64,000 nt of DNA from Cynocephalus volans (lineage: Eukaryota > Chordata > Mammalia > Dermoptera > Cynocephalidae): contig NC_084464.1 in NCBI RefSeq assembly GCF_027409185.1, positions 43,127,095 to 43,191,094 of the forward strand. Reading direction: 5' to 3'. Every line of letters starts with the position of its first letter. The first letter of the stretch is position 1. The translations under genes and the position numbers were made by a program. This document shows positions 1-64,000 of this stretch, one piece after another. The notes under the pieces were generated by a model that had not been told where the DNA came from, did no database searches, and saw only the letters and a list, made by a program, of their open reading frames with translations.

Positions 1-1434
1 AAGCCTTCTAATAAAACTTCAGTCCCTGACGCCCTTTCTCTGACTGCTTCTCACCCTCGAGTCCTGCTCCCAGAGTTTCTTCTGGCATTTACCTTTGCAT
101 TTCTAAATAACAATCTTACACTGATATTACTTGCTTTTTGGTTGAGCTGTTTTTCTTGCTTCAGGCATGATTTATTGACTATTAGAAATGAAAAGGAATA
201 TTTAGTTTGGACCCTCCCCCTGCACATCTCATATTCCATCTCACATTCTCCCCAATGAGTGTATCACATTTTGGTGTTAAATTAGTATTTAGTGTTTACA
301 TTATGATAACTATACAAGTAACATTTATAGTTGGTCCATATATTGTGTTATAATGACTTCCCTTTCCTGTGCATTTTTGTTTTTCTAGGTATTAATAATA
401 GCCTTCCTTGGTTTTCTTCATATATATCATTAATTCATCCTGAAACCTCCACTAGAAGTATCAATTTCTTCTCCATACACATGAGGCAGTCTATCAATTT
501 AACTTTTTTCCCTGAGAAATCCCATTTGGAAGCATCTGGCTAATCAATACTGTTTCTCTCTAGGCCTGCTGCCCAGCTATTGCCTTACAATTTGCCATCA
601 CCAACATTCTAGAAATTCCCTTTTCCCTCTTGTGGATTCCTATATTCTTCTTTCTTGCTTTATTTTGGAGCACCACTGCCTCTAGAAGCTTCCTGAGAGA
701 AGGTTCATGAGAGAAAATTGTTTTAAAACTTTATGCACTATTAGGGTAGTGCTAAGTTGTTATAACAAAGAGATCCCAAAAGTGACTTTGAAAAATAAAC
801 AAGTTAAAAAATAAAATGAAAAAAATATATCTCTCTCCCTTGTAACAGTCCCAAGGTGAGTATTGTAGGGTGATGGGGGCTCTGCCATCTTCAACATGTG
901 GATTTCAATGTCATCATCATTTAGGCCCCCACAAAGGGTAAAAGAGGAGTGTTTTGTATTATTCTATGATATGGCCAGTCAAGGTGCAGCCACAAGAGAA
1001 GAGGCTCAAGAAAAAACAAAGTTTATTATACTCACCCATCCTAGAGACAGGGGGCACAGCGTGCCATGCAGGGCCACATGAGAAAGACACCAAGGTAGTC
1101 AGGAAGCAGAAGACAGAAGCAAGGAGAAGGTTTAGACCATTTCTTTCATTGGGGTTTCTGCAGGAAAGGCAAGGCAGGGCAGGATGAACAGCTGAGGATT
1201 GACTAGTTTGAATAATTTCTGCAGGCTTTGGGTTATAGGGGGTGGTCCTTAGTTGCCTGGTACCTGGTCCTGGTATTATTAAGGCAGAGGAATATTGTTT
1301 CTTGGAGTGTATGGGCCAGATAGAGGAGGTAGGGTTCTGGATTTTAAAGACATGCTCCTGGCTGGGTCTTTTGCTATCTCTACAAATTGGCTAGCCCTGG
1401 AAAGGCAGTCTCTCCCTCGCCAGAAAAGTGTGTT
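1..1434. other. Gene-free flank, old repeat debris
   Basis: AT-rich non-coding sequence. All open frames are under 90 codons and show no recognisable protein. The stretch 360-740 and the stretch 1965-2110 read like two parts of one old LINE-type element split by about 1.2 kb of younger sequence; this is an impression from word similarity only. Confidence 0.45.
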
Positions 1435-1560
1435 GAGATGTCAGAACATCACATTGTGTACAGGTATTGAAAATCACACTGCACCCCATAAATATGTACC
1501 CCATAAATTATTATGTACCCATAAATTATTATGTCAATTAAAAATAAATTAACTTTTAAA
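1435..1560 (+). repeat. L1 3'-end fragment
   Basis: The stretch resembles the 3' ends at 5525-5600 and 17190-17290: a CACATTGTGTACAGGTATTGA-like block, a 'tacccataaat' block and a terminal 'gtcaattaaaaataaatt'. It is a short remnant of the same older L1 subfamily. No coding part is retained. Confidence 0.6.
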
Positions 1561-3290
1561 AAGATGTCAAAACATTGTAATACACAGAAAATAAATATAT
1601 ATATATATAGAGAATATAAGCAATATAAATCAAGGAATAGGGATTTCCTCTTAAGCTAATGAAGTGTAAATTATATATATTCCTTCCCTTCACAATCCTC
1701 TGACCAGGGCTGAGACATGTAGCCACACCGGGCTACAAGAGAGGTTGGGAACCATTCAAAATTTGTACCCTACAAAAATGTCCAATTAAAAAAATCATTT
1801 GACTAAATTAAAAATTAATAGTTGATTAATTTAAAAAATAATTAACTTAAAATGAATTAATTTAAAAATTATTTGTTTATTTATTTATTTATTTTAAAAA
1901 GAGAGGCTGGGAAATGTAACCTATCCATGTACCCAGGAGGAAGAGGAAAATGGATCTAGTAGTCTGTAGACCTTATATGTTTGGAAATATCTTTATTCCA
2001 TCTTCTCATTTGATTCATAGTTTAGGTGGTTATAGAATTCTAGGTTGGCTACCATTTTTCCTCAGAAAAAAAGGCATTGATCCACTGTTTCCAGATTCTA
2101 GATTGTGAAGTCTGATATCATTTTGATCACTTATCCCTTTTAAAAAGACCCATTTCTTTCTCTGGAAGATTTAGGATTTTTAATAACTGGTGTTCTACAA
2201 TCTTATGATGTGGAGCTATAATGTGAATTCTTTTTTCACTGTTAGGAATCTTTAGAGTTGAAGGTCATGTCAGTCTGTTCTGGGAAATTTTGTTGCATTT
2301 TTTTCTTTGATAATTGCCTCCCATTCATTTTCTCTGTTCTGCCTTTCTGAAAATCTTATTATTTGGATGTTTAGCCTCCTGGGCTGACACTCTAATTATT
2401 ATTATTATTAATATTATTATTTGTATTTCTTTTTCTGTCTCTGTCATTTTATTTTTCCTTTGGGGACATTTCCTTAGCCTCTAAGGTCCTCTATTCATTT
2501 TAGTGAATTTTGAAAATTTGGTGGGTTTTTTCTTTTAAATTTCAAAGAGATCTCTTTGGTTTTTTTATGCATGCTATATTTTCACTTACCTTGCTGAAGA
2601 CATTTGAAGTTGTTTTTGCTCTCTGTATTGTCTTAGTTGTCTCTGAATTTGCTCATAAGGATGTGTTTCTTTCAGTCTTTGTATTTCAAGTTAGGGATGT
2701 TCATCAATTATCTGGTGATCCCAGAACGTCCTTCGCATTTGAGAATGAGGCATTAAGATGATGGCTGGAAGCTCTGTGTGCAGGGGTGGGGCCAGTTAGC
2801 TGGTGGGCTTAGCTCTAGGGGAACTTGGCAGACACATGGCAGCTTTCATTGGGAAGACCCACAAAATGTCATGATCTGTGGGTCTTTTCTAGCATGGGCT
2901 AATTTCTTTCCAAAAGAGGAATTCTCTAGATTCCTGCCTAGAGGGCATAAGCATAGCTACCGATGGTCTGGAAGTTGAGTAAGGGAAGAGGCAATGTGGG
3001 TTTTAGAGTTCAGGGTGAAAGCATTCACTTAATTGTATAGTTTTAGTACAGCTCCTCAATCCTACCCTCAGCAGCACCTGGTATCCCTGGTCCAGAGCTT
3101 CTTTGGTTTCAATATCTCTAGAGATAAAACCCCTAGCTCATGTGAGGGAGAGAGGTGTACTCACCTAACAACTCCTACTCAAGTAGAAGAAGGGACCTGG
3201 GGCCGAGGTACCTACTGCATTTAGCCACATAGCACACACGTATCTTCAGAGGAGCCTATCCAGGATTCCGCAGAATAAATAACTCACCAG
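1561..3290. other. Gene-free AT-rich interval with simple repeats
   Basis: No gene is seen. It contains a TTTA-type simple repeat near 1866-1895 and an ATT/TTA repeat near 2393-2422. The block 1965-2110 looks like an old LINE. Confidence 0.45.
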
Positions 3291-4380
3291 TGGTTGACTC
3301 ATCCTCTCTTCCGATGCGGGCCTGTGTGGTGTAGCTTTCTCTGTTGGAGAGTTACGCTCATCCACCTTCTGTCTATTATCTTAAAAAAAAATTATATCTA
3401 CTCTGCTATTGTCATCTTTCCATTTTCTTTGTCCTTATATAGCTGTGTCTTTTGTTATTTCTCCACTTTTGATGCTTCTGTGAAATCCTTAAGCCTCCAC
3501 GCACACTCATCCATTCTTTTGCTCACTCCAGCTGGAGTGTACTCCTCACGTAAATCTGTTCTCAATAAAGTAAATACCTCCATATTGTCCCCCATCCCAA
3601 TGGATCCTCCTCAGGCCCCTTCTTATTTGATCTCTCTGCAAAAGTCAACTCCTCCAGCTTCCATATTTTTCTAGAGCTTCTCTATTCTCTTGGCTTCCTT
3701 GATTCACCATTTAGAGTTTTCTTCCTACTTTACTGGCTGCTCCTTCTCGGTCTCATTTATCAGTTTCTCCTCCTCCACCTGACATCTGAGTAATGCAGTA
3801 CCTGGGGCTTTCTCCAGCTATGCTCTCTCCTGCAAATGATCTGGCAGCCTCGTGGCTTTAAATACAATCTGTATTTCGATGACTCCCAACTTTGTGTCTA
3901 TCATTCTGACCTCTCTCCTGAGATCTAAGCTCAGGCATCTAACTGCCTACAGATAGTATCCTGAATATCTAATAGGCACATAAAGTTCAAAATCTCTAAT
4001 ATTTCCAACTTCCACTTCACCCTTATCCATTCAAGTAAGTAGAACCACTATCCAACTCTTTGCTTAAGGCCCAAAGCTAGGAGTTGTGCTTGACTTCTCC
4101 CTTTTCCTGTCATCTACCACATACAGTCTTTCAATGCATCCTGTTGATTCTGCTTTTCTAATTTCAAGACATAGCTTGAAGGTCAAGGGTTCGGATCCCT
4201 GTACTGGCCACCTGACAAAAAAATTTTTAAAAAACATAGCTTACAGTTATCCACTTAATTTTATCTCCCCTGCTTCCACCCTAGTCCAGTTTTTAAACCA
4301 ATTTTCTGCTTCCACTCCTGCTCTTCTATGGTCCATTTTTCCCACAGCAGACTGAGTATAAGCTTTTTAAAACATAAATC
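3291..4380. other. Gene-free interval, ancient repeat-like text
   Basis: Pyrimidine-rich non-coding sequence resembling old mammalian dispersed repeats, interrupted at 4178-4233 by a SINE tail. The 126-codon open frame at 3294 has no domain or homology that I recognise. It is probably chance. Confidence 0.4.
4178..4233 (+). repeat. 5'-truncated tRNA-Ile-type SINE with target-site duplication
   Basis: Only the B-box half (GGTCAAGGGTTCGGATCCCT) and an A-rich tail remain. The copy is bracketed by a 9-bp direct repeat, ACATAGCTT, at 4169-4177 and 4234-4242, showing insertion by target-primed reverse transcription into an older repeat. Confidence 0.8.
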
Positions 4381-4679
4381 AGTTTGTCTTTTCCTTTTTC
4401 TTTCCTTCCTGAACAATTAAGTCCTAAAGTCATTAGGTGGGACAGAGCAAAGCAGGTATCAATGGTGGAGAGAAAAGGAAACAGCAGTGGCACAGAACAG
4501 GATAAAGAAACTAAACTAGGTGAGGAGGGTGTCCCCATGGAGTGGCAGCCTGGCATGTGGTGTCAAAGCCTTATGAGGGTGAGAAGGGTATTCACACAGT
4601 GGGGTGCAGGGAGCATAGCTCAGCATGGGGAGCTGAAAAAATTAACAGAATGTAGGTGATTTGTGGGGCAATATCACGT

Positions 4680-7080
4680 GTCTACCATAGATGCAATTAA
4701 AGTTCCAGAAAAGGAGTGTACAAAAAAAATGTTTGAAGAAATAATGGCTGAAAAAATTTCAAATTTAATGAAAATTATACACTCAAGAACTCAATGAATC
4801 TCGAGCAAAATAAATTATACTAAGGCACAATTTAGTCAAATTGCTAAAAATCAGTGATAAATAGGAAATCTTAAAAATAGGTGGAGAACGGCTGGCACAT
4901 TAACTCAGTTGGTTAGAATGTGGTGCTGATAACACCAAGATCCAGGGTTTGCCTCCTACACTGTTGGTGGGACTGTCAAGTAGTGCAGCCATTATGAAAA
5001 ACAGTATGGAGTTTCCTCAGAAAACTACAGATAGATCTACCATACAATCCAGCAATCCTGCTGCTGGGCATATACCCAAAGAAACAGAAATCATCATGTT
5101 GAAGGGACACGTGCACTCCCATGTTTATCGCAGCTCTATTTACAGTAGCCGAGAGTTGGAACCAACCTAAATGTCTATTGACAGACAACTGGATAAGGAA
5201 AATGTGGTATATATACTTAATGGCATATTATTCAGCTGTTCTATAAAAAAGAATAAAATTCTGTCATTCAGAGCAACATGGAAGAACTTAGAGAAAATTA
5301 TGTTAAGTGAAATAAGCCAGGCACAGAAAGAAAAATACTGCATGTCCTCACTCACAAGTGGGAGAAAGAAAGAAAGAAACAACAATCAACAATATGTTGA
5401 ACTTTCAAAAAAAAGGGGAAAGGAACTGTGATTATTAGAGATTAGAAAGGGGAAGGAGGGGGCTTAGTGAGAAATTGGTTAAGGGTCACATTTTGTAAAC
5501 ATGGGCATACTGATTATCCTGATTTGATCACCACATATTGTATACAGGTATTGATATTCAAATCTGTACCCAACAAATACGTATAGTCAAAAAAAAAAGT
5601 TCATGGAAAAACAGATGGAGAAGAAAAATCACATTATATAGAGAGGAACAAAGACAAAAATGATAGCAGATTTCTTGTAAGAAACCATGCAAACCAGAAG
5701 ATAATGAAGGAACATTGTGTAGATATTGAAATAAAATAGATCCCTGTCAACCTAGAATTATACAGAGTAAAAATATCTTTCCAAAAGGAAGGTGAAATAA
5801 AACCTTTTTTCAAACAAAAGCTGAAAGACTTTATCTCCTGACGATCTACTCTACAATAAAAGTAGAAGAAAGTTCTCTAGGAAAAAGAAATTTGGATCTA
5901 TGTATAGGAATAAAGTATGATGGAAATGGTAATTATATGGGTAAAAATAGAAGATGTTTTTCTCATTTAAAATCTTCTAAAAGGAAAATATACTGTTAGA
6001 AAATAAAATGAATTGTGGCGCTTATAATGTATGCAGACAAAATTTACCACTATTCTTACACTCTAAGTGAAGAAGTATAATATTACTTGGAGGCAGACTT
6101 TAATAAAGTAAAGATGTGTATTGTAAACTTTATAGTAATAACATACACATAAAAAAACAATAAGGATATCTAATAAACTGCTAATGAAAAATAAAATTAG
6201 ATCATAAAAAATACTCAATCCAAAAGAAAGCAGGAAAAGGAACAAAAAACAGATGGTACAAATAGAAAATAAACATCAAGATGATAGATTTAGACCTGAC
6301 CATAGTGATAATTACACTAAATGTAAACAGCCCAACACACTCCAATTAAAAGGTAAAGATTGTCATATTGGTTAAAAAAGCAAGCCCCAATTAAATGCTG
6401 TCCATGGAAACTGATTTTAATCATAACTATACAAATAGGCTAAAAAGAAAGAGAAGAAAAGTATGGCCATACTATATTTTGGTCAGGCTAACGCCAATCA
6501 AAAAAGATTGAGTGGCTGTTTTAATATCGTACAAAATAGATTTAAGGTCAAGTTATATTACTAGGAACAAAGAGGCTATTTCACAATTGTAAAGTTGTCA
6601 ATTCCAGCAAAATATGTATTAACTGCAAAGGGAGAGAAACAAGCCTGGCTATATCACCTTAATCAGATAATCCAAGGGAGCATCATCAATGATTGGACCC
6701 ATTGATATTATCTGCCACCTGATAGTAAGCAAAGAGAAGACTACGTTATTACTTCAGTGGTGTTCCTGACAAAGATAAATAATATAAAGCTAATCATGAG
6801 GAAACATCACACAGACTTAATTTGAAGGATATCCTATAAAATAACTGGCCTGTAATCTTCAAAAGTGTCAAGGCCATGAAGGTCAAGGGAAGACTGAAGA
6901 ACTGCACCAAACCTAACAAGACTGAAGAGTCATGACAAGTAAAAGTAGCACATAATTCTGAACTGGGTCAGTTTGCTATAAAACAAAATTATTGGGACAA
7001 CTGATAAAACTTGAAAGGGATCTGAAGATTAAGTGACAGTAATATATTAGTGTGAATTTCCTGATTTTGATGGTTGTATA
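4680..7080 (+). repeat. Old L1 body, degenerate
   Basis: A-rich sequence with L1 phrases in sense orientation, such as the 'gtcaacctagaattatac...gtaaaaatatctttcc' block near 5747-5783. Many stops are present and no intact ORF. It is interrupted at about 4885-5596 by a younger SINE/L1 insertion; L1-like text continues on both sides. The subfamily is not assigned. Confidence 0.55.
4885..5596 (+). repeat. SINE head joined to L1 3' end (chimeric retrocopy)
   Basis: Bases 4890-4953 match the tRNA-like 5' half of the local SINE (GGCTGGCAC.TTAACTCAGTTGG, then GGTGCTGATAACACCAAG). Without the SINE 3' half or any poly(A), the text switches near 4954-4958 to L1 ORF2 C-terminal sequence (CTGTTGGTGGGACTGTCAAG). 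It then runs to an L1 3' end and A-tail at 5590-5599. The L1 part has stops and is not coding. Confidence 0.6.
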
Positions 7081-7329
7081 TGAGAATATATAAGGTACGA
7101 AATGATGATGAAAAACCAGGTAACCAAATAAATGCCAAATGATTTCAGGGGAAAAGTTCCTTGCACTATACTTGTTACAAAAGGATTTGTGATTTTTTAT
7201 TTCAAAAGAAACAAATTAAGAAAAATTAATCAGATTATATCATTCCAATGTTTCTTCATTGTATTTGAAATGGAATTTAACCTGTTTCCCATGGTCTACA
7301 AGTCCCTCTCTAACCTCATTTCTTAAAAA

Positions 7330-7725
7330 TGTTCTCCTTCAGTAACTACCTTAAGGCCACCCTGGTCTCCTATCTATTTTGGGATCACATCAAGCTCATT
7401 AACAACTCAGGGATTTGTACTTACACCATTGGTATGTGACATCCTTCCCCTAGCTTTTCAAGTGGTTGCCTTTTTATCCTCCAGATCTCAGTTCATTTGT
7501 CAGCTCCTCACAGAAGACCTTTCCTGACTGTAATATCTAAAGCAGGACCACCGTTTTCCTTAACATCGCATAACCCAATGTGTATTTATATTCTTTACAC
7601 ATTTTATTTCTCTTCTTTACTAGAATAAAAGGCCATCACTCTTGCTCACAGGGATGTGCTCAGAGTTTGGCAAAATACCAGGTAATATTAAGTACTCAAT
7701 ATCTGAATCAATGAATGAGTATGTA
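7330..7725 (+). repeat. L2-like LINE remnant
   Basis: Contains the pattern typical of L2 3' ends in sense orientation: 'cctcacagaagacctttcctgac' near 7506-7528, then 'tcactcttgctcacaggga', and a tail 'aagtactcaatatctgaatcaatgaatgag'. Strongly diverged and non-coding. Confidence 0.5.
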
Positions 7726-9056
7726 GCACTGAGTATATATGAAAGTGTCACTGTACTACACCTGCAGACTCATCCCTAATCCGTTCCTACCACCTCCTTT
7801 GGCCTAGTAGATTATTTCTGGAAACTAGAAACCCTGAAAAACCTTCAGCTCATCCAATGCCGCCATTTATCCTAAACATATTTTATATCTCCAGAGAATA
7901 ATATTCTTCTATATGTTTCACCTCCATTCAAGATCTCCTATTAAATCCCTAGAAAATCAACAATAATTCTACTACTTAAAAAAGCCCTCCAAAATGTGGC
8001 CATACATAAACTATAGAACCTAAGGGCTCGATGTTCCTGTAATAGGATTTGTAGGATTTACCTATTTCAGACAGTCTACTTCATGTCTCTAAAAAGTGAC
8101 TCACTACCAATTGTGAGTCTTAGCTAAAGCTGTTTACACATCCGACTTTAATTCCAAGTAATTGAAAATACCCAATTGTGGTAATCTTGAGCAGGTGCCA
8201 TTATCTCTGTGAAGTCCCTAGTAACCAACATTTCTTTATCCTATGAACACCAACTACCCATAACAAAGAAAAACAATGTGTCATATTTAAATGATTTTTC
8301 TGTTGTCTTATCATGAATAATTTGAAAAATTAAGGTATAATTTCTATATGATAACATTTGTATTTTTGACAAATGCTGTCATGCAACCACTACTATCATC
8401 AAGATTCAGAACATTTCCATCATCCCCCAAAGCATCTCCCTCATTTCCCTATGTTGTTAGCCCCTCCCTTCACTCCATCTCCTGGAAACCACAGATTTGT
8501 TTCCTGTCCTGATTGTTTCGCCTTCTCTAGAATGTTGTGTACATGGAATCCTACAATAGGTAGCCTTTTGAGTTTGGCTTCTTTCACAGCAAAACGCATT
8601 TGAATCATCCATGTTATTGCATGTATCAGTAGCTCCTTCTCGGTGCTGAGTATTCTTCCATTGTATGGACATACCACAGTGTGCACAACCATTTACCCGT
8701 TAAAGGACAATTGGGTGGTTTCCAGGTTTTGAATAAAACCTCTAAAAACATTTACACGCAGGTTTTTGTGTTGGATTACATTTTAAGATTTGACAAGAGT
8801 AAGATTAGGCCAAAACAAAGCATTGTTCTGGGAGTAAAATGGAGAATCAAAGGCAGTGTGATTACTGGAGTAACTAAAAAAAATAACTTTTACAAGTTGG
8901 AAAGAAAACACAGAGTCACAGATGAGAGGGAGAAATATAAAGAAGGAGCACTTGTATTTTAATAATAAGCCATCCAGGACTACGTGAAAGTATCGGGCTT
9001 GTGTAATAGAAAAGAAGGAATAATGTTGATTTTAAAATTCACAGTCACCCTGTCAG
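7726..9056. other. Gene-free interval upstream of mucin unit A; old L1-like text on minus
   Basis: 8290-8760 reads like the reverse strand of an old LINE 3' region ('ttccattgtatggacataccacagtgtg'). No signal-peptide exon for unit A was found here, so that exon is missing, diverged, or upstream of the window. The GTG at 8984 that formally opens the long frame is intronic by the splice argument given for unit A. Confidence 0.45.
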
Positions 9057-12000
9057 CTGAGGCCACCACAGTGTCTGTGCCCACCACACCCTCCATGATA
9101 ACATCTGTGCCCGCCACAGTCTCTGAGATCCCCTGGCTTTCCACCGCAGAGACTGTTACTACAACAGCCTTCACCACAGCTTCTGAGGTCACCAAAGCCT
9201 CAATGACAGCTTCTGTTCCCACAAGGTCTTCTGCCTCAGTCTCTAAAACTGCCAAAGCCTCTACCAAAGGCTCAGAGGTTACTGCAGACTCTACGACAAA
9301 CAGAGCTTCTACCACGGACTCTGAGATGCTTGTATTCCCCACCACAAGGTCTGTGCCAACCACAGTCGCCAGCAGAGCCTCTGAGACCACTTCTTCTTCT
9401 GAGTCTATAGCGGCCTTAACCATGATCTCTCAGACCACAATGTCCTTGAAAATAACATCAATCCCCACCACAATCTTCACCTTAGGCTCTAAGAACATAG
9501 TCTATGAGTCTCCCAAGGCTTCCACCACCAACTCTGAGAGCACTCTGGCATCTGCGACATCCTCTGAGACCACTACAGTCTCCTCTAAAGTCTCTGTGAC
9601 ATCTAAGGAGTCTGTGCCCTCCACAACCACCTCGACGCCTGCTGTAACCACCACAGTATCGGTACCCATGACGCCCTCCACCATAACATCTGTGCTAACT
9701 ACAGTCTTCATCGTGACCTCTGAAACCACCACAGGCTCTAAGATCACTGCAGATTCCACAACCGCCTCAGGGACTACAGCAGAGTCTGGGTCCACTGTGG
9801 GCTCCACCACAGCATCTGTGCTCATCAAAGCCTCCAGTATAGTCTCTGATATCATCACGCCCTATAGGACAATGTCTGTGCACACCCTGAACTCTACTAC
9901 AGCCTCTGAGGCCACCCCAGGCTCTGAATCCACCACAGCCTTCACTGCAACATCTGAGAACACCTTGCTGTCTACCACAGCATCTGTGCCCACCACAGCC
10001 TCCACAATAACATCTGCACCCATCACAGCCTCCACGATAACATCTGCATCCACCACACACTCCACGATAACACCTGTGCCCACCACAGCCTCCGTGATAA
10101 CATCTGCGCCCGCCACACCCTCCATGATAATATCTGTGCCCACCAGAGCCTTCACCATGGCCTCTGAAACCATCACAGGCTCTGAGTTCACCAATGCTTC
10201 CAGCACAGTCTCTGAGAACACCATTCACACTGAAAAAACCACAGAGTCCCCCACAGTTTCTGAGACCGTCAGGTCCTCCACTGCAGGATCTGTGCCTGCT
10301 GTGGCCTCTACCTCAGCCTCTGAAACCACGACAGTCTCCACTAAAGCCTCTGCGACTAATTCAGGGTCAGTGCCTTCCACAGTTACCACAACACCTAATA
10401 AGATAATCACAGCCTCCACAATAGTCTCTGAGACCACCACACCATTCATGACAATGTCTGTGCCAACCACAAACTCCACCACAACCTCTGAGACCACCTT
10501 AGCCTCCAGCTCAAACTCTGAGTTCTCCACCATAGCATCGCTGACTATGACGGTCACTACTCCAGTCTCTGAGTCCACCTTGGCCTCTACCGTAATCTCT
10601 GAGACCACCTCATTCTCCACTATAACTTCTGTGCCCACCACAGCCTCTACCTCAGGCTCTAAGAACACAACAGCCTCTGAGACTGGCAAGGCTTCCACCA
10701 TTACCACTGAGACCACTACGATTTCCACCCAAGCCTCGGACACCACTCTGGCCTCTACCTGTGAGACCATTACAGACTCCACTAAAGCCTCTGTAACACC
10801 TGGAGGGCCTGTGCCCTCCACAGACACGGCAACTCCTGCTGTAGGCATAACATCTGTGCCCACCACAGTCTTCACCATAGCCTCTGACACCACTGTAGGC
10901 TATGAGACCACTACAGCTTCCAGCACAGCTTCAGAGACAACAGCAGAGTCTATGTCCACCGTGACCCCCACCATAGGCTCTGAGAGTAACACAGTCTCCA
11001 CCACAGCGTCTGTGCCCACAATGACCTCTATCACAGGCTCTGAGAGTAACACAGTCTCCACCATAGCGTCTGTGCCCACCGTGACCCCCACCACAGGCTC
11101 TGAGAGTGACACAGTCTCCACCACAGCGTCTGTGCCCACCGTGACCCCCACCACAGGCTCTGAGAGTAACACAGTCTCCACCACAGCATCTGTGCCCACA
11201 ATGACCTCTATCACAGGCTCTGAGAGTGACACTGTCTCCACCACAGCATCTGTGCCCACAATGACCTCTATCACAGGCTTTGAGAGTAACACAGTCTCCA
11301 CCACAGCATCTGTGCCCACGGTGACCTCTATCTCTGCCTCTGAAACTGAGGTCTTTGCCACAGCCTCTGAAAGCACCATAACCTCCACTATGGCCTCTGA
11401 GACTGCCACAGCCTCTGAGACCTCCATGGCTTCCACCACAGCCTCTGAGACCCCCACCACCTCCACAATAGTGTCTGTGCCCACAAGAGAGAACACTGCA
11501 GGGTCAGCCTCTGGGACCCCACAGCCCCCACAACAAGATCTGAGGCCAGCATGGCCTCTAGCACAGCCTCTGAGGTCACTTCACAGTCTGCTAGTGGCAT
11601 GGCTTCCACCACAGGCCCTGACACCACCACGTCCTCCACAGCCTCCTCCTCAGCCTCTCAGCTCATCGCAGACTTGTCCACTTTCACTGCGTCCTCCACA
11701 GCCAGCACCTCAGCTCCCGAGACCCTGCCTGTCTCAGACACAGCCTCCGAGAGCTCCCCGGGCTCCACTCCAGCAGCTGTGCCCACCGTGTTCCCCTCCA
11801 CAGCCTCTGGGGACACCGAAGCTTCCACCTCACCTTCTGGACCCACCACAGCCTCTGAGGTCACCACCACCTTTGCTTTGTCCTCATCACCCATCTCGGC
11901 CTCTGCCACCGCCTCTGGGGCCCCTGAAGTCTCCACCAGTGTCTCTGGACCTCTCACCGTCTCGGCCACCACCTTGATGCCCACCCAAGCCACCGACATT

Positions 12001-12270
12001 TCTGCTCAGCCCATCACCAGCACAGTTGTGTCAGGTACCAGCCACCACATGTTCTCTGAGCGCACACATTCTAACTCCAGTGACAGCCACCACCTTTTCA
12101 CTGTTCCTAGCTCCTCTGTCCTAGACTCCAGTCAAGCCCTGCACCAGGTAGACATAATTCTCTTCCCTCTTCTTGAAACCCACTCACCTGCTTTGTTTGG
12201 TGTCCACCACTTCCCTTCCAATCAGAAACACATATTTGCCAATATCACCCCCTCGCACAACACAAGTTAG
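9057..12270 (+). CDS. Mucin unit A: large Ser/Thr-rich ectodomain exon (MUC21/MUC22-type), with one frame break
   Basis: This probably encodes the O-glycosylated extracellular domain of a single-pass epithelial mucin. From an acceptor CTGTCAG|CT at 9056/9057 the frame reads A-E-A-T-T-V-S-V-P-T and stays Ser/Thr/Ala/Val-rich for about 820 codons. The phase (1) and first residues match unit C exon 2. At the C-run 11517-11520 the mucin composition jumps to another frame (SASGT, then TAPTTRSEAS) and continues to a TAG at 12268. A possible donor CCAG|GTAGAC lies at 12147/12148. Positions 10976-11335 hold six 20-residue repeats. TCN/ACN-rich sequence rarely makes stops, so openness alone is weak evidence of function. 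The frame break could be a real pseudogene lesion or a base-call error. Order and composition favour MUC22 or MUC21; I cannot separate them. Confidence 0.75.
10976..11335 (+). repeat. Six near-identical 60-bp tandem repeats within mucin ectodomain
   Basis: Six units with exactly 60-nt spacing. Each encodes a variant of GSESNTVSTTASVPTMTSIT. Differences are a few point changes: S/N or S/D, TMTSI or TVTPT, and one GSE to GFE. Neighbouring sequence has only loose 8-10-residue periodicity. The tight similarity indicates recent expansion or gene conversion. Confidence 0.92.
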
Positions 12271-12425
12271 TTAATTCTGTCCCTTCTGCCTCCAGCAAAC
12301 CCACCTCAACTCTGTTGCCAACCATCCCAGTGGTCAGAGGCGCTCTCTTCTGTGCCAGGTACAATCAGCTGTATTCAGCCCACCCTGTGACACCACGACC
12401 TCACGTCAATATACTGGCCCCTAGT
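12271..12425. other. Non-coding stretch following the ectodomain frame stop
   Basis: Continues directly after the TAG at 12268. It is still Pro/Ser-codon-rich in texture but has no sustained frame. It is either an intron of unit A or decayed exon. Confidence 0.35.
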
Positions 12426-12640
12426 CCAGGGGTTGGCAGCCATGCTTCATGGGTCAAGTCTCACGGGTTATCTGTTTTTGTAAATAAAGTTTTATTGGAA
12501 CACAGCTACACTCATTCATTTACCTATTGTCTCCAGCTGCTTTCTAGCTCCTCTGTGTAGCTGCAACAGAGACTGTATGACCCAAATGGCATAAAATATT
12601 TACCATCTGACCCTTTACAGAGAAAGTTTGCCAACCCTCG
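12426..12640. mobile_element. hAT-Charlie-type non-autonomous DNA transposon
   Basis: Terminal inverted repeats are visible: CCAGGGGTTGGCA at the left end and TGCCAACCCTCG at the right. The interior carries a familiar mammalian phrase, 'aaataaagttttattggaacac'. Flanks are similar (about CCCTAGTC and CCCCAGTT), consistent with a decayed 8-bp target duplication. These elements are old in eutherians. No transposase is encoded. Confidence 0.7.
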
Positions 12641-13375
12641 CCCCAGTTGAAGACCAAACGAGTTTTTCATACTCTGGCTCTTGCTCTGAATAAGACCAGC
12701 TCCGCTCTTGCCATCAGCACTCGGGTTGGATCTGATACTGTCCCCTCTGTTCTGAGCTCACTCACCTCTATTCCAGTGACTGGCACTATTCATGGAGACT
12801 TTAGTCCCTTCTGATCTAGGCACAACTGTTGCTACCTAAGGCAGCACCACCACTGTCCCCGCTGTATCAGATCCTATCACCTTGTCTGAGTCCACCCTCT
12901 CCTGTCCCTGTGACCGGCCTCCTCCTCGGGGGTCAGGTGCTTCTGCATCAGTTCCAAGCACACTCACCTGGACTTTGTTGACCACCACAGTGGTGCTAGA
13001 CCATGTCACTTGTGTTCCCAGCCACAGCCAGGAGTGAATCTGATTCCATCATCTCCTCCTCCAGCACCTTCCTCACACCCAGTGATCACAATCCCAAGAT
13101 GACCAGAACCCACCACCTTTTATCCCAGCCCACCCGCTTCTATTTGGGCGGCCACTTCTAAAGTGGAATAGATCTTCCACTTCTGCGTTAATCATGGTCA
13201 CATTTCCTCAGCCTTCTGCCTCCACCATCACCAACACAAGCAGTGGACTTGTCTCTCTTCCTCCTCTCCTCTAAGACCCCCACCTCTATTCTTGGCACCA
13301 TGGCCACAGGCAAATCACTTTCTACCATCTCTCCTCCCCCCACAACCCCTCTCCTGATCCCCCACCACCATAGGG
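12641..13375 (+). pseudogene. Degenerate mucin-like block between ectodomain and stem
   Basis: Ser/Thr/Pro-type codon texture persists (for example 'caccacagtggtgctagacc' near 12984 and 'ctgatactgtcccctct' near 12731), but stops and frame changes are frequent. It is either an intron derived from ancient repeat sequence or a decayed part of the mucin exon. No splice signals are convincing enough to decide. Confidence 0.4.
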
Positions 13376-13871
<496 letters not shown>

Positions 13872-15059
13872 TGAGTGTCTAGGGTGGGTTATTAGGGGAG
13901 CCTGGGGGGAGGGCAGATCATGAATGAGAGAGGAAATCATATAAACAGCGCTCTTAGGATATCCAGAATGAGGGAATAAGCTGGTGTGCTGGGAAGAAAA
14001 GAATCACACCGCATGATATGAGGACTGGAGAGAATTCAGTGAGTCTGATCAAGTGAGAAGTAAAGTAGAAAGAGGAGGAAAAAGATGAAGTTGGGGCCAA
14101 AGTGAAAGGAGATTGTGTGAACAGGGAATAAGACAAAGAAGACATTTAAAGAAAATCATGTTTGTTAACAAAACAAAATCTGGAATTTAGAATATTTTAG
14201 CACTGGAGTAAGAATCTCCAGCACGTGAGGACTCTTTACCCCTTTGCTGTATTTACTCATTTCCATTACAAATTTCAGCGCTTGCTCTGCAGGGCACATC
14301 TCTTTCCTTCTGATGCTTTCACATATGTAGAGGTGAACACTCTTTCCTTGATTCTCCTTGGGGCAGATGATTGGAAATGTCCAACACTTCCCTAGATACT
14401 GAGAGAAAACAAAAGGGAAAGAAATACAAGGAAAGCAAGAAACATGAAAACGTTCAACCACCCGAAGTGCAGGCTTCTGGTAGTCTTCATCTGACAAATG
14501 TCTGCTGCCTGCAGCAGCTGCAGTTCCTTGTTCTATTTGTGAGAGCTACTCTGACCTCCCATCGCACCTCTACTCTCTGGTCTGGATCTTTGAATACAAA
14601 TTTTTCCAGCACTGATTTTACATTTACTTATGTTGTCCCCGTTTTCTTATGATCAGTGGTGTGCTGGCGCTAGGTCATGCAGGCTCACAAGGGATTGTGC
14701 TTCCCTTCCCAATTCCGTGTGTAGTGATGTGACACTGGTAACTTAAAATATGCTGTGGTGGAAGTATTTACACTACAGAAATTGGCAAGCATGACAAATA
14801 AACACTTTTTGCCTCTGGAAAGCAAGTTATTAAATGTCGAACAACATACCACTGGTAAAAATGGACAAACAGATGAAAAAATTCACTGCAGCCACAAAGG
14901 GTAGGCTTAATATGGTCAATTTATCAATGTTCTGTATTTTGGAGATCTCAGCCTCCCTCCACAGGTAGGCTACAAAATAAAGACCCATCACCTAGGGATG
15001 ACTTCCTAAATTACTTTATAATTTTATTCGTAAGATCAAGAGATTATAATTAAAATGAA

Positions 15060-15240
15060 CACTGAGTTTTTACTAAGTGCTAGGTTCAGGGCTGAATGTT
15101 TAAAACACATCATGTCATTTAGTCTGCTCTACAATCCCATGGGGATATTATATTCATCTTAAAAGTGAGGGAGCTGGAGCTATCTGCCCCAGCACATGCG
15201 GTAAGTGGCAGGTCTAGGAATCTGACCCAGGTTCATGATT
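15060..15240 (-). repeat. MIR element
   Basis: Reads as MIR reverse complement: 'tttactaagtgctaggttcagggct', then an interior 'gggatattatattcatctt', then 'aagtggcaggtctaggaatctgaccca'. Old tRNA-derived SINE, non-coding. Confidence 0.65.
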
Positions 15241-15570
15241 CTGGAGCTCACGCCTGGACAGCTTTCTGGGGGCTCTTAATTCCACATACCTGTCTTCTCT
15301 TCCTTAGCTGACTAACAAAGTGAAAGGCTCTGTCTTTCAGGTGAGTCTGTGCCTTTCACATTGGGATGCGGATTTACCTTTGTCTTGAAAGTCCAATGAC
15401 ACATAACCTTACGATGCTGCAGAGTAAGGGCCCGAGTATTCATATAAAGAGGATGTGTTAATAAGGTAACAGGGAAGCTTGTTTTCTCAGAGAGAAAAAG
15501 AGTAAAATAACAAGGAGAGAGGGACGCACAGTAAGGATAGTGGTAAAGAGAAGAGAAAACTGGCAATTTT

Positions 15571-15688
15571 TATTATTATTATGATGATGATGATGATTTT
15601 TGGTGGCTGGCCAGTACAGGGATTGAACCCTGGACACTGATGTTATCAGCACCATGCTCTAACCAACTCAACTAACTGGCCAATCCCT
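15571..15688 (-). repeat. Monomeric tRNA-Ile-type SINE
   Basis: The minus-strand reading starts GGCCAGTTAGTTGAGTTGG, then GCATGGTGCTGATAACA, with a degenerate B box (GGTTCAATCCC). The tail on the + strand is ATT/ATG-rich. Imperfect flanking repeats AAACTGGCAATTTT (15557-15570) and AAAATTGGCAGTTTT (15689-15703) look like a diverged target-site duplication. Confidence 0.8.
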
Positions 15689-15797
15689 AAAATTGGCAGT
15701 TTTGAAAAGTGAAAATCTGACATTGGTGAAACAGGCATGTCTAGTGATAAGGGAGAAGAGACTTAATTTTTATAATATTATTATTTGTTTCTTTTAG

Positions 15798-16112
15798 AGG
15801 GACTTTTCCTTCCCCATGAGAAATAGTGGTACTTACTATCCTCATGAGCACAACCTTGGCCTTGCTCTGGACCTGGGTTTTGGAATGTTCCACAGCCTGG
15901 GAAATTCACTTGTTTATGGAGAGGGACTTGGGATTGGATCTGGAGCAGCACATGGCTTTGAACATGGAGTGGGCCCTGGATTGAGCTACAGCCATGGAGG
16001 AGGTTACGGAATGAATCACGGTCGGAGTCATGGGCGTGGAGGAGGCCATAGCAACAGCTATGAAATGGACCACAGAGGAGGCCGTGGCAGGACAGAACGG
16101 CTGTGGCCGTAG
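15798..16112 (+). CDS. Mucin unit A: Gly/His-rich cytoplasmic tail exon
   Basis: Follows the acceptor CTTTTAG and runs phase 0 to TAG at 16110: RDFSFPMRNSGTYYPHEHNL, then about 84 residues rich in Gly and His with HGFEHGVGPG, SHGGGYGMNHGRSHGRGGG and a terminal RTERLWP. The S-x-x-R-N-x-G-x-Y-Y-x-H core corresponds to the tail exon in unit B (LSLRNTGKYYIHDLGLG) and, more loosely, unit C (LCLRNLFN...HPHG-like). The membrane helix precedes it, so this is expected in the cytosol. At 104 codons it is longer than the 64-codon unit C tail owing to the Gly/His expansion. The strong donor at 13871 leaves phase 2 in the membrane-helix frame but phase 0 in the stem frame, so splicing helix to tail in frame is not straightforward. 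Confidence 0.72.
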   Translation, partial: RDFSFPMRNSGTYYPHEHNLGLALDLGFGMFHSLGNSLVYGEGLGIGSGAAHGFEHGVGPGLSYSHGGGYGMNHGRSHGRGGGHSNSYEMDHRGGRGRTERLWP

Positions 16113-16193
16113 ACTGGATACTGGAAAATATTGTTGGGAAAACAAGCTTGGTGTGGGAGGAGTCATGGAGGAGAATAGAATGATCATGGAATG

Positions 16194-16199
16194 ATTAAA
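16194..16199 (+). terminator. Possible polyadenylation signal of unit A
   Basis: An ATTAAA hexamer lies 82 bp after the tail-exon stop. No other canonical hexamer was noticed in the next few hundred bases. It is only a sequence match. Confidence 0.35.
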
Positions 16200-16639
16200 A
16201 TGGAGCATAAAAAGGCTTCCAGGAGTGAACCACAGAAACGGGCATGGCCTAGGTCAAGAGAAAAATCAGCAAAAGGATTACTGAGACCCTGACCAACACT
16301 GGAAAAGATCAAGCAGAGACTAGCTCTGAAGGAGATACTCAGCTTTGCCAGGCTCGAAGTTGATGTGAATCCACAGCTCCCGTGAGTTCTACCCAAATCT
16401 CAGACTCTGTTGTAAGGCATCCTGGCCATCACCCGCAGGACATCTTCCCTCCCACCTCCCACCATCCAAGCCACGTCAATGTTTCTCATCTCTCTGTTTC
16501 TTCAGGATGCTGTAAACGTTACCATGACATCTCTAAGAAACAAACACGCATAATGAATGTATTATCAGTACCACCTGCTTGTTTGTTTTCCTATTTCTTC
16601 TTTCAGTTTTTAAAAATTTTGTGCATGGGGTAGGGTGCA

Positions 16640-16755
16640 GTGGGTGGGAAGGGTTCTGTCTGAGTGCTTACTATGTGCCAAGCACTGTCCCAGGAGTCTT
16701 CAAATACATCATTATCTAATCCTCAAAAAAATCCTGTGAGGAATGTATCTTTATG
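16640..16755 (-). repeat. MIR element downstream of unit A
   Basis: Contains 'gagtgcttactatgtgccaagcactgt' and 'aatcctcaaaaaaatcctgtgagg', a MIR reverse complement. Its flanks match those of the MIR at 32020-32200 downstream of unit B, so the pair predates the duplication. Confidence 0.7.
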
Positions 16756-16899
16756 ACCTTGAGGTAGGCAAAGATATTTAAGCAAGACGCAAAATGCACT
16801 AATTGTAAGAGAAGAGTTTGATGATTTAGACTCCATTAAAGTCTAGTATTAGAATATACCTTTAAGAGAGTGAAAAAGAAAGGCAAAGACAGGAGGAGA

Positions 16900-17295
16900 T
16901 GCTGCAATACATACACCTGACAAAAGACTCCTATTCATAATGTAGGAAGAACTACAAATCGATAAGAAAAAGACAATGCAATTTAAAAATGGGCAAATAG
17001 AACTACCATATGATCCAGCAATCCCACTACTAGGTATTTACCCATAATTAGGCACTGCTGAGTGCCTAAACTGCTAACAGCAGAGACCATAATTACAATA
17101 ATTCATTGTATGTTTTTAAATGGCCAGAAGAGAAGAGCTCAAATGCTCTCATCACAAAGAAATAATAAATTTTTGCAGTGATGGATACGCTAATTACCCT
17201 GATCTGATCATCACACATTGTATATATGTATTGAAATATAACTCTGTACCCATAAACATTGTGTCAATTAAAATAAATAAATTAATTAAATTGGC
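16900..17295 (+). repeat. Old L1 3'-end fragment
   Basis: Includes 'aactaccatatgatccagcaatcccactac' near 17001-17030. It ends with CACACATTGTATATATGTAT and a terminal 'gtcaattaaaataaataaat'. Non-coding remnant with internal deletions. Confidence 0.65.
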
Positions 17296-17334
17296 AAAAG
17301 ATTTAATAAGTAATTAATAAAAGAGGGTATCAAA

Positions 17335-18215
17335 ATGATCAGTGAGCATTTGAAAAGGTGTCCAATATCATTGCTTATCAGAGAAATTGAAATTAAAACT
17401 GCACTGAGGTACCACTACACACACACTGTAATGACTAGAATTTAAATAACTGATAAAAACAAGTATTGGAAAGGATGTTGAACAACTGGAACTCTCATTC
17501 ATTGTTAATGGGAGAGTAAATTGATGCAATTATTTTGGGAAAATGCTTGGTAACATTAAAATTAAATGCACATGTCCCATATGATCCAGCAATCCCACTC
17601 CTGAGTATATATATTCAACAGTAATGAATGCCATGTCCACCAAAAGACACGTATGCTAGAAGCTCTGTTCATAAGAGTGCCAAGCTGGAAATTACCCCTA
17701 AAGTCTACTAATATTAAGAATGGGTAAGTAGTGCTTGTAAAATTATGGTCAAAGCTTCGGATCCCCTTACCAGCCAACTGCAAAAAAAAAAAAAAAAAAA
17801 CGAAACAAAAAGAATGGGTAAGTAAATTGACATATTCATATAATGGAATGCTAGCCAATAGTGAAAAATGAATAAACTACTGAATCATGCAATAACATTA
17901 ACAAATCTCATAGATAATACTGAGTAAATGAAAACAAAAGAGTGCCTACTGTATAATTTCATTCCCGTGAAGTTCGAGAACATGTGGAATTAATCTGTTG
18001 TGGAAAAGGTCAAAGTTGTGGATGTCTTTAGGGAAAACACTACCTGGAAGAAGGCGTGAGGGAGCCTTCTGGGAGGAGTGGTGAGAAAGTAAATTTCTCT
18101 GTTTTGTCTGGTGCTGATTATATGGGTGTATACATACTTAAAACTTCATTGAAATGTGCACATAGCTGTGTGTACTTCATTGTATGTAAGTTATACCTCA
18201 ATTTAAAAGATAAAA
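17335..18215 (+). repeat. Old L1 3'-end fragment, interrupted by a SINE
   Basis: L1 ORF2-end phrases appear in sense orientation but diverged ('tgaaaaggtgtccaatatcattgct', then 'catatgatccagcaatcccactcctgag'). A SINE tail sits at 17731-17809. No ORF survives. Confidence 0.65.
17731..17809 (+). repeat. 5'-truncated SINE with target-site duplication
   Basis: A B-box-like GGTCAAAGCTTCGGATCCCC and an A19 tail, flanked by a perfect 15-bp direct repeat, AAGAATGGGTAAGTA, at 17716-17730 and 17810-17824. Confidence 0.85.
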
Positions 18216-18249
18216 TATTGTATCTTCTGAGACCTTTTTCTTGCAGAAT

Positions 18250-19980
18250 TATGATTTCCTAGGTCAGAGGATGTGGTTGGGGACATGTGATGATAAACGC
18301 AACATTCAGCAAGCCCAATGACAGTGGTACTGGTGGAAGTATTGCGTGCAAGGAAAGCCAGTACCTGTTTCAGTGAGGACAAATCACCTCTTCCTCCAGA
18401 TTAGAAGAGGTCCAATGGAATCCATCTGCCATTCTCTCTGAAGAAGGGTGCCATGTGGTGAGGTCAACACTGGTCTCTGCTGTTAACAGGTTAGGCATTC
18501 AGCAGTGAAAGTATTTGTCCAGATCAGGAGGGGGAAAGACTATCTTACTGAGCCATGCATACCCTCCATCCCTGCCGCCATCTCTGCTTTATCCATAAGC
18601 CTATGGAGCAAGCACTAGAGGAGCTGGAAAATGAGGTTGACTGACATCCACAGAATGGGTCACTGTGTCAACCCAATAACTGAAGACCACCTCTGCAATG
18701 AATGCCCACTGGTGAATGCTCACATGGGACACAAATACTCTCATTGTCTGTGCCCTTCCTGAAAGACTCATCCACATTCCTCTTTCCCAGATTTTCTTGT
18801 CATCAATTCACCAGTCACAGTCTTTCCACATCCTGACTTATCCAGCCTAACTGCTAGCCACTGCCTATTGATCAGGGTAAACTGTAACTCTGGCTATCTC
18901 TTTGCCCAGGCAAAGTGAAAAAACAGATGTATTGTTCAAAGTTCTGCTCACAGGAAGGATTTCTCTTCCCCACTGTCCTTCAGGGCTACCCTGAGAGGAG
19001 CTGGAGTGCTACGGCAGCCCACTTTCTGGTGGTGCTATTATATCATGCAGAACCATCTGCAAACCATATGAAATCAAATCTTCCTTTTCTTGGTCATAGG
19101 AAACTGTCCATGTGACTGTGGTTATGGAGAGAGTGGTTGGAGTAGATGCCATTGAAGTTTGAGCCGCCTGCTCATGCCTCTTATGCCTTGAGGACTCAAA
19201 GCTGGAGCCCAAATTTATATACACCACTCTCACTCAATGGGACTAGTACTGTTAAGTGTGCCCAATCTTGTAGTTTGGTGGTGAAGACAACACCCAGTTC
19301 ACAAAGGGCAGCTCACATTTCATGAACTCTTACATAGCGAGGATCCAATATCAAGTCAAATGCTAATTATTCAAAAGAGGAAGGCATGTCTTTGCTCCAA
19401 AGCTTTGGGGGATCTGTGCTGTGCTTCTTCTGTTAGAGCTACCCAGTCTCCATTACAGCATCCTAATTTATCAAGATGTTTTGAGCCACGTTTGATCTAT
19501 TCAACAATTAGTCTCAAATGTCCTCATGACTTTGCTTTAGTTCCCACTTAAAAGTGGGGAATATCCACAGGTGGTGCCTAGAGATGAACTCGGGGCAAGA
19601 CTCTATTTTCTAACCTCCATAAGCCCCACTCTGACTTGTAGGTCACAGTGGTGTTTTAGATATTCAGATATTAGCGTTAGCCCAGCCAGGGTCTGGTAAT
19701 GTCTTAAAGATTTGGGCATCTCCCTTCTCCCGTTGCACTGTCAAGATGATGAATGGCTGAGGTCCCTTTTGAAAGCTAGGAGGATGATTCATGGCACATA
19801 CTTGTGGTAGTGTTGTTGGTCTTTCTGCCTTCCCTTCATTTCTAGGTCTTTGAACAAGGCCAGGCCTGGGAATTAAGTGAGAGTCTGAGACTCTCCACTC
19901 TCATAACTCAAATCAGCTCTCTTTTTAACCAACAGATGAAGTGAGATTTTTAGTAGGCTATGTATTCATTCCTAGTAACA
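18250..19980. repeat. Degenerate retroelement-like interval (possibly endogenous retroviral interior)
   Basis: A 1.7-kb moderately GC-rich block without ORFs over 75 codons. Its text resembles internal sequence of old mammalian ERVL-type elements, but I cannot confirm a family and no LTR pair was recognised. Not a host gene as far as can be seen. Confidence 0.3.
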
Positions 19981-20489
19981 ACAAAATTAGTTAGCAGTGG
20001 CCAAGGACCCCTGATTACGGCTCTGGCTGTGCTGCCCACATTGGTAACCATGCCCACCTTGCCTCTGGAGGAAAAGCCCTACCACCTGGCCATTGTCTCC
20101 TGAGGATTCTGCCATGCCCACTGAAATCAGAGAGTCCATTTCAAAGGTCAGATAGTCCACTATTGTATCTGGCAAAGAGCTCCTACAGAGCTTTTGGGGG
20201 ATGTCGGTGCTCTCTTCTCTAACACCTTGATGAAGAAAGTATCATTTAAACCATCTGGGAGGGCATAATGAAGGAGTGGGTGAGTGAGTTGCACATGTTA
20301 AATCCATTCCAACATGACTCTCTTCCTAAGTCTTTGGACTTTTTCTTCTAAATATACCAATGAAATACCGGGATCTCAAGTTCATTTAATGTAGGTCACC
20401 AGTGAGTCCGTATTTTAGTCAACCAAGAAAACTGTTCAGATGACTCCTAGCTACTTGAGCTAATATATTGAATCTATGTGAAAAGTTCA

Positions 20490-20940
20490 CCCATGTATTC
20501 ATTTTCTATTGGTGCATAACAACTTAAAACAATGCCCAATTATCAGCTCGCAGTTCTGTGAGTCAGAAGCCTGGGCAAGGCCTGACTGGGTCCTTTGCTC
20601 GGGCCTCACAAGGTTAAAATCAAGGTGTTGGCTGTGCTGCGTCCTCATCTGGAGCCTGGTGTCCTCTTTCAAGTTCATGTGGTTATGGCAAAATTCAGTT
20701 CCTGTGCTCGTAGAATTGAGGTCCCTGTTTCCTTGCTGGATATCAGCTGGAGTTGCTCTCAGCTCCTAGATCTGACCCTATTTATAATAAGGAGCCTGAG
20801 AAAGAGGCTTCGTCACACGGGGGAGGAGAGACTACTTCTACTGGTAAGAAAATCTCGGTGGGATTTGGAGGTACGAGTTTCTTAGACTCATCTAAATCTA
20901 CCCAAGTGTCTCCACCCCAATTCTGGGCTTCCATTTAACA
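20490..20940 (-). repeat. MaLR/LTR-like remnant
   Basis: The + strand shows 'ctattggtgcataacaacttaaaacaatgcccaattatc', 'cagttctgtgagtcagaagcctggg' and 'aaaatcaaggtgttggctgtgctgcgtcc'. This is the pattern of an old LTR-type element in reverse orientation. The 96- and 86-codon frames here are repeat-derived. Confidence 0.45.
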
Positions 20941-21439
20941 ATACCCTAAAGGTCCCAAAGAGACTGGCAAGGATATAAATGCAAGCTGAATATAATTCTT
21001 CAATCTGTGGAATCAAACTTTGGGTCTGTTTTTCTCGTATATAGTCCCCATGGCTTTAGGAGAGGAGCATGTCTTTTGGAGTGCTCAGAGAAAGCTCTTG
21101 CGTTCCCTGACACTGCTTGGACTGAGGATGTGGCACCCTGGATCCTTTTCTTTCTGTCATCTCTCCAGCGCAATCACCCTCAGCCCCTTCAGCCATCACT
21201 CCCACCATCACGGTCCGTCACTGCGACCAACTGAGCTCCCAGACTTTCCCTTTAACAATCACTTTATTCCAGGCATAACCACAGGTGATAAGCAACTTTT
21301 GCTACCTTTTGCTAATGGAATACAAATACCCCATATTATACTAGTGTGAAGTCGTCCCTGCCCTCAAGCCTAAATTGGCCAGATAACCAATCCCAGATTC
21401 CCATTTTTGAAGGTCAATTTTCTGAAATCTCTTGTTATA

Positions 21440-21900
21440 ACAAATAGTAACAGTCAGGGTTCACTTATGAAAACAGAAACCACTCTGGGTATTTCAAGCA
21501 TGAAGGATTTAGTACAAGAAGTAGGTGCTCATAAAACTACTTGAAAAGCTGGAAGAGTGAAAGGATGACAGTGAGTAGCTTTTACGTTCACTGCCACAGA
21601 GAGCAGAGATCTGCTGTCACCAGAGGCAAGGACATACAGGCAACTGCTGCGGCTCCTCCACAGCCCTCAGGGTGCAAAACGCCGGGAAATGCAACGACCA
21701 CTGAACTCCTTCCCGGAAGCCCGCGCATGCGCCCAGCTATTGCCGCCGCTGAACTGAGTCTCTTGAAAGTTCATCTCACTGGAGGAACGTAAAATGAGTG
21801 CGAACCTGCTGGCAAAGAAGCCTAGAAAATATAATTCCCAGGCTCGAGGTCCCTGCCACCCAGGGGAGAGCACGGAAGGATGTTAAGAGGTTCCAAGTGC
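21440..21900. repeat. Old dispersed repeat containing a CpG-rich patch
   Basis: Text such as 'aaggatttagtacaagaagtaggtgctcataaaac' and 'ggcaaagaagcctagaaaatataattccc' recalls a common mammalian repeat. The segment 21712-21755 is unusually CpG-rich and holds GCGCATGCGC (NRF1 palindrome, 21723-21732) next to CCGGAAG (ETS-type). No transcript or ORF can be assigned. Confidence 0.4.
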
Positions 21901-22539
21901 TGATAAACAATTACTGGCATAGATCCACTGTGTGTGGGGAGCTGCGGTGGAACTGGAGATGGGGAATTAAAACTAGACAGAGAAAGCCGACTTCTTGTCT
22001 AGACATCCGAAGGCAATCTGAATTAGGACATACTAAAATTAAAGGACAAGAAAGAGAGAATCTGGAATTCAGGCAATTCCTAAAAGGATTTTTTGGGGGG
22101 CCTAGGATGGACAAAACAACATTCCAAAGATATACTGTGTCACTGTAATTTTTATTGGTAAGCAATTGTTTGCATCCTAAAACTTCTAATATCAGAGTCA
22201 TTAATCTGTTGTTCCATAAACAAGACAAAGGTTCTGAGCTCTCAGCCTCTGCACCCTTGTCTGCTCATGGTTGTCAGAAGTGACTCAAAACAGGCATCCA
22301 AACATGATCTCTTTCCAGTCTGCTTTGCTTGGGCAACCTGCTTCTAACTTATTGATTCTAATGACATGTTTCTTCAGACAAATATTGTATCTATTTTTGT
22401 TTCAAACTTAACCTTGCTGAACCTCTGCAGCTTCTGTGGAATTTCTGTGGGGGAGGAGTTTAGGTACATATGATTTAGTTTAAAGGGGGAAGCTGGGACC
22501 ATTCATTCTGGAAGCACTGTTTGCCACTGATGTTTTCTT
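21901..22539. other. Gene-free interval
   Basis: Non-coding. The open frames at 21798-22148 (+) and 21911-22228 (-) overlap each other and show no recognisable domain. Confidence 0.4.
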
Positions 22540-22790
22540 TCTATAACATTTAAGAACATGGTACAGGAGCCCGACTGCCTGGGTTTGAATCCTGACTCTA
22601 CCACTTGTTAGCTTTGTGAACCCGAGCAATGTAAACTGAGGCATCTCTGTGTCTCAGTTTCCTCATTTATAAAATGGGGATGACTGTGGCACCTAAAGCA
22701 TAAAGTAGCTATGAATACTAAATTAGGTAATAGCTGTGAAGCCCTTTGAATAATATCTGGCACATGGAATACTCAATAAATATTAACTAC
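22540..22790 (+). repeat. MIR element, nearly full length
   Basis: Sense MIR: 'cctgggtttgaatcctgactctaccactt', then 'tcagtttcctcatttataaaatggggatga', then 'atctggcacatggaatactcaataaatatta'. Confidence 0.85.
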
Positions 22791-24279
22791 TAATAGCTGT
22801 CATAAGATCGTTTATTTGTGAATATCTTATGGAGGAAGGGAGAAAGTACTCTTAGGGAGCTTTTGTAAAAGCTGTTTTTTACCATATTGTTTTTAATTAA
22901 GTTTTATGTTTATTCAGAGTGGCTTTGAAGGAGGACAGATGGAGTTGGGGGTGGGACAAAAACCTCCTTTACCCCACCTTGCTGCTGCTGCCCCGTTCCA
23001 AAGACGTTGCATCAGGGCCATTTAAAGACATTTCTATACACAGGTGATGAGGATCATACTGTTAGAACGTATTCCAATATACTTTTCCTTCCAGGTAATT
23101 TGACTTTTGTCCTCTGCAGCTTTTCCAATTTCATACTTAGCCAAAGGCTGGAGACGAAAGAGTTGATGCTCACATCCCTAAAGAAGTCCCCTCCAGATAG
23201 GATGGGAAACAGAAGTCCCTTCTTACTAAAAAAGGAGGAAGAGGGGAGTGGGAAGGAGCTAAGAGGGCATAAATGACAGATGGGCATTGGATTCCCAGCC
23301 TCTCAAAGTTAAGCCCCAAAGGGTATTGCTAGAAACAACCAGAGAACTTTAGAAAGTCCCAGAGCAGGAAGTTTTGCTTCACTTCCAGAATGTGCCCCAG
23401 GACATTCTCCAACTTCTTAGAGGAACTCCACATCAGCATGGTGCCTGTGCTGAAGCAAAAGCACACTACCCACGTTGTAGATTAGAAACAACTGGGAAAG
23501 GCATCAGCTGAATAGGCCAGAGGACAGACTTGCAGGGCTCTACCCTCCCCATTGTGGGTGAAGAAAGCAGTCAAGAGGTCCCAACAAGTCAAGCAGATGC
23601 TGAGAGAACCAGTGAACCTGGCCTGTGGTTGTGGCAGAGAGGCAGCAGAGTTTGGGACCCAACATTGGAGGCCACAGCGGGAATTCTGGCCATCACCACC
23701 CCACACAGACCATGTGGAATCTTTGGCTGACCCGGTGCAGGATGCCCAATGATCCAATGGTGTGAAAGGCGTTTTTCACACCATCGTGGTCTAAAGATAG
23801 CTTGTGGGCCTAGAGTTCTTTTCCCACCATCACAGGGAGACATAAACTCCCTCTTTTAGCAGGAGACCTTCTTGGGAATGAGAAGTAGAAGGAAGAGCCC
23901 TTGAAACTTTATACACATTTAAAATAAATATTCAGAATAGTTAGAATATTTAAATATTTAAATATTCAGAATATAGACCCAAAGAAGAATGTTTCAAGAC
24001 TGGAATAAAATAATTTTGATCATCGAGCAGCTTAGGTCCTTCTCCTTACATCTCTCCCTTATTACACCCTCAGTCCCTAAGAATGGGGCTCCAGAGTCAG
24101 ATGGTATCAATTACATCAAGTAATGTTATATATTTTTCTTGTATATGTAGGTTGCACCATGTAAATTTTGACTATTCTGATGTATGTTTGGACTTTGAGT
24201 TAGGACCTTTGCTCCCTACTCAAAAAGTCTCCACCAAGAGTATGGCTGGGGAGACCAGTAGTACCCCAACCTACAGCAA
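22791..24279. other. Gene-free interval
   Basis: No gene is recognised. The short overlapping frames at 23482-23843 lie on both strands and look like chance. A small ATATTTAAATATTTAAATATT patch is present near 23945. Confidence 0.4.
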
Positions 24280-24600
24280 GTAAGAACCCAGTGTTCTTCT
24301 GTTGGTGATGTGTTGGTATATAATGACCACCTCTTCACAGGGAAAAAACCCTGATATGTAGCATGTTCTGATTTCTGTGGTGTAAATATTCCCAGAATGG
24401 CCCATTTCAAGCTATCAGCATGATGTCCCTGAGAAGGGATTTGTGAAGAGCAAACCAATATATAGTAAAAACTGGTATATGGTAACATACAGTTTAAAAA
24501 ATTAGGAAGTGATGAGTTTTGATTATTTATTACTTCGTTTTTAATATAATTTACTTAATTAAAAGTTTATATAATTTAATTTTTAAAAAGTCTTTTTTAG
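24280..24600 (+). repeat. Duplicated block, copy 1 (partner at 33060-33405)
   Basis: The two blocks share ordered words: 'tggtatataatgacc' with 'gggtgtttaatgacc', 'aattaggaagtgatgagtt' with 'aattaggaagtgctgagtt', 'tttaatataatt', and '(a)taatttaattttta' with 'caatttaattttta'. Copy 2 lies upstream of mucin unit C. Copy 1 lies before an L1 nest and decayed unit B. This suggests a tandem duplication of mucin units with their 5' flanks. Confidence 0.6.
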
Positions 24601-25184
24601 AGCTGTTTTAGGTTCACAGCAAAATTGAGTGGGAAGTGAGTAAAAAAAAAATCAAAAGGAACTAAGAGAATATCCTGAGACAAAAAAAAAAAAAAAAAAA
24701 AACAACCACACACACAACATATCAAAACTTATGGGATACAGCAGAAGTAGTGCTAAGACGGAAGTTTATAGCAGTAAATACCTACATTAAAAAAGAAAAA
24801 TCTCAAATAAACAACCTAATGTTACATGTCAAGGAACTAGAAAAAGATGAACAAACTAAGCCCAAAGTTAGCAGAGGAAGGAAATGATAAAAATAAGAGC
24901 AAAAATAAATGAAACAGAGTACAGAAAAAAATCAATGAAACTAAGAATTGGTATTTTGAAAAGATAAGCAAAACAGACAAACTCTTAGACTAACTAAGAA
25001 AAAAAGACAGAAGATGTAAATAAATAAAATCAGAAATGAAAGAGGAGACATTGTATCTGATACCACAGAAATAAAACTATATTATAAGGGACTACTATGA
25101 ACAATTTTATACCAACAAATTGGACAATATAGAAGAAATGTATAAATTCCTAGAAACGTACAAATTATCAAGACTGAATCTACA
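24601..25184 (+). repeat. Host L1, 5' portion
   Basis: Degenerate L1 ORF2 text in sense orientation, up to 'aaattatcaagactgaatc'. The element resumes at 26843 with 'aagactgaatccaaaagaaatagaaaacgtgaataaacc', which is contiguous in L1. Two later L1 insertions separate the halves. Confidence 0.75.
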
Positions 25185-26258
25185 CCAAAAGACTATGAAC
25201 GATAAATGCTGGCGAGGCTGCGGAGAAAAAGGAACTCTCATACATTGTTGGTGGGACTGCAAAATGGTGCAGCCTCTATGGAAAATGGTATGGAGGTTCC
25301 TTAAACAATTGCAAATAGATCTACCATACGACCCAGCCATCCCACTGTTGGGAATATACCCAGAGGAATGGAAATCATCAAGTCGAAGGTATACCTGTTC
25401 CCCAATGTTCATCGCAGCACTCTTTACAATAGCCAAGAGTTGGAACCAGCCCAAATGCCCATCATCAGATGAGTGGATACGGAAAATGTGGTACATCTAC
25501 ACAATGGAATACTACTCAGCTATAAAAACGAATGAAATACTGCCATTTGCAACAACGTGGATGGACCTCGAGAGAATTATATTAAGTGAAACAAGTCAGG
25601 CACAGAAAGAGAAATACCACATGTTCTCACTTATTGGTGGGAGCTAAAAATTAATATATAAATTCACACACACACATACACACATACACACACAAACCGG
25701 GGGGGGGGGAAGAAGATATAACAACCACAATTATTTGAAGTTGATACAACAAACAAACAGAAAGGACATGGTTGGGGGGGAGGGGGGGAGGGAGAAGGGA
25801 GGGAGGTTTTGGTGATGGGGAGCATTAATCAGCTACAATGTATATCGACAAAATAAAATTAAAAAAAAAAAAAAAAAGAATTGGGAAGAGTGAAAAAAAA
25901 TAAAATAAAATAAAAATAAACATATGCAATTAGTTGTTCAAAATATAATGGAATAGGACTCCTATAACTAGACAGATTTTGTAAAATCTCAAATATAAGG
26001 TAATTCATTTTATTTGCGTGAAATAATTTTTTGGGAAAAATATATTCGTGTACTTAGTACTTAGGCATATCTGTACAAAATACAAAGCATGGGTGTAACT
26101 TAAATATGTAATGTTACTACTGTACTTTTCCTCGTTTCCCACTATGGAGGTGGTCAATAATGACTAAGGTAGAATTTTCCTGGGGGCGCAGATTCTGATT
26201 AACTATGATTCACAGAAATAAAGTGTCATTTATTATACAACCAAAAAAAAAAAAAAAA
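25185..26258 (+). mobile_element. Young 5'-truncated L1 with 3' transduction
   Basis: 25185-25647 encodes an intact C-terminal piece of L1 ORF2p (residues such as [33 protein letters not shown] and [13 protein letters not shown]), ending at TAA 25645. A 3'UTR follows with CA-rich and G-rich tracts, and a first A-tail near 25861-25878. About 365 bp of unrelated sequence (25879-26242) then leads to an AATAAA at 26216-26221 and a second A-tail. The whole is bracketed by AAGACTGAATCTACA at 25170-25184 and 26259-26273. A read-through transcript using the downstream poly(A) site explains this. It lacks the endonuclease and reverse-transcriptase domains. Confidence 0.88.
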
Positions 26259-26273
26259 AAGACTGAATCTACA

Positions 26274-26842
26274 GATACAGCTACCATATGATCCAGCTGG
26301 CTATATACCCAATGGAATGGAAATCATCATGTTGAAGGGACACCTGCACACCCATGTTCATTGCGGCTCTATTTACAATAGCCAAAATATGGAATCAACC
26401 TAACTGTCCATCAACGGACAACTAGGTAAAGAAAATGAGGTATATATACACAATGGAATACTACTCAGCCATAAAAAAGAATTAAATTCTACCATTTTTC
26501 AGCAACATGGATGAGTTTGGAGAGAATTATGTTAAGTGAAATAAGCCTGACAAAGAAACAGAAATACCGCATGTTCTCACTCGTAACTGGCTGCTAGGAA
26601 GGAATGAAGGGGAAGAAGGAAGGAATGATGGAAAGAAAGAAAAGCCCACAACAATACATCGAGCTTTCAGAAGGAGAGAACAAACCTAAGGATTCTAGAG
26701 ATAGGGGAGAAGGAGTGATGGGATTTGGAAAGTGATAGGTCAGGAAAAGGGCATAAAGAGATATCACAGTTTGTAAGAATGAATATGCTAATAATAAATA
26801 AAAATTTTTTAAAAGAAAAAGATTATAACAACAAAAACAAAA
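26274..26842 (+). mobile_element. Older L1 3'-end insertion at the same target
   Basis: L1 ORF2-end and 3'UTR text, including 'ccatatgatccagctggctatata' and 'aataagcctgacaaagaaacagaaataccgcatg', ending in an A-rich tail. It is followed at 26843 by AAGACTGAATC, the same word found at 25170. It entered the host L1 first; the young L1 then landed at its left edge. Confidence 0.75.
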
Positions 26843-29325
26843 AAGACTGAATCCAAAAGAAATAGAAAACGTGAATAAACCAATAACAAAGAATTGGTAA
26901 TCAAAAACCTAACAGCAAAGACAAGCTCAGGACCAGAATGCTTCACAGGTGTAGGCTACCAAACATTTAAAGAAGAATTAATACCAATACTTCCTGATCT
27001 CTTCCAAAAAGTAGAACAGTGAAAACATCTGAGCTCTCTTTTTGAGGCCAGCATCACCCTGATGCCAAAGCCAGACAAAGACACCACAAGAAATGAAAAA
27101 CTACAGGCCAATATCCCAGATGAACATGGATGCAAAAATCCTCAACAAAATATTGGCCAGCCAAATTCAACAGCACATTAGAAGGATCATATACCACCAC
27201 CAAGTGGGACTTATCCCTGGGATTATTCAAGGACGAGTCAATGTGACACACCACATTTACAGAATGAAGGACAACAATCACATGATCATCTCAATAGAAG
27301 CAGAAAAAACAGTTGACAAAATTCAACACACTTTCATGATAAAAACTCAACAAACTAGGTATAGAGAAATTTACCTTGATACAATAAAAGCCATATATGA
27401 AAAGCCCACAGCTAACATAACACAATTGTGAAAAACTGAAAGCTTTTTCTCTAAGATATGGAACAAGACAAGGATGCCCACTTCTATTCAACATAGTACT
27501 GGAAGTCTTAGCCAGAGCAACGAGACAGGAAAAAGAAGTAACAGGCATCCAAATCACAAAGGAAGATTTAGAATTATCTCTTTCCAGATGACATGATCTC
27601 ACACATGGAAAACCCTAAAAACTTTACAAAAAACTGTTAGAACTAACAAATTCAGCAAAGTTGCAGGATACAAAATAGATATAAAAAATCAGCTGTGTTT
27701 CTATACACTAACAATGCATTATCTGAAAAGAAAACAATCCCATTTACAATAGTATCAAAAAGAATAAAATACTTAGGAATAAACTTAACCAAAGAGATAA
27801 AAGACTTGTACACTGGAAGCTATAAACACTGATAAAAGAAACTGAAGACACATCCACTTACTGGCCAGCTACCAAAAAAAATGGAAAGAAAGAAATTGAA
27901 GACACAAATAAATGGAAACACATCTTATATTCATGAGCTGGAATAATTAATATTACTGATATGTTTAAACTACCCAAAGTGATCTACAGATTTAATGAAA
28001 TCCCTATCAAAAAATACCTATTTCAATGGCATTTTTAATAGAAATAGAAAAAAAAAATTCTAAAATTTGTATAGAACCACAAAAGACACTGAAAAGCCAA
28101 AGCAATTTTGCACAAGAACAAAGCTGGAGGCATCACACTTCCCGATTCAGAATATATTACAAAGCTATAGTAATCAGAACAGTATAGTACTGGCATAAAA
28201 ACAGATATATAGACCAGTGGAACAGAATAGAGCACTCAGAAATAAACCCACACATATACAGTCCATTTATTTTTGTCAAAGACACCAAGAATACACAATG
28301 AATAAAGAATAGTCACTTCAACAAATAGTCCTGGGAAAACTGGATATCCACATGCAAAAGCATGAATTTGGACCTTTATTTCATACCATACACAAAAGTC
28401 AACTCAAAATGGATTAAAGACTTAAATGTAATACCTGAAACCATAAAACTCTTAGAAGAAAACATAGGGGAAAAGCTTCTTGATACTGGCCTCGGTGATG
28501 ATTTCTTGGATACAACACTGAAAGCACAGGAAACACAAGCAAAAATAGACAAGTAGACATACGTCAAACTAAAAAGCTTCTACACAGCAAAGGAAACAAT
28601 CAGTAGAGTAAAAAGTCAGCCTACATAATGGGAGAAAATATTTGCAAACCGTCCATCTGATAAAGAGTTAATATCCAAAATATATAAGGAACTTCTTCAA
28701 CTCAATAGCAAAAGAACAAAACAAATAACCCAATTAAAAAATGGCAAAGAGCCTGAATAAACATTTCTCTAAAGAATACATACAAATGGCCAACAGGTAT
28801 ATGAAAAGGTGTTCAACATCGTTAACCATCAGTGAAAAGAAATCAAAACCACAGTGTGATACCACCTCATACCTGTTAGGGTGGCTTAAAAAAGAGAAAG
28901 GTAACAAGTGTTGGTGCAGATGTAGAGAAAAGGGAACACTTGCACACTGTTGGAGGGAATGTAAATTGATGCAGCCACTATGGAAAATAGTGGCTGTTTT
29001 TAATTTTTAAAAAATTAAAAATAGAACTACCATATGATTCAGCAGTGCCACTACTGGGTATATATCCAAAGGAATTGAAATCAGTATGTCAAAGAGATAT
29101 CTGCACTGCCATTTTCATTGCAGCTATTCACCGTAGCCAAGATCTGGAAACAAAGTAAATGACCCTCGACAGATGCATGGATAGAGAAAATATGGTATAT
29201 ACAAACATAATGGAATACTATTCAGCCTTTAAAGAAGGAAATTCTTCCATTCACAACATCATGGCTGAACCTGGAGGACATCAGGCTAACTGAAACAAGC
29301 TCATCACCAAAGGACAGATACTACG
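26843..29325 (+). repeat. Host L1, 3' portion (degenerate ORF2)
   Basis: Contains the reverse-transcriptase region in broken frames, for example [20 protein letters not shown] at 27093 and onward with [15 protein letters not shown], but several stops and shifts follow. The 3' end lies near 29325 ('gctgaacctggaggacatcaggctaactgaaacaagctcatcaccaaagg'). Inactive. A small SINE tail sits at about 27857-27882. Confidence 0.8.
27857..27882 (+). repeat. Very short SINE tail inside the host L1
   Basis: 'ttactggccagctaccaaaaaaaa' matches the end of the local SINE. It is flanked by GAAACTGAAGACACA and GAAATTGAAGACACA, an imperfect target-site duplication. Confidence 0.6.
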
Positions 29326-29645
29326 TGCAGGAACAAGCACAGCCTCTTTTACCCAGGAAACAACCATCACTGGATTGGGCACGTCTATCCTTATCCCAGG
29401 CACCATTATCATGAGGAAAGGAACCACAACCTCTGCACAATCCTCAGGGATCCCCCACCATCAAAAAAGAAACATAAACCTAAGTCTGGTACAACTAAAA
29501 TTGAAGCAAGCACACCCCTAAGCCTAGGTCCAACCATCACAGGAAAATGCACAACTCCCTCCACCTCAGTCACCTCTGGCTCTGGGACCACTTCTGTTTC
29601 AGGAAATACCAGCCCTGGAAGGTGAACAATCCTATGTGGCCAAGC
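29326..29645 (+). pseudogene. Mucin unit B: decayed stem remnant
   Basis: Broken Thr/Ser/Pro/Gly-rich text remains: 'acaagcacagcctcttttacccaggaaacaaccatcact', then 'acctcagtcacctctggctctgggaccacttctgtttcaggaaataccagccctgg'. A stop (TGA) follows, where units A and C have the membrane helix. It directly abuts the L1 nest. The signal-peptide exon and repeat domain are absent or destroyed. Together with the tail remnant at 30547 this is an unprocessed, duplicated mucin pseudogene. Confidence 0.65.
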
Positions 29646-29884
29646 CCAGCCCCCTGGGTATACATGTGAGGTAAGAGGTACCTTAAACAACATGTGGAAG
29701 GTGGCAGGGTATAGATGATGAAGCCCACTCTCTAGCCATAAAGGGTTCCATTACTTTTAAACTCTAAAATGTCCTCCATTTGGAGAGCATCACACAGAGA
29801 TCACATCTACTAGTTTTCTCCTAAGCATGTTGGCTCTCTTTTATTCAAGATCAACAGACAGTAGCAATAATAATGATAGATAAT

Positions 29885-30125
29885 ATTAATTAAGCGCTTG
29901 TTTTGTGCCAGGTACAGTGAACATATTTTACATGTGCTATTTCATTGTATCCTCCCAACAACAACCCTATGGGAAAAGTTTTACTATTATCTCCATTTCA
30001 TATACAAGGACACTGGAGGCATAGAGAGGTTAAGTAACTTACTCCAGGGCACACAACAGAGTTAGAAGTCAGCCCAGGATTTTTTTAATTCAGGAATTCA
30101 TGCTCTTAACTACAAGTCTGTACAA
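29885..30125 (-). repeat. MIR element in unit B intron
   Basis: Reverse-complement MIR: 'aagcgcttgttttgtgccaggtacag', then 'acactggaggcatagagaggttaagtaactta', then 'gggcacacaacagagttagaagtcagccca'. It sits in the same relative place and orientation as the MIR in the unit A intron. Confidence 0.8.
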
Positions 30126-30546
30126 TAATAGACTTCAGAACTGTGGCTCATCCAGAGATGTTACTCCTGGTCTCACACACAAACATTTCCTTAGTTAATA
30201 TAGTGACTAATCCCTGTCCTTTGGTGGTAATCCATCCCCTGAACACTGAGATGTTGATTTAGTTTTGTTTTGCAAATTCCACCATATTATATTGGTACAG
30301 CATGTCAATGAGAATACACAAGCACTGAAGATCATTATTTCATTTGATTTTTGCTTGTTTTGCTGTTTTCTCAGAGAGAGATATAAGATATGAAGAAAGA
30401 CACAGAGAAAGTAGGGAGATTAGAAAGATATTTTTTAAAGTGGTCTTTTCTAAAAAGTGAAAGTCTATGACTTTAGTCAACCAGGAAGGTTGTGAAATGG
30501 GAGAGAAGGATGGATCTCTTAAAATATCACCACTTTTCTCTTTCAG

Positions 30547-31070
30547 AAGGATATCCTTCTGTCCCTGAGAAACACTGGCAAGTATTATATCCATGACCTA
30601 GGCCTGGGTCCATTGTCCTGCAGCTCAACAATGGACTGAGCCATGGAGGGGCCCATGGCCTTGGCTGTAGGAAGCTATAATATGGGCTATGAACAAAGTC
30701 ACAGTCCCGAAGGTGACTGTGGAATGAGTCAAGGTGTCTGCTGAGGAGGTCATGGTGGAAGCTGTGGAAGAGACCATTGAAGAGGCCGTGTCAGTGATGG
30801 CCACAAGGAAGACCTCGAGGAGACAGTGGAGGGGGCCATGGCCACAGCCACTGGGTAATGGGAAACATTCTACGGAAGGGAACCTTGGGGGAAGAGCAGG
30901 TCATGGAGAAGCAGAAGACAAAGAGCCATGCAGGGGGGGTGACCAAAAGTGTTCTCAGGGAATGGCCATAGTGCATGGCCTAGATCAAGGACAGGACCAA
31001 GGAGTCCGACTAACAAGGCTAGGTCAAGCAGAGAGTGGTTATGAAAAAAGCCCTCAGCCTCATTAGACCT
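30547..31070 (+). pseudogene. Mucin unit B: broken tail exon
   Basis: After the acceptor CTCTTTCAG at 30546 the frame reads KDILLSLRNTGKYYIHDLGLG, phase 0. It clearly parallels the unit A tail, but is soon broken (a TGA in 'atggactgagcc' near 30635). Gly/His/Met codon texture persists to about 31040 in shifting frames ('gccatggaggggcccatggcc', 'aatatgggctatgaacaaagtcacag'). Sequence after the tail ('gtgcatggcctagatcaagg') also aligns with that after unit A ('ggcatggcctaggtcaag'). Non-functional. Confidence 0.75.
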
Positions 31071-31268
31071 GGAAATGATCTCAAGTAAGTGCATTCCCAA
31101 GGCTTTCCCCATAACTCAGAAACTCAGGATCAAGGAGGTTCCTGGCCCTTGATGGGGCGGAGATGGACACAGTGACTGCAGACAAGCCAGCTTCTTTCTC
31201 ATTCTCCCTCTACCCAGGTCATTCCTGTGCCCTTCAGCATTTGACTTTGTCTTTGGAAAGAGTCTTCC

Positions 31269-31433
31269 GGGCCGGCCCCGTGGCTCTCTCGGGAGAGTGA
31301 AGCACTGGTAGCACTGATGCGGGGTTTCGGATCCTATATAGGGATGGCCGGTGTGCTCACTGGCTGAGCGTGGTGCGAACGACACCATGCTAAGGGTTGT
31401 GATCCCCTTACCAGTCAAAAAAAAAAAAAAAAA
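31269..31433 (+). repeat. Dimeric tRNA-derived SINE with target-site duplication
   Basis: Two tRNA-like halves: GGCCGGCCCCGTGGCTC up to TTTCGGATCCTATATAGGG, then ATGGCCGGTGTGCTCACTGG up to GTTGTGATCCCCTTACCAG, then poly(A). Flanked by GAAAGAGTCTTCC at 31256-31268 and 31434-31446. Confidence 0.9.
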
Positions 31434-31479
31434 GAAAGAGTCTTCCTCCTTCCTTCTGTGTCTCCTCCTGATGTTGTGT

Positions 31480-31876
31480 GACTGTCTCAGTCCATTTTGT
31501 GCTGCTATAACAGAGTACCACAGGCTGGGTGATTTATAAAGAAGAGTAATTTATTTCTCATGGTGCTGGAAGCTGGGAAGTCCAAGATCAAGGTACCAAC
31601 ATCTAGTATCTGGGGAGAGTCTTCTTGCTGTGTGATCCCATGGTGGAAGATGGAAGGGCAAGGAGGAGATAAATGTGTCCTCACGTGGCAGAAAAGTGAA
31701 AAAAGAAAAAGAGTGAACCTACTCCCACCTGACATTTTTATGATGCATTAATCCATTTATGAGGGCAGAGCCCTCATGGCTTAAACATCTCCATTAGTCC
31801 CCACCTCCTAACACTGTTGCATTGGGGTTTAGTTTCCAACACATGAATTCTGGGGGACACATTCAAACTACAGCAG
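31480..31876 (-). repeat. MaLR (MST/THE1-type) LTR
   Basis: The reverse complement begins GTAGTTTGAATGTGTCCCCC, then AGAATTCATGTGTTGGAAAC and AACAGTGTTAGGAGGTGGGG. It ends near 'ataaatcacccagcctgtggtactctgttatagcagcacaaaatgg'. Typical solitary LTR of a non-autonomous mammalian LTR retrotransposon; no internal region is seen. Flanking GTGACT occurs on both sides. Confidence 0.8.
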
Positions 31877-32019
31877 TGACTGGGAAGAAAGTTACTCGAC
31901 AGTTTAAGAAATAAAGACATTCTAAGAAATCAAAGTTCATTAATGTATATGGTATACACATGAAATGCTTATCATTTTTTAAACTTTGTGTCTGTTTTGC
32001 TACTGTCTTTTGTTCTGAA

Positions 32020-32205
32020 TGATTTCTATGTGCCAAGCACTGTGCTGGGAGCTTTTATATACACCATCACTTAGTCCTCATAATAATCCTACGAAGTTCA
32101 GATAATAGTCCCCATGAAGTAGATGAGAAACCTGCAATTCAAAAAAAATAGCTAATACGTGAGTAAGCCCGTACAACTTCTCTAACTCCAGTTGGTTCTA
32201 GAGAA
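32020..32205 (-). repeat. MIR element downstream of unit B
   Basis: 'gatttctatgtgccaagcactgtgctgggagc', then 'acttagtcctcataataatcctacgaag'. The preceding text ('catttttt aaactttgtgtctg') parallels that before the MIR at 16640, supporting co-duplication. Confidence 0.75.
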
Positions 32206-32424
32206 AAAAGTGTCTTTCTACTTAGAAATGTTATTAGGATTTTTACCCTAACTACAGGGGGCTAAGATCCCGGCACCAACTGGTTACTGACCACAGCCCT
32301 CATCCATCCCCACATTGAACTTCCCATCACAGGCAGATCAATTTCCAAGCCCCTTCCCAGGGCACTCTAGAATCTTCATTCCTTCCGCCTTGCCACCCAA
32401 CACTTCATTTGCCACCTTAGCCCG

Positions 32425-32570
32425 TTCTCTTCCTGCATCTAGTGTTCATTCACAGTTCTTTCATATTTTAGAATGTAAGCTCCAAAAGAACACAATTCAT
32501 CTGTCTTGTTCACTGGAGCACAATGTCCAGCCCATAGTTAGCACTCATTAAATATTTCAGGATGAATCTC
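32425..32570 (+). repeat. L2-like 3' end
   Basis: 'ttttagaatgtaagctccaaaagaacacaattcatctgtcttgttcactgg', then 'agcactcattaaatatttcaggatgaat', a standard L2 3'-end pattern. Confidence 0.65.
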
Positions 32571-33059
32571 CAGTCATCACCTGCTTGTCAGGTTCCTTCC
32601 ATCAAGCCTCATATGCCGTGAGCATTCTTTCATCCAAACATCTAAGAGATCTGAAATGGTTCCTCTGCCAGATTTCTGGAGGGTTGGAGACAACTTATTT
32701 TGATCACACATAGAATAAAATTAAATCTCCCGTAGAGTCTAGGCCCAACTCTTTGCCATGAACTATGGATGAAGGAACTGCCAACCCTCTTACACCATTG
32801 CAGTCTTTGCTGTGTCCTGCTTATTCGGCTATCCTCATGTCATCTCTGCTGGCCTCAATCAGTGTCTAAGCAAGATTGGACTGTGAGCTCTCAGCTCTGC
32901 GCAGACTGGGAGTATCCCAAGGGTAGGGACTTCCCTGACCTCTCAGCTTGTCTGGCACACAGCACTGATGAGAAGAACCAGCTGAAGCCCCCACAGTGGA
33001 AGAGTTGATACAAACTCTTCAAAAACGAAGGAGGGGCACCCATCAAGAAGGGTTGGAAG

Positions 33060-33405
33060 CAGGAATATTCTTCCCCAGTTGTCATTACTCTCCTTAGGCC
33101 CACTCTAGTGTGTGCTGGTGGGTGTTTAATGACCTGTCTTCCTGGTGCAAATGCTCCCACCATGGCTGATTTCATGCTACCAACATGAATCACTGGACGT
33201 GGAGTTGAAGAGACAGACAGCACACCATTCTCTACCATTTCCACCGGCCAGATTACGATAGGCGTACATAACTTCATGGGCATACATAATAGTAAAATGC
33301 AGTAACGTAATTAGGAAGTGCTGAGTTCAGGTACTTTTACCTTTGTGTTTAATATAATTAAGTTCATTGTAAGTTAATACAATTTAATTTTTAATGACGG
33401 CCATG
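33060..33405 (+). repeat. Duplicated block, copy 2, upstream of unit C
   Basis: Partner of 24280-24600 (shared words listed there). It lies about 0.9 kb before the signal-peptide exon of unit C, so it may be part of the ancestral 5' flank of the mucin unit. Confidence 0.6.
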
Positions 33406-34247
33406 TTGCAAAAAATCCTAAAGATTTCACAATGGGCTCTTGCCAACAGATGTGCATTGACACTGGCACAGCCTTGGTCCCTGCCTCCTCAGCAGCCCAC
33501 ACCCCACTCTCCCACCCCCAGCCCCATGCCCCAGAGACCCCAGAGTTTATTTCCCTACTCCTGGGCTTCTTTTCCCCTACTCATTCAAGATGGCTTTGTG
33601 TGCCTCCTATATACTCAGCAACACCCAGATGTCTGGTCTCCATTTCCCATTCGCATGGAATCTCACTTTATGAGTCCTGGCCCCTTAGTTCTGTTCATTG
33701 AGGCTTCCTTCTCACACCCCTCCCCACGCCCAGCTGTCCCAGGCACTCAGGACTTCTTGTCCAGGTAACGAGGTTTCCAGCTAGCACAGGTTTCAGCCCC
33801 ATTTCTGCCTCAGAGGGTGGGTCCCCTCCACTCTGACAGTCTCGATCCCCTTGAATGGTCCCAGTTCCTGCTCCTCCCCAGGCCCTGCCTGAGGGGACCA
33901 AGCCATGTTCCATCCTCACGTACCTCCTGCTGCCTGTACCCCTCCTGTCTGAGTCCAGGGATTCTGTCACTGCTCACAGCTGGAAAAACAACAGTCTACG
34001 TGTCCAGTCCCTGCCGACCCCAGATGATGCTATAAAGACCTTCTCTGAAAGAAAAAGAAAGAGGTGACATTCTGCAGAGGGAGCCTAAGGGAGCAGACAC
34101 AAGCCTCCTCACCCTGCAGCCCAAGGTCCCCCTGCTGCTGCTTTTCATCAGGTTGAGGATGCATTCTCTGGAGACCAAGACTCTAGTGCTCCAGCCCTCA
34201 CATCTCCACCTCGATGCTCTAATCTCATTTTTCTCCTTTTCTTCTAG
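33406..34247 (+). promoter_or_regulatory. 5' flank of mucin unit C with TATA-like element
   Basis: GC-richer, pyrimidine-rich sequence. CTATAAAG lies at 34030-34037, about 280 bp upstream of the probable start codon. A good donor-like AAGAG|GTGACA at about 34064 and a strong acceptor (pyrimidine tract plus CTTCTAG, ending 34247) suggest a non-coding first exon near 34037-34063 and a small 5'UTR intron. This is inferred from sequence signals only. Confidence 0.4.
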
Positions 34248-34312
34248 TCCTCAATCACATCTGGGACCCAGGAGCCTGCCCTTCCAGCCCTATGCAGGCA
34301 AGTGATCTCAAG

Positions 34313-34376
34313 ATGAAGAGAAAATCATTTTTCCTTACATGCTGGCTGTTTCACCTTCTTCTACTTTTAGGACACG
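34313..34376 (+). CDS. Mucin unit C: signal-peptide exon
   Basis: Encodes M-K-R-K-S-F-F-L-T-C-W-L-F-H-L-L-L-L-L-G-H then one base, G, before the donor GTGAGT at 34377. A basic start followed by a Leu/Phe-rich hydrophobic core is a classic secretory signal for entry to the ER. An in-frame upstream ATG at 34292 would add seven residues. I prefer 34313 because its context, CTCAAGATGAAGAGA, aligns with CTTAAGATGAAAAGA at the unit D start. The exon ends in phase 1, matching the acceptor phase of exon 2 in units A and C. The preceding acceptor lies at 34247. Confidence 0.75.
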
Positions 34377-35557
34377 GTGAGTGTTCATGTTTAAAAAAGG
34401 ATAATCTTAAAGTTTGAATAGAGTTTGGGGAAAATGTTGAAACTTCTGGGATGCATATTCTGTCCTCTTAACTTATGTTCTCATCAAAGGGGTCAGGATC
34501 ATTATTTTTCTCTATTTTCTCCAATCCAACCCAGCATCTGTCCTCCATTCTGTTCCCGGTAACAACTCTTCTGTCCTGAAGTCTGACCTATTTCCTCTAT
34601 AACAAATCAGTCCCAAATATAGATGCATTGGAGTCGGAAGGGATCTTAAATTTAATGTTTAAACACCCATGGGAGGCAGGGATCCATTCCCAACATCTCT
34701 GACAGGCGCCACCTAGGCTCTAGTTAAACATTTCATGAGGCATGCTGTTCCACATTCACACAGCTTTAATTCTTTCTAGAATTTGCCCCACCAGGGTTTG
34801 ACTTATGTTCTACGCGCCTGAACAACACACAACAAATCTATTCCCTATCCACAGACCAGGTTTTCATCTCAACTTCTCACTTAGTTTCTCTCTTGACTCT
34901 GATCCTAACCCTAATCATAGGCATCAACATGAGGTTTTGGGATTCTTCCCCCAAATTTAAATTTGCATTCCAGACAATACTTAGGAAAAAACACATGCCA
35001 AGGGTGAGGGGCAGAACACTTATATCCCAGGAGAAGATAGAACCCTCCGTGAAGTGAGGTGTATAAGCAGCTGTGAAGCCAAGCACTTGGTCATTATTGG
35101 GTTGGAAAATCAGATCAGGGGAGAAAATAGGTGTGAGACAGAGGGAAAGAAGCCCTGTCCCACCTTAGTTCTAACTGACCAATACAGGAGGTGAGCTCCT
35201 TCCCTGAATCCTGGAAGACCTTTTCTCTTCAAGCTACATGTGACTGGTTCTTTGCTAGACTATGTGTCAAGGCCATCTAGGGGCCCTTAAACCAGTGACC
35301 CCCAAACTTTTGTGTGCATAAGAATTACTTGATAGTAGTAAAAATGCACATTACTGTCCCCTCTCAAACTAATTCTCCTTGATTATCTTTCCCCTAGAAG
35401 AAGGGCACAATTCTATTTGGAGAGTAGCTTGATATGTACACTTGGGCCATCAACTTTCTGTCTTATATTCATTAGCTGGAGAGTATCATGAATAGTTGGA
35501 GAAGGAATAATACCATCTCCCTGTGACCCCAGGTCTTGTGACTCCCCCACAGTTGGG

Positions 35558-36517
35558 ATGTGGAATAGTACATGGATTAAGGTCTAGTGCTGGGGTCAGA
35601 CTGCTTTGGTTTAAATGCCTTGTTTCACTTCAGGAAATAGGACTGGACACAGACTTCATGAATACGACCCCAAAAGCACGGGCAACCAAAGGAAAAATAA
35701 ACAAATGGGATTATATCAAACTAAAAAGCTTCTGCACAGCAAAAGAAACAATTAACAGAGTTAAAAGACAACCAACAGAGTGTGAGAAAATATTTGCAAA
35801 ATATACATCTGACAAAGGATTAATATCCAGAATATATAAGGAACTCAAACAACTTTACAAGAAGAAAACAAGCAACCCAATTAAAAAATGGGCAAAAGAG
35901 CTAAGTAGGCATTTCTCTAAGGAAGACATACAAATGGCCAACAGACATATGAAAAAATGCTCAACATCACTCAGCATCCGGGAAATGCAAATCAAAACCA
36001 CACTGAGATACCATCTCACCCCAGTTAGGATGGCTAAGATCCAAAAGACTCTGAACGATAAATGCTGGCGAGGTTGCGGAGAAAAAGGAACTCTCATACA
36101 TTGTTGGTGGGACTGCAAAATGGTGCAGCCTCTATGGGAAATGGTATGGAGGTTCCTCAAACAACTGCAGATAGATCTGCCATATGACCCAGCTATCCCA
36201 CTGCTGGGAATATACCCAGAGGAATGGAAATCATCAAGTCGAAGGTATACCTGTTCCCCAATGTTCATCGCAGCACTCTTTACAATAGCCAAGAGTTGGA
36301 ACCAGCCCAAATGTCCATCATCAGATGAGTGGATACGGAAAATGTGGTACATCTACACAATGGAATACTACTCAGCTATAAAAACGAATGAAATACTGCC
36401 ATTTGCAACAACCTGGATGGACCTTGAGAGAATTATATTAAGTGAAACAAGTCAGGCACAGAAAGAGAAATACCACATGTTCTCACTTATTGGAGGGAGC
36501 TAAAAATTAATATATAA

Positions 36518-36567
<50 letters not shown>

Positions 36568-36950
36568 CCGGGGGGCGGGGGGGAAGAAGATATAACAACC
36601 ACAATTACTTGAAGTTGATACAACGAGCAAACAGAAAGGACATTGTTGGGGGGGAGGGGGGGAGGGAGGTTTTGGTGATGGGGAGCAATAATCAGCCACA
36701 ATGTATATCGACAAAATAAAATTAAAAAAAAATAAAAAATAAATAAATAAATGCCTTGTTTCACTACCTGTTGTCTGACCTGGGACCAGTTGCTTAACTT
36801 TCTAAACCTCAATTCTCTATCTATGAAATGGAGTTAATAAAAGTTCCTATTGGAGATATAGTGAAGAGTTGAAGTACTAATTCATACATGGCACTTAGCA
36901 CAATGCCTGGAGCATAGTAAGTACCCAGTGAATGACAGCTGTATTATAAA
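35558..36950 (+). repeat. MIR split by L1 insertion
   Basis: The left part is 35558-35629 ('agtacatggattaaggtctagtgctggggtcagactgctttggttt'). The right part is 36766-36950 ('ttgtctgacctgggaccagttgcttaactttctaaacctcaattctc', then 'cttagcacaatgcctggagcatagtaagtaccc'). The interruption is the L1 at 35630-36748. Confidence 0.85.
35630..36748 (+). mobile_element. Young 5'-truncated L1 in unit C intron
   Basis: An intact C-terminal ORF2p piece of 288 codons runs from 35640 to TAA at 36501, including [54 protein letters not shown] and [13 protein letters not shown]. The 3'UTR with a (CA)n tract (36523-36563), a G-rich tract and an A-rich tail follows. A 17-bp target duplication, AAATGCCTTGTTTCACT, lies at 35613-35629 and 36749-36765. 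It lacks EN/RT domains, so it is dead, but it is close in sequence to the copies at 25185 and 52735 and therefore recent. Confidence 0.93.
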
Positions 36951-37042
36951 CATTATTATTAGTAGTAGTAGTAGTAATAGTTGCAAAAGCAAACCAAATT
37001 TCCAGTGGAACTAACCAGCCATCCTGTCTTAATCAGCATTAG

Positions 37043-37353
37043 CTTCCGATGGTCACGCCACAACCACCGTGCCCACATCACCCACACCTTCCACCGCTCT
37101 CCTCCCTGGACCAACCACAACCATATTCTCTGGACCCACCGCACCTTCCAGTGGAACTAATACAACAGTGTCAGCCCCAGCCTCCAGTGGAACTAAGACA
37201 ACAGCCACAATTTCCAATGTCACCAGCACAAGTACTGCCCCTCCAAGGGATGAGAAAAGACATAACAGGCACCTGAGGCCGTGGGAAGTCGTCCTAATCA
37301 CGCTGGCCTCTGTTGCAATGGCTGTGATCCTCTTCACTGGCTCCTCTTCTATT
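37043..37353 (+). CDS. Mucin unit C: short mucin stem and membrane exon
   Basis: Joined to exon 1 in phase 1 (G+CT = Ala), the frame reads A-S-D-G-H-A-T-T-V-P-T. About 60 Ser/Thr/Pro-rich residues follow (a doubled SSGTNTTVSAP / SSGTKTTATIS motif), then a basic juxtamembrane stretch, PRDEKRHNRHLRPWE, and a hydrophobic helix, VVLITLASVAMAVILFTG. The PWE-hydrophobic layout is what I recall for MUC21-type mucins. The ectodomain is far shorter than in MUC21 or MUC22, which could fit an HCG22-like gene. The donor is uncertain: GTGTGG at 37354 keeps phase 0 with the tail, whereas the better-looking GTGGGT at 37356 would not. Confidence 0.7.
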
Positions 37354-37675
37354 GTGTGGGTGCCTGATGTGTAGGAAACCCTTTTTCTGAGGGAGATAGT
37401 GCAGGAAAGTGAGGAAGAAAGGAAGGTAGAGAAAGCAGGGTCATGTAGGGTAATAGGGAATGAGAAATCAGGAGATTGTTACAATACAAGACATAGAACC
37501 AGCAAGACAGAGGGTCAAGAAAGCCAGTGCATGTTCAGAGGAAACAATGAGGGGAAGAAGGGGGCAAAAGAAGTACTGAGGAGGAGAGCACCAGCTGGTG
37601 GGGGGGACACCTGGGACTGGAGACCCCCGGAAGAGGAGGCATAACTCTGAAATGGTTCGTTCTTTTGTTGTTTAG

Positions 37676-37870
37676 AGAAACTCTCTGTGCCTAAGAAACC
37701 TCTTCAACACAGATCTCCACCAGCCCCATGGCTCCAACCTTGGTCCATACCCTCAAGGCTATTATGGAGATCAAAATGGATCGAGTACAACTGATTCCAG
37801 AGACCAGTGTCCTCCTGTAGCCATGGAGATGACTGGGAGACAGTGTCTAGCCTCGCGGTCCTCAGGGTGA
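37676..37870 (+). CDS. Mucin unit C: MUC21-like cytoplasmic tail exon
   Basis: After GTTGTTTAG (ending 37675) the phase-0 frame has 64 codons and a TGA at 37868 with no internal stop. It begins RNSLCLRNLFNTDLHQPHGS, has a Gly/Tyr/Pro middle, and near the end reads PPVAMEMTGRQ. RNSLxLRNxF, the HPHG-like piece, and AMEM-x-GR near the C terminus correspond to features I recall in the MUC21 tail, which is of similar length. This is the strongest support for family membership and for unit C being intact. It is expected on the cytosolic side of the membrane helix. Confidence 0.78.
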   Translation, partial: RNSLCLRNLFNTDLHQPHGSNLGPYPQGYYGDQNGSSTTDSRDQCPPVAMEMTGRQCLASRSSG

Positions 37871-38019
37871 GGCAGGGAGCTGACCTGGGGGAGCAGGGAC
37901 CTCAGTTCCCCACACTCACCCCAGGGCTGCTCCTCCCAGCTCTGCTTCAGCCCCTGACAGTCCTCCCTCCCACTGGTTTTCCCAGACTGGAAAAAGAAGG
38001 CGACAGCTGCAACTGAATT

Positions 38020-38025
38020 ATTAAA
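38020..38025 (+). terminator. Possible polyadenylation signal of unit C
   Basis: ATTAAA, followed by AAATAAG, 150 bp past the tail stop codon. A plausible 3' end for the gene, on sequence alone. Confidence 0.4.
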
Positions 38026-38179
38026 TAAGTGAATCTAATATATGTGGGAGCCAGGCTGTGTGGGTGTGATTCCACATCGTTGTGAAGAGAGGTTCCTAGA
38101 GACCCCCCTTCCTTGGGTTATCCCGGTTCTCAAATTCCTAGAGTGAAATCCAGAGACTTTACATCTGTCCTACTTTCTT

Positions 38180-38358
38180 TTTTTCTTTTCTTTTCTTTTT
38201 TAAAAGATGAGTGGTAAGGGGATCTTAACCCTTGACTTGGTGTTGTCAGCACCACGCTCTCCCAAGTGAGCTAATCAGCCATCCCTATATAGGGATCCGA
38301 ACCCGTGGCCTTGGTGTTATCAGCACCACACTCTCCCCAGTGAGCCACGGGCTGGCCC
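38180..38358 (-). repeat. Dimeric tRNA-derived SINE with target-site duplication
   Basis: The minus strand reads GGGCCAGCCCGTGGCTCACT, then GGTGCTGATAACACCAAGGC, GGTTCGGATCCCTATATAGG, a second half, and a poly(A)-like tail (TTTTCTTTTC on +). A 16-bp duplication, TCTGTCCTACTTTCTT / TCTGTCCCATTTTCTT, lies at 38164-38179 and 38359-38374. Confidence 0.9.
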
Positions 38359-38374
38359 TCTGTCCCATTTTCTT

Positions 38375-41300
38375 ATCCCCTCCCCCGAGGCCTCTGAGAA
38401 TGAAATCAGGAAAGATGGGGAAGGCAGGTGCTGGACTTTACAGATTTGTTTTGCATGATGGAAAAATGGTCTCTGCGTGAGCTTAGAACATAAAGAGGGG
38501 AAAGTGCTCATGTGTGTTGTGAGGTAGAGAAGGACTTGCTAATGGGGCCACTCCTGTCTGCTCCAGGCTTGAGCTCTTCACAGGGAGGGCAGGTATGAGT
38601 TGCCACCTTTCTGTCCTGTGGGCTCCCAGCCCCAGAGGCCGGCCTGGGCAGGGAGAACATGCTCCCAGTTTCTGCAAGGTCAGGTCCGGCTCACCCTGCT
38701 AGGAATGAGATTCTCAGCAGCCCCTGCAAAACCAGGCCTCAGACAGGGACACAACGTCTGTGTGTCAGCACCACGCTCTTGCTGAAGGCCCGGCCCTGTC
38801 AAGGCCTCAGCGCACTTCGCTCCTCCTACACACACTCCACTGACTCTTTCTCGCTGCGAATGAATCACTGGCCTCTGTGTTGTCAGCTTAACCCTGCTAA
38901 GTCTCTTCAGTTTCTGGGGTTCTTAGCCTTGGTCTTTGCAAGAGTCTTAACAGGACCAAAGTGGTTTCTGTATATACACTTTAAAGTACTGTTAACAAAA
39001 TTGTTTTTAACAGCTGTGTAGAAGCCAGATACAAGAGAGTACCTACTTATGATTCCATCTGTATGAAATTCAAGAATAGTCAATATTAATCCATAGTGAC
39101 AGAGATCAGATCACTGATCTCCTATGAGGGTGAGGATATTTAGGAAGGGGCACTTTTGGGGCAATAGATATGTTGACTGTGCTGTTGGGTACACACTTAA
39201 ATACATTTGTCAGAATTCATTTAACTGCATACTTAAGATCTGTGCACTTCACTGTTTGTAAATTTTCCCTCACTAAAAACAAAAACTGTATAGTAGTTTT
39301 TAAAAAACAATATCTTTGAAGGTAGTAACTAATCTTCAGCTTTAATAGCACCCAGTCATTTATCCTAAAATAATTACCATCTTCTTCATTCATTTCTTCA
39401 CTCATTCATTCACCACATTTACTGAGCACCTGGTTGGCACAGAGTCCCGAAAAGCTGGGGAGTCAAGGATGGACATGTAGGTCACAGTTTGATGAAGGAG
39501 ACAGACTTGTAGACAGATAAATTACAGGCCAATGCATCAAGTACTGTAAATTAACGTACCCCAGGAGGAAAAACACAACTTGACCAGAGGGAGGAGGGGC
39601 TGACTCACATAAAGATGACACTTGGATTATGAAGATTTAACAAGTTTTAATGAGGAGGAGAAGGGGAAATGCCAGGCAAGTGTCCAGCTTGTGCAAGACC
39701 AGGTGTGGCATGGCCGGTGAAAGGCCAGAGACTTGTAGGACTGGATCGCCCAGCAGAGGGAGATAAGGTCAAGGGGTTAACTGTGTGGCTTCAAATGCCA
39801 CACCAAGGTTCATCCTATAACAACAAAAATCCAACAGATCAAGTTAAGGTGTAGTGAAAATTTTTCTTTCAAGCAAGTAGATTCTGATCACCTGATTGAG
39901 TAGAAAACAGAAGCTGGAATCCAGTAAAGAAGCTGTTGTAATATCCCAGTAAAGAACGAAACAAACAAATCCAAGACCACAAACCATGGAAAGGGGAATC
40001 AAGAGGGAAAGTGGATTTCCAGAGATTTCTGACTAGCACTTTTTAAAAATCTCCATCTGTAGAATTCACGGTGACTTTTATTAAAAGTCCCATGTTAGGG
40101 AGGTCTTCATTTAACAGCTCTAGGCAATTTTCTTAAAACTAATTCACCAAATGACTAATTCTTTGAATTTTCTTATTTCCTTTTTTTTTTCTTCAATCCT
40201 GCTCCTTCTGAATCTTGTTTCCTTTAAATAATATTCAACATGTCTCTCTCTTTCTGCAGCTGGAGACTGAGGGATAGACAGAAGGGAGACAGGGAATGTT
40301 TTTTTGATTATGGCATGCTTTATAGCCAAGAACATACTCAAGGAAAATATGTTTGTTTATTAAAAATTTTCATATGAGACTATATTCAAGAACATATGCA
40401 AGAGAAATTGTTTATTCTTGACTCTGAGAGTAATTGCAAATATTATTCCTATAAATAATATATAAATTATAGTCAAAACAATAAGACTACAAAGTATATG
40501 AGTCCATTCATATGACATTCCGGAAATGGCAAAATTATAGGAATATAAGCCAGATATATTCTGCCAGGGTTTGGGTGGGAGAAGGGTTGACTATAAAGGG
40601 ACAGCATAGGGGGAGCTGGGGGACCCCAAGTGATTTAGTGTGGTGAGTACATGACTTCCTCATTTACCAAAATCCGTAGAACTGTACACTAACAAAGAGT
40701 GAATTTTACCATATGAAAATTTAGCAAATTAACTAGGTTGTGGGGGGGGGAAGGTAGAAGGAAGACTGGCGAATGAACCAGATAACACCCTGGAGGGGAT
40801 GGGAAAGAAGGAGCTGACCTAAGTAACCTTGAGCAACAGTGTTTTGACTGTAAGGCTAAAGACAAAAAAACTGCACGCAAACACTGTACTCTAGCTGGTA
40901 AATTTGTTTCTCACATGGGTATGAATTAGCAATTCTGAAACCACTATTTGTTTGCTAGGGTCCAACAGCTAAGTAAAAATATTGTAGCTGTACAGATCCA
41001 TGTAACAGAAAGAAGTTACAGATCAGTAAAGGGGAGAGGCTGGAACCAACCCTGTGTTGCTGGTTGGAACTGGAGCAAATGTGCTCAAGCTCATGTGTAA
41101 TACGTGTGCAGATAGATAATTACAGAAATAAATTTAGATAGGTGTTTATGTGAGTTAGTATACATGTGTATATTTCCTGGCTCTAACTTCTGTGAGGGAC
41201 ATGAAGCAGTGACACCCATTAGCAATGAGTACACCTAGATCCCAGATTTTGGTTTCTAAATACTATTCTCTAATAAAAAAAAGAGGAGCCAGAGCTCTGT

Positions 41301-41552
41301 GGAGAAATGGTTGATTCCAGGAACTGGGCAGAGAAAATATAAAATGAGCATGAAGCTTCTTGTGATGCTAGAACACAAGAAAGTGCTTTTTAAAAAGGAT
41401 GGAGGATGTTAAAAAGGCACTGGTGCCAACCTAAATGGTCACCCAAGGGCCAAAGTTTGAGCAACAAAATAAATAGTGATAGTATTGGATCATAACTCAC
41501 AGAACAAAATACATACCTATGAGTCCATGCTGACATAAACAGCTGAATAAAT
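38375..41552. other. Gene-free interval
   Basis: No gene is recognised. It contains scattered old-repeat text and a CTCF-core-like word, CCCAGCAGAGGGAG, at 39749-39762. The 120-codon frame at 38659 has no recognisable domain. Confidence 0.4.
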
Positions 41553-41561
41553 AAATTGGAG

Positions 41562-41668
41562 GAGCTGGCCGGTTAGCTCAGTTGATTAGAGAGCAGCCAG
41601 CCTTGTAACACCAAGGTCAAGGGTTCAGATCCCCATATAAACCAGCCAACAAAAAAGAAAAAAAAGAA
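41562..41668 (+). repeat. Monomeric tRNA-Ile-type SINE
   Basis: GAGCTGGCCGGTTAGCTCAG, then TTGTAACACCAAGGTCAAGG and GTTCAGATCCCCATA, then an A-rich tail. Flanked by AAATTGGAG at 41553-41561 and 41669-41677. The clearest tRNA-like head in the window. Confidence 0.9.
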
Positions 41669-42718
41669 AAATTGGAGAGAAGGCACTCCTTTCAGAAGAA
41701 TTTCAATTAATAAATCTGGAGGGAATAAGGGACACCTTTAGAACCCCACAGTGACAGCTGCTGCAGGAAAGATGCACCAATGGATGCTGATATTAGCAAG
41801 TAAAAATTTAGGCAAAACAGGATATTTGCATAGTCTCAAATATCTCCCCCCAAATGTTTAGTAATTACAAAGGAAAAAACAGTATCTTTACAGTGGAGAC
41901 TCCTGCCTAACATCATCTTAACCAAGTAACCAGGGTGAACATCACAGTAACACGTCGTGTTGATCTCAGGTGCTCCCTGATATGCCGCACTGGGAAGGGT
42001 ACATCGCCTCTATGGTATCCTCCCCAGTAATTCACAACCTCCACTCAGTCAGAAGAAAATAGGCCATTCTGTAAAATATCGGGCCAGGACTCTTCAGAAG
42101 TGTCCACATCGTGAAAGACAAAGACAGAGGAACTGTCGCAGACAGCAGGAGCCTAAAGAGACCTGAAGCGTACATGCCAGGTGGTATCCCAGATTGGATC
42201 CTAGAACAGAAAAAGGGCATTAACGGAAAAACATGTGAAATCTGGATAAATCCTGGAGTTTACTTAATAGTATTGTACCAATGATAATATCTTAGTTTCT
42301 ATAAATATAATTGTACTATATAATACGTTGACATGAGGAAAAGCTGGGGAAGGAATATATGAGAAGTCTCTATACTATTTTTGCAACTCTTCTGTAAGTT
42401 TAAAATTGTCTCAAAAGGAAGTTTTAAAAGTTTTAAAACAAAACAGAAAAACATCAGGGACCTCTACATGAAAAAGGGTGAATTTCACTATATGCAAATT
42501 ATACCTCTTGACACACACAAAAAGTATATATATACAAATACTTTTTGAATGTGTCTAAATTATATTCTTAAAAACATTTAATACATTTAAATAACATTAG
42601 TAGTTGAAACAATCAATTAAATTTGGTAAGCTGGCCATTCATTAAATTGACTTTCAGGAAATCAGCAGCTGTCTAATAGGGGAACAAGCTCCTGACCTTC
42701 CTGTGATTCTCAAGCTCC

Positions 42719-43218
42719 TATTTTATTTTTTAATTTTTATTTTTATTTATTTTACTTCTCAGTATCCATTGTAGTTGATTTTCATACCCCTTTACCCATT
42801 CCTCTCCACTCCACTCCCCCCAACATATCTGTTCACTTGACTTAAAGAATTCAAGGAATTTTTTCTGGTTATTCTGTCTTCTTCCCCCTGACCCTTGATT
42901 TGTTTGTATATTTATTTATTATTTATTTATTTATTTTTAGCTCCCACAAATAAGTGAGAACATGTAGTATTTCTCTTTCTGTGCCTGAGTTGTTTCACTT
43001 AATATAATTTTCTCTAAGTCCATCCATGTTGTGCGAAGGGTAGTATTTTGTTCTTTTTTATAGCTGAGTAGTATTCCATTGTGTAGATGTACCACAGTTT
43101 CCTTATCCACTCATCAGATGATGGACATTATGGGCTGGTTCCAGCTCTTGGCTACTGTAAATAGAGCTGCAATACACGTTGGAGTACGGGTATCCCTTCA
43201 GCATGATGATTTCCAGTT
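42719..43218 (-). repeat. L1 3'-end fragment, older than the young copies
   Basis: On the minus strand the text runs from ORF2 end ('gggctggttccagctcttggctactgtaaatagagctgc' as seen on +) to a 3'UTR ending near 42719 in T-rich sequence on +. Diverged from the young copies and non-coding. Confidence 0.75.
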
Positions 43219-44102
43219 AGGAGGACACTGGGAAGGAGAGAGACCCTGCAAGTGGCAGGAAATGCCCCTGAAGGAAAACGAGACCAACTTTGATTTTCTG
43301 GACAGTGTTGAATGAGGCAGGGATGAGGGTCAAAGAAGGAAGTAAGAGATATGGGCATTGTCATTCAGGCATGACAGGACCTTTGGATGTGAGCTCATTT
43401 TGTCTAGTAATTGAAGAGAGCTCATTGGGATAAAGGTACTCATGTGACGGGTGCAAAGAGGGGATCTGTGGGCTGGAGAGAAACCAGTGCAAAGCGTCTG
43501 GTGCATGACTGAGAGAAGAGGTCAATTTTCAGAGGGAGAGATGGGTGTTCCAGGCCCCCCATGAATGCTACTCCCTCTCTGTTAAGGACCGAGGTGGCCT
43601 GCACCCTCTGACATCTAGCCCGCCTCTCGCCACGTGCTGTTCCCCCAGGCAGGCCTGGCCCATACCCTCTGTGGTCACCCTGGCCTTACCACCCCACCTG
43701 TGGAAAGGAAACCCAAGGCCCTCTCTGAGCACTGAGACATCGAATGGAGGACAGTCTTCATCTAGGGATCTGCTTCTGAAGGTGATGCCACCCACGCTGG
43801 CAAGCCCGATCCCTGCTACTGCTCAGCTCTGGACTCTGGTCCCATGCCAAGAGCCCCTTCGTGCCCCTGTGACATCTCCCTTCTGCCATGCCCTGCCGTG
43901 CCACTCTTCTGTATCAGATGCTTCTTTCCTTGAGTGACAGAGAGTAATGGTGCAGGCTGCTCCTCCCTCAGGATGGAAGACCCAGGAGCCCTGGAATCCC
44001 ACAACCACAGAGGGCCGAAGGAGAAGGAAAGATTGAAAAATAAATTGAGAAGAGGAGGGAGGAGGAGGTGTCCTGGCTCCCAGTTTTGTGAATTCTCTTA
44101 AG

Positions 44103-44175
44103 ATGAAAAGAGGAAAATGCCCCAGCACATCCCTCCTCCTGCCACCGCTGCTTCTGCTCAGGTACTCAGAACTGG
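44103..44175 (+). CDS. Mucin unit D: signal-peptide exon
   Basis: ATG in context CTTAAGATGAAAAGAGG, matching the unit C start. It encodes MKRGKCPSTSLLLPPLLLLR then YSEL and one base before the donor GTGAGT at 44176. The basic start, Leu-rich core and phase-1 end are the same as in unit C. The downstream part of unit D is decayed, so this is probably a relic exon of a pseudogene. Confidence 0.55.
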
Positions 44176-44657
44176 GTGAGTGATTAGTTTGGGAGACGTG
44201 GACTCAAAGGTTCCCCAGGGCCTGGAGAAATGGGGTGGGATCCCTGGAAGAGGAACCCCTTGGACCCAGGCAGGGCCAGTCCTCAGCAAAGGCAGGTGGG
44301 TGAAGCCTGGCAGCTCCGGACCCTGCTGTCGCCCCCAACTCGCTGCCTCTGGGAAGCAGGTTCCCAGCGTCCTGCTCCTTCTCATCCTCACATCCCCTTT
44401 TAGGGAAATGCTCTGTTTTTGATTATTTATACTTTGAATTTCTGCATTTTAACTATCTTTGAGAAATGAAAGATTTAAGCCCTATTAGAGGGATTTGGGG
44501 AGCCAGCAGCTGATAGAGAGGAATTGTTTGGGGCAGAAGGACCCAAAACTCCAAAATTTATACCATATATGCTGCATTTATCCCTAAGAATAAATATTCC
44601 CAGTTCTGAATCCTGCCGATGGTGGTGAGTGGATGAAGATGGAGGGGACTCATCTTT

Positions 44658-44735
44658 TCTTTCTTTCTTTCTTTTTTTTTTTTTTTTTGTGGCATCTGGT
44701 CAGTAAGGGACCCTTGACCTTGGTGTTATAACATC
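44658..44735 (-). repeat. Truncated SINE
   Basis: On the minus strand: ACACCAAGGTCAAGGGTCCC, then 'ttactgaccagatgccac', then poly(A). Flanking CATCTT...CTTTCT words are compatible with a target duplication. Confidence 0.7.
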
Positions 44736-45442
44736 TTCTTTCTACTGTCCAGCACAGTGCTGCTGTCAACTCCAACTGGACCATACCCACCACCACTTAT
44801 GACTACTCTCCTGCTGCTGCCCCCAAACCATGCTGAATCCATCTGCCTCCACTCTTGCCACTTCAATCCAAGGTCTGACCCAGGAGTTGTCTCATTCCAA
44901 ATCATATACCAAGCCATGACCTGAATTTAATTTCTCATATGAATCATCACTTCTGCCTCATTTGTTTGCCAGAACCCCAGGCATAAGTGAGTGAGAGGAG
45001 ACGCAGACGAACACAGAGTCAGAACACCTCAGTTTCTGAAACACCAATACAGAGGGGAGTGAGGCAGAGGAAGTCAGGTTTACCGCTCCATGGGAAGAGA
45101 CCAGGTCTGGAAAAGACAGAATCAAAGGCTGGGGAAGCAGCCTTCTAAGGACATGGCTTACCTCTAGATAACCCATATTGTAGTGCAAGAGGATTCTTTG
45201 TGGAATATGTCCTATCAGAGTTAAATTAAAAATATCAGATAATCCTTAACTCAAATAAATCCAACCACAGGACCCAAGGAGATGTGTCATTTGCATGGGA
45301 GGACAGTTATGACAAAAACCAAGCAGAGAAGATGAGGATAGGCCATCGACAATCCACCTTAAATAAGATTACTTTTGCATAGGAACAAGCCGAAATATTT
45401 CCCCTAAGGGCCCAGACCAGCCCTGAAGACTTGAGAACAGTA
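44736..45442. other. Gene-free interval inside unit D
   Basis: Possibly includes decayed mucin text near 44760-44830 ('ctccaactggaccatacccaccaccactt'), but there is no sustained frame. The rest is non-coding. Confidence 0.35.
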
Positions 45443-45870
45443 GAAAATTATATTACTGCAGACTCAAGGACAACTGAGAGCTCTATCACGGTAGAGCTGG
45501 AGACCACTGAGGACTATGTCACCACAGATCCGGGGACCACTGAGGACTATTGCTGCAGACTAAGAGACCACTGAGTACTATGTCACTGAAGAACCTGGGA
45601 CCACTAAGGACAATGTAATGGAAGCACCATGTCAGCAAAGAAACTGGGACCACTGAGGACTATATCACTGAAGACCCAGAGACCACTGAGGACTATGTCA
45701 CTGAAAACCCGGGGATCACAGAAGAGTATATCACTAAGCATCCTGAATAAGTTCAGTCACAGCAGTGAAACCCACCGAGCTCCTGACCCCCATGGGAATT
45801 ATCCTTATACCCCTGGGTGTAAGCACAGTCACTGTTGTTCTCTTTGTTGAACTTTGCTTCATTGTGGTAT
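45443..45870 (+). pseudogene. Mucin unit D: decayed acidic-repeat domain and membrane segment
   Basis: The frame begins ENYITADSRTTESS, then repeats an 11-residue motif, TTEDYVTTDPG, about six times to 45745. A short deletion near 45550 throws it out of frame to a TGA. Later units are readable in other frames, and the last ends KHPE-stop. After the repeats, 'CCC ATG GGA ATT ATC' begins a hydrophobic stretch, PMGIILIPLGVSTVTVVLF then VELCFIV (45788-45868). It parallels the unit A helix ([14 protein letters not shown]). No tail exon was found. The Glu/Asp/Tyr repeat differs strongly from the Ser/Thr repeats of unit A. Related to this mucin family, but the gene symbol is not assigned. Confidence 0.6.
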
Positions 45871-46017
45871 TTGGCCCAGGAAAGTGAAGGACATTATGGG
45901 AATGAGGGCACCTGAGGAAAAGGAGGTGGGAATGGGGCGTTGATGTATAAAGGTGGGAGAAATTGTCAGGCATGAGGAAACCCATATAGATAGAGCTTTG
46001 CAAAAACACAGGGAGAG

Positions 46018-46155
46018 GGCCGAGCCCGTGGCGCACTCGGGAGAGGGCGACGCTCCCGCCGCGGGTTCGGATCCTATATAGGAATGGCCGGCGCACTCCC
46101 TGGCTGAGTGCCGGTCACGAAAAAGACAAAAAAAACAAAAACAAAAACAAAAACC
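46018..46155 (+). repeat. GC-rich young SINE subfamily
   Basis: GGCCGAGCCCGTGGCGCACT, then CGCTCCCGCCGCGGGTTCGG and a shortened second half ending GCCGGTCACGAAAAAGACAA and a CAAAAA-type tail. Many CpGs are undecayed. 16-bp duplication AAAAACACAGGGAGAG / AAAAACACAGAGAGAG at 46002-46017 and 46156-46171. Confidence 0.9.
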
Positions 46156-46478
46156 AAAAACACAGAGAGAGATGGTGGTGGAGAGAAGGGAAGGAGCAGC
46201 TAGCATAAAAGATGAAGGAAGAACTGGGGGAGAGAGGAAGTTCTCAGAGACAGAGGGAAGAGGAAGGGTACAGAGAGAGACAAAGTAAACAGAAAAAAAC
46301 ATAAAAACACAAATATAATAAGACATAGTGAGAGCTAGAGCAAGCATAAACCACTAGGTAGAGATTGATGTAAAAGACTGGAAATTTTCATAGGAAGACA
46401 AGAAATTACAGGGTCAGAGGAGTGGAGGAAATGGAAACATTTTGGATGGCCCACTCATGTCAGAAATGATATATTTTT

Positions 46479-46538
46479 ACACCAAGGTCAAAGGTTCAGA
46501 TCCCCGTACCAGCCAGCCACCAAAAAAAGAAAGAAGCT
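46479..46538 (+). repeat. 5'-truncated SINE with target-site duplication
   Basis: ACACCAAGGTCAAAGGTTCA, then GATCCCCGTACCAGCCAGCC and an A-rich tail. Flanked by ATATATTTTT at 46469-46478 and 46539-46548. Confidence 0.85.
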
Positions 46539-46548
46539 ATATATTTTT

Positions 46549-49500
46549 GTGTTAATTACTACCCACTCTGGAGTTCTGCAAAAGATTTTCTTAAAACCAG
46601 GATTGGATGGGTTTTTGGGAGCACGACTGCTCTATACTGGAAGCATCATTTGTAACAGCTCTCAAAGGGGAGCTCCAGGCATTTTTCTGTTGCTGAGGGG
46701 CCCATTGTTTCCGCAAGAGGAGATAAAAGGATTCCGTGCCAGGCCTGTGGCTTCCTCTTGCTCAGTTTTGGTCTAAAACCCAAGCCTTCCACTTCTGGCC
46801 TGCTACTTGATGAGGAAGGGCTGGTCCTTTTGAGCCATCCTGACCTAAGGATTAAGTGCACGCTGGAATGTTAACAAGTGGCGGCTTACATGATGAGCCA
46901 GCTCATGTGGGTCATTAAAGTCTCATTCATCCTCATCCGTCATTGATGCATTGTGCGCTGACCTCTGCCCAAGAGGTGAAAGAGGCAAACCCACAGCTCT
47001 GGGTCAGTTTGCAAGTGTGAGTAAAGCCGAAAGTCATGAGTTATACAGTTGAGGTGTTCACATTTAATTCCACCAAAATGACACCATGAAACTAGAGCAT
47101 GGTGAAGGACACTGACAAGAGGGGACTGGAATGAAAACTTCCACCTGTACTTGACTCACGCGTGAATCACATTCACTCTTCGCCAGCAGAGGGAGGACCT
47201 TCTGGACTTCACTGTTGTCACAAACAAGTGAATTTCTGGTTATGTGGATTACAGAGAAAAACCAGACACTCTTGCTCTAGGTTGAGGATACTTTCCTCCC
47301 TCCAAACCAGTCTCCTAAGCACCAGCACAGAGTGCTCTTTAGCTTTCACACCCTCTTAACCTCTTGCAGGGACAAAAAACAAGAGATGGTTCAAAAGGCT
47401 CAAGGTACAGAAAGTAAAAGGAGACTTTGCATTCTCAAGCTTACCTTGCTAAATTTTTAACTTTTAAAACTTTTAACCAAAAAAGTTTAAAAAATAAGAA
47501 TTATCTCTGTTTCCACCTCTCCCACCAATGCCATTTATCTAAATGATATATTTTTTTTTTCCTACATGACTTCAACATTTTGGAAATTATATATCTGTAG
47601 TGGTGTCAGGATCTGAAGAAACTGATGACATAGGAAAAAGTCAGAGTTGATGAGATGGGCTGCACAGAGCTTGATAAAACACAAGCCACCAGGGTTAAGA
47701 GAGGAAAAGAGTTTTAAAAACAAACTGCTTTCTTTCTCCCTAGAAAAAGAGTTTCCTGCATCCATTAAGTCCATCCACCAGGGTGATTTATCATCCACAT
47801 GCCATGAACTGGAATGCACCATAAAGTGAACCCCAGCAGGGACTACAGCTGGTTCTAGAAAAGCAGACCCTCGTCAGCCTCAGCAGGACCGTGAAGCATA
47901 ATGGTTTCTCAGGCTTCCGCTCCCCTCCCCCAGTCTGGAGGCTTGGGACCAGCAGATAAGGAAGGTAGCTGGCCCTGGGCAGAAGCATGTCAAGGACACT
48001 CAGAAGGATACTCGTCTGTCCTATCTCCTTATTCTGTCTGGCTGTGGTTATTTCCTTGGGAAAATTGCCTTTACCTATCTACCAGGTTTTGTCATGAAAA
48101 CTACATGGGGGAGATACACACAACTCAGAGATGAGAGGTATTTATTAGGTCTGATCAAATCAATAATGCAAACACTTGTCTGTTTTTGTCTGGGTCACAT
48201 CTCTACATTCATTTATTTAACAAAATAGTTACTAAGTGCCGAACATGGACCAGACACTCTATGCCTTTCAGTCTGTCCATCTGAGTCTATGCTTGAGCTG
48301 AAAGACATGACTTTCTGGTCTCTCAGGAGGACTATGCCCAATCCCTCCCAACACCCAGGCCAAAGAATTACATCTGCAGGATGCAGCCAACCAGTCATTC
48401 AACAAGTATGTATGGAGCAGCTATCATGGGACAGGCTACCATAGCAAGCAACCGAGTCTCATCTTCACCATGGTGTGAAATGAGGAACAGAAGTCCAGAC
48501 CTGACCTCTGACTGAGAGCGCGCCTCTGCCTCTATGAGTCACAGAGGCATTTCTTTCACAGCAAAGGCCTGTAAATGATGCTTAAGATGGCTAAGACCAC
48601 AGACAAGGCCAGGGTATTGAATGCAACAGCTTCATGAGGTGTTCAGGACAAAAAGCAAAGAAGCAAAGACGTTTGAAGATTATTTGCTCACCTGCCACTA
48701 TTATCTGCATCACTATAAATTATGGAACTTTAGTGTTAAATAATGGAATTGAATTGTTAAATAATGGAATTTTATTATTATGGTACAGAATCAGAAACTC
48801 AGAATAATAAATTAAAATATATATTAGAATCCAGCTTAAGTCTGTGTTTCCAGGATTTATACAGCACCTATTATCATTCAGGCATTGTGGCTAAGATTGG
48901 ATAGGTTTCAAATTGCTTACCAGATAGTGCTCAAGACAGATGGGTGCACTAATCATCTTATATGGTATGACAAGTGACGTGATCCTCCCACAAGTGCACT
49001 GGGGCACCTAGAAACTAAAAAGACTAGACAGATTCATCCTCAGCTAGCCAGGTGCCCTCAGAGCAAGTCCCTTAACTTCTCAGAACCTCTTTTCCAATCT
49101 TCGAAATGAAAGCATTGGATTGATTAAATAAGTATCAAACTTCAAACTGGAGTTTCTCAAAATTATGTGATAAACCCTTTTAAAGAAAAGAGGTTTTTTT
49201 GAGAACTCCTAGTGTTGGCTTAAATTATTTTTATTATATTACTTAAATATATATAAAACAGAAAATGAAGTATAACTTCCTTAAGCTTATAGCTCTACTG
49301 TTCCAGTGAAGTTAGAAATAACAGCAATTTAATGTGACGCATGATTTTTGGGGGTTTTTGCTGGAGAATTCTTTGCTCCCAGCGCTAATATGGTACTGAT
49401 TGCTACAGCGTAGTTATGCAAAGCTCCTTTGTCACATGATGTCTTCCTTCTTTCATGGATTTCCCCTGTACAAACTCTCTCAAGACCTTCAGTCTCAGTC

Positions 49501-49819
49501 AGCTCTGAGATTATCAGAACTTCACCTAATGCAAACACACCATTTAAATTTTAAGTCCTTGTTCTGCTGTTTTATCCTGTACTCATTGTAAAGCCTAATC
49601 ATTTCTATTCGCTTTATGTTGGCTTTATATTGGCCATCAGTAAAATCCAAGAAATGCTTATGTTGTGGGGATTTTAAAGATTATCATCTAAAGGAAGCAC
49701 ACATGACAGAAACAGCTATTTGCTGTCTAACATCTACGCATACAACAAACTGCGAGTGTCATAGGAACATGACATGGTTTGGGGGCCACTACCATATTTT
49801 GTAGTTCAAGATCGTAGGA
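46549..49819. other. Gene-free interval
   Basis: No gene or clear repeat is recognised except L2-like words near 48190-48260 ('tacattcatttatttaacaaaatagttactaagtgcc'). A CTCF-core-like word, GCCAGCAGAGGGAGG, lies at 47182-47196. Confidence 0.4.
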
Positions 49820-49988
49820 GTGGTTAGGGAGGTATTTCCATTATTCTTTGAGGCTTCGTTTTTTTCTTCTGGGTATTTCTGCAGCATCTTCTCCTTGTCT
49901 TTTCTGCCTTCAATACTGTTCGGAGGCTGGATGCCCATGCATCTCTCTGTGGGTCCTCAAACACAGCAACCATGCCCTCCTTCCTTTC
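49820..49988 (-). repeat. Inverted repeat pair, left copy
   Basis: The reverse complement of this block matches 51358-51500: both carry 'gagggcatggtt', 'agatgcatgg', 'gagaagatgctgcagaaa.acccagaagaaaaa' and 'cctcaaagaataatggaaatac'. Probably two copies of one old dispersed element in opposite orientation. No protein was recognised. Confidence 0.7.
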
Positions 49989-51357
49989 CTTTATATTTGC
50001 AGAAGCTGAGTTTTGCACGGGTTGGCAATGTGCCCAGCTGAAAATACCCAATTTCCCAGTCTCCCTTGCAGCTGGTGTGGTGTGAGACACAGTCTGGATG
50101 GTGCAATGTAGGCAGAAGTCTCTGGGAATGGTACCCCTTTGAAATGAAAAGGCGGAGACTCATGAGGAGAAAGCCCTTTACCCCTTTCCCCTTCACTCTT
50201 CTTCCTGCCTGGGTTGTAGGTATGAGACCTGGAGGTGCAGTAACCCATGCTCAGTCCACAAGGAGACAAACTGGAGTGCAAAGGACTTCACGTGAAGAGT
50301 GGAGCAGAAGAAAGAAATCACCTGGATCCCTGATGGCATTACTGAGCCCTGAGCTCTTCCAGACCTTTTTACACAAGAAGAGCAGAGTGCTGCAGCTCAG
50401 CTGGGTGAGCTTCCATAATTCCAGCCCCCAGATGGGATCCTAACTGATACGACACATCCTTTTAAAATATCATGGAGAACATGTGGACTTTCGAAAAAAC
50501 ATCCACAGACCCATTTGAGAAGACACTGTAGCAGGTCCTTTCTAGTGCTAAGAATTTAAGAACATGTGACCTACACATAGCGGAGTGGAAGAATGATAAT
50601 AAAATGACTTCTCCACTTCTGCCCCCGTGGAGGCAGCAGGCAACAAAGGGAGAGTTTTGTGATTTGAGATACTAGCAAGAATATTGGTTTATTGCAGGAA
50701 AGAAGAGTGAGTCTCTTAGTTTACACTTGTCCAATTGGGAAAAGTCAGGTGTGTCTCTATAAAATCCTCCGCCTGCAGTTCATGCTGGGGTCTGGGGCTG
50801 TGCATTCATCAAAGGGCACTGGAGAGCAAAGGAATTCCAGAGCCTGTCTTGGCCTTCAAGGGGGGCAGAACTTTTGCAGTCTCAGCTCAGGCGTGGCTCG
50901 TGCAATAGACAAAGGAATCACTAGAACTACAAATTCCAGGTGAGGAAGTCTGTATAGTTGAGATTCTGCACCTTGATGACAACTTTGAGCAACTATAGAG
51001 TCTATGAAATCTTTGTAAATAGCATAACTCATATGACTCTTAGTCTAGAAACTTTAGCATGCAAGAAATATGAAAAATTTCTTTTTTCAATTAAGTTAAT
51101 TTCTGCTCTTGTCCTCCCAATGGGAAACTCAATTTCAGTCCTTTTTGCTACTCTCCAAAGATCCTGGAGTTGTCCACAAGATCCAGGCATAAGGGACACC
51201 TTTAAAGTCAACAGCAACTGACCTGCACTAATTACCCCCAAGATACCCATGTCCCTTTGTGACAGAAGTTCTATCAAAGGCACAGGGTCCTTGCTGCCAG
51301 CCTCCCACAATGTAGCCTTTTTCTCCAGAATGTGGCCTCCTCTGCAGGGAGCCACTG

Positions 51358-51500
51358 AGAAGGAGGGCATGGTTCCCGCATTTCAGGACCTACAGAAAGA
51401 TGCATGGATATCCGGTCTCTGGACAGGAGAAGATGCTGCAGAAACACCCAGAAGAAAAAGATGAAACCTCAAAGAATAATGGAAATACTTCCCTAAACAC
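51358..51500 (+). repeat. Inverted repeat pair, right copy
   Basis: Partner of 49820-49988. A short frame through it contains DLQKDAWISGLW, which compares with PQRDAWASSL from the other copy. This may reflect ancient coding or simply shared DNA. Confidence 0.7.
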
Positions 51501-52079
51501 TCCTGCGACCTTGAATTACAAGATCTGGTAGTTGGCTCCCAAACCATGTTATATTCATATGACACTTGTAGTTTGTGACATGCATCTATGCATGACATCT
51601 CTTTAGTGAATGTATACAGTTCATTCCATCTGAGTTCAGCTCCACTCAGCTAATTCTCCTTTGCTCTTTACAGTGTTTAAAGGACTTCTTCAGGTATTGT
51701 TAAGGAGTGGGACCAAATCCAAGTGAGCCCAAGTGGCACTGCTGTTACTACACAACCCAGATAGAGGAGACCAAGCAAGCACACCCCTACAGAATTGTGC
51801 CTGAACAGGATTTATGCTTTTTGGGTGCATCACCCCTCACAGAAATGTCTGTGAATGCATGTTCTGGTCCAGTTCCCCGTCTTTACAAACAAGAATGTTT
51901 GGTGAAGTTGTTCAGCAACAGTGATTCAACACTCTCTCTTCATAGGGTATTGCTTGATCCTTTAGTAAACACAGTTATTTCTCAAATCTATCTGAGACAT
52001 TTTTTGTGACTTATCTGAAAGCAGATGCCTCTCTTCAGCCTCTACATATCACCATACTTATTTCCTTTATGGAGCTCTT

Positions 52080-52430
52080 CACAAGCTCAACTTATGTTTA
52101 TTTATGCATTAATGTATTTGCTCACTGTCTGTGTCCTTCCACTGGAATGTCAGTTCCCTGAGAGCAGGGGTCTTGAGGGTAGTACGTGAGACAGAGTAGG
52201 TATTAAATAATCACATGCTTCATCGATCCTACAACGAGCGTTTTCTCCATTGTATTATTGTCTACAATGGAGTCTAAAATGGAGACGTGTCTTTCCGTGG
52301 ATGGCATGTCATGGTTTAGTTGGCAGCACGTTTTCTTTCTTAGTGGGACATAAGTAATGGTGTATCTTGCATTCAATGTCATCTTAGACTTGATGAAATA
52401 CATATTTTGGAATGAATGAATGAGTGCTTT
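52080..52430 (+). repeat. L2-like 3' end
   Basis: 'actggaatgtcagttccctgagagcaggggtcttgagggtagtacgtgagacagagtaggtattaaataatca', and near 52410 'ggaatgaatgaatgagtg'. Old LINE-2 text. Confidence 0.55.
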
Positions 52431-52734
52431 CTTTTGGTGCTATTTCTTCTGTTTTGGTCTTGTTAGAAACACAAAGAAATTAAGAATCTTTTGATGAGTG
52501 GCTAGTATGTGTTGAGAATTCTCTTGGGAACAGAGATGGCAGACTAACAGAAGTGGATGACATAGGCCTTGCCCTAAAGGTCAAAAAAATACAATAATTA
52601 CAGTGCAACTTGCTGTATGCTATAATATAGGAATGTGTTGGGGTGGAGCCTAGAGGAGGGACCTCAGCCTGCACAGATTCAGGAAAGCTTCCCAAGGGGT
52701 GGAGTAATTGACCTGAGACTTATGGCATATTTAT

Positions 52735-53419
52735 TTATTTATTTATTTGTTTGTTTATTTTTTATTTTTTATTTTTTTAAATTTTTTCGATATACATTGT
52801 GGCTGATTATTGCTCCCCATCACCAAAACCTCCCTCCCTTCTCCCTCCCCCCCTCCCGCCCAACAATGTCCTTTCTGTTTGCTTGTCGTATCAACTTCAA
52901 GTAATTGTGGTTGTTATATCTTCTCCCCCCCCCCCGGTTTTTGTGTGTGTGTGTGTGGGTGTGTGTGAATTTATATATTAATTTTTAGCTCCCACCAATA
53001 AGTGAGAACATGTGGTATTTCTCTTTCTGTGCCTGACTTGTTTCACTTAATATAATTCTCTCAAGGTCCATCCATGTTGTTGCAAATGGCAGTATTTCAT
53101 TCGTTTTTATAGCTGAGTAGTATTCCATTGTGTAGATGTACCACATTTTCCGTATCCACTCATCTGATGATGGGCATTTGGGCTGGTTCCAACTCTTGGC
53201 TATTGTAAAGAGTGCTGCGATGAACATTGGGAAACAGGTATACCTTCGACTTGATGATTTCCATTCCTCTGGGTATATTCCCAGCAGTGGGATAGCTGGG
53301 TCGTATGGTAGATCTATCTGCAACTGTTTGAGGAACCTCCATACCATTTTCCATAGAGGCTGCACCATTTTTCAGTCCCACCAACAATGTATGAGAGTTC
53401 CTTTTTCTCCGCAGCCTCG
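52735..53419 (-). mobile_element. Young 5'-truncated L1
   Basis: The minus strand encodes an ORF2p C-terminal piece ending at 52985 ([16 protein letters not shown] start, [23 protein letters not shown]). The sense strand starts GCGAGGCTGCGGAGAAAAAG near 53417, with a possible frame disruption at 53371 ('gactgaaaaatggtg'). A 3'UTR with CA and G-rich tracts and an A-rich tail follow. 16-bp duplication CTTATGGCATATTTAT at 52719-52734 and 53420-53435. Confidence 0.93.
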
Positions 53420-53484
53420 CTTATGGCATATTTATGGGCACTTGTGCTGCTTTCACATACATGGGTTTTCTTTTTTGTCAGCTC

Positions 53485-53640
53485 TGTGAGGTAGGAAAAT
53501 CATCCCACCTTGGAAATGCAAAGACTGAGGTTCAGAGAAGTTAAATAAACTGTCCCCAAATTACACTAATGGTAAGGGGCAGAAGAGGGCAGAAGGAAGC
53601 AGAGTTAAACTCAGGACTTCTGGCTCCAGGCTCATTCATT
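53485..53640 (-). repeat. MIR element
   Basis: 'aaagactgaggttcagagaagttaaataaactgtccccaaattacactaatgg', then 'ttaaactcaggacttctggctccagg', a MIR in reverse orientation. Confidence 0.65.
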
Positions 53641-56125
53641 TTTTATCTCATTTGAGTTGAATCTTTGGTGATGAGCTGCTCAGCACCCTGTTCATAAAAA
53701 TCATTCACAGACAGGAAAAGCTTTATCCCTCCATCTTCTCTTCTTTAGGCTTGCAACGACAGGCTCTTGGATCGTTCCTCTAATCTCTTTCAGGTTTTGA
53801 GCCAAGCAAGAAAAACCAGACACAGTCCCCATTCTTGGGGAGTTCCCAGTCTGAAAATGAGTTACAGACACAGAAAAAACATCCTCTGTGTACAATGGAC
53901 AGTAGGGAGCATGTTGTCAGTTTTGACATTTATGCATTTATTTGCCTTTGCTAGTGAGTTCTACTTTGAAAAAATATTTGCAATATCTCAGGCCTCACCC
54001 CCAAAAGAATTTGAAGACTGGACGCAAGCAGAGGCATTCTATTTTTAACTCAGGACTCTGCCCAGAGTTTTTGAAACAGCAGCCCTGAATCAAGTTGGCT
54101 TTAAGATATTTGTGATTTTCTCTACCCAGGAGTTTTTCAGCTTCTATGCTCTACATATGAGGAAAGGTGGCATGTGGTGATACATTTAATCATCCATCAT
54201 GTTTTTACTGAAGACACATAAGCTGATTACTATGCATGCTCCGAAGACACAATGGAAACCCATATAAACAGCTTCTGCCTTCAAGATGCCTGGATATTGC
54301 TGTCATGCGAAATGTCTCAATGTTTCATCCTCTCTTTGGGGACCTTTAAAAAATTCATGGAGCTTTCAACAGTGATATTTACCACCAGCAATGTAATCAA
54401 AAGGGGCAGCAAGCACAGTGAGCTACAGACATGCCACAGAGCAGAGGAATTTTCTCTTTTGCTGAGACCACAATAGACCCATTCTTCCTTGTTTTAATTA
54501 GTATTCACTGCTTGTGTTTAGCTGCTTGCAGTTGATACCCAATTTGTGAACTGAGCTGAGGAACAATGCAGTGTTGGATATTGGATCACAGAGGTTGCAA
54601 ATATTTTAAGAAGCAGAACTCACTAGTAAAGTAAAATACCATAAATGTCACAACTGATGAAACTGACCATTAGAAAAATCTGGATATGGTAAAATTGTAA
54701 AATTGGTGTGGATGAAGATTTGATAAGAATGCACATTAAGCACGCAAAAAGACATAATGAGGGGAAATGCAGTGACTATCAAAGCAACTGTGCAAACAGT
54801 ATCCATGGCAACAAATGGCTTGGTCAGTAGAGAGGCTCCCCAGACTGCCTGTATCTTCCTGACGAAATGTCTAGAGGAGCCCCTTAGCGGCAATGACTGG
54901 GAAGTGGCCCTCTGACAGATATGCCTCTCCTGGAAGTTGATGGCCTGTCTCTGAGTGCCTGGGGTGGGGGTGGGGGTGCGGAGTTGACTTGCATTGCATC
55001 TCAGAGTGTCACCTCCAAGCTCCCCCCTTGTCTTGAGCTTGTGGCACTGAGGCACAGCCTGGTACTACCAGTCCTCACTAGCTCTAAGATTCCATTTGCT
55101 GGGAAACATACCATTATTTCATGCTTTATTAAGAGAAAAATGCAGTCAGTTTAACTATGACATGCCACTGATTGTAAGATGTCTCCCCAGTTGAGCGATG
55201 TTAAATGTGAAGATAGGATAAGTGACTTTTAATGAACCGCTTAACATTTCTGGATGTTTGTTTTCTCACTTATCAACTAAACAAAAACCATTCATTCATT
55301 CATTCTGTGCGTATTTATTAAGTGCCAATTCTGGGGCAGGCACTGACTTCAACACTGAGGATACAATGGTTAGCCGGTACCCTGCCTTTATGGGACTTTT
55401 GTTCTAGTGACTAGGATTTCTGATAATCTTTGCCACTCTAACACTCTCTGAGTCGGTGATCCTGTGACCCTGAATGAGTAACAGAGTGAAAACAGACACC
55501 AGATAAGAAGTTAGAAAACCTGAGTTCTAATTTAGTTCTGTCCCTTAATAGAGTGTTTAATCTGTCTTAGTCTTATTTTATCCATTTATTAGGTGGATAT
55601 TATTCATTTATTGCCTATCATGGTCAAATCTAGAAATAGTTATATTTTTCTCAGAGCACAGTCCTTAAACAATATGCAAACAATCAAAACAGAAGACTAG
55701 ATATTGAAACAGTGTTCATGGCAACCAATGGTTCTATCTTTCTTTCTGCCCTGGGATCAAGAAAGTTCCAGATTTTTCTTGTCACCTTCAGGTGTTAAGC
55801 AGTATCATTTTATGCGTATAATTGTCTAGTCCAGAATAAAATCAAATCTCTTTTCTATTGTTCAGTACAGAGTTCCACACCCTGCAGTGATTGTTCAAGC
55901 AGCAGGCCTTGGGAGCTTGGAATCTGAGACCCAAAACATGGCTCGAAATATATGCAGGCCTGAATGTCCCTTCAGGCTGTGCCCTGACCTGGTCTGATGT
56001 AGGTCATCATAGACTGGTCTACGGATGTTCAACGAAGTCTATCATTGAAGACTAAACAACTTATTCTTGATTCAAGATGAGTACATGCTGCTAGAGGTCC
56101 TCACTGAAGCCGTCCGATAGGTGTG
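53641..56125. other. Gene-free interval
   Basis: No gene is recognised. It includes old-repeat text near 55290-55400 ('ttcattcattcattctgtgcgtatttattaagtgccaattctggggcaggcactg', MIR/L2-like) and a GGGGTGGGGGTGGGGGTG run at 54960-54977. Confidence 0.4.
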
Positions 56126-56127
56126 TG

Positions 56128-56260
56128 CTGTCCAATATAGTAGCCATTCACCACATGTAGCAACTCACCACTTGAAATGTGGCTAGTCCGAATTCAGATG
56201 TGCTCTTAAGTGTAAAGTACACATGGAATTTCAAATATTTAGTACAAAAAATATATCGCA
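56128..56260. repeat. MER5-like DNA transposon fragment
   Basis: 'tgctgtccaatatagtagccattcaccacatgtagc', then 'cacttgaaatgtggctagtccgaattcagatgtgct', matching the general pattern of small hAT-derived mammalian elements. Terminal repeats are not clearly preserved. Confidence 0.5.
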
Positions 56261-56359
56261 CTAATCATTTTTATATTGATTATATTTTGGACATGTTGGA
56301 TTAAATAAAATGAGTATATTATTAAAATTAATTTCACCTGTTAATTTTTATCTTTTTAG

Positions 56360-56945
56360 TGTGTGTGATGGTTTATTTTAGGTGTCAGTGTGATTGGATT
56401 AAGGAATACCTAGAGAACTGGTAAAGCACTATTTTTGGGTGTGTCTGTGAGGGTGTTTCCAGAGGAGATTGAACTAAATAAGGAAGATCCACCCTCAATG
56501 TGGGCAGGCACCATCCAATCAGGTGGGGTCTGAATGGAACAAAAAAGAGAGGAAAGGTGAATTGGTCTCTCTCTCTCCCTCTCCTGAAGCTGGCATACAC
56601 TCTTCTTCTCCTGCCCTTGGACATCAGAACTCCAGGCTCTCTGGTCTTCGGATTCCAGCACTTACACTTGCAGTCCCCCCAAGTTCTCAGGCCTTCAGGC
56701 TTGGACTGAGCCATGTGACCGACATCCCAGAGTCTCCAGCTTGCAGACAGCCTATCATGGTACTTCTCAGCCTCCTTAATTGTATGAGCTAATTTGCCTA
56801 ATAAATCCCCTGTCATATATCAATCCTCAAAAAGTTTGTGGATTTATACTATCTTTTAATCCTATTTTTCCATGAACTTTTTGAAGTACCTTCATATATC
56901 TTATTGGTTCTGTCTCTCTGGAGAACCCTGACTAATACAATGTGA
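56360..56945 (+). repeat. Dispersed mammalian repeat, sense copy of an inverted pair
   Basis: Runs from 'gtgtgatggtttattttaggtgtcagtgtga' to 'ttggttctgtctctctggagaaccctgactaataca'. I recognise it as a common mammalian repeat but cannot name the family with certainty. The 143-codon minus-strand frame across it is repeat-derived. Confidence 0.7.
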
Positions 56946-57406
56946 TGACTAGAACATTTTAAATTACATGTAGCTTGTATTATAATTCTATTGGACATAG
57001 AGCACTATCACAAGTCATAAAGCTTTGAGGTCACAGGCCATATGTTGGATGTTTCTCCTTCAGAGAGTGGCTCATTCTCATTTTTAGTCATCCTAAAGAA
57101 GACAGATCCTGGTAGGTGGGCCAGAAGATGAATTGACCATAGCAGGGATAGAGTTGAGAGCTTGTATTTTGAGTTGTAAATGCACACTCAAAGGTACCAC
57201 CAATCATGGGGAGGCAAGCTAGCCCCTAAAATTTAGAGGGGGCTGAAGGTGAGGCAGAGAAGCATCCAGTAGGAAATCCCAGGTAGGGTGGGGGTTGGGC
57301 CTGGGAAATCTGAAAGCAGCTATATCTAATTTCCAATTCTAAGTGTTTCTGGAATTCTCTTCCTTTATCCCTAACTCTTTAGTGTGGTATTATTAAATGT
57401 GAGCTG

Positions 57407-57453
57407 AGGGCAGCTGTGGGGAGCTGAGGGCAGCTGTGGGGAGCTGAGGGCAG
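57407..57453 (+). repeat. 20-bp tandem repeat
   Basis: GAGCTGAGGGCAGCTGTGGG occurs twice in tandem, followed by a partial third copy (GAGCTGAGGGCAG). Confidence 0.9.
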
Positions 57454-57947
57454 AGTCTGTGCCACACCTGGGCTGCCCACTGGCCATCACTTCCTCCCCG
57501 TCAGGTCTCAACAGCAGCCTATGGTCCAGCTTGCTGCAGGTTCTGCTCTTCTCCCTGTACCTCATTTACCCTTGGACACAGCGATCTCCTTTCTGGGAAT
57601 CTGTCCAATTCTCAATGGTGGAAAAAGCTTCATAAACAAAATGTTCATTACAACTTCCTATCTTAACAAAATACTGGAAGAGGCAGAAACACTAACAAGG
57701 AAAACTATAAATTATGAACTACGTACTTCACACACTAGTGGGGAGCCACTTAAGTGACATTTGTTAAAACTTCGTATTAGCAAGGGAGATGATAGTGTCA
57801 TAACAACAAGTTCTTTATAAGTAATAACGGAACACAATTATATATGTGATTGGTGATAATAATATACAACCCCTCCAAAAAAAAAAGGGGCCCTTAAAAT
57901 AACCACCCAGCTATAGAAAAAAAAGTCTTAAAAAATGGAACCATGAC

Positions 57948-58442
57948 TGTATTAATCAGGGTTCTTCAGAGAAACAGAACTAAAAGAATTTATATATATA
58001 TAAAAATAAATTTTATATATATAAAAATAAATATATATATTTAACATATATAAATAAAAAATACTTTATATATATAATAGAGAGAGAGATTTTAAGGAAT
58101 TGGCTCACATGATTGTGGAGACAGGCAAGTCCAAAATTTGCAGGGTCAACCCGTCGGCCAGAGACCCAGGGAAAAGATGATGTTGCAGTTTGAGTCTGGA
58201 AGCAGAATTCCCTCTTCTTCAGGGGAGATCAGTATTTTTTCTGTTCAGGCCTTCAACTGATTGAATGAGGCTTACTCACACGAGGGAGGGCAATCTGCTT
58301 TACTCAAAGTCCATCAATTTAAAAGTTAATCTAATCTTTAAAAATATCTTCATAGAAACATTGCTAGACATTTTGTAATGTTTGACCAAATCTAGGTACC
58401 ATGGCTTGGCAAAGTTGACACATTCAATTAACCTTTACAATG
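57948..58442 (-). repeat. Dispersed mammalian repeat, antisense copy of an inverted pair
   Basis: Starts 'tattaatcagggttcttcagagaaacagaac', the complement of the end of the copy at 56360. A TATATA/AAATAA microsatellite follows (57990-58080), then 'ggcaatctgctttactcaaagtcc' and 'gttgacacattcaattaac'. Confidence 0.7.
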
Positions 58443-59516
58443 ACTTAGGGTTTAATACTTTCTAATTTACTTTCAAAATACTTTTCTGTGTTTTCCAAAA
58501 TACATACGATAACAACGATTTACTTTGATGATGAAAAAGGCCTATAGACACATTTCAAAACACAGCTTCCTCGGGGAAGCCCCAGAGTCTCAGGGGCTGG
58601 ATGCTTTTCTGGGGCTCCCAATGCCCCCTTTGACAGTTCCCATAGTTCTTCTCACCTCTGTTTTCTATCATTATTATCTCTGCCCAGAGCGTATCTTCCT
58701 CTGCTAAATGTCAAACTCTAGAGGTCAGCTACCAAGTCTTATTGCTTCTTGTCTCTCCCTCAAGCATGGGAAACTCTTTTCTTAATAAGTAATTGTTGAG
58801 TTGAATCAAATTAAGAACTTCAAATGTTATCTTCTATGGAAAACAATCTTCAAAGGAATTTTATGAAATGGGATTTTAGAAAATGAGAGAAGGAAGATGC
58901 AGAGAAACCTGCCTAATGGCGCTAACTTCATCCCTGGGTCATACGCTGATCCTAAGGAACGCCCTTCTGAGAGGAGCAGTCCATACGTGAGTGGAGGGGG
59001 CTCATGTTGTTCTAGTTGCTTTGCAAAAATCAACTTGATAAGATTTTCCTGCCTCTGTTGAAACTGCCTAAAAATTATCAATGCTATACTTTATTTGATT
59101 TTCTCTAACTTTTTTGCAATTCCTTTCAGTTCTACTTTATTACACATGCTTTAACATCCCTTTTTACTTCTTATCTTGCTTAATGTAATATTAGTGATAT
59201 CTACTTTGTTTATTTCTGATAAGTTTCCATAAGTGGATGAAATTTTTGTAAACTAAATTCATCTTGCTTTTATTTCCCATGTAAGTTTGGAAATAATTTT
59301 TCAAAGATGAAAAATGCTGCTCTCAAGACACAATTAAAATTTTAGTTTAACTCTGCTACACTATTCACCATTTTCGCAATGTGATACTTTGTCGTCACTG
59401 AAGTCACCACTAAAGAAAACCTTCACCAGATGTGTTCCCTGGACTTTGGACTTCCTAGCCTCTGAAACTGTAAGCAATAAATTTTGTTTTCATCCAAAAA
59501 AAAAAAATTTTAGTTT
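58443..59516. other. Gene-free interval
   Basis: AT-rich, no gene. 59400-59500 resembles the end of a MaLR-type LTR ('ggactttggacttcctagcctctgaaactgtaagcaataaattt'). Confidence 0.4.
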
Positions 59517-59528
59517 AAAATAATGTCA

Positions 59529-59703
59529 GGGCCGGTCCGTGGCTCACTTGGGAGAGTGTGGTGCTGATAACACCAAGGCCACGGGTTCGGATCCTGTATA
59601 GGGATGGCCAGTTGGCTCACTGTCTGAGCATGGTGCTGACAACACCAAGTCAAGGGTTAAGATCCTTACCAGTCATCTTTTTAAAAATAATAAATAAATA
59701 AAT
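59529..59703 (+). repeat. Dimeric tRNA-derived SINE
   Basis: GGGCCGGTCCGTGGCTCACT, then TGGTGCTGATAACACCAAGG, GGTTCGGATCCTGTATAGGG, and a second half with TGGTGCTGACAACACCAAGT, then a TAAA-rich tail. 12-bp duplication AAAATAATGTCA at 59517-59528 and 59704-59715. Best-preserved dimer in the window. Confidence 0.93.
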
Positions 59704-59715
59704 AAAATAATGTCA

Positions 59716-60886
59716 CCTGCTCCATATACAAATATTTATGCCAATTATGCAAGAAACTGATTTTTGAAACAATACACAGGAAATAGATATTGTTTTCTTT
59801 ATTTTCCTCAGAAAATAAAGATATACACAGTGTTGTCTGGCCCCTTAAACTTGGCTGATGGCTCTGTGTCTTTCTTTCTTCCTTAATCATAAAGGTGACA
59901 TAAATTCAGTTTATTGAAAGAACATAAGGATAATGAAACAAGAGTTTTCAAAGCTAGTGAAGGTTCTCCGCAGGATAAATGTCACTTAAAATTATCATGT
60001 GAATTTCACATTCTTACTACTAGAAATGCTAATTGTTCAGTTATTTTCAGAATTCTCCTGGAGGATCTAAGAACATTAAAGCAATCAGACTTTCCAATCT
60101 AAACATGCCATTTTAATGGTTTCTTAAGTTATGTGGACCAGAGGTAAAATTTTTGCAATTGCACATTTTGCATTGCTTTTCTGGAGGACCTAAGCTTTAA
60201 ACATGAGCAAAAGTATTTTCCTTGTTCTTTCTTCTTAGAAAGGAATGGCAATAGTGGATGACAGAGGAGTGAAGCTTGACCTCTCTGGGTGACTCTGCAC
60301 CACTCAAATACCAGAGCTCTCCACTCTGATATGCAGCCAAACCTAGTGGCCGCTCTGGATAAGGCGATAGAGTGGACAAGACTGTTAGTCAGAGAAGAGC
60401 AGAAAGAGGAGTTGTGTCAGCTGGTCAGCCCAACCTCACAGGCATTCCTTTACACTGACATGATTATTAACTGTCATTACTGCAATCACAATTTGTTTTG
60501 CTCAAATTTCAAATACCAAATACCTCATCTTAATGTAAAGCGATTTTTCCTCTAAGAGAAAAGACAATTACATACCAGACAGACAGACAGTCATGTGGTA
60601 TATTTTAAAAGACAGATATATTTTTAAAAGATCGTGCTTACTATAAGTAAATTACATAGTGAAGAAACATTAAAATAAACTTGAATAAAAAGCCACACTT
60701 GAAAAGTTCAAGAGTAGAAAGAAAATAGTTCTTTTTGTTTTATTTCTAATGTAGGAGGAAAGGGAAACAGACATAATATAATCATCTGTTCAGATGAAGG
60801 TTTCTGTTGGTCGAAGTAGTTAACACTGGCTTCCTTTCTCCCTTGCCCAAAGCAGTCTTTTCTTGCATAGGCTACTGGGAAGGTGT
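59716..60886. other. Gene-free interval; may include 3'UTR of the CYB5A retrocopy
   Basis: No gene is seen. 60700-60886 is directly downstream (minus sense) of the CYB5A-like stop and may be retrocopied 3'UTR, which I cannot verify. An ACAGACAGACAGAC run lies near 60577-60590. Confidence 0.4.
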
Positions 60887-61287
60887 TCAGTCTTCTGCCA
60901 CGTGGAGTGTATACATCAGGGCTACTGTGAGTGCCGAGATGGCTCCGATCACCCAGTTGGTCCACCAGCTGGAGTCAGAATCAACAGTAGTAATAAGAGT
61001 TTCTGAAGGCTTGGTTAACTTTGATCTGTCATCTGGATGAAGCTCCACAGTGATATAAGTGCTGGACAATTCTGTAGTGTCTGTAGAGCACCCAACATCC
61101 TCCAAGTTTTCAGTAACATCACCTCTGGCTTGTCCCCTTAAGACTTCTTCCCCACCAGGGTGCTCTTCCAGAAATTTGGTCAAATTGTACACTTTATGAT
61201 ACCGGATCAGCCAGGTACTTCTGTTGTGGTTCTGAATCTCTTCCAGGGTATATAGTACTTCGTGGCCTGGTCTGACTGCTCAGCCAT
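60887..61287 (-). pseudogene. CYB5A: Processed pseudogene of cytochrome b5 type A
   Basis: The parent is the small haem protein anchored to the ER that passes electrons to fatty-acid desaturases and P450 enzymes. Here the intronless reading starts [12 protein letters not shown] at 61287 and continues [20 protein letters not shown], then [15 protein letters not shown] (the HPGG haem-ligand motif), a mid part that includes the position of the second haem His (DVGCST where I recall DVGHST), and the hydrophobic C-terminal anchor ending [10 protein letters not shown] two-base insertion near 61251-61253 (TATATA for TATA) breaks the frame after about 12 codons. Loss of the second axial His and the frame break argue against function. 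The absence of introns marks retroposition, probably by L1 machinery. The 101-codon frame at 60887-61192 is its largest open remnant. Confidence 0.92.
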
Positions 61288-61860
61288 CGCCGTAGGCAGC
61301 AAGCCAGGCCCTGTTCACACAGCCATGCTGGGTGGAGCAGGGCGTGCATCCAGCCGGTTCCACCAGGGACGCTCTCTATGTCTTTCTTAAGTGGGTATTT
61401 CAGATGCCTGGGTTTCTAAGGAACTAAAAATGCCACTTACTTTGAATTGCCATCAAAAGCAGTTTTTTCCCATTACACCCCATTTAATAGTTTTCCAGTC
61501 TCTGCACAAAGACTTCTAGTGACAACAGGTAGAACTTGGAGGTGAGGAAAGAAAGAGTATAGAACCTGGAAGTCTGGTTGCTCAAAGAGCAAAGAAATTC
61601 AGAATTAGGGAAAGGAAAGGGGAATCTGGAAATCGAGCAGCAGTAAAAGTGGGTCTACCTGGGCTCCAGAGCAGAGGTGGGGGGGCCTCCACTGCGGGCC
61701 TCAGCCAAGCTCCCTCACTTTCCACAAAGAGGCCTGTGAAGGATTCAGCCTTGGATCAGCCCCGACTCCCAACCCCCACCTTCCCCCACTGCTTTACAAC
61801 ATCTCAGAATGTAAAAGATAATAATTAATTTTAAAAATTAAAGAAAATAAAGAAATAAAT
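61288..61860. other. Gene-free interval upstream of the CYB5A retrocopy
   Basis: GC-rich 61288-61380 may be retrocopied 5'UTR ('cgccgtaggcagcaagccagg'). The rest is non-coding, with no recognised repeat. Confidence 0.35.
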
Positions 61861-61875
61861 AAAAGTGGGTCTAGG

Positions 61876-62039
61876 GGGCCAGCCCTGTGGCTCACTCAGG
61901 TGAGTGCAGCGCTGGTAGTGCAGAGGCCGTGGGTTTGGATCCTATTATAGGGATGGCCGGTGAGCTCACTGGCTGAATGTGGTGCAGACCACACCGTGCC
62001 GAGGGTTGCGATCCCCTTACAGGTAAAAAAAAAAAAAAA
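61876..62039 (+). repeat. Dimeric tRNA-derived SINE
   Basis: GGGCCAGCCCTGTGGCTCAC, then GGTTTGGATCCTATTATAGG, a second half with GGTTGCGATCCCCTTACAGG, and poly(A). 15-bp duplication AAAAGTGGGTCTAGG / AAAAGTGGGTTTAGG at 61861-61875 and 62040-62054. Confidence 0.93.
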
Positions 62040-62485
62040 AAAAGTGGGTTTAGGAAAGGTTTTGTAGTTTGAGTAGCCTAAGGTGTTGGGGTTGATGCAA
62101 GTTCACCACAGACCTTACAGAGAGATAGCCTTCTCGGACGCTACACGGTGAACTCTAGAAGAATCTGTAAATAAATGAGATGGTTTTCCCCGATGACCCA
62201 GCCAACTTGCCTAATCAGCCCTTTGCAGCTTACCCAGAGAAAAGAAAATCTGAACTTACTGTTCCCCACCTATCTGTGTTTTTCCCCCTCTTCCTTCTAT
62301 CCTCTTTTTTATAAATCTTCTTTTTGTCTTTGCATGTCAGCCATCAGAGTGACCCGGCTATTCCACTCTCTGCCCACATTTTTTTTCCTGCTGACATCGA
62401 CATACTATACAATTCTTCCTCTGCTTCCTAACTTCTGGACTTTGCTTTCACTTTCCAAATCAAGGCCCGTCCAGCCTTATTCCTG

Positions 62486-62871
62486 ATCATCATCAACAAC
62501 GTCACCATCGCACATTGATCACCACCATCAGCACCATCATCACCACCATCATCACCACCACCATCATCACCATCATCACCACCATCATCATCATCACCAT
62601 CATCACCATCATCACCACCATCACCACCACCATCATCACCACCATCACCACCCCCATCATCACCACCATCACCACCATCATCACCATCATCATCACCACC
62701 ATCACCACCATCAGCACCATCATCACCACCATCATCACCACCATCATCACCACCACCATCACCACCACCATCACCACCATCACCACCATCATCATCACCA
62801 TCATCACCACATCATCACCATCATTACCATCATCACCACATCATCACCATCATCGTCATCACCACCATTTA
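62486..62871. repeat. CAT/CAC compound microsatellite
   Basis: About 390 bp built almost only of CAT and CAC triplets, mostly in CATCATCAC and CACCAT arrangements, with a few GCA and TTA interruptions. All frames are open (poly-His; Ile/Thr; Met/Val on minus), so the long open frames here are not genes. Confidence 0.95.
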
Positions 62872-62879
62872 ATTCCAGG

Positions 62880-63078
62880 TTTGTGATAGGAGAAAAGTAC
62901 ATCTAATCCTTACAACAATACTCCTAAGTACTGAGATTCCCCTTTGAGGAAACTGCAGTATGGGACGGTCAACTCATTTGTTCAGTTACACATTTAGTAA
63001 GTTACAAAACCAAGATTTAAACCTAGGTTTGCTTGATTCCAAAGCCCAGACTGTTATCCACTACACTAAACTGCTTTC
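62880..63078 (-). repeat. MIR element
   Basis: 'cttacaacaatactcctaagtactgagattcccctttgaggaaactgcag', then 'aagttacaaaaccaagatttaaacctaggtttgcttgattccaaagcccag', a MIR in reverse orientation. Confidence 0.75.
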
Positions 63079-63300
63079 AAAATTCTCTTCCTATCACCAG
63101 ACACTTCTCGATGTTTCTGTGTGTTAGTGTGAATTCCTAATAGAAAAAATCTGGTTGGTTCAGCTCAACTTTCAGTGCCTGGCCACATCATTGGTCACCA
63201 GCCTGCCTATTGATTGGTGACCTCGATCAGGTGCCCATCTCTGGACCAATCAGCTGTGGCCAGAGCACAAGGGGCGTTGTCTGAGACGCAGCAGCTGCCT

Positions 63301-63441
63301 AAGGAGGGCTGTGCCTGGAGCAGGGCTGTGCCTGGAGCAGGTGCTGTGCCTGGAGCAGGTGCTGTGCCTGGAGCAGGGCTGTGCCAGGAGCAGGTGCTGT
63401 GCCTGGAGCAGTGCTGTGCCTGGAGCAGGGCTGTGCCTGGC
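63301..63441 (+). repeat. GC-rich minisatellite
   Basis: Eight copies of a 17-19-bp unit around GCTGTGCCTGGAGCAGG, with GGCTG and GTGCTG spacer variants and one CCAGGAG variant. Open frames over it on both strands (AWSRAVPGAG-like, and PGTALLQAQ-like) are repeat artefacts. Confidence 0.95.
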
Positions 63442-64000
63442 ATGGCCCATATGCGTGTGCGTGGCTGACTTCCCCCGAGAGTTTGTTGGAAGGACAACTT
63501 TTAATGTTTATTTACTTATATTTCATCTCTTCCCACAGATCACAAAGATACATATAACGAAATAATAATAAATAAGCATACACAAACATTTTAAAAATGT
63601 ATAAACCAAGGAAAAGGAGACTAGAAATATTCGAAGCTTAGGGATGATGATATTCAGATACTTGAAAAAGTTGTTGTTTTAAGCTTTCTGGCAACCAGAG
63701 CAAAAAGAGGAATATGAGCAACCTATAGTCCTATGAGCAAAAGGAAGCAAACAGAACTCTTCCTGGAAATAAATTCTAAAGTAATTTGTCATATAGTGTC
63801 TTTAATAAAGGACACTGGGTAATGTAAAGGTAAAAGTTCGCAGCAATTTTTCTGTAGCAAATCCAGTAACCAATTTCATGTGATTTTTCCCTGTAGTAAA
63901 CTTAGAAAAGAGAAAGGCAGAACACTAAAACACAACTCAGTGGAGGGCATTCCAGGAAAGGCTAAAAAAAAGTAGTAAAAAGAATTTACATGTCTGTGAT
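63442..64000. other. Gene-free end of window
   Basis: AT-rich sequence with no recognised gene or repeat. Confidence 0.4.

Follow-up and report, generated by a model that had tools for sequence, protein, structure and literature searches.

Human MUC21 is located in the MHC class I region, and MUC21 and MUC22 form a cluster between MUCL3 (DPCR1) and C6orf15, with HCG22 (PBMUCL2) and MUCL3 as neighbouring mucin-like genes. MUC22 (PBMUCL1) has a long stem with Ser/Thr repeats of about 10 residues. The known strands of human MUC21 and MUC22 underlie the comparison of gene order made below. The membrane anchor and tail of MUC21 are represented in Pfam by the Epiglycanin_C model (PF14654), which has a cut-off of 27 bits. 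The repeat unit of human MUC21 is given as 15 residues in one account (PMC9001685) and the repeat count as 28 in another (PMC11199685), and the human coordinates given in a third place MUC21 before MUC22 (PMC7848197). In two accounts, MUC21 of squamous epithelia is associated with apoptosis resistance and with resistance to NK-cell and T-cell killing (PMC9001685, PMC10588101).

The window, which is the whole 64,000-nucleotide stretch of DNA that was analysed, very probably contains a tandem cluster of four same-strand membrane-mucin genes of the Epiglycanin_C (MUC21/MUC22) family at different stages of decay. Remnants of one gene layout are seen in units A, B, C and D, all on the + strand (Table 1), and this layout, the homology, the duplication involving A and B and the breaks as sequenced are the directly observed parts of this explanation. 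The earlier note had claimed four related membrane-mucin units on one strand, and profile, pairwise and DNA-level matches all bear this out. In agreement with its description, the signal exons of C and D end in phase 1, and A, C and D each have a stem, Ser/Thr-rich or acidic, that leads through PWG, PWE or PMG into a hydrophobic helix. The phase-0 tail exons with an R-N core that it had listed are present after a good acceptor in A, B and C, but the phase join is not clean in A. Its mention of a single decayed copy was too mild, because none of the four units is free of disruption in this sequence. The lineage-specific birth and death that it read into the interspersed decayed and acidic-repeat members is a hypothesis. 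Each gene would have encoded a type I surface protein with a signal peptide, a stem, one membrane helix and a short cytoplasmic tail. A Ser/Thr-rich stem with dense O-glycans would form a bristle on epithelial cells, both the O-glycosylation and the epithelial role being predicted for the mucins of this cluster. The mucin family itself is a known one, and the local decay is the point of interest.

Table 1. Positions of the recognised parts of units A to D in the window.
Feature	Positions	Strand	Remarks
A, mucin stem exon	9057..12034	+	Ser/Thr-rich, 30/60-bp repeats; open frame shifts near 11510
A, second stem exon, PWG and membrane helix	13470..13870	+	helix 13782-13871 in helix frame; Epiglycanin_C 4.1e-11 (helix)
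A, copy of A/B duplicated block (tail exon with flanking DNA)	15688..16427	+	DNA alignment to B block
A, tail exon	15798..16112	+	104 codons and stop, core MRNS; Epiglycanin_C 1e-10
B, possible Ser/Thr-rich stem remnant with QPW remnant (weak)	29321..29670	+	Ser/Thr richness; DNA similarity to A stem exon at only E 0.058
B, copy of A/B duplicated block	30436..31147	+	DNA alignment to A block
B, decayed tail exon	30547..30861	+	core LRNT; four in-frame stops along alignment to A
C, signal-peptide exon	34313..34376	+	phase 1 end; earlier in-frame ATG at 34292
C, short stem and PWE helix	37043..37360	+	stem 79 residues, 41% Ser/Thr; helix 37267-37341
C, tail exon RNSLCLRNLFNT..., MUC21-type	37676..37870	+	top match of a provisional human MUC21 C-terminus
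D, signal-peptide exon	44103..44175	+	phase 1 end; start context common to C
D, acidic 11-residue (33-bp) repeats TTEDYVTxxPG	45389..45746	+	three frames now, with stops; exon start a candidate only
D, PMG membrane helix	45747..45866	+	helix 45783-45860; candidate donor at 45867
D, probable tail exon KKSFLHPLSPSTRVIYHPHAMNWNAP with stop codon	47744..47824	+	fourth of 198 acceptor-like phase-0 exons

The assignment to the MUC21/MUC22 family that had been proposed from the sequence holds above the Epiglycanin_C cut-off for A and for the joined pieces of C, and weakly for D. The joined helix and tail of A match the model at 4e-29 (101.1 bits), and each of the two pieces also exceeds the cut-off singly (43.3 and 42.1 bits); searched against the protein database, the A helix and tail gave no match. 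The joined helix and tail of C, with an X at the frame break, match at 5.6e-9 (36.5 bits), whereas the C helix alone reaches 20.8 bits and the C tail alone has no match to the model. The D helix scores under the cut-off (0.002, 18.7 bits), and B has no match to Epiglycanin_C in the Pfam search. When held-out helix and tail profiles, all six of which contain a provisional human MUC21 C-terminus, were run against the 2,808 six-frame open fragments of the window, each of the three helices and three tails was the top non-training match: the helices of A, C and D were found at 1.6e-11, 1.6e-7 and 0.021 (next matches 0.63, 0.95 and 1.8), and the tails of A, B and C at 0.038, 0.01 and 3e-5 (next matches 0.28, 0.089 and 0.88). 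Pairwise tblastn with window sequences alone connects the A helix with that of C at 5.6e-4 and with that of D at 0.003 (next 0.34), and the A tail with the B tail at 2.3e-4, the next being a minus-strand low-complexity match at 0.002. In the same window-only comparison, the C tail reaches the A tail only at E 3.0, behind chance matches, and does not find the B tail. An absence of similarity of the tail and helix exons to each other or to MUC21/MUC22, named beforehand as the outcome that would count against the family, was looked for and did not occur. The signal-exon scan is weakly selective, with six plus-strand candidates (nested starts counted) and two on the minus strand, and its criteria brought up no such exon belonging to A or to B within the window.

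Unit C resembles human MUC21 in its tail (45% identity over 60 columns to the provisional C-terminus, 1.7e-9), in the PWE before the helix and in an SSGT-type repeat remnant. It differs from MUC21 in that its stem of 79 residues holds only about two remnant units and the reading frame of the helix is broken near 37341, the donor region also being damaged. The two repeat remnants are 36 bp apart, as against 45 bp for a 15-residue repeat, so the 15-residue repeat of MUC21 is not found in C; a third copy lies in the intron. By its tail, C would be a MUC21-type gene whose repeat array has shrunk to about two units. Unit A resembles human MUC22 in its long Ser/Thr stem with 30-bp and 60-bp arrays, its repeat of about 10 residues agreeing with the MUC22 unit, and an 821-residue stretch of this stem is 28.5% Thr and 20.6% Ser. 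A would be a long, nearly intact MUC22-like mucin with 10-residue repeats. MUC21 may be the ancestor of C, and a MUC22-like gene that of A. The MUC22-like A lies 5' of the MUC21-type C, whereas MUC21 comes before MUC22 in human, and D is positioned where a further family member could be expected in comparison with HCG22 and MUCL3. It is family membership that suggests an MHC location for the cluster.

The tail exons of A and B lie in blocks that can be aligned over 780 columns with 58.8% identity, spanning both coding and non-coding DNA. This alignment scores 88.3 bits, compared with at most 32.6 bits in 19 other blocks and at most 28.3 bits in 100 shuffles. Judged by this alignment, B is a duplicate of the 3' end of A, and it would be a dead copy of that part of the gene.

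B and D are clearly broken. For A, the chances are about even that it is a working MUC22-like gene whose breaks are sequence errors or belong to one allele, the dead genes being B, C and D only. Consistently, long open frames flank the break in the stem, and the tail is intact with a strong Pfam match. The stem frame has one stop between 9059 and 12030, compared with 57 and 59 in the remaining plus-strand frames, and its first 820 codons are open. A second frame change lies between about 13740 and 13782. The frame changes are located at or near short C-runs, where sequencing error is possible. The donor GTGAGT at 13871 leaves phase 2 as the sequence stands, and therefore the phase-0 tail has no clean join in A; an alternative AG acceptor two bases further on could restore the tail frame. 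Against a working A stand these three separate irregularities, in the donor phase and at both frame changes, and the lack of general indel noise in three L1 copies of the window, whose alignment gaps are confined to low-complexity runs, so that the sequence is not generally indel-ridden. A test for selection on the 60-bp repeats of A gave a pN/pS ratio of 0.50 in frame, but the two wrong frames gave similar ratios (0.55 and 0.49), so the value says nothing about selection.

The same irregularities of A, the clean L1 copies, the broken helix frame and damaged donor region of C, and the several stops or frame changes of B and D would also fit a less likely state of affairs, in which no gene of the cluster is alive, A and C being pseudogenes too, and the animal is without MUC21/MUC22-type mucins unless others exist outside the window. 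The 820 open codons of the A stem, the reopening of the A frame past its change and the open A tail speak against such a complete loss, as do the C-runs and the alternative acceptor. In A, 0.40 stops are expected per 1% change, and therefore any loss of A would be recent.

By held-out search and exon layout, D is related to the family, and it would be a divergent gene of this family whose acidic stem, which contains tyrosine, has been broken by frameshifts. D probably also has a tail exon, which was missing from the earlier account. The candidate scores 16.0, compared with 7.2 for the next exon and 7.2 for the best of 179 minus-strand exons, and the three exons ranked above it are the A, B and C tails, themselves the references. 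The start context common to the C and D signal exons has two matches against 0.08 expected, for a pattern derived from these two exons. It is quite improbable that D is an outsider in which a signal-like ORF and a hydrophobic stretch, both arising by chance, accompany an acidic repeat of unrelated origin: its helix stays under the Pfam cut-off, its repeats are unlike those of the other units, its tail candidate lacks the R-N core and scored no better than E 0.67 among the profile matches, and the signal scan also yields minus-strand candidates, yet the helix is the top held-out match, the start context is shared with C, and the tail candidate lies about 1.9 kb past the helix in the right phase, far above the 194 other plus-strand exons and those of the minus strand.

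A bolder and rather doubtful proposal is that the species has lost its entire MUC21/MUC22-type cluster, all four genes being broken and A the latest, that the gene order is unlike that of human, and that D was once an acidic, tyrosine-bearing mucin whose stem was possibly sulphated like a selectin ligand. We know of no mucin of this acidic, tyrosine-bearing kind in the MUC21/MUC22 family. If this set has indeed been lost or remodelled in a mammal, the animal would be a natural knock-out in which the function of these mucins could be studied. Dead copies standing among live or nearly live genes would demonstrate turnover in both the number and the kind of these mucins.

Outside the A stem and the CAC array, 154 ORFs of at least 75 codons were counted in the window. 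Nine of them were sent to Pfam, and none of the genes that flank the cluster in the MHC, including MUCL3 (DPCR1) and C6orf15, was recognised in the window. A fifth unit was rejected, since helix and tail profiles built from the window only recover the known units alone among the 2,808 fragments. One of the nine ORFs has a cytochrome b5 match and the other eight have none. A tRNA-Ile-like SINE, whose presence would point to a colugo, also lies in the window besides the CAC array.

The four MUC21/MUC22-type membrane-mucin units, A to D, all lie on the plus strand at 9057-45870, and they form a real cluster of a known mucin family, as the earlier note had recognised, with an extra probable exon, the D tail, beyond that account. 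The window sequence was inspected up to about 24.0 kb and from about 29.3 kb onwards, exons were translated, and relatedness was assessed by Pfam and tblastn searches, by held-out profiles and by comparing the DNA. Judged by its match to Epiglycanin_C (PF14654, the MUC21 membrane anchor and tail; cut-off 27 bits), A belongs to this family (helix plus tail, 4e-29), as does C with its two pieces joined, and this Pfam match does not depend on any presumed human sequence. In the held-out searches of 2,808 six-frame open fragments of the window, 3/3 helices and 3/3 tails were the best non-training matches, every model including a presumed human MUC21 C-terminus. This C-terminus, its exact sequence being presumed, matches Epiglycanin_C at 3.2e-27 and so belongs to the right family. 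When the presumed human sequence is left out, tblastn still links the A helix to those of C (5.6e-4) and D (0.003) and the A tail to the B tail (2.3e-4); the C tail finds the A tail only at E 3.0, behind a chance match at 0.09.

Exons and remnants of the four mucin units (window coordinates)
Feature	Position	Strand	Remark
A stem exon	starts 9057, donor 12035	+	good acceptor before 9057
A second stem exon and helix	from 13470, donor 13871	+	GTGAGT donor; start phase matches first stem exon
A tail exon	15798-16112	+	104 open codons
B upstream remnant, possible	29321-29670	+	S/T-rich pieces and QPW remnant; weak DNA support, E 0.058
C signal exon	34313-34376	+	phase 1 end
D signal exon	44103-44175	+	phase 1 end
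D tail exon, probable	47744-47824	+	start-anchored alignment; phase 0

The earlier note had counted one decayed copy. Decay is indeed present, yet this count understates it, as none of the four units is clean as sequenced. In B and D the damage is plain, C combines a break in a functional part with a shrunken stem, and the state of A is borderline. The first stem exon of A is open over codons 1-820, an 821-residue stretch has 28.5% Thr and 20.6% Ser, and the exon contains 30- and 60-bp repeats encoding 10- and 20-residue units. The open frame shifts near 11510, after which an S/T-rich frame runs to the donor. The intron between the two stem exons contains what we take to be an old MER5-type element. 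The second stem exon has a further frame change at some point from about 13740 to the helix, in a stretch with a five-C run; the frame changes in A are at or near runs of 4-5 C, and the frames remain open, where each 1% of change would be expected to bring 0.40 stops. As sequenced, the donor of the second stem exon leaves phase 2 and the tail is out of frame at the first AG; an alternative AG 2 bases further on would join the tail in frame. Generally poor sequence is disfavoured because alignment gaps among three L1 copies in the window are confined to low-complexity runs. Three young-looking L1 3' ends, at 25212-25713, 36068-36551 and 52937-53420, are 96-97% alike in shared ungapped blocks. 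Loss of the whole cluster, if proved, would raise an otherwise moderate interest.

The tail exon of B (30547) is 28% identical to that of A over 110 columns (tblastn, 2.3e-4), with four stops along the alignment. The DNA similarity between 15688-16427 in A and 30436-31147 in B (780 columns, 58.8%, 88.3 bits) covers more than coding sequence and stands far above the best scores of 19 other plus-strand blocks (32.6 bits) and of 100 Markov shuffles (28.3 bits). Therefore, on DNA similarity, B is an old duplicate of the 3' part of A.

Two SSGT-type units, starting at 37146 and 37182, fall within the 79-residue C stem (41% S/T). The motif occurs a third time at 37000-37017, in the intron just 5' of the stem exon, as if the coding array had once extended further 5'. 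A pattern written from these three copies has 0 matches in 100 shuffles, and a second one, partly shaped by the presumed MUC21 repeat, has 2 matches against 0.15 expected. In the C helix, PWEVVLITLASV, the reading frame breaks close to the end of the helix, and the donor region also shows damage. The C tail, RNSLCLRNLFNT..., is the window's top match to the presumed human MUC21 C-terminus (45%, 60 columns, 1.7e-9). Against Epiglycanin_C the helix alone scores 20.8 bits, below the cut-off, and the tail alone gives no match; joined with X at the break, the two score 36.5 bits, above it. Of the three young-looking L1 3' ends, the one at about 35.6-36.7 kb sits in the C intron 3' of the signal exon.

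The signal exons of C and D share a start context (2 matches against 0.08 expected, the pattern being written from these two). The D stem consists of 33-bp repeats, TTEDYVTxxPG, now spread over three frames with stops. The D helix, PMGIILIPLG, reaches 18.7 bits against Epiglycanin_C (0.002), below the cut-off, and is the top held-out profile match (0.021 against 1.8 for the next). The D tail candidate stood at chance level in the sequence and profile searches (E 0.67 or worse). In the start-anchored alignment it ranks 4 of 198 plus-strand acceptor-like phase-0 exons, behind A, B and C, themselves references, and scores 16.0; the next plus-strand exon reaches 7.2, as does the top scorer among 179 on the minus strand. 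Its single-reference scores are 29 with the presumed human tail, 19 with A, 12 with C and 4 with B; it lacks the R-N core motif of the other tails and retains YHPH.

By anatomy, the units are type I membrane mucins, with a stem expected to be O-glycosylated and to extend from the cell surface, a helix serving as membrane anchor and a cytoplasmic tail. The acidic, tyrosine-bearing repeats of D would have given it a charged stem; its sulphation is only a guess. Resistance to apoptosis conferred by MUC21 reportedly needed both the repeats and the tail (PMC9001685).

An MHC location of the cluster would follow from the family alone. Should A descend from a MUC22-like gene and C from a MUC21-type one, their order in the window would be opposite, on one strand, to that of human MUC21-MUC22, the strands of human MUC21, MUC22 and C6orf15 being presumed. 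The human coordinate order is MUC21, MUC22, C6orf15 (PMC7848197), and a bat gene table has DPCR1 and MUC21 on one strand, then C6orf15 on the other (PMC4753418). Among the matches listed from titles and abstract starts of the open-licence literature, none was a paper on copy number or decay of the MUC21/MUC22 cluster across mammals; the nearest were the map of the bat MHC-I region (PMC4753418) and a survey of bovine mucins in which MUC21 is named but MUC22 is not (PMC3056801).

Two SINE copies, at 15608-15681 and 38206-38281, minus strand, were detected as tRNA by Rfam and, respectively, as tRNA-Ile and tRNA-Val by ARAGORN. tRNA-Ile SINEs, also in dimeric form, are probably a mark of colugos, and the copies give a hint of the species. 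An open 130-codon cytochrome b5 copy on the minus strand at 60890-61279 (Pfam Cyt-b5, 2.4e-14) is apparently intronless and therefore probably processed. A CAC/CAT triplet array at 62518-62868 lies close to a 17-bp minisatellite at 63305-63440, and an inverted repeat pair at 49778-49983 and 51359-51542 has arms of 118 nt (87%) and 97 nt (73%), about 1.4-1.5 kb apart.
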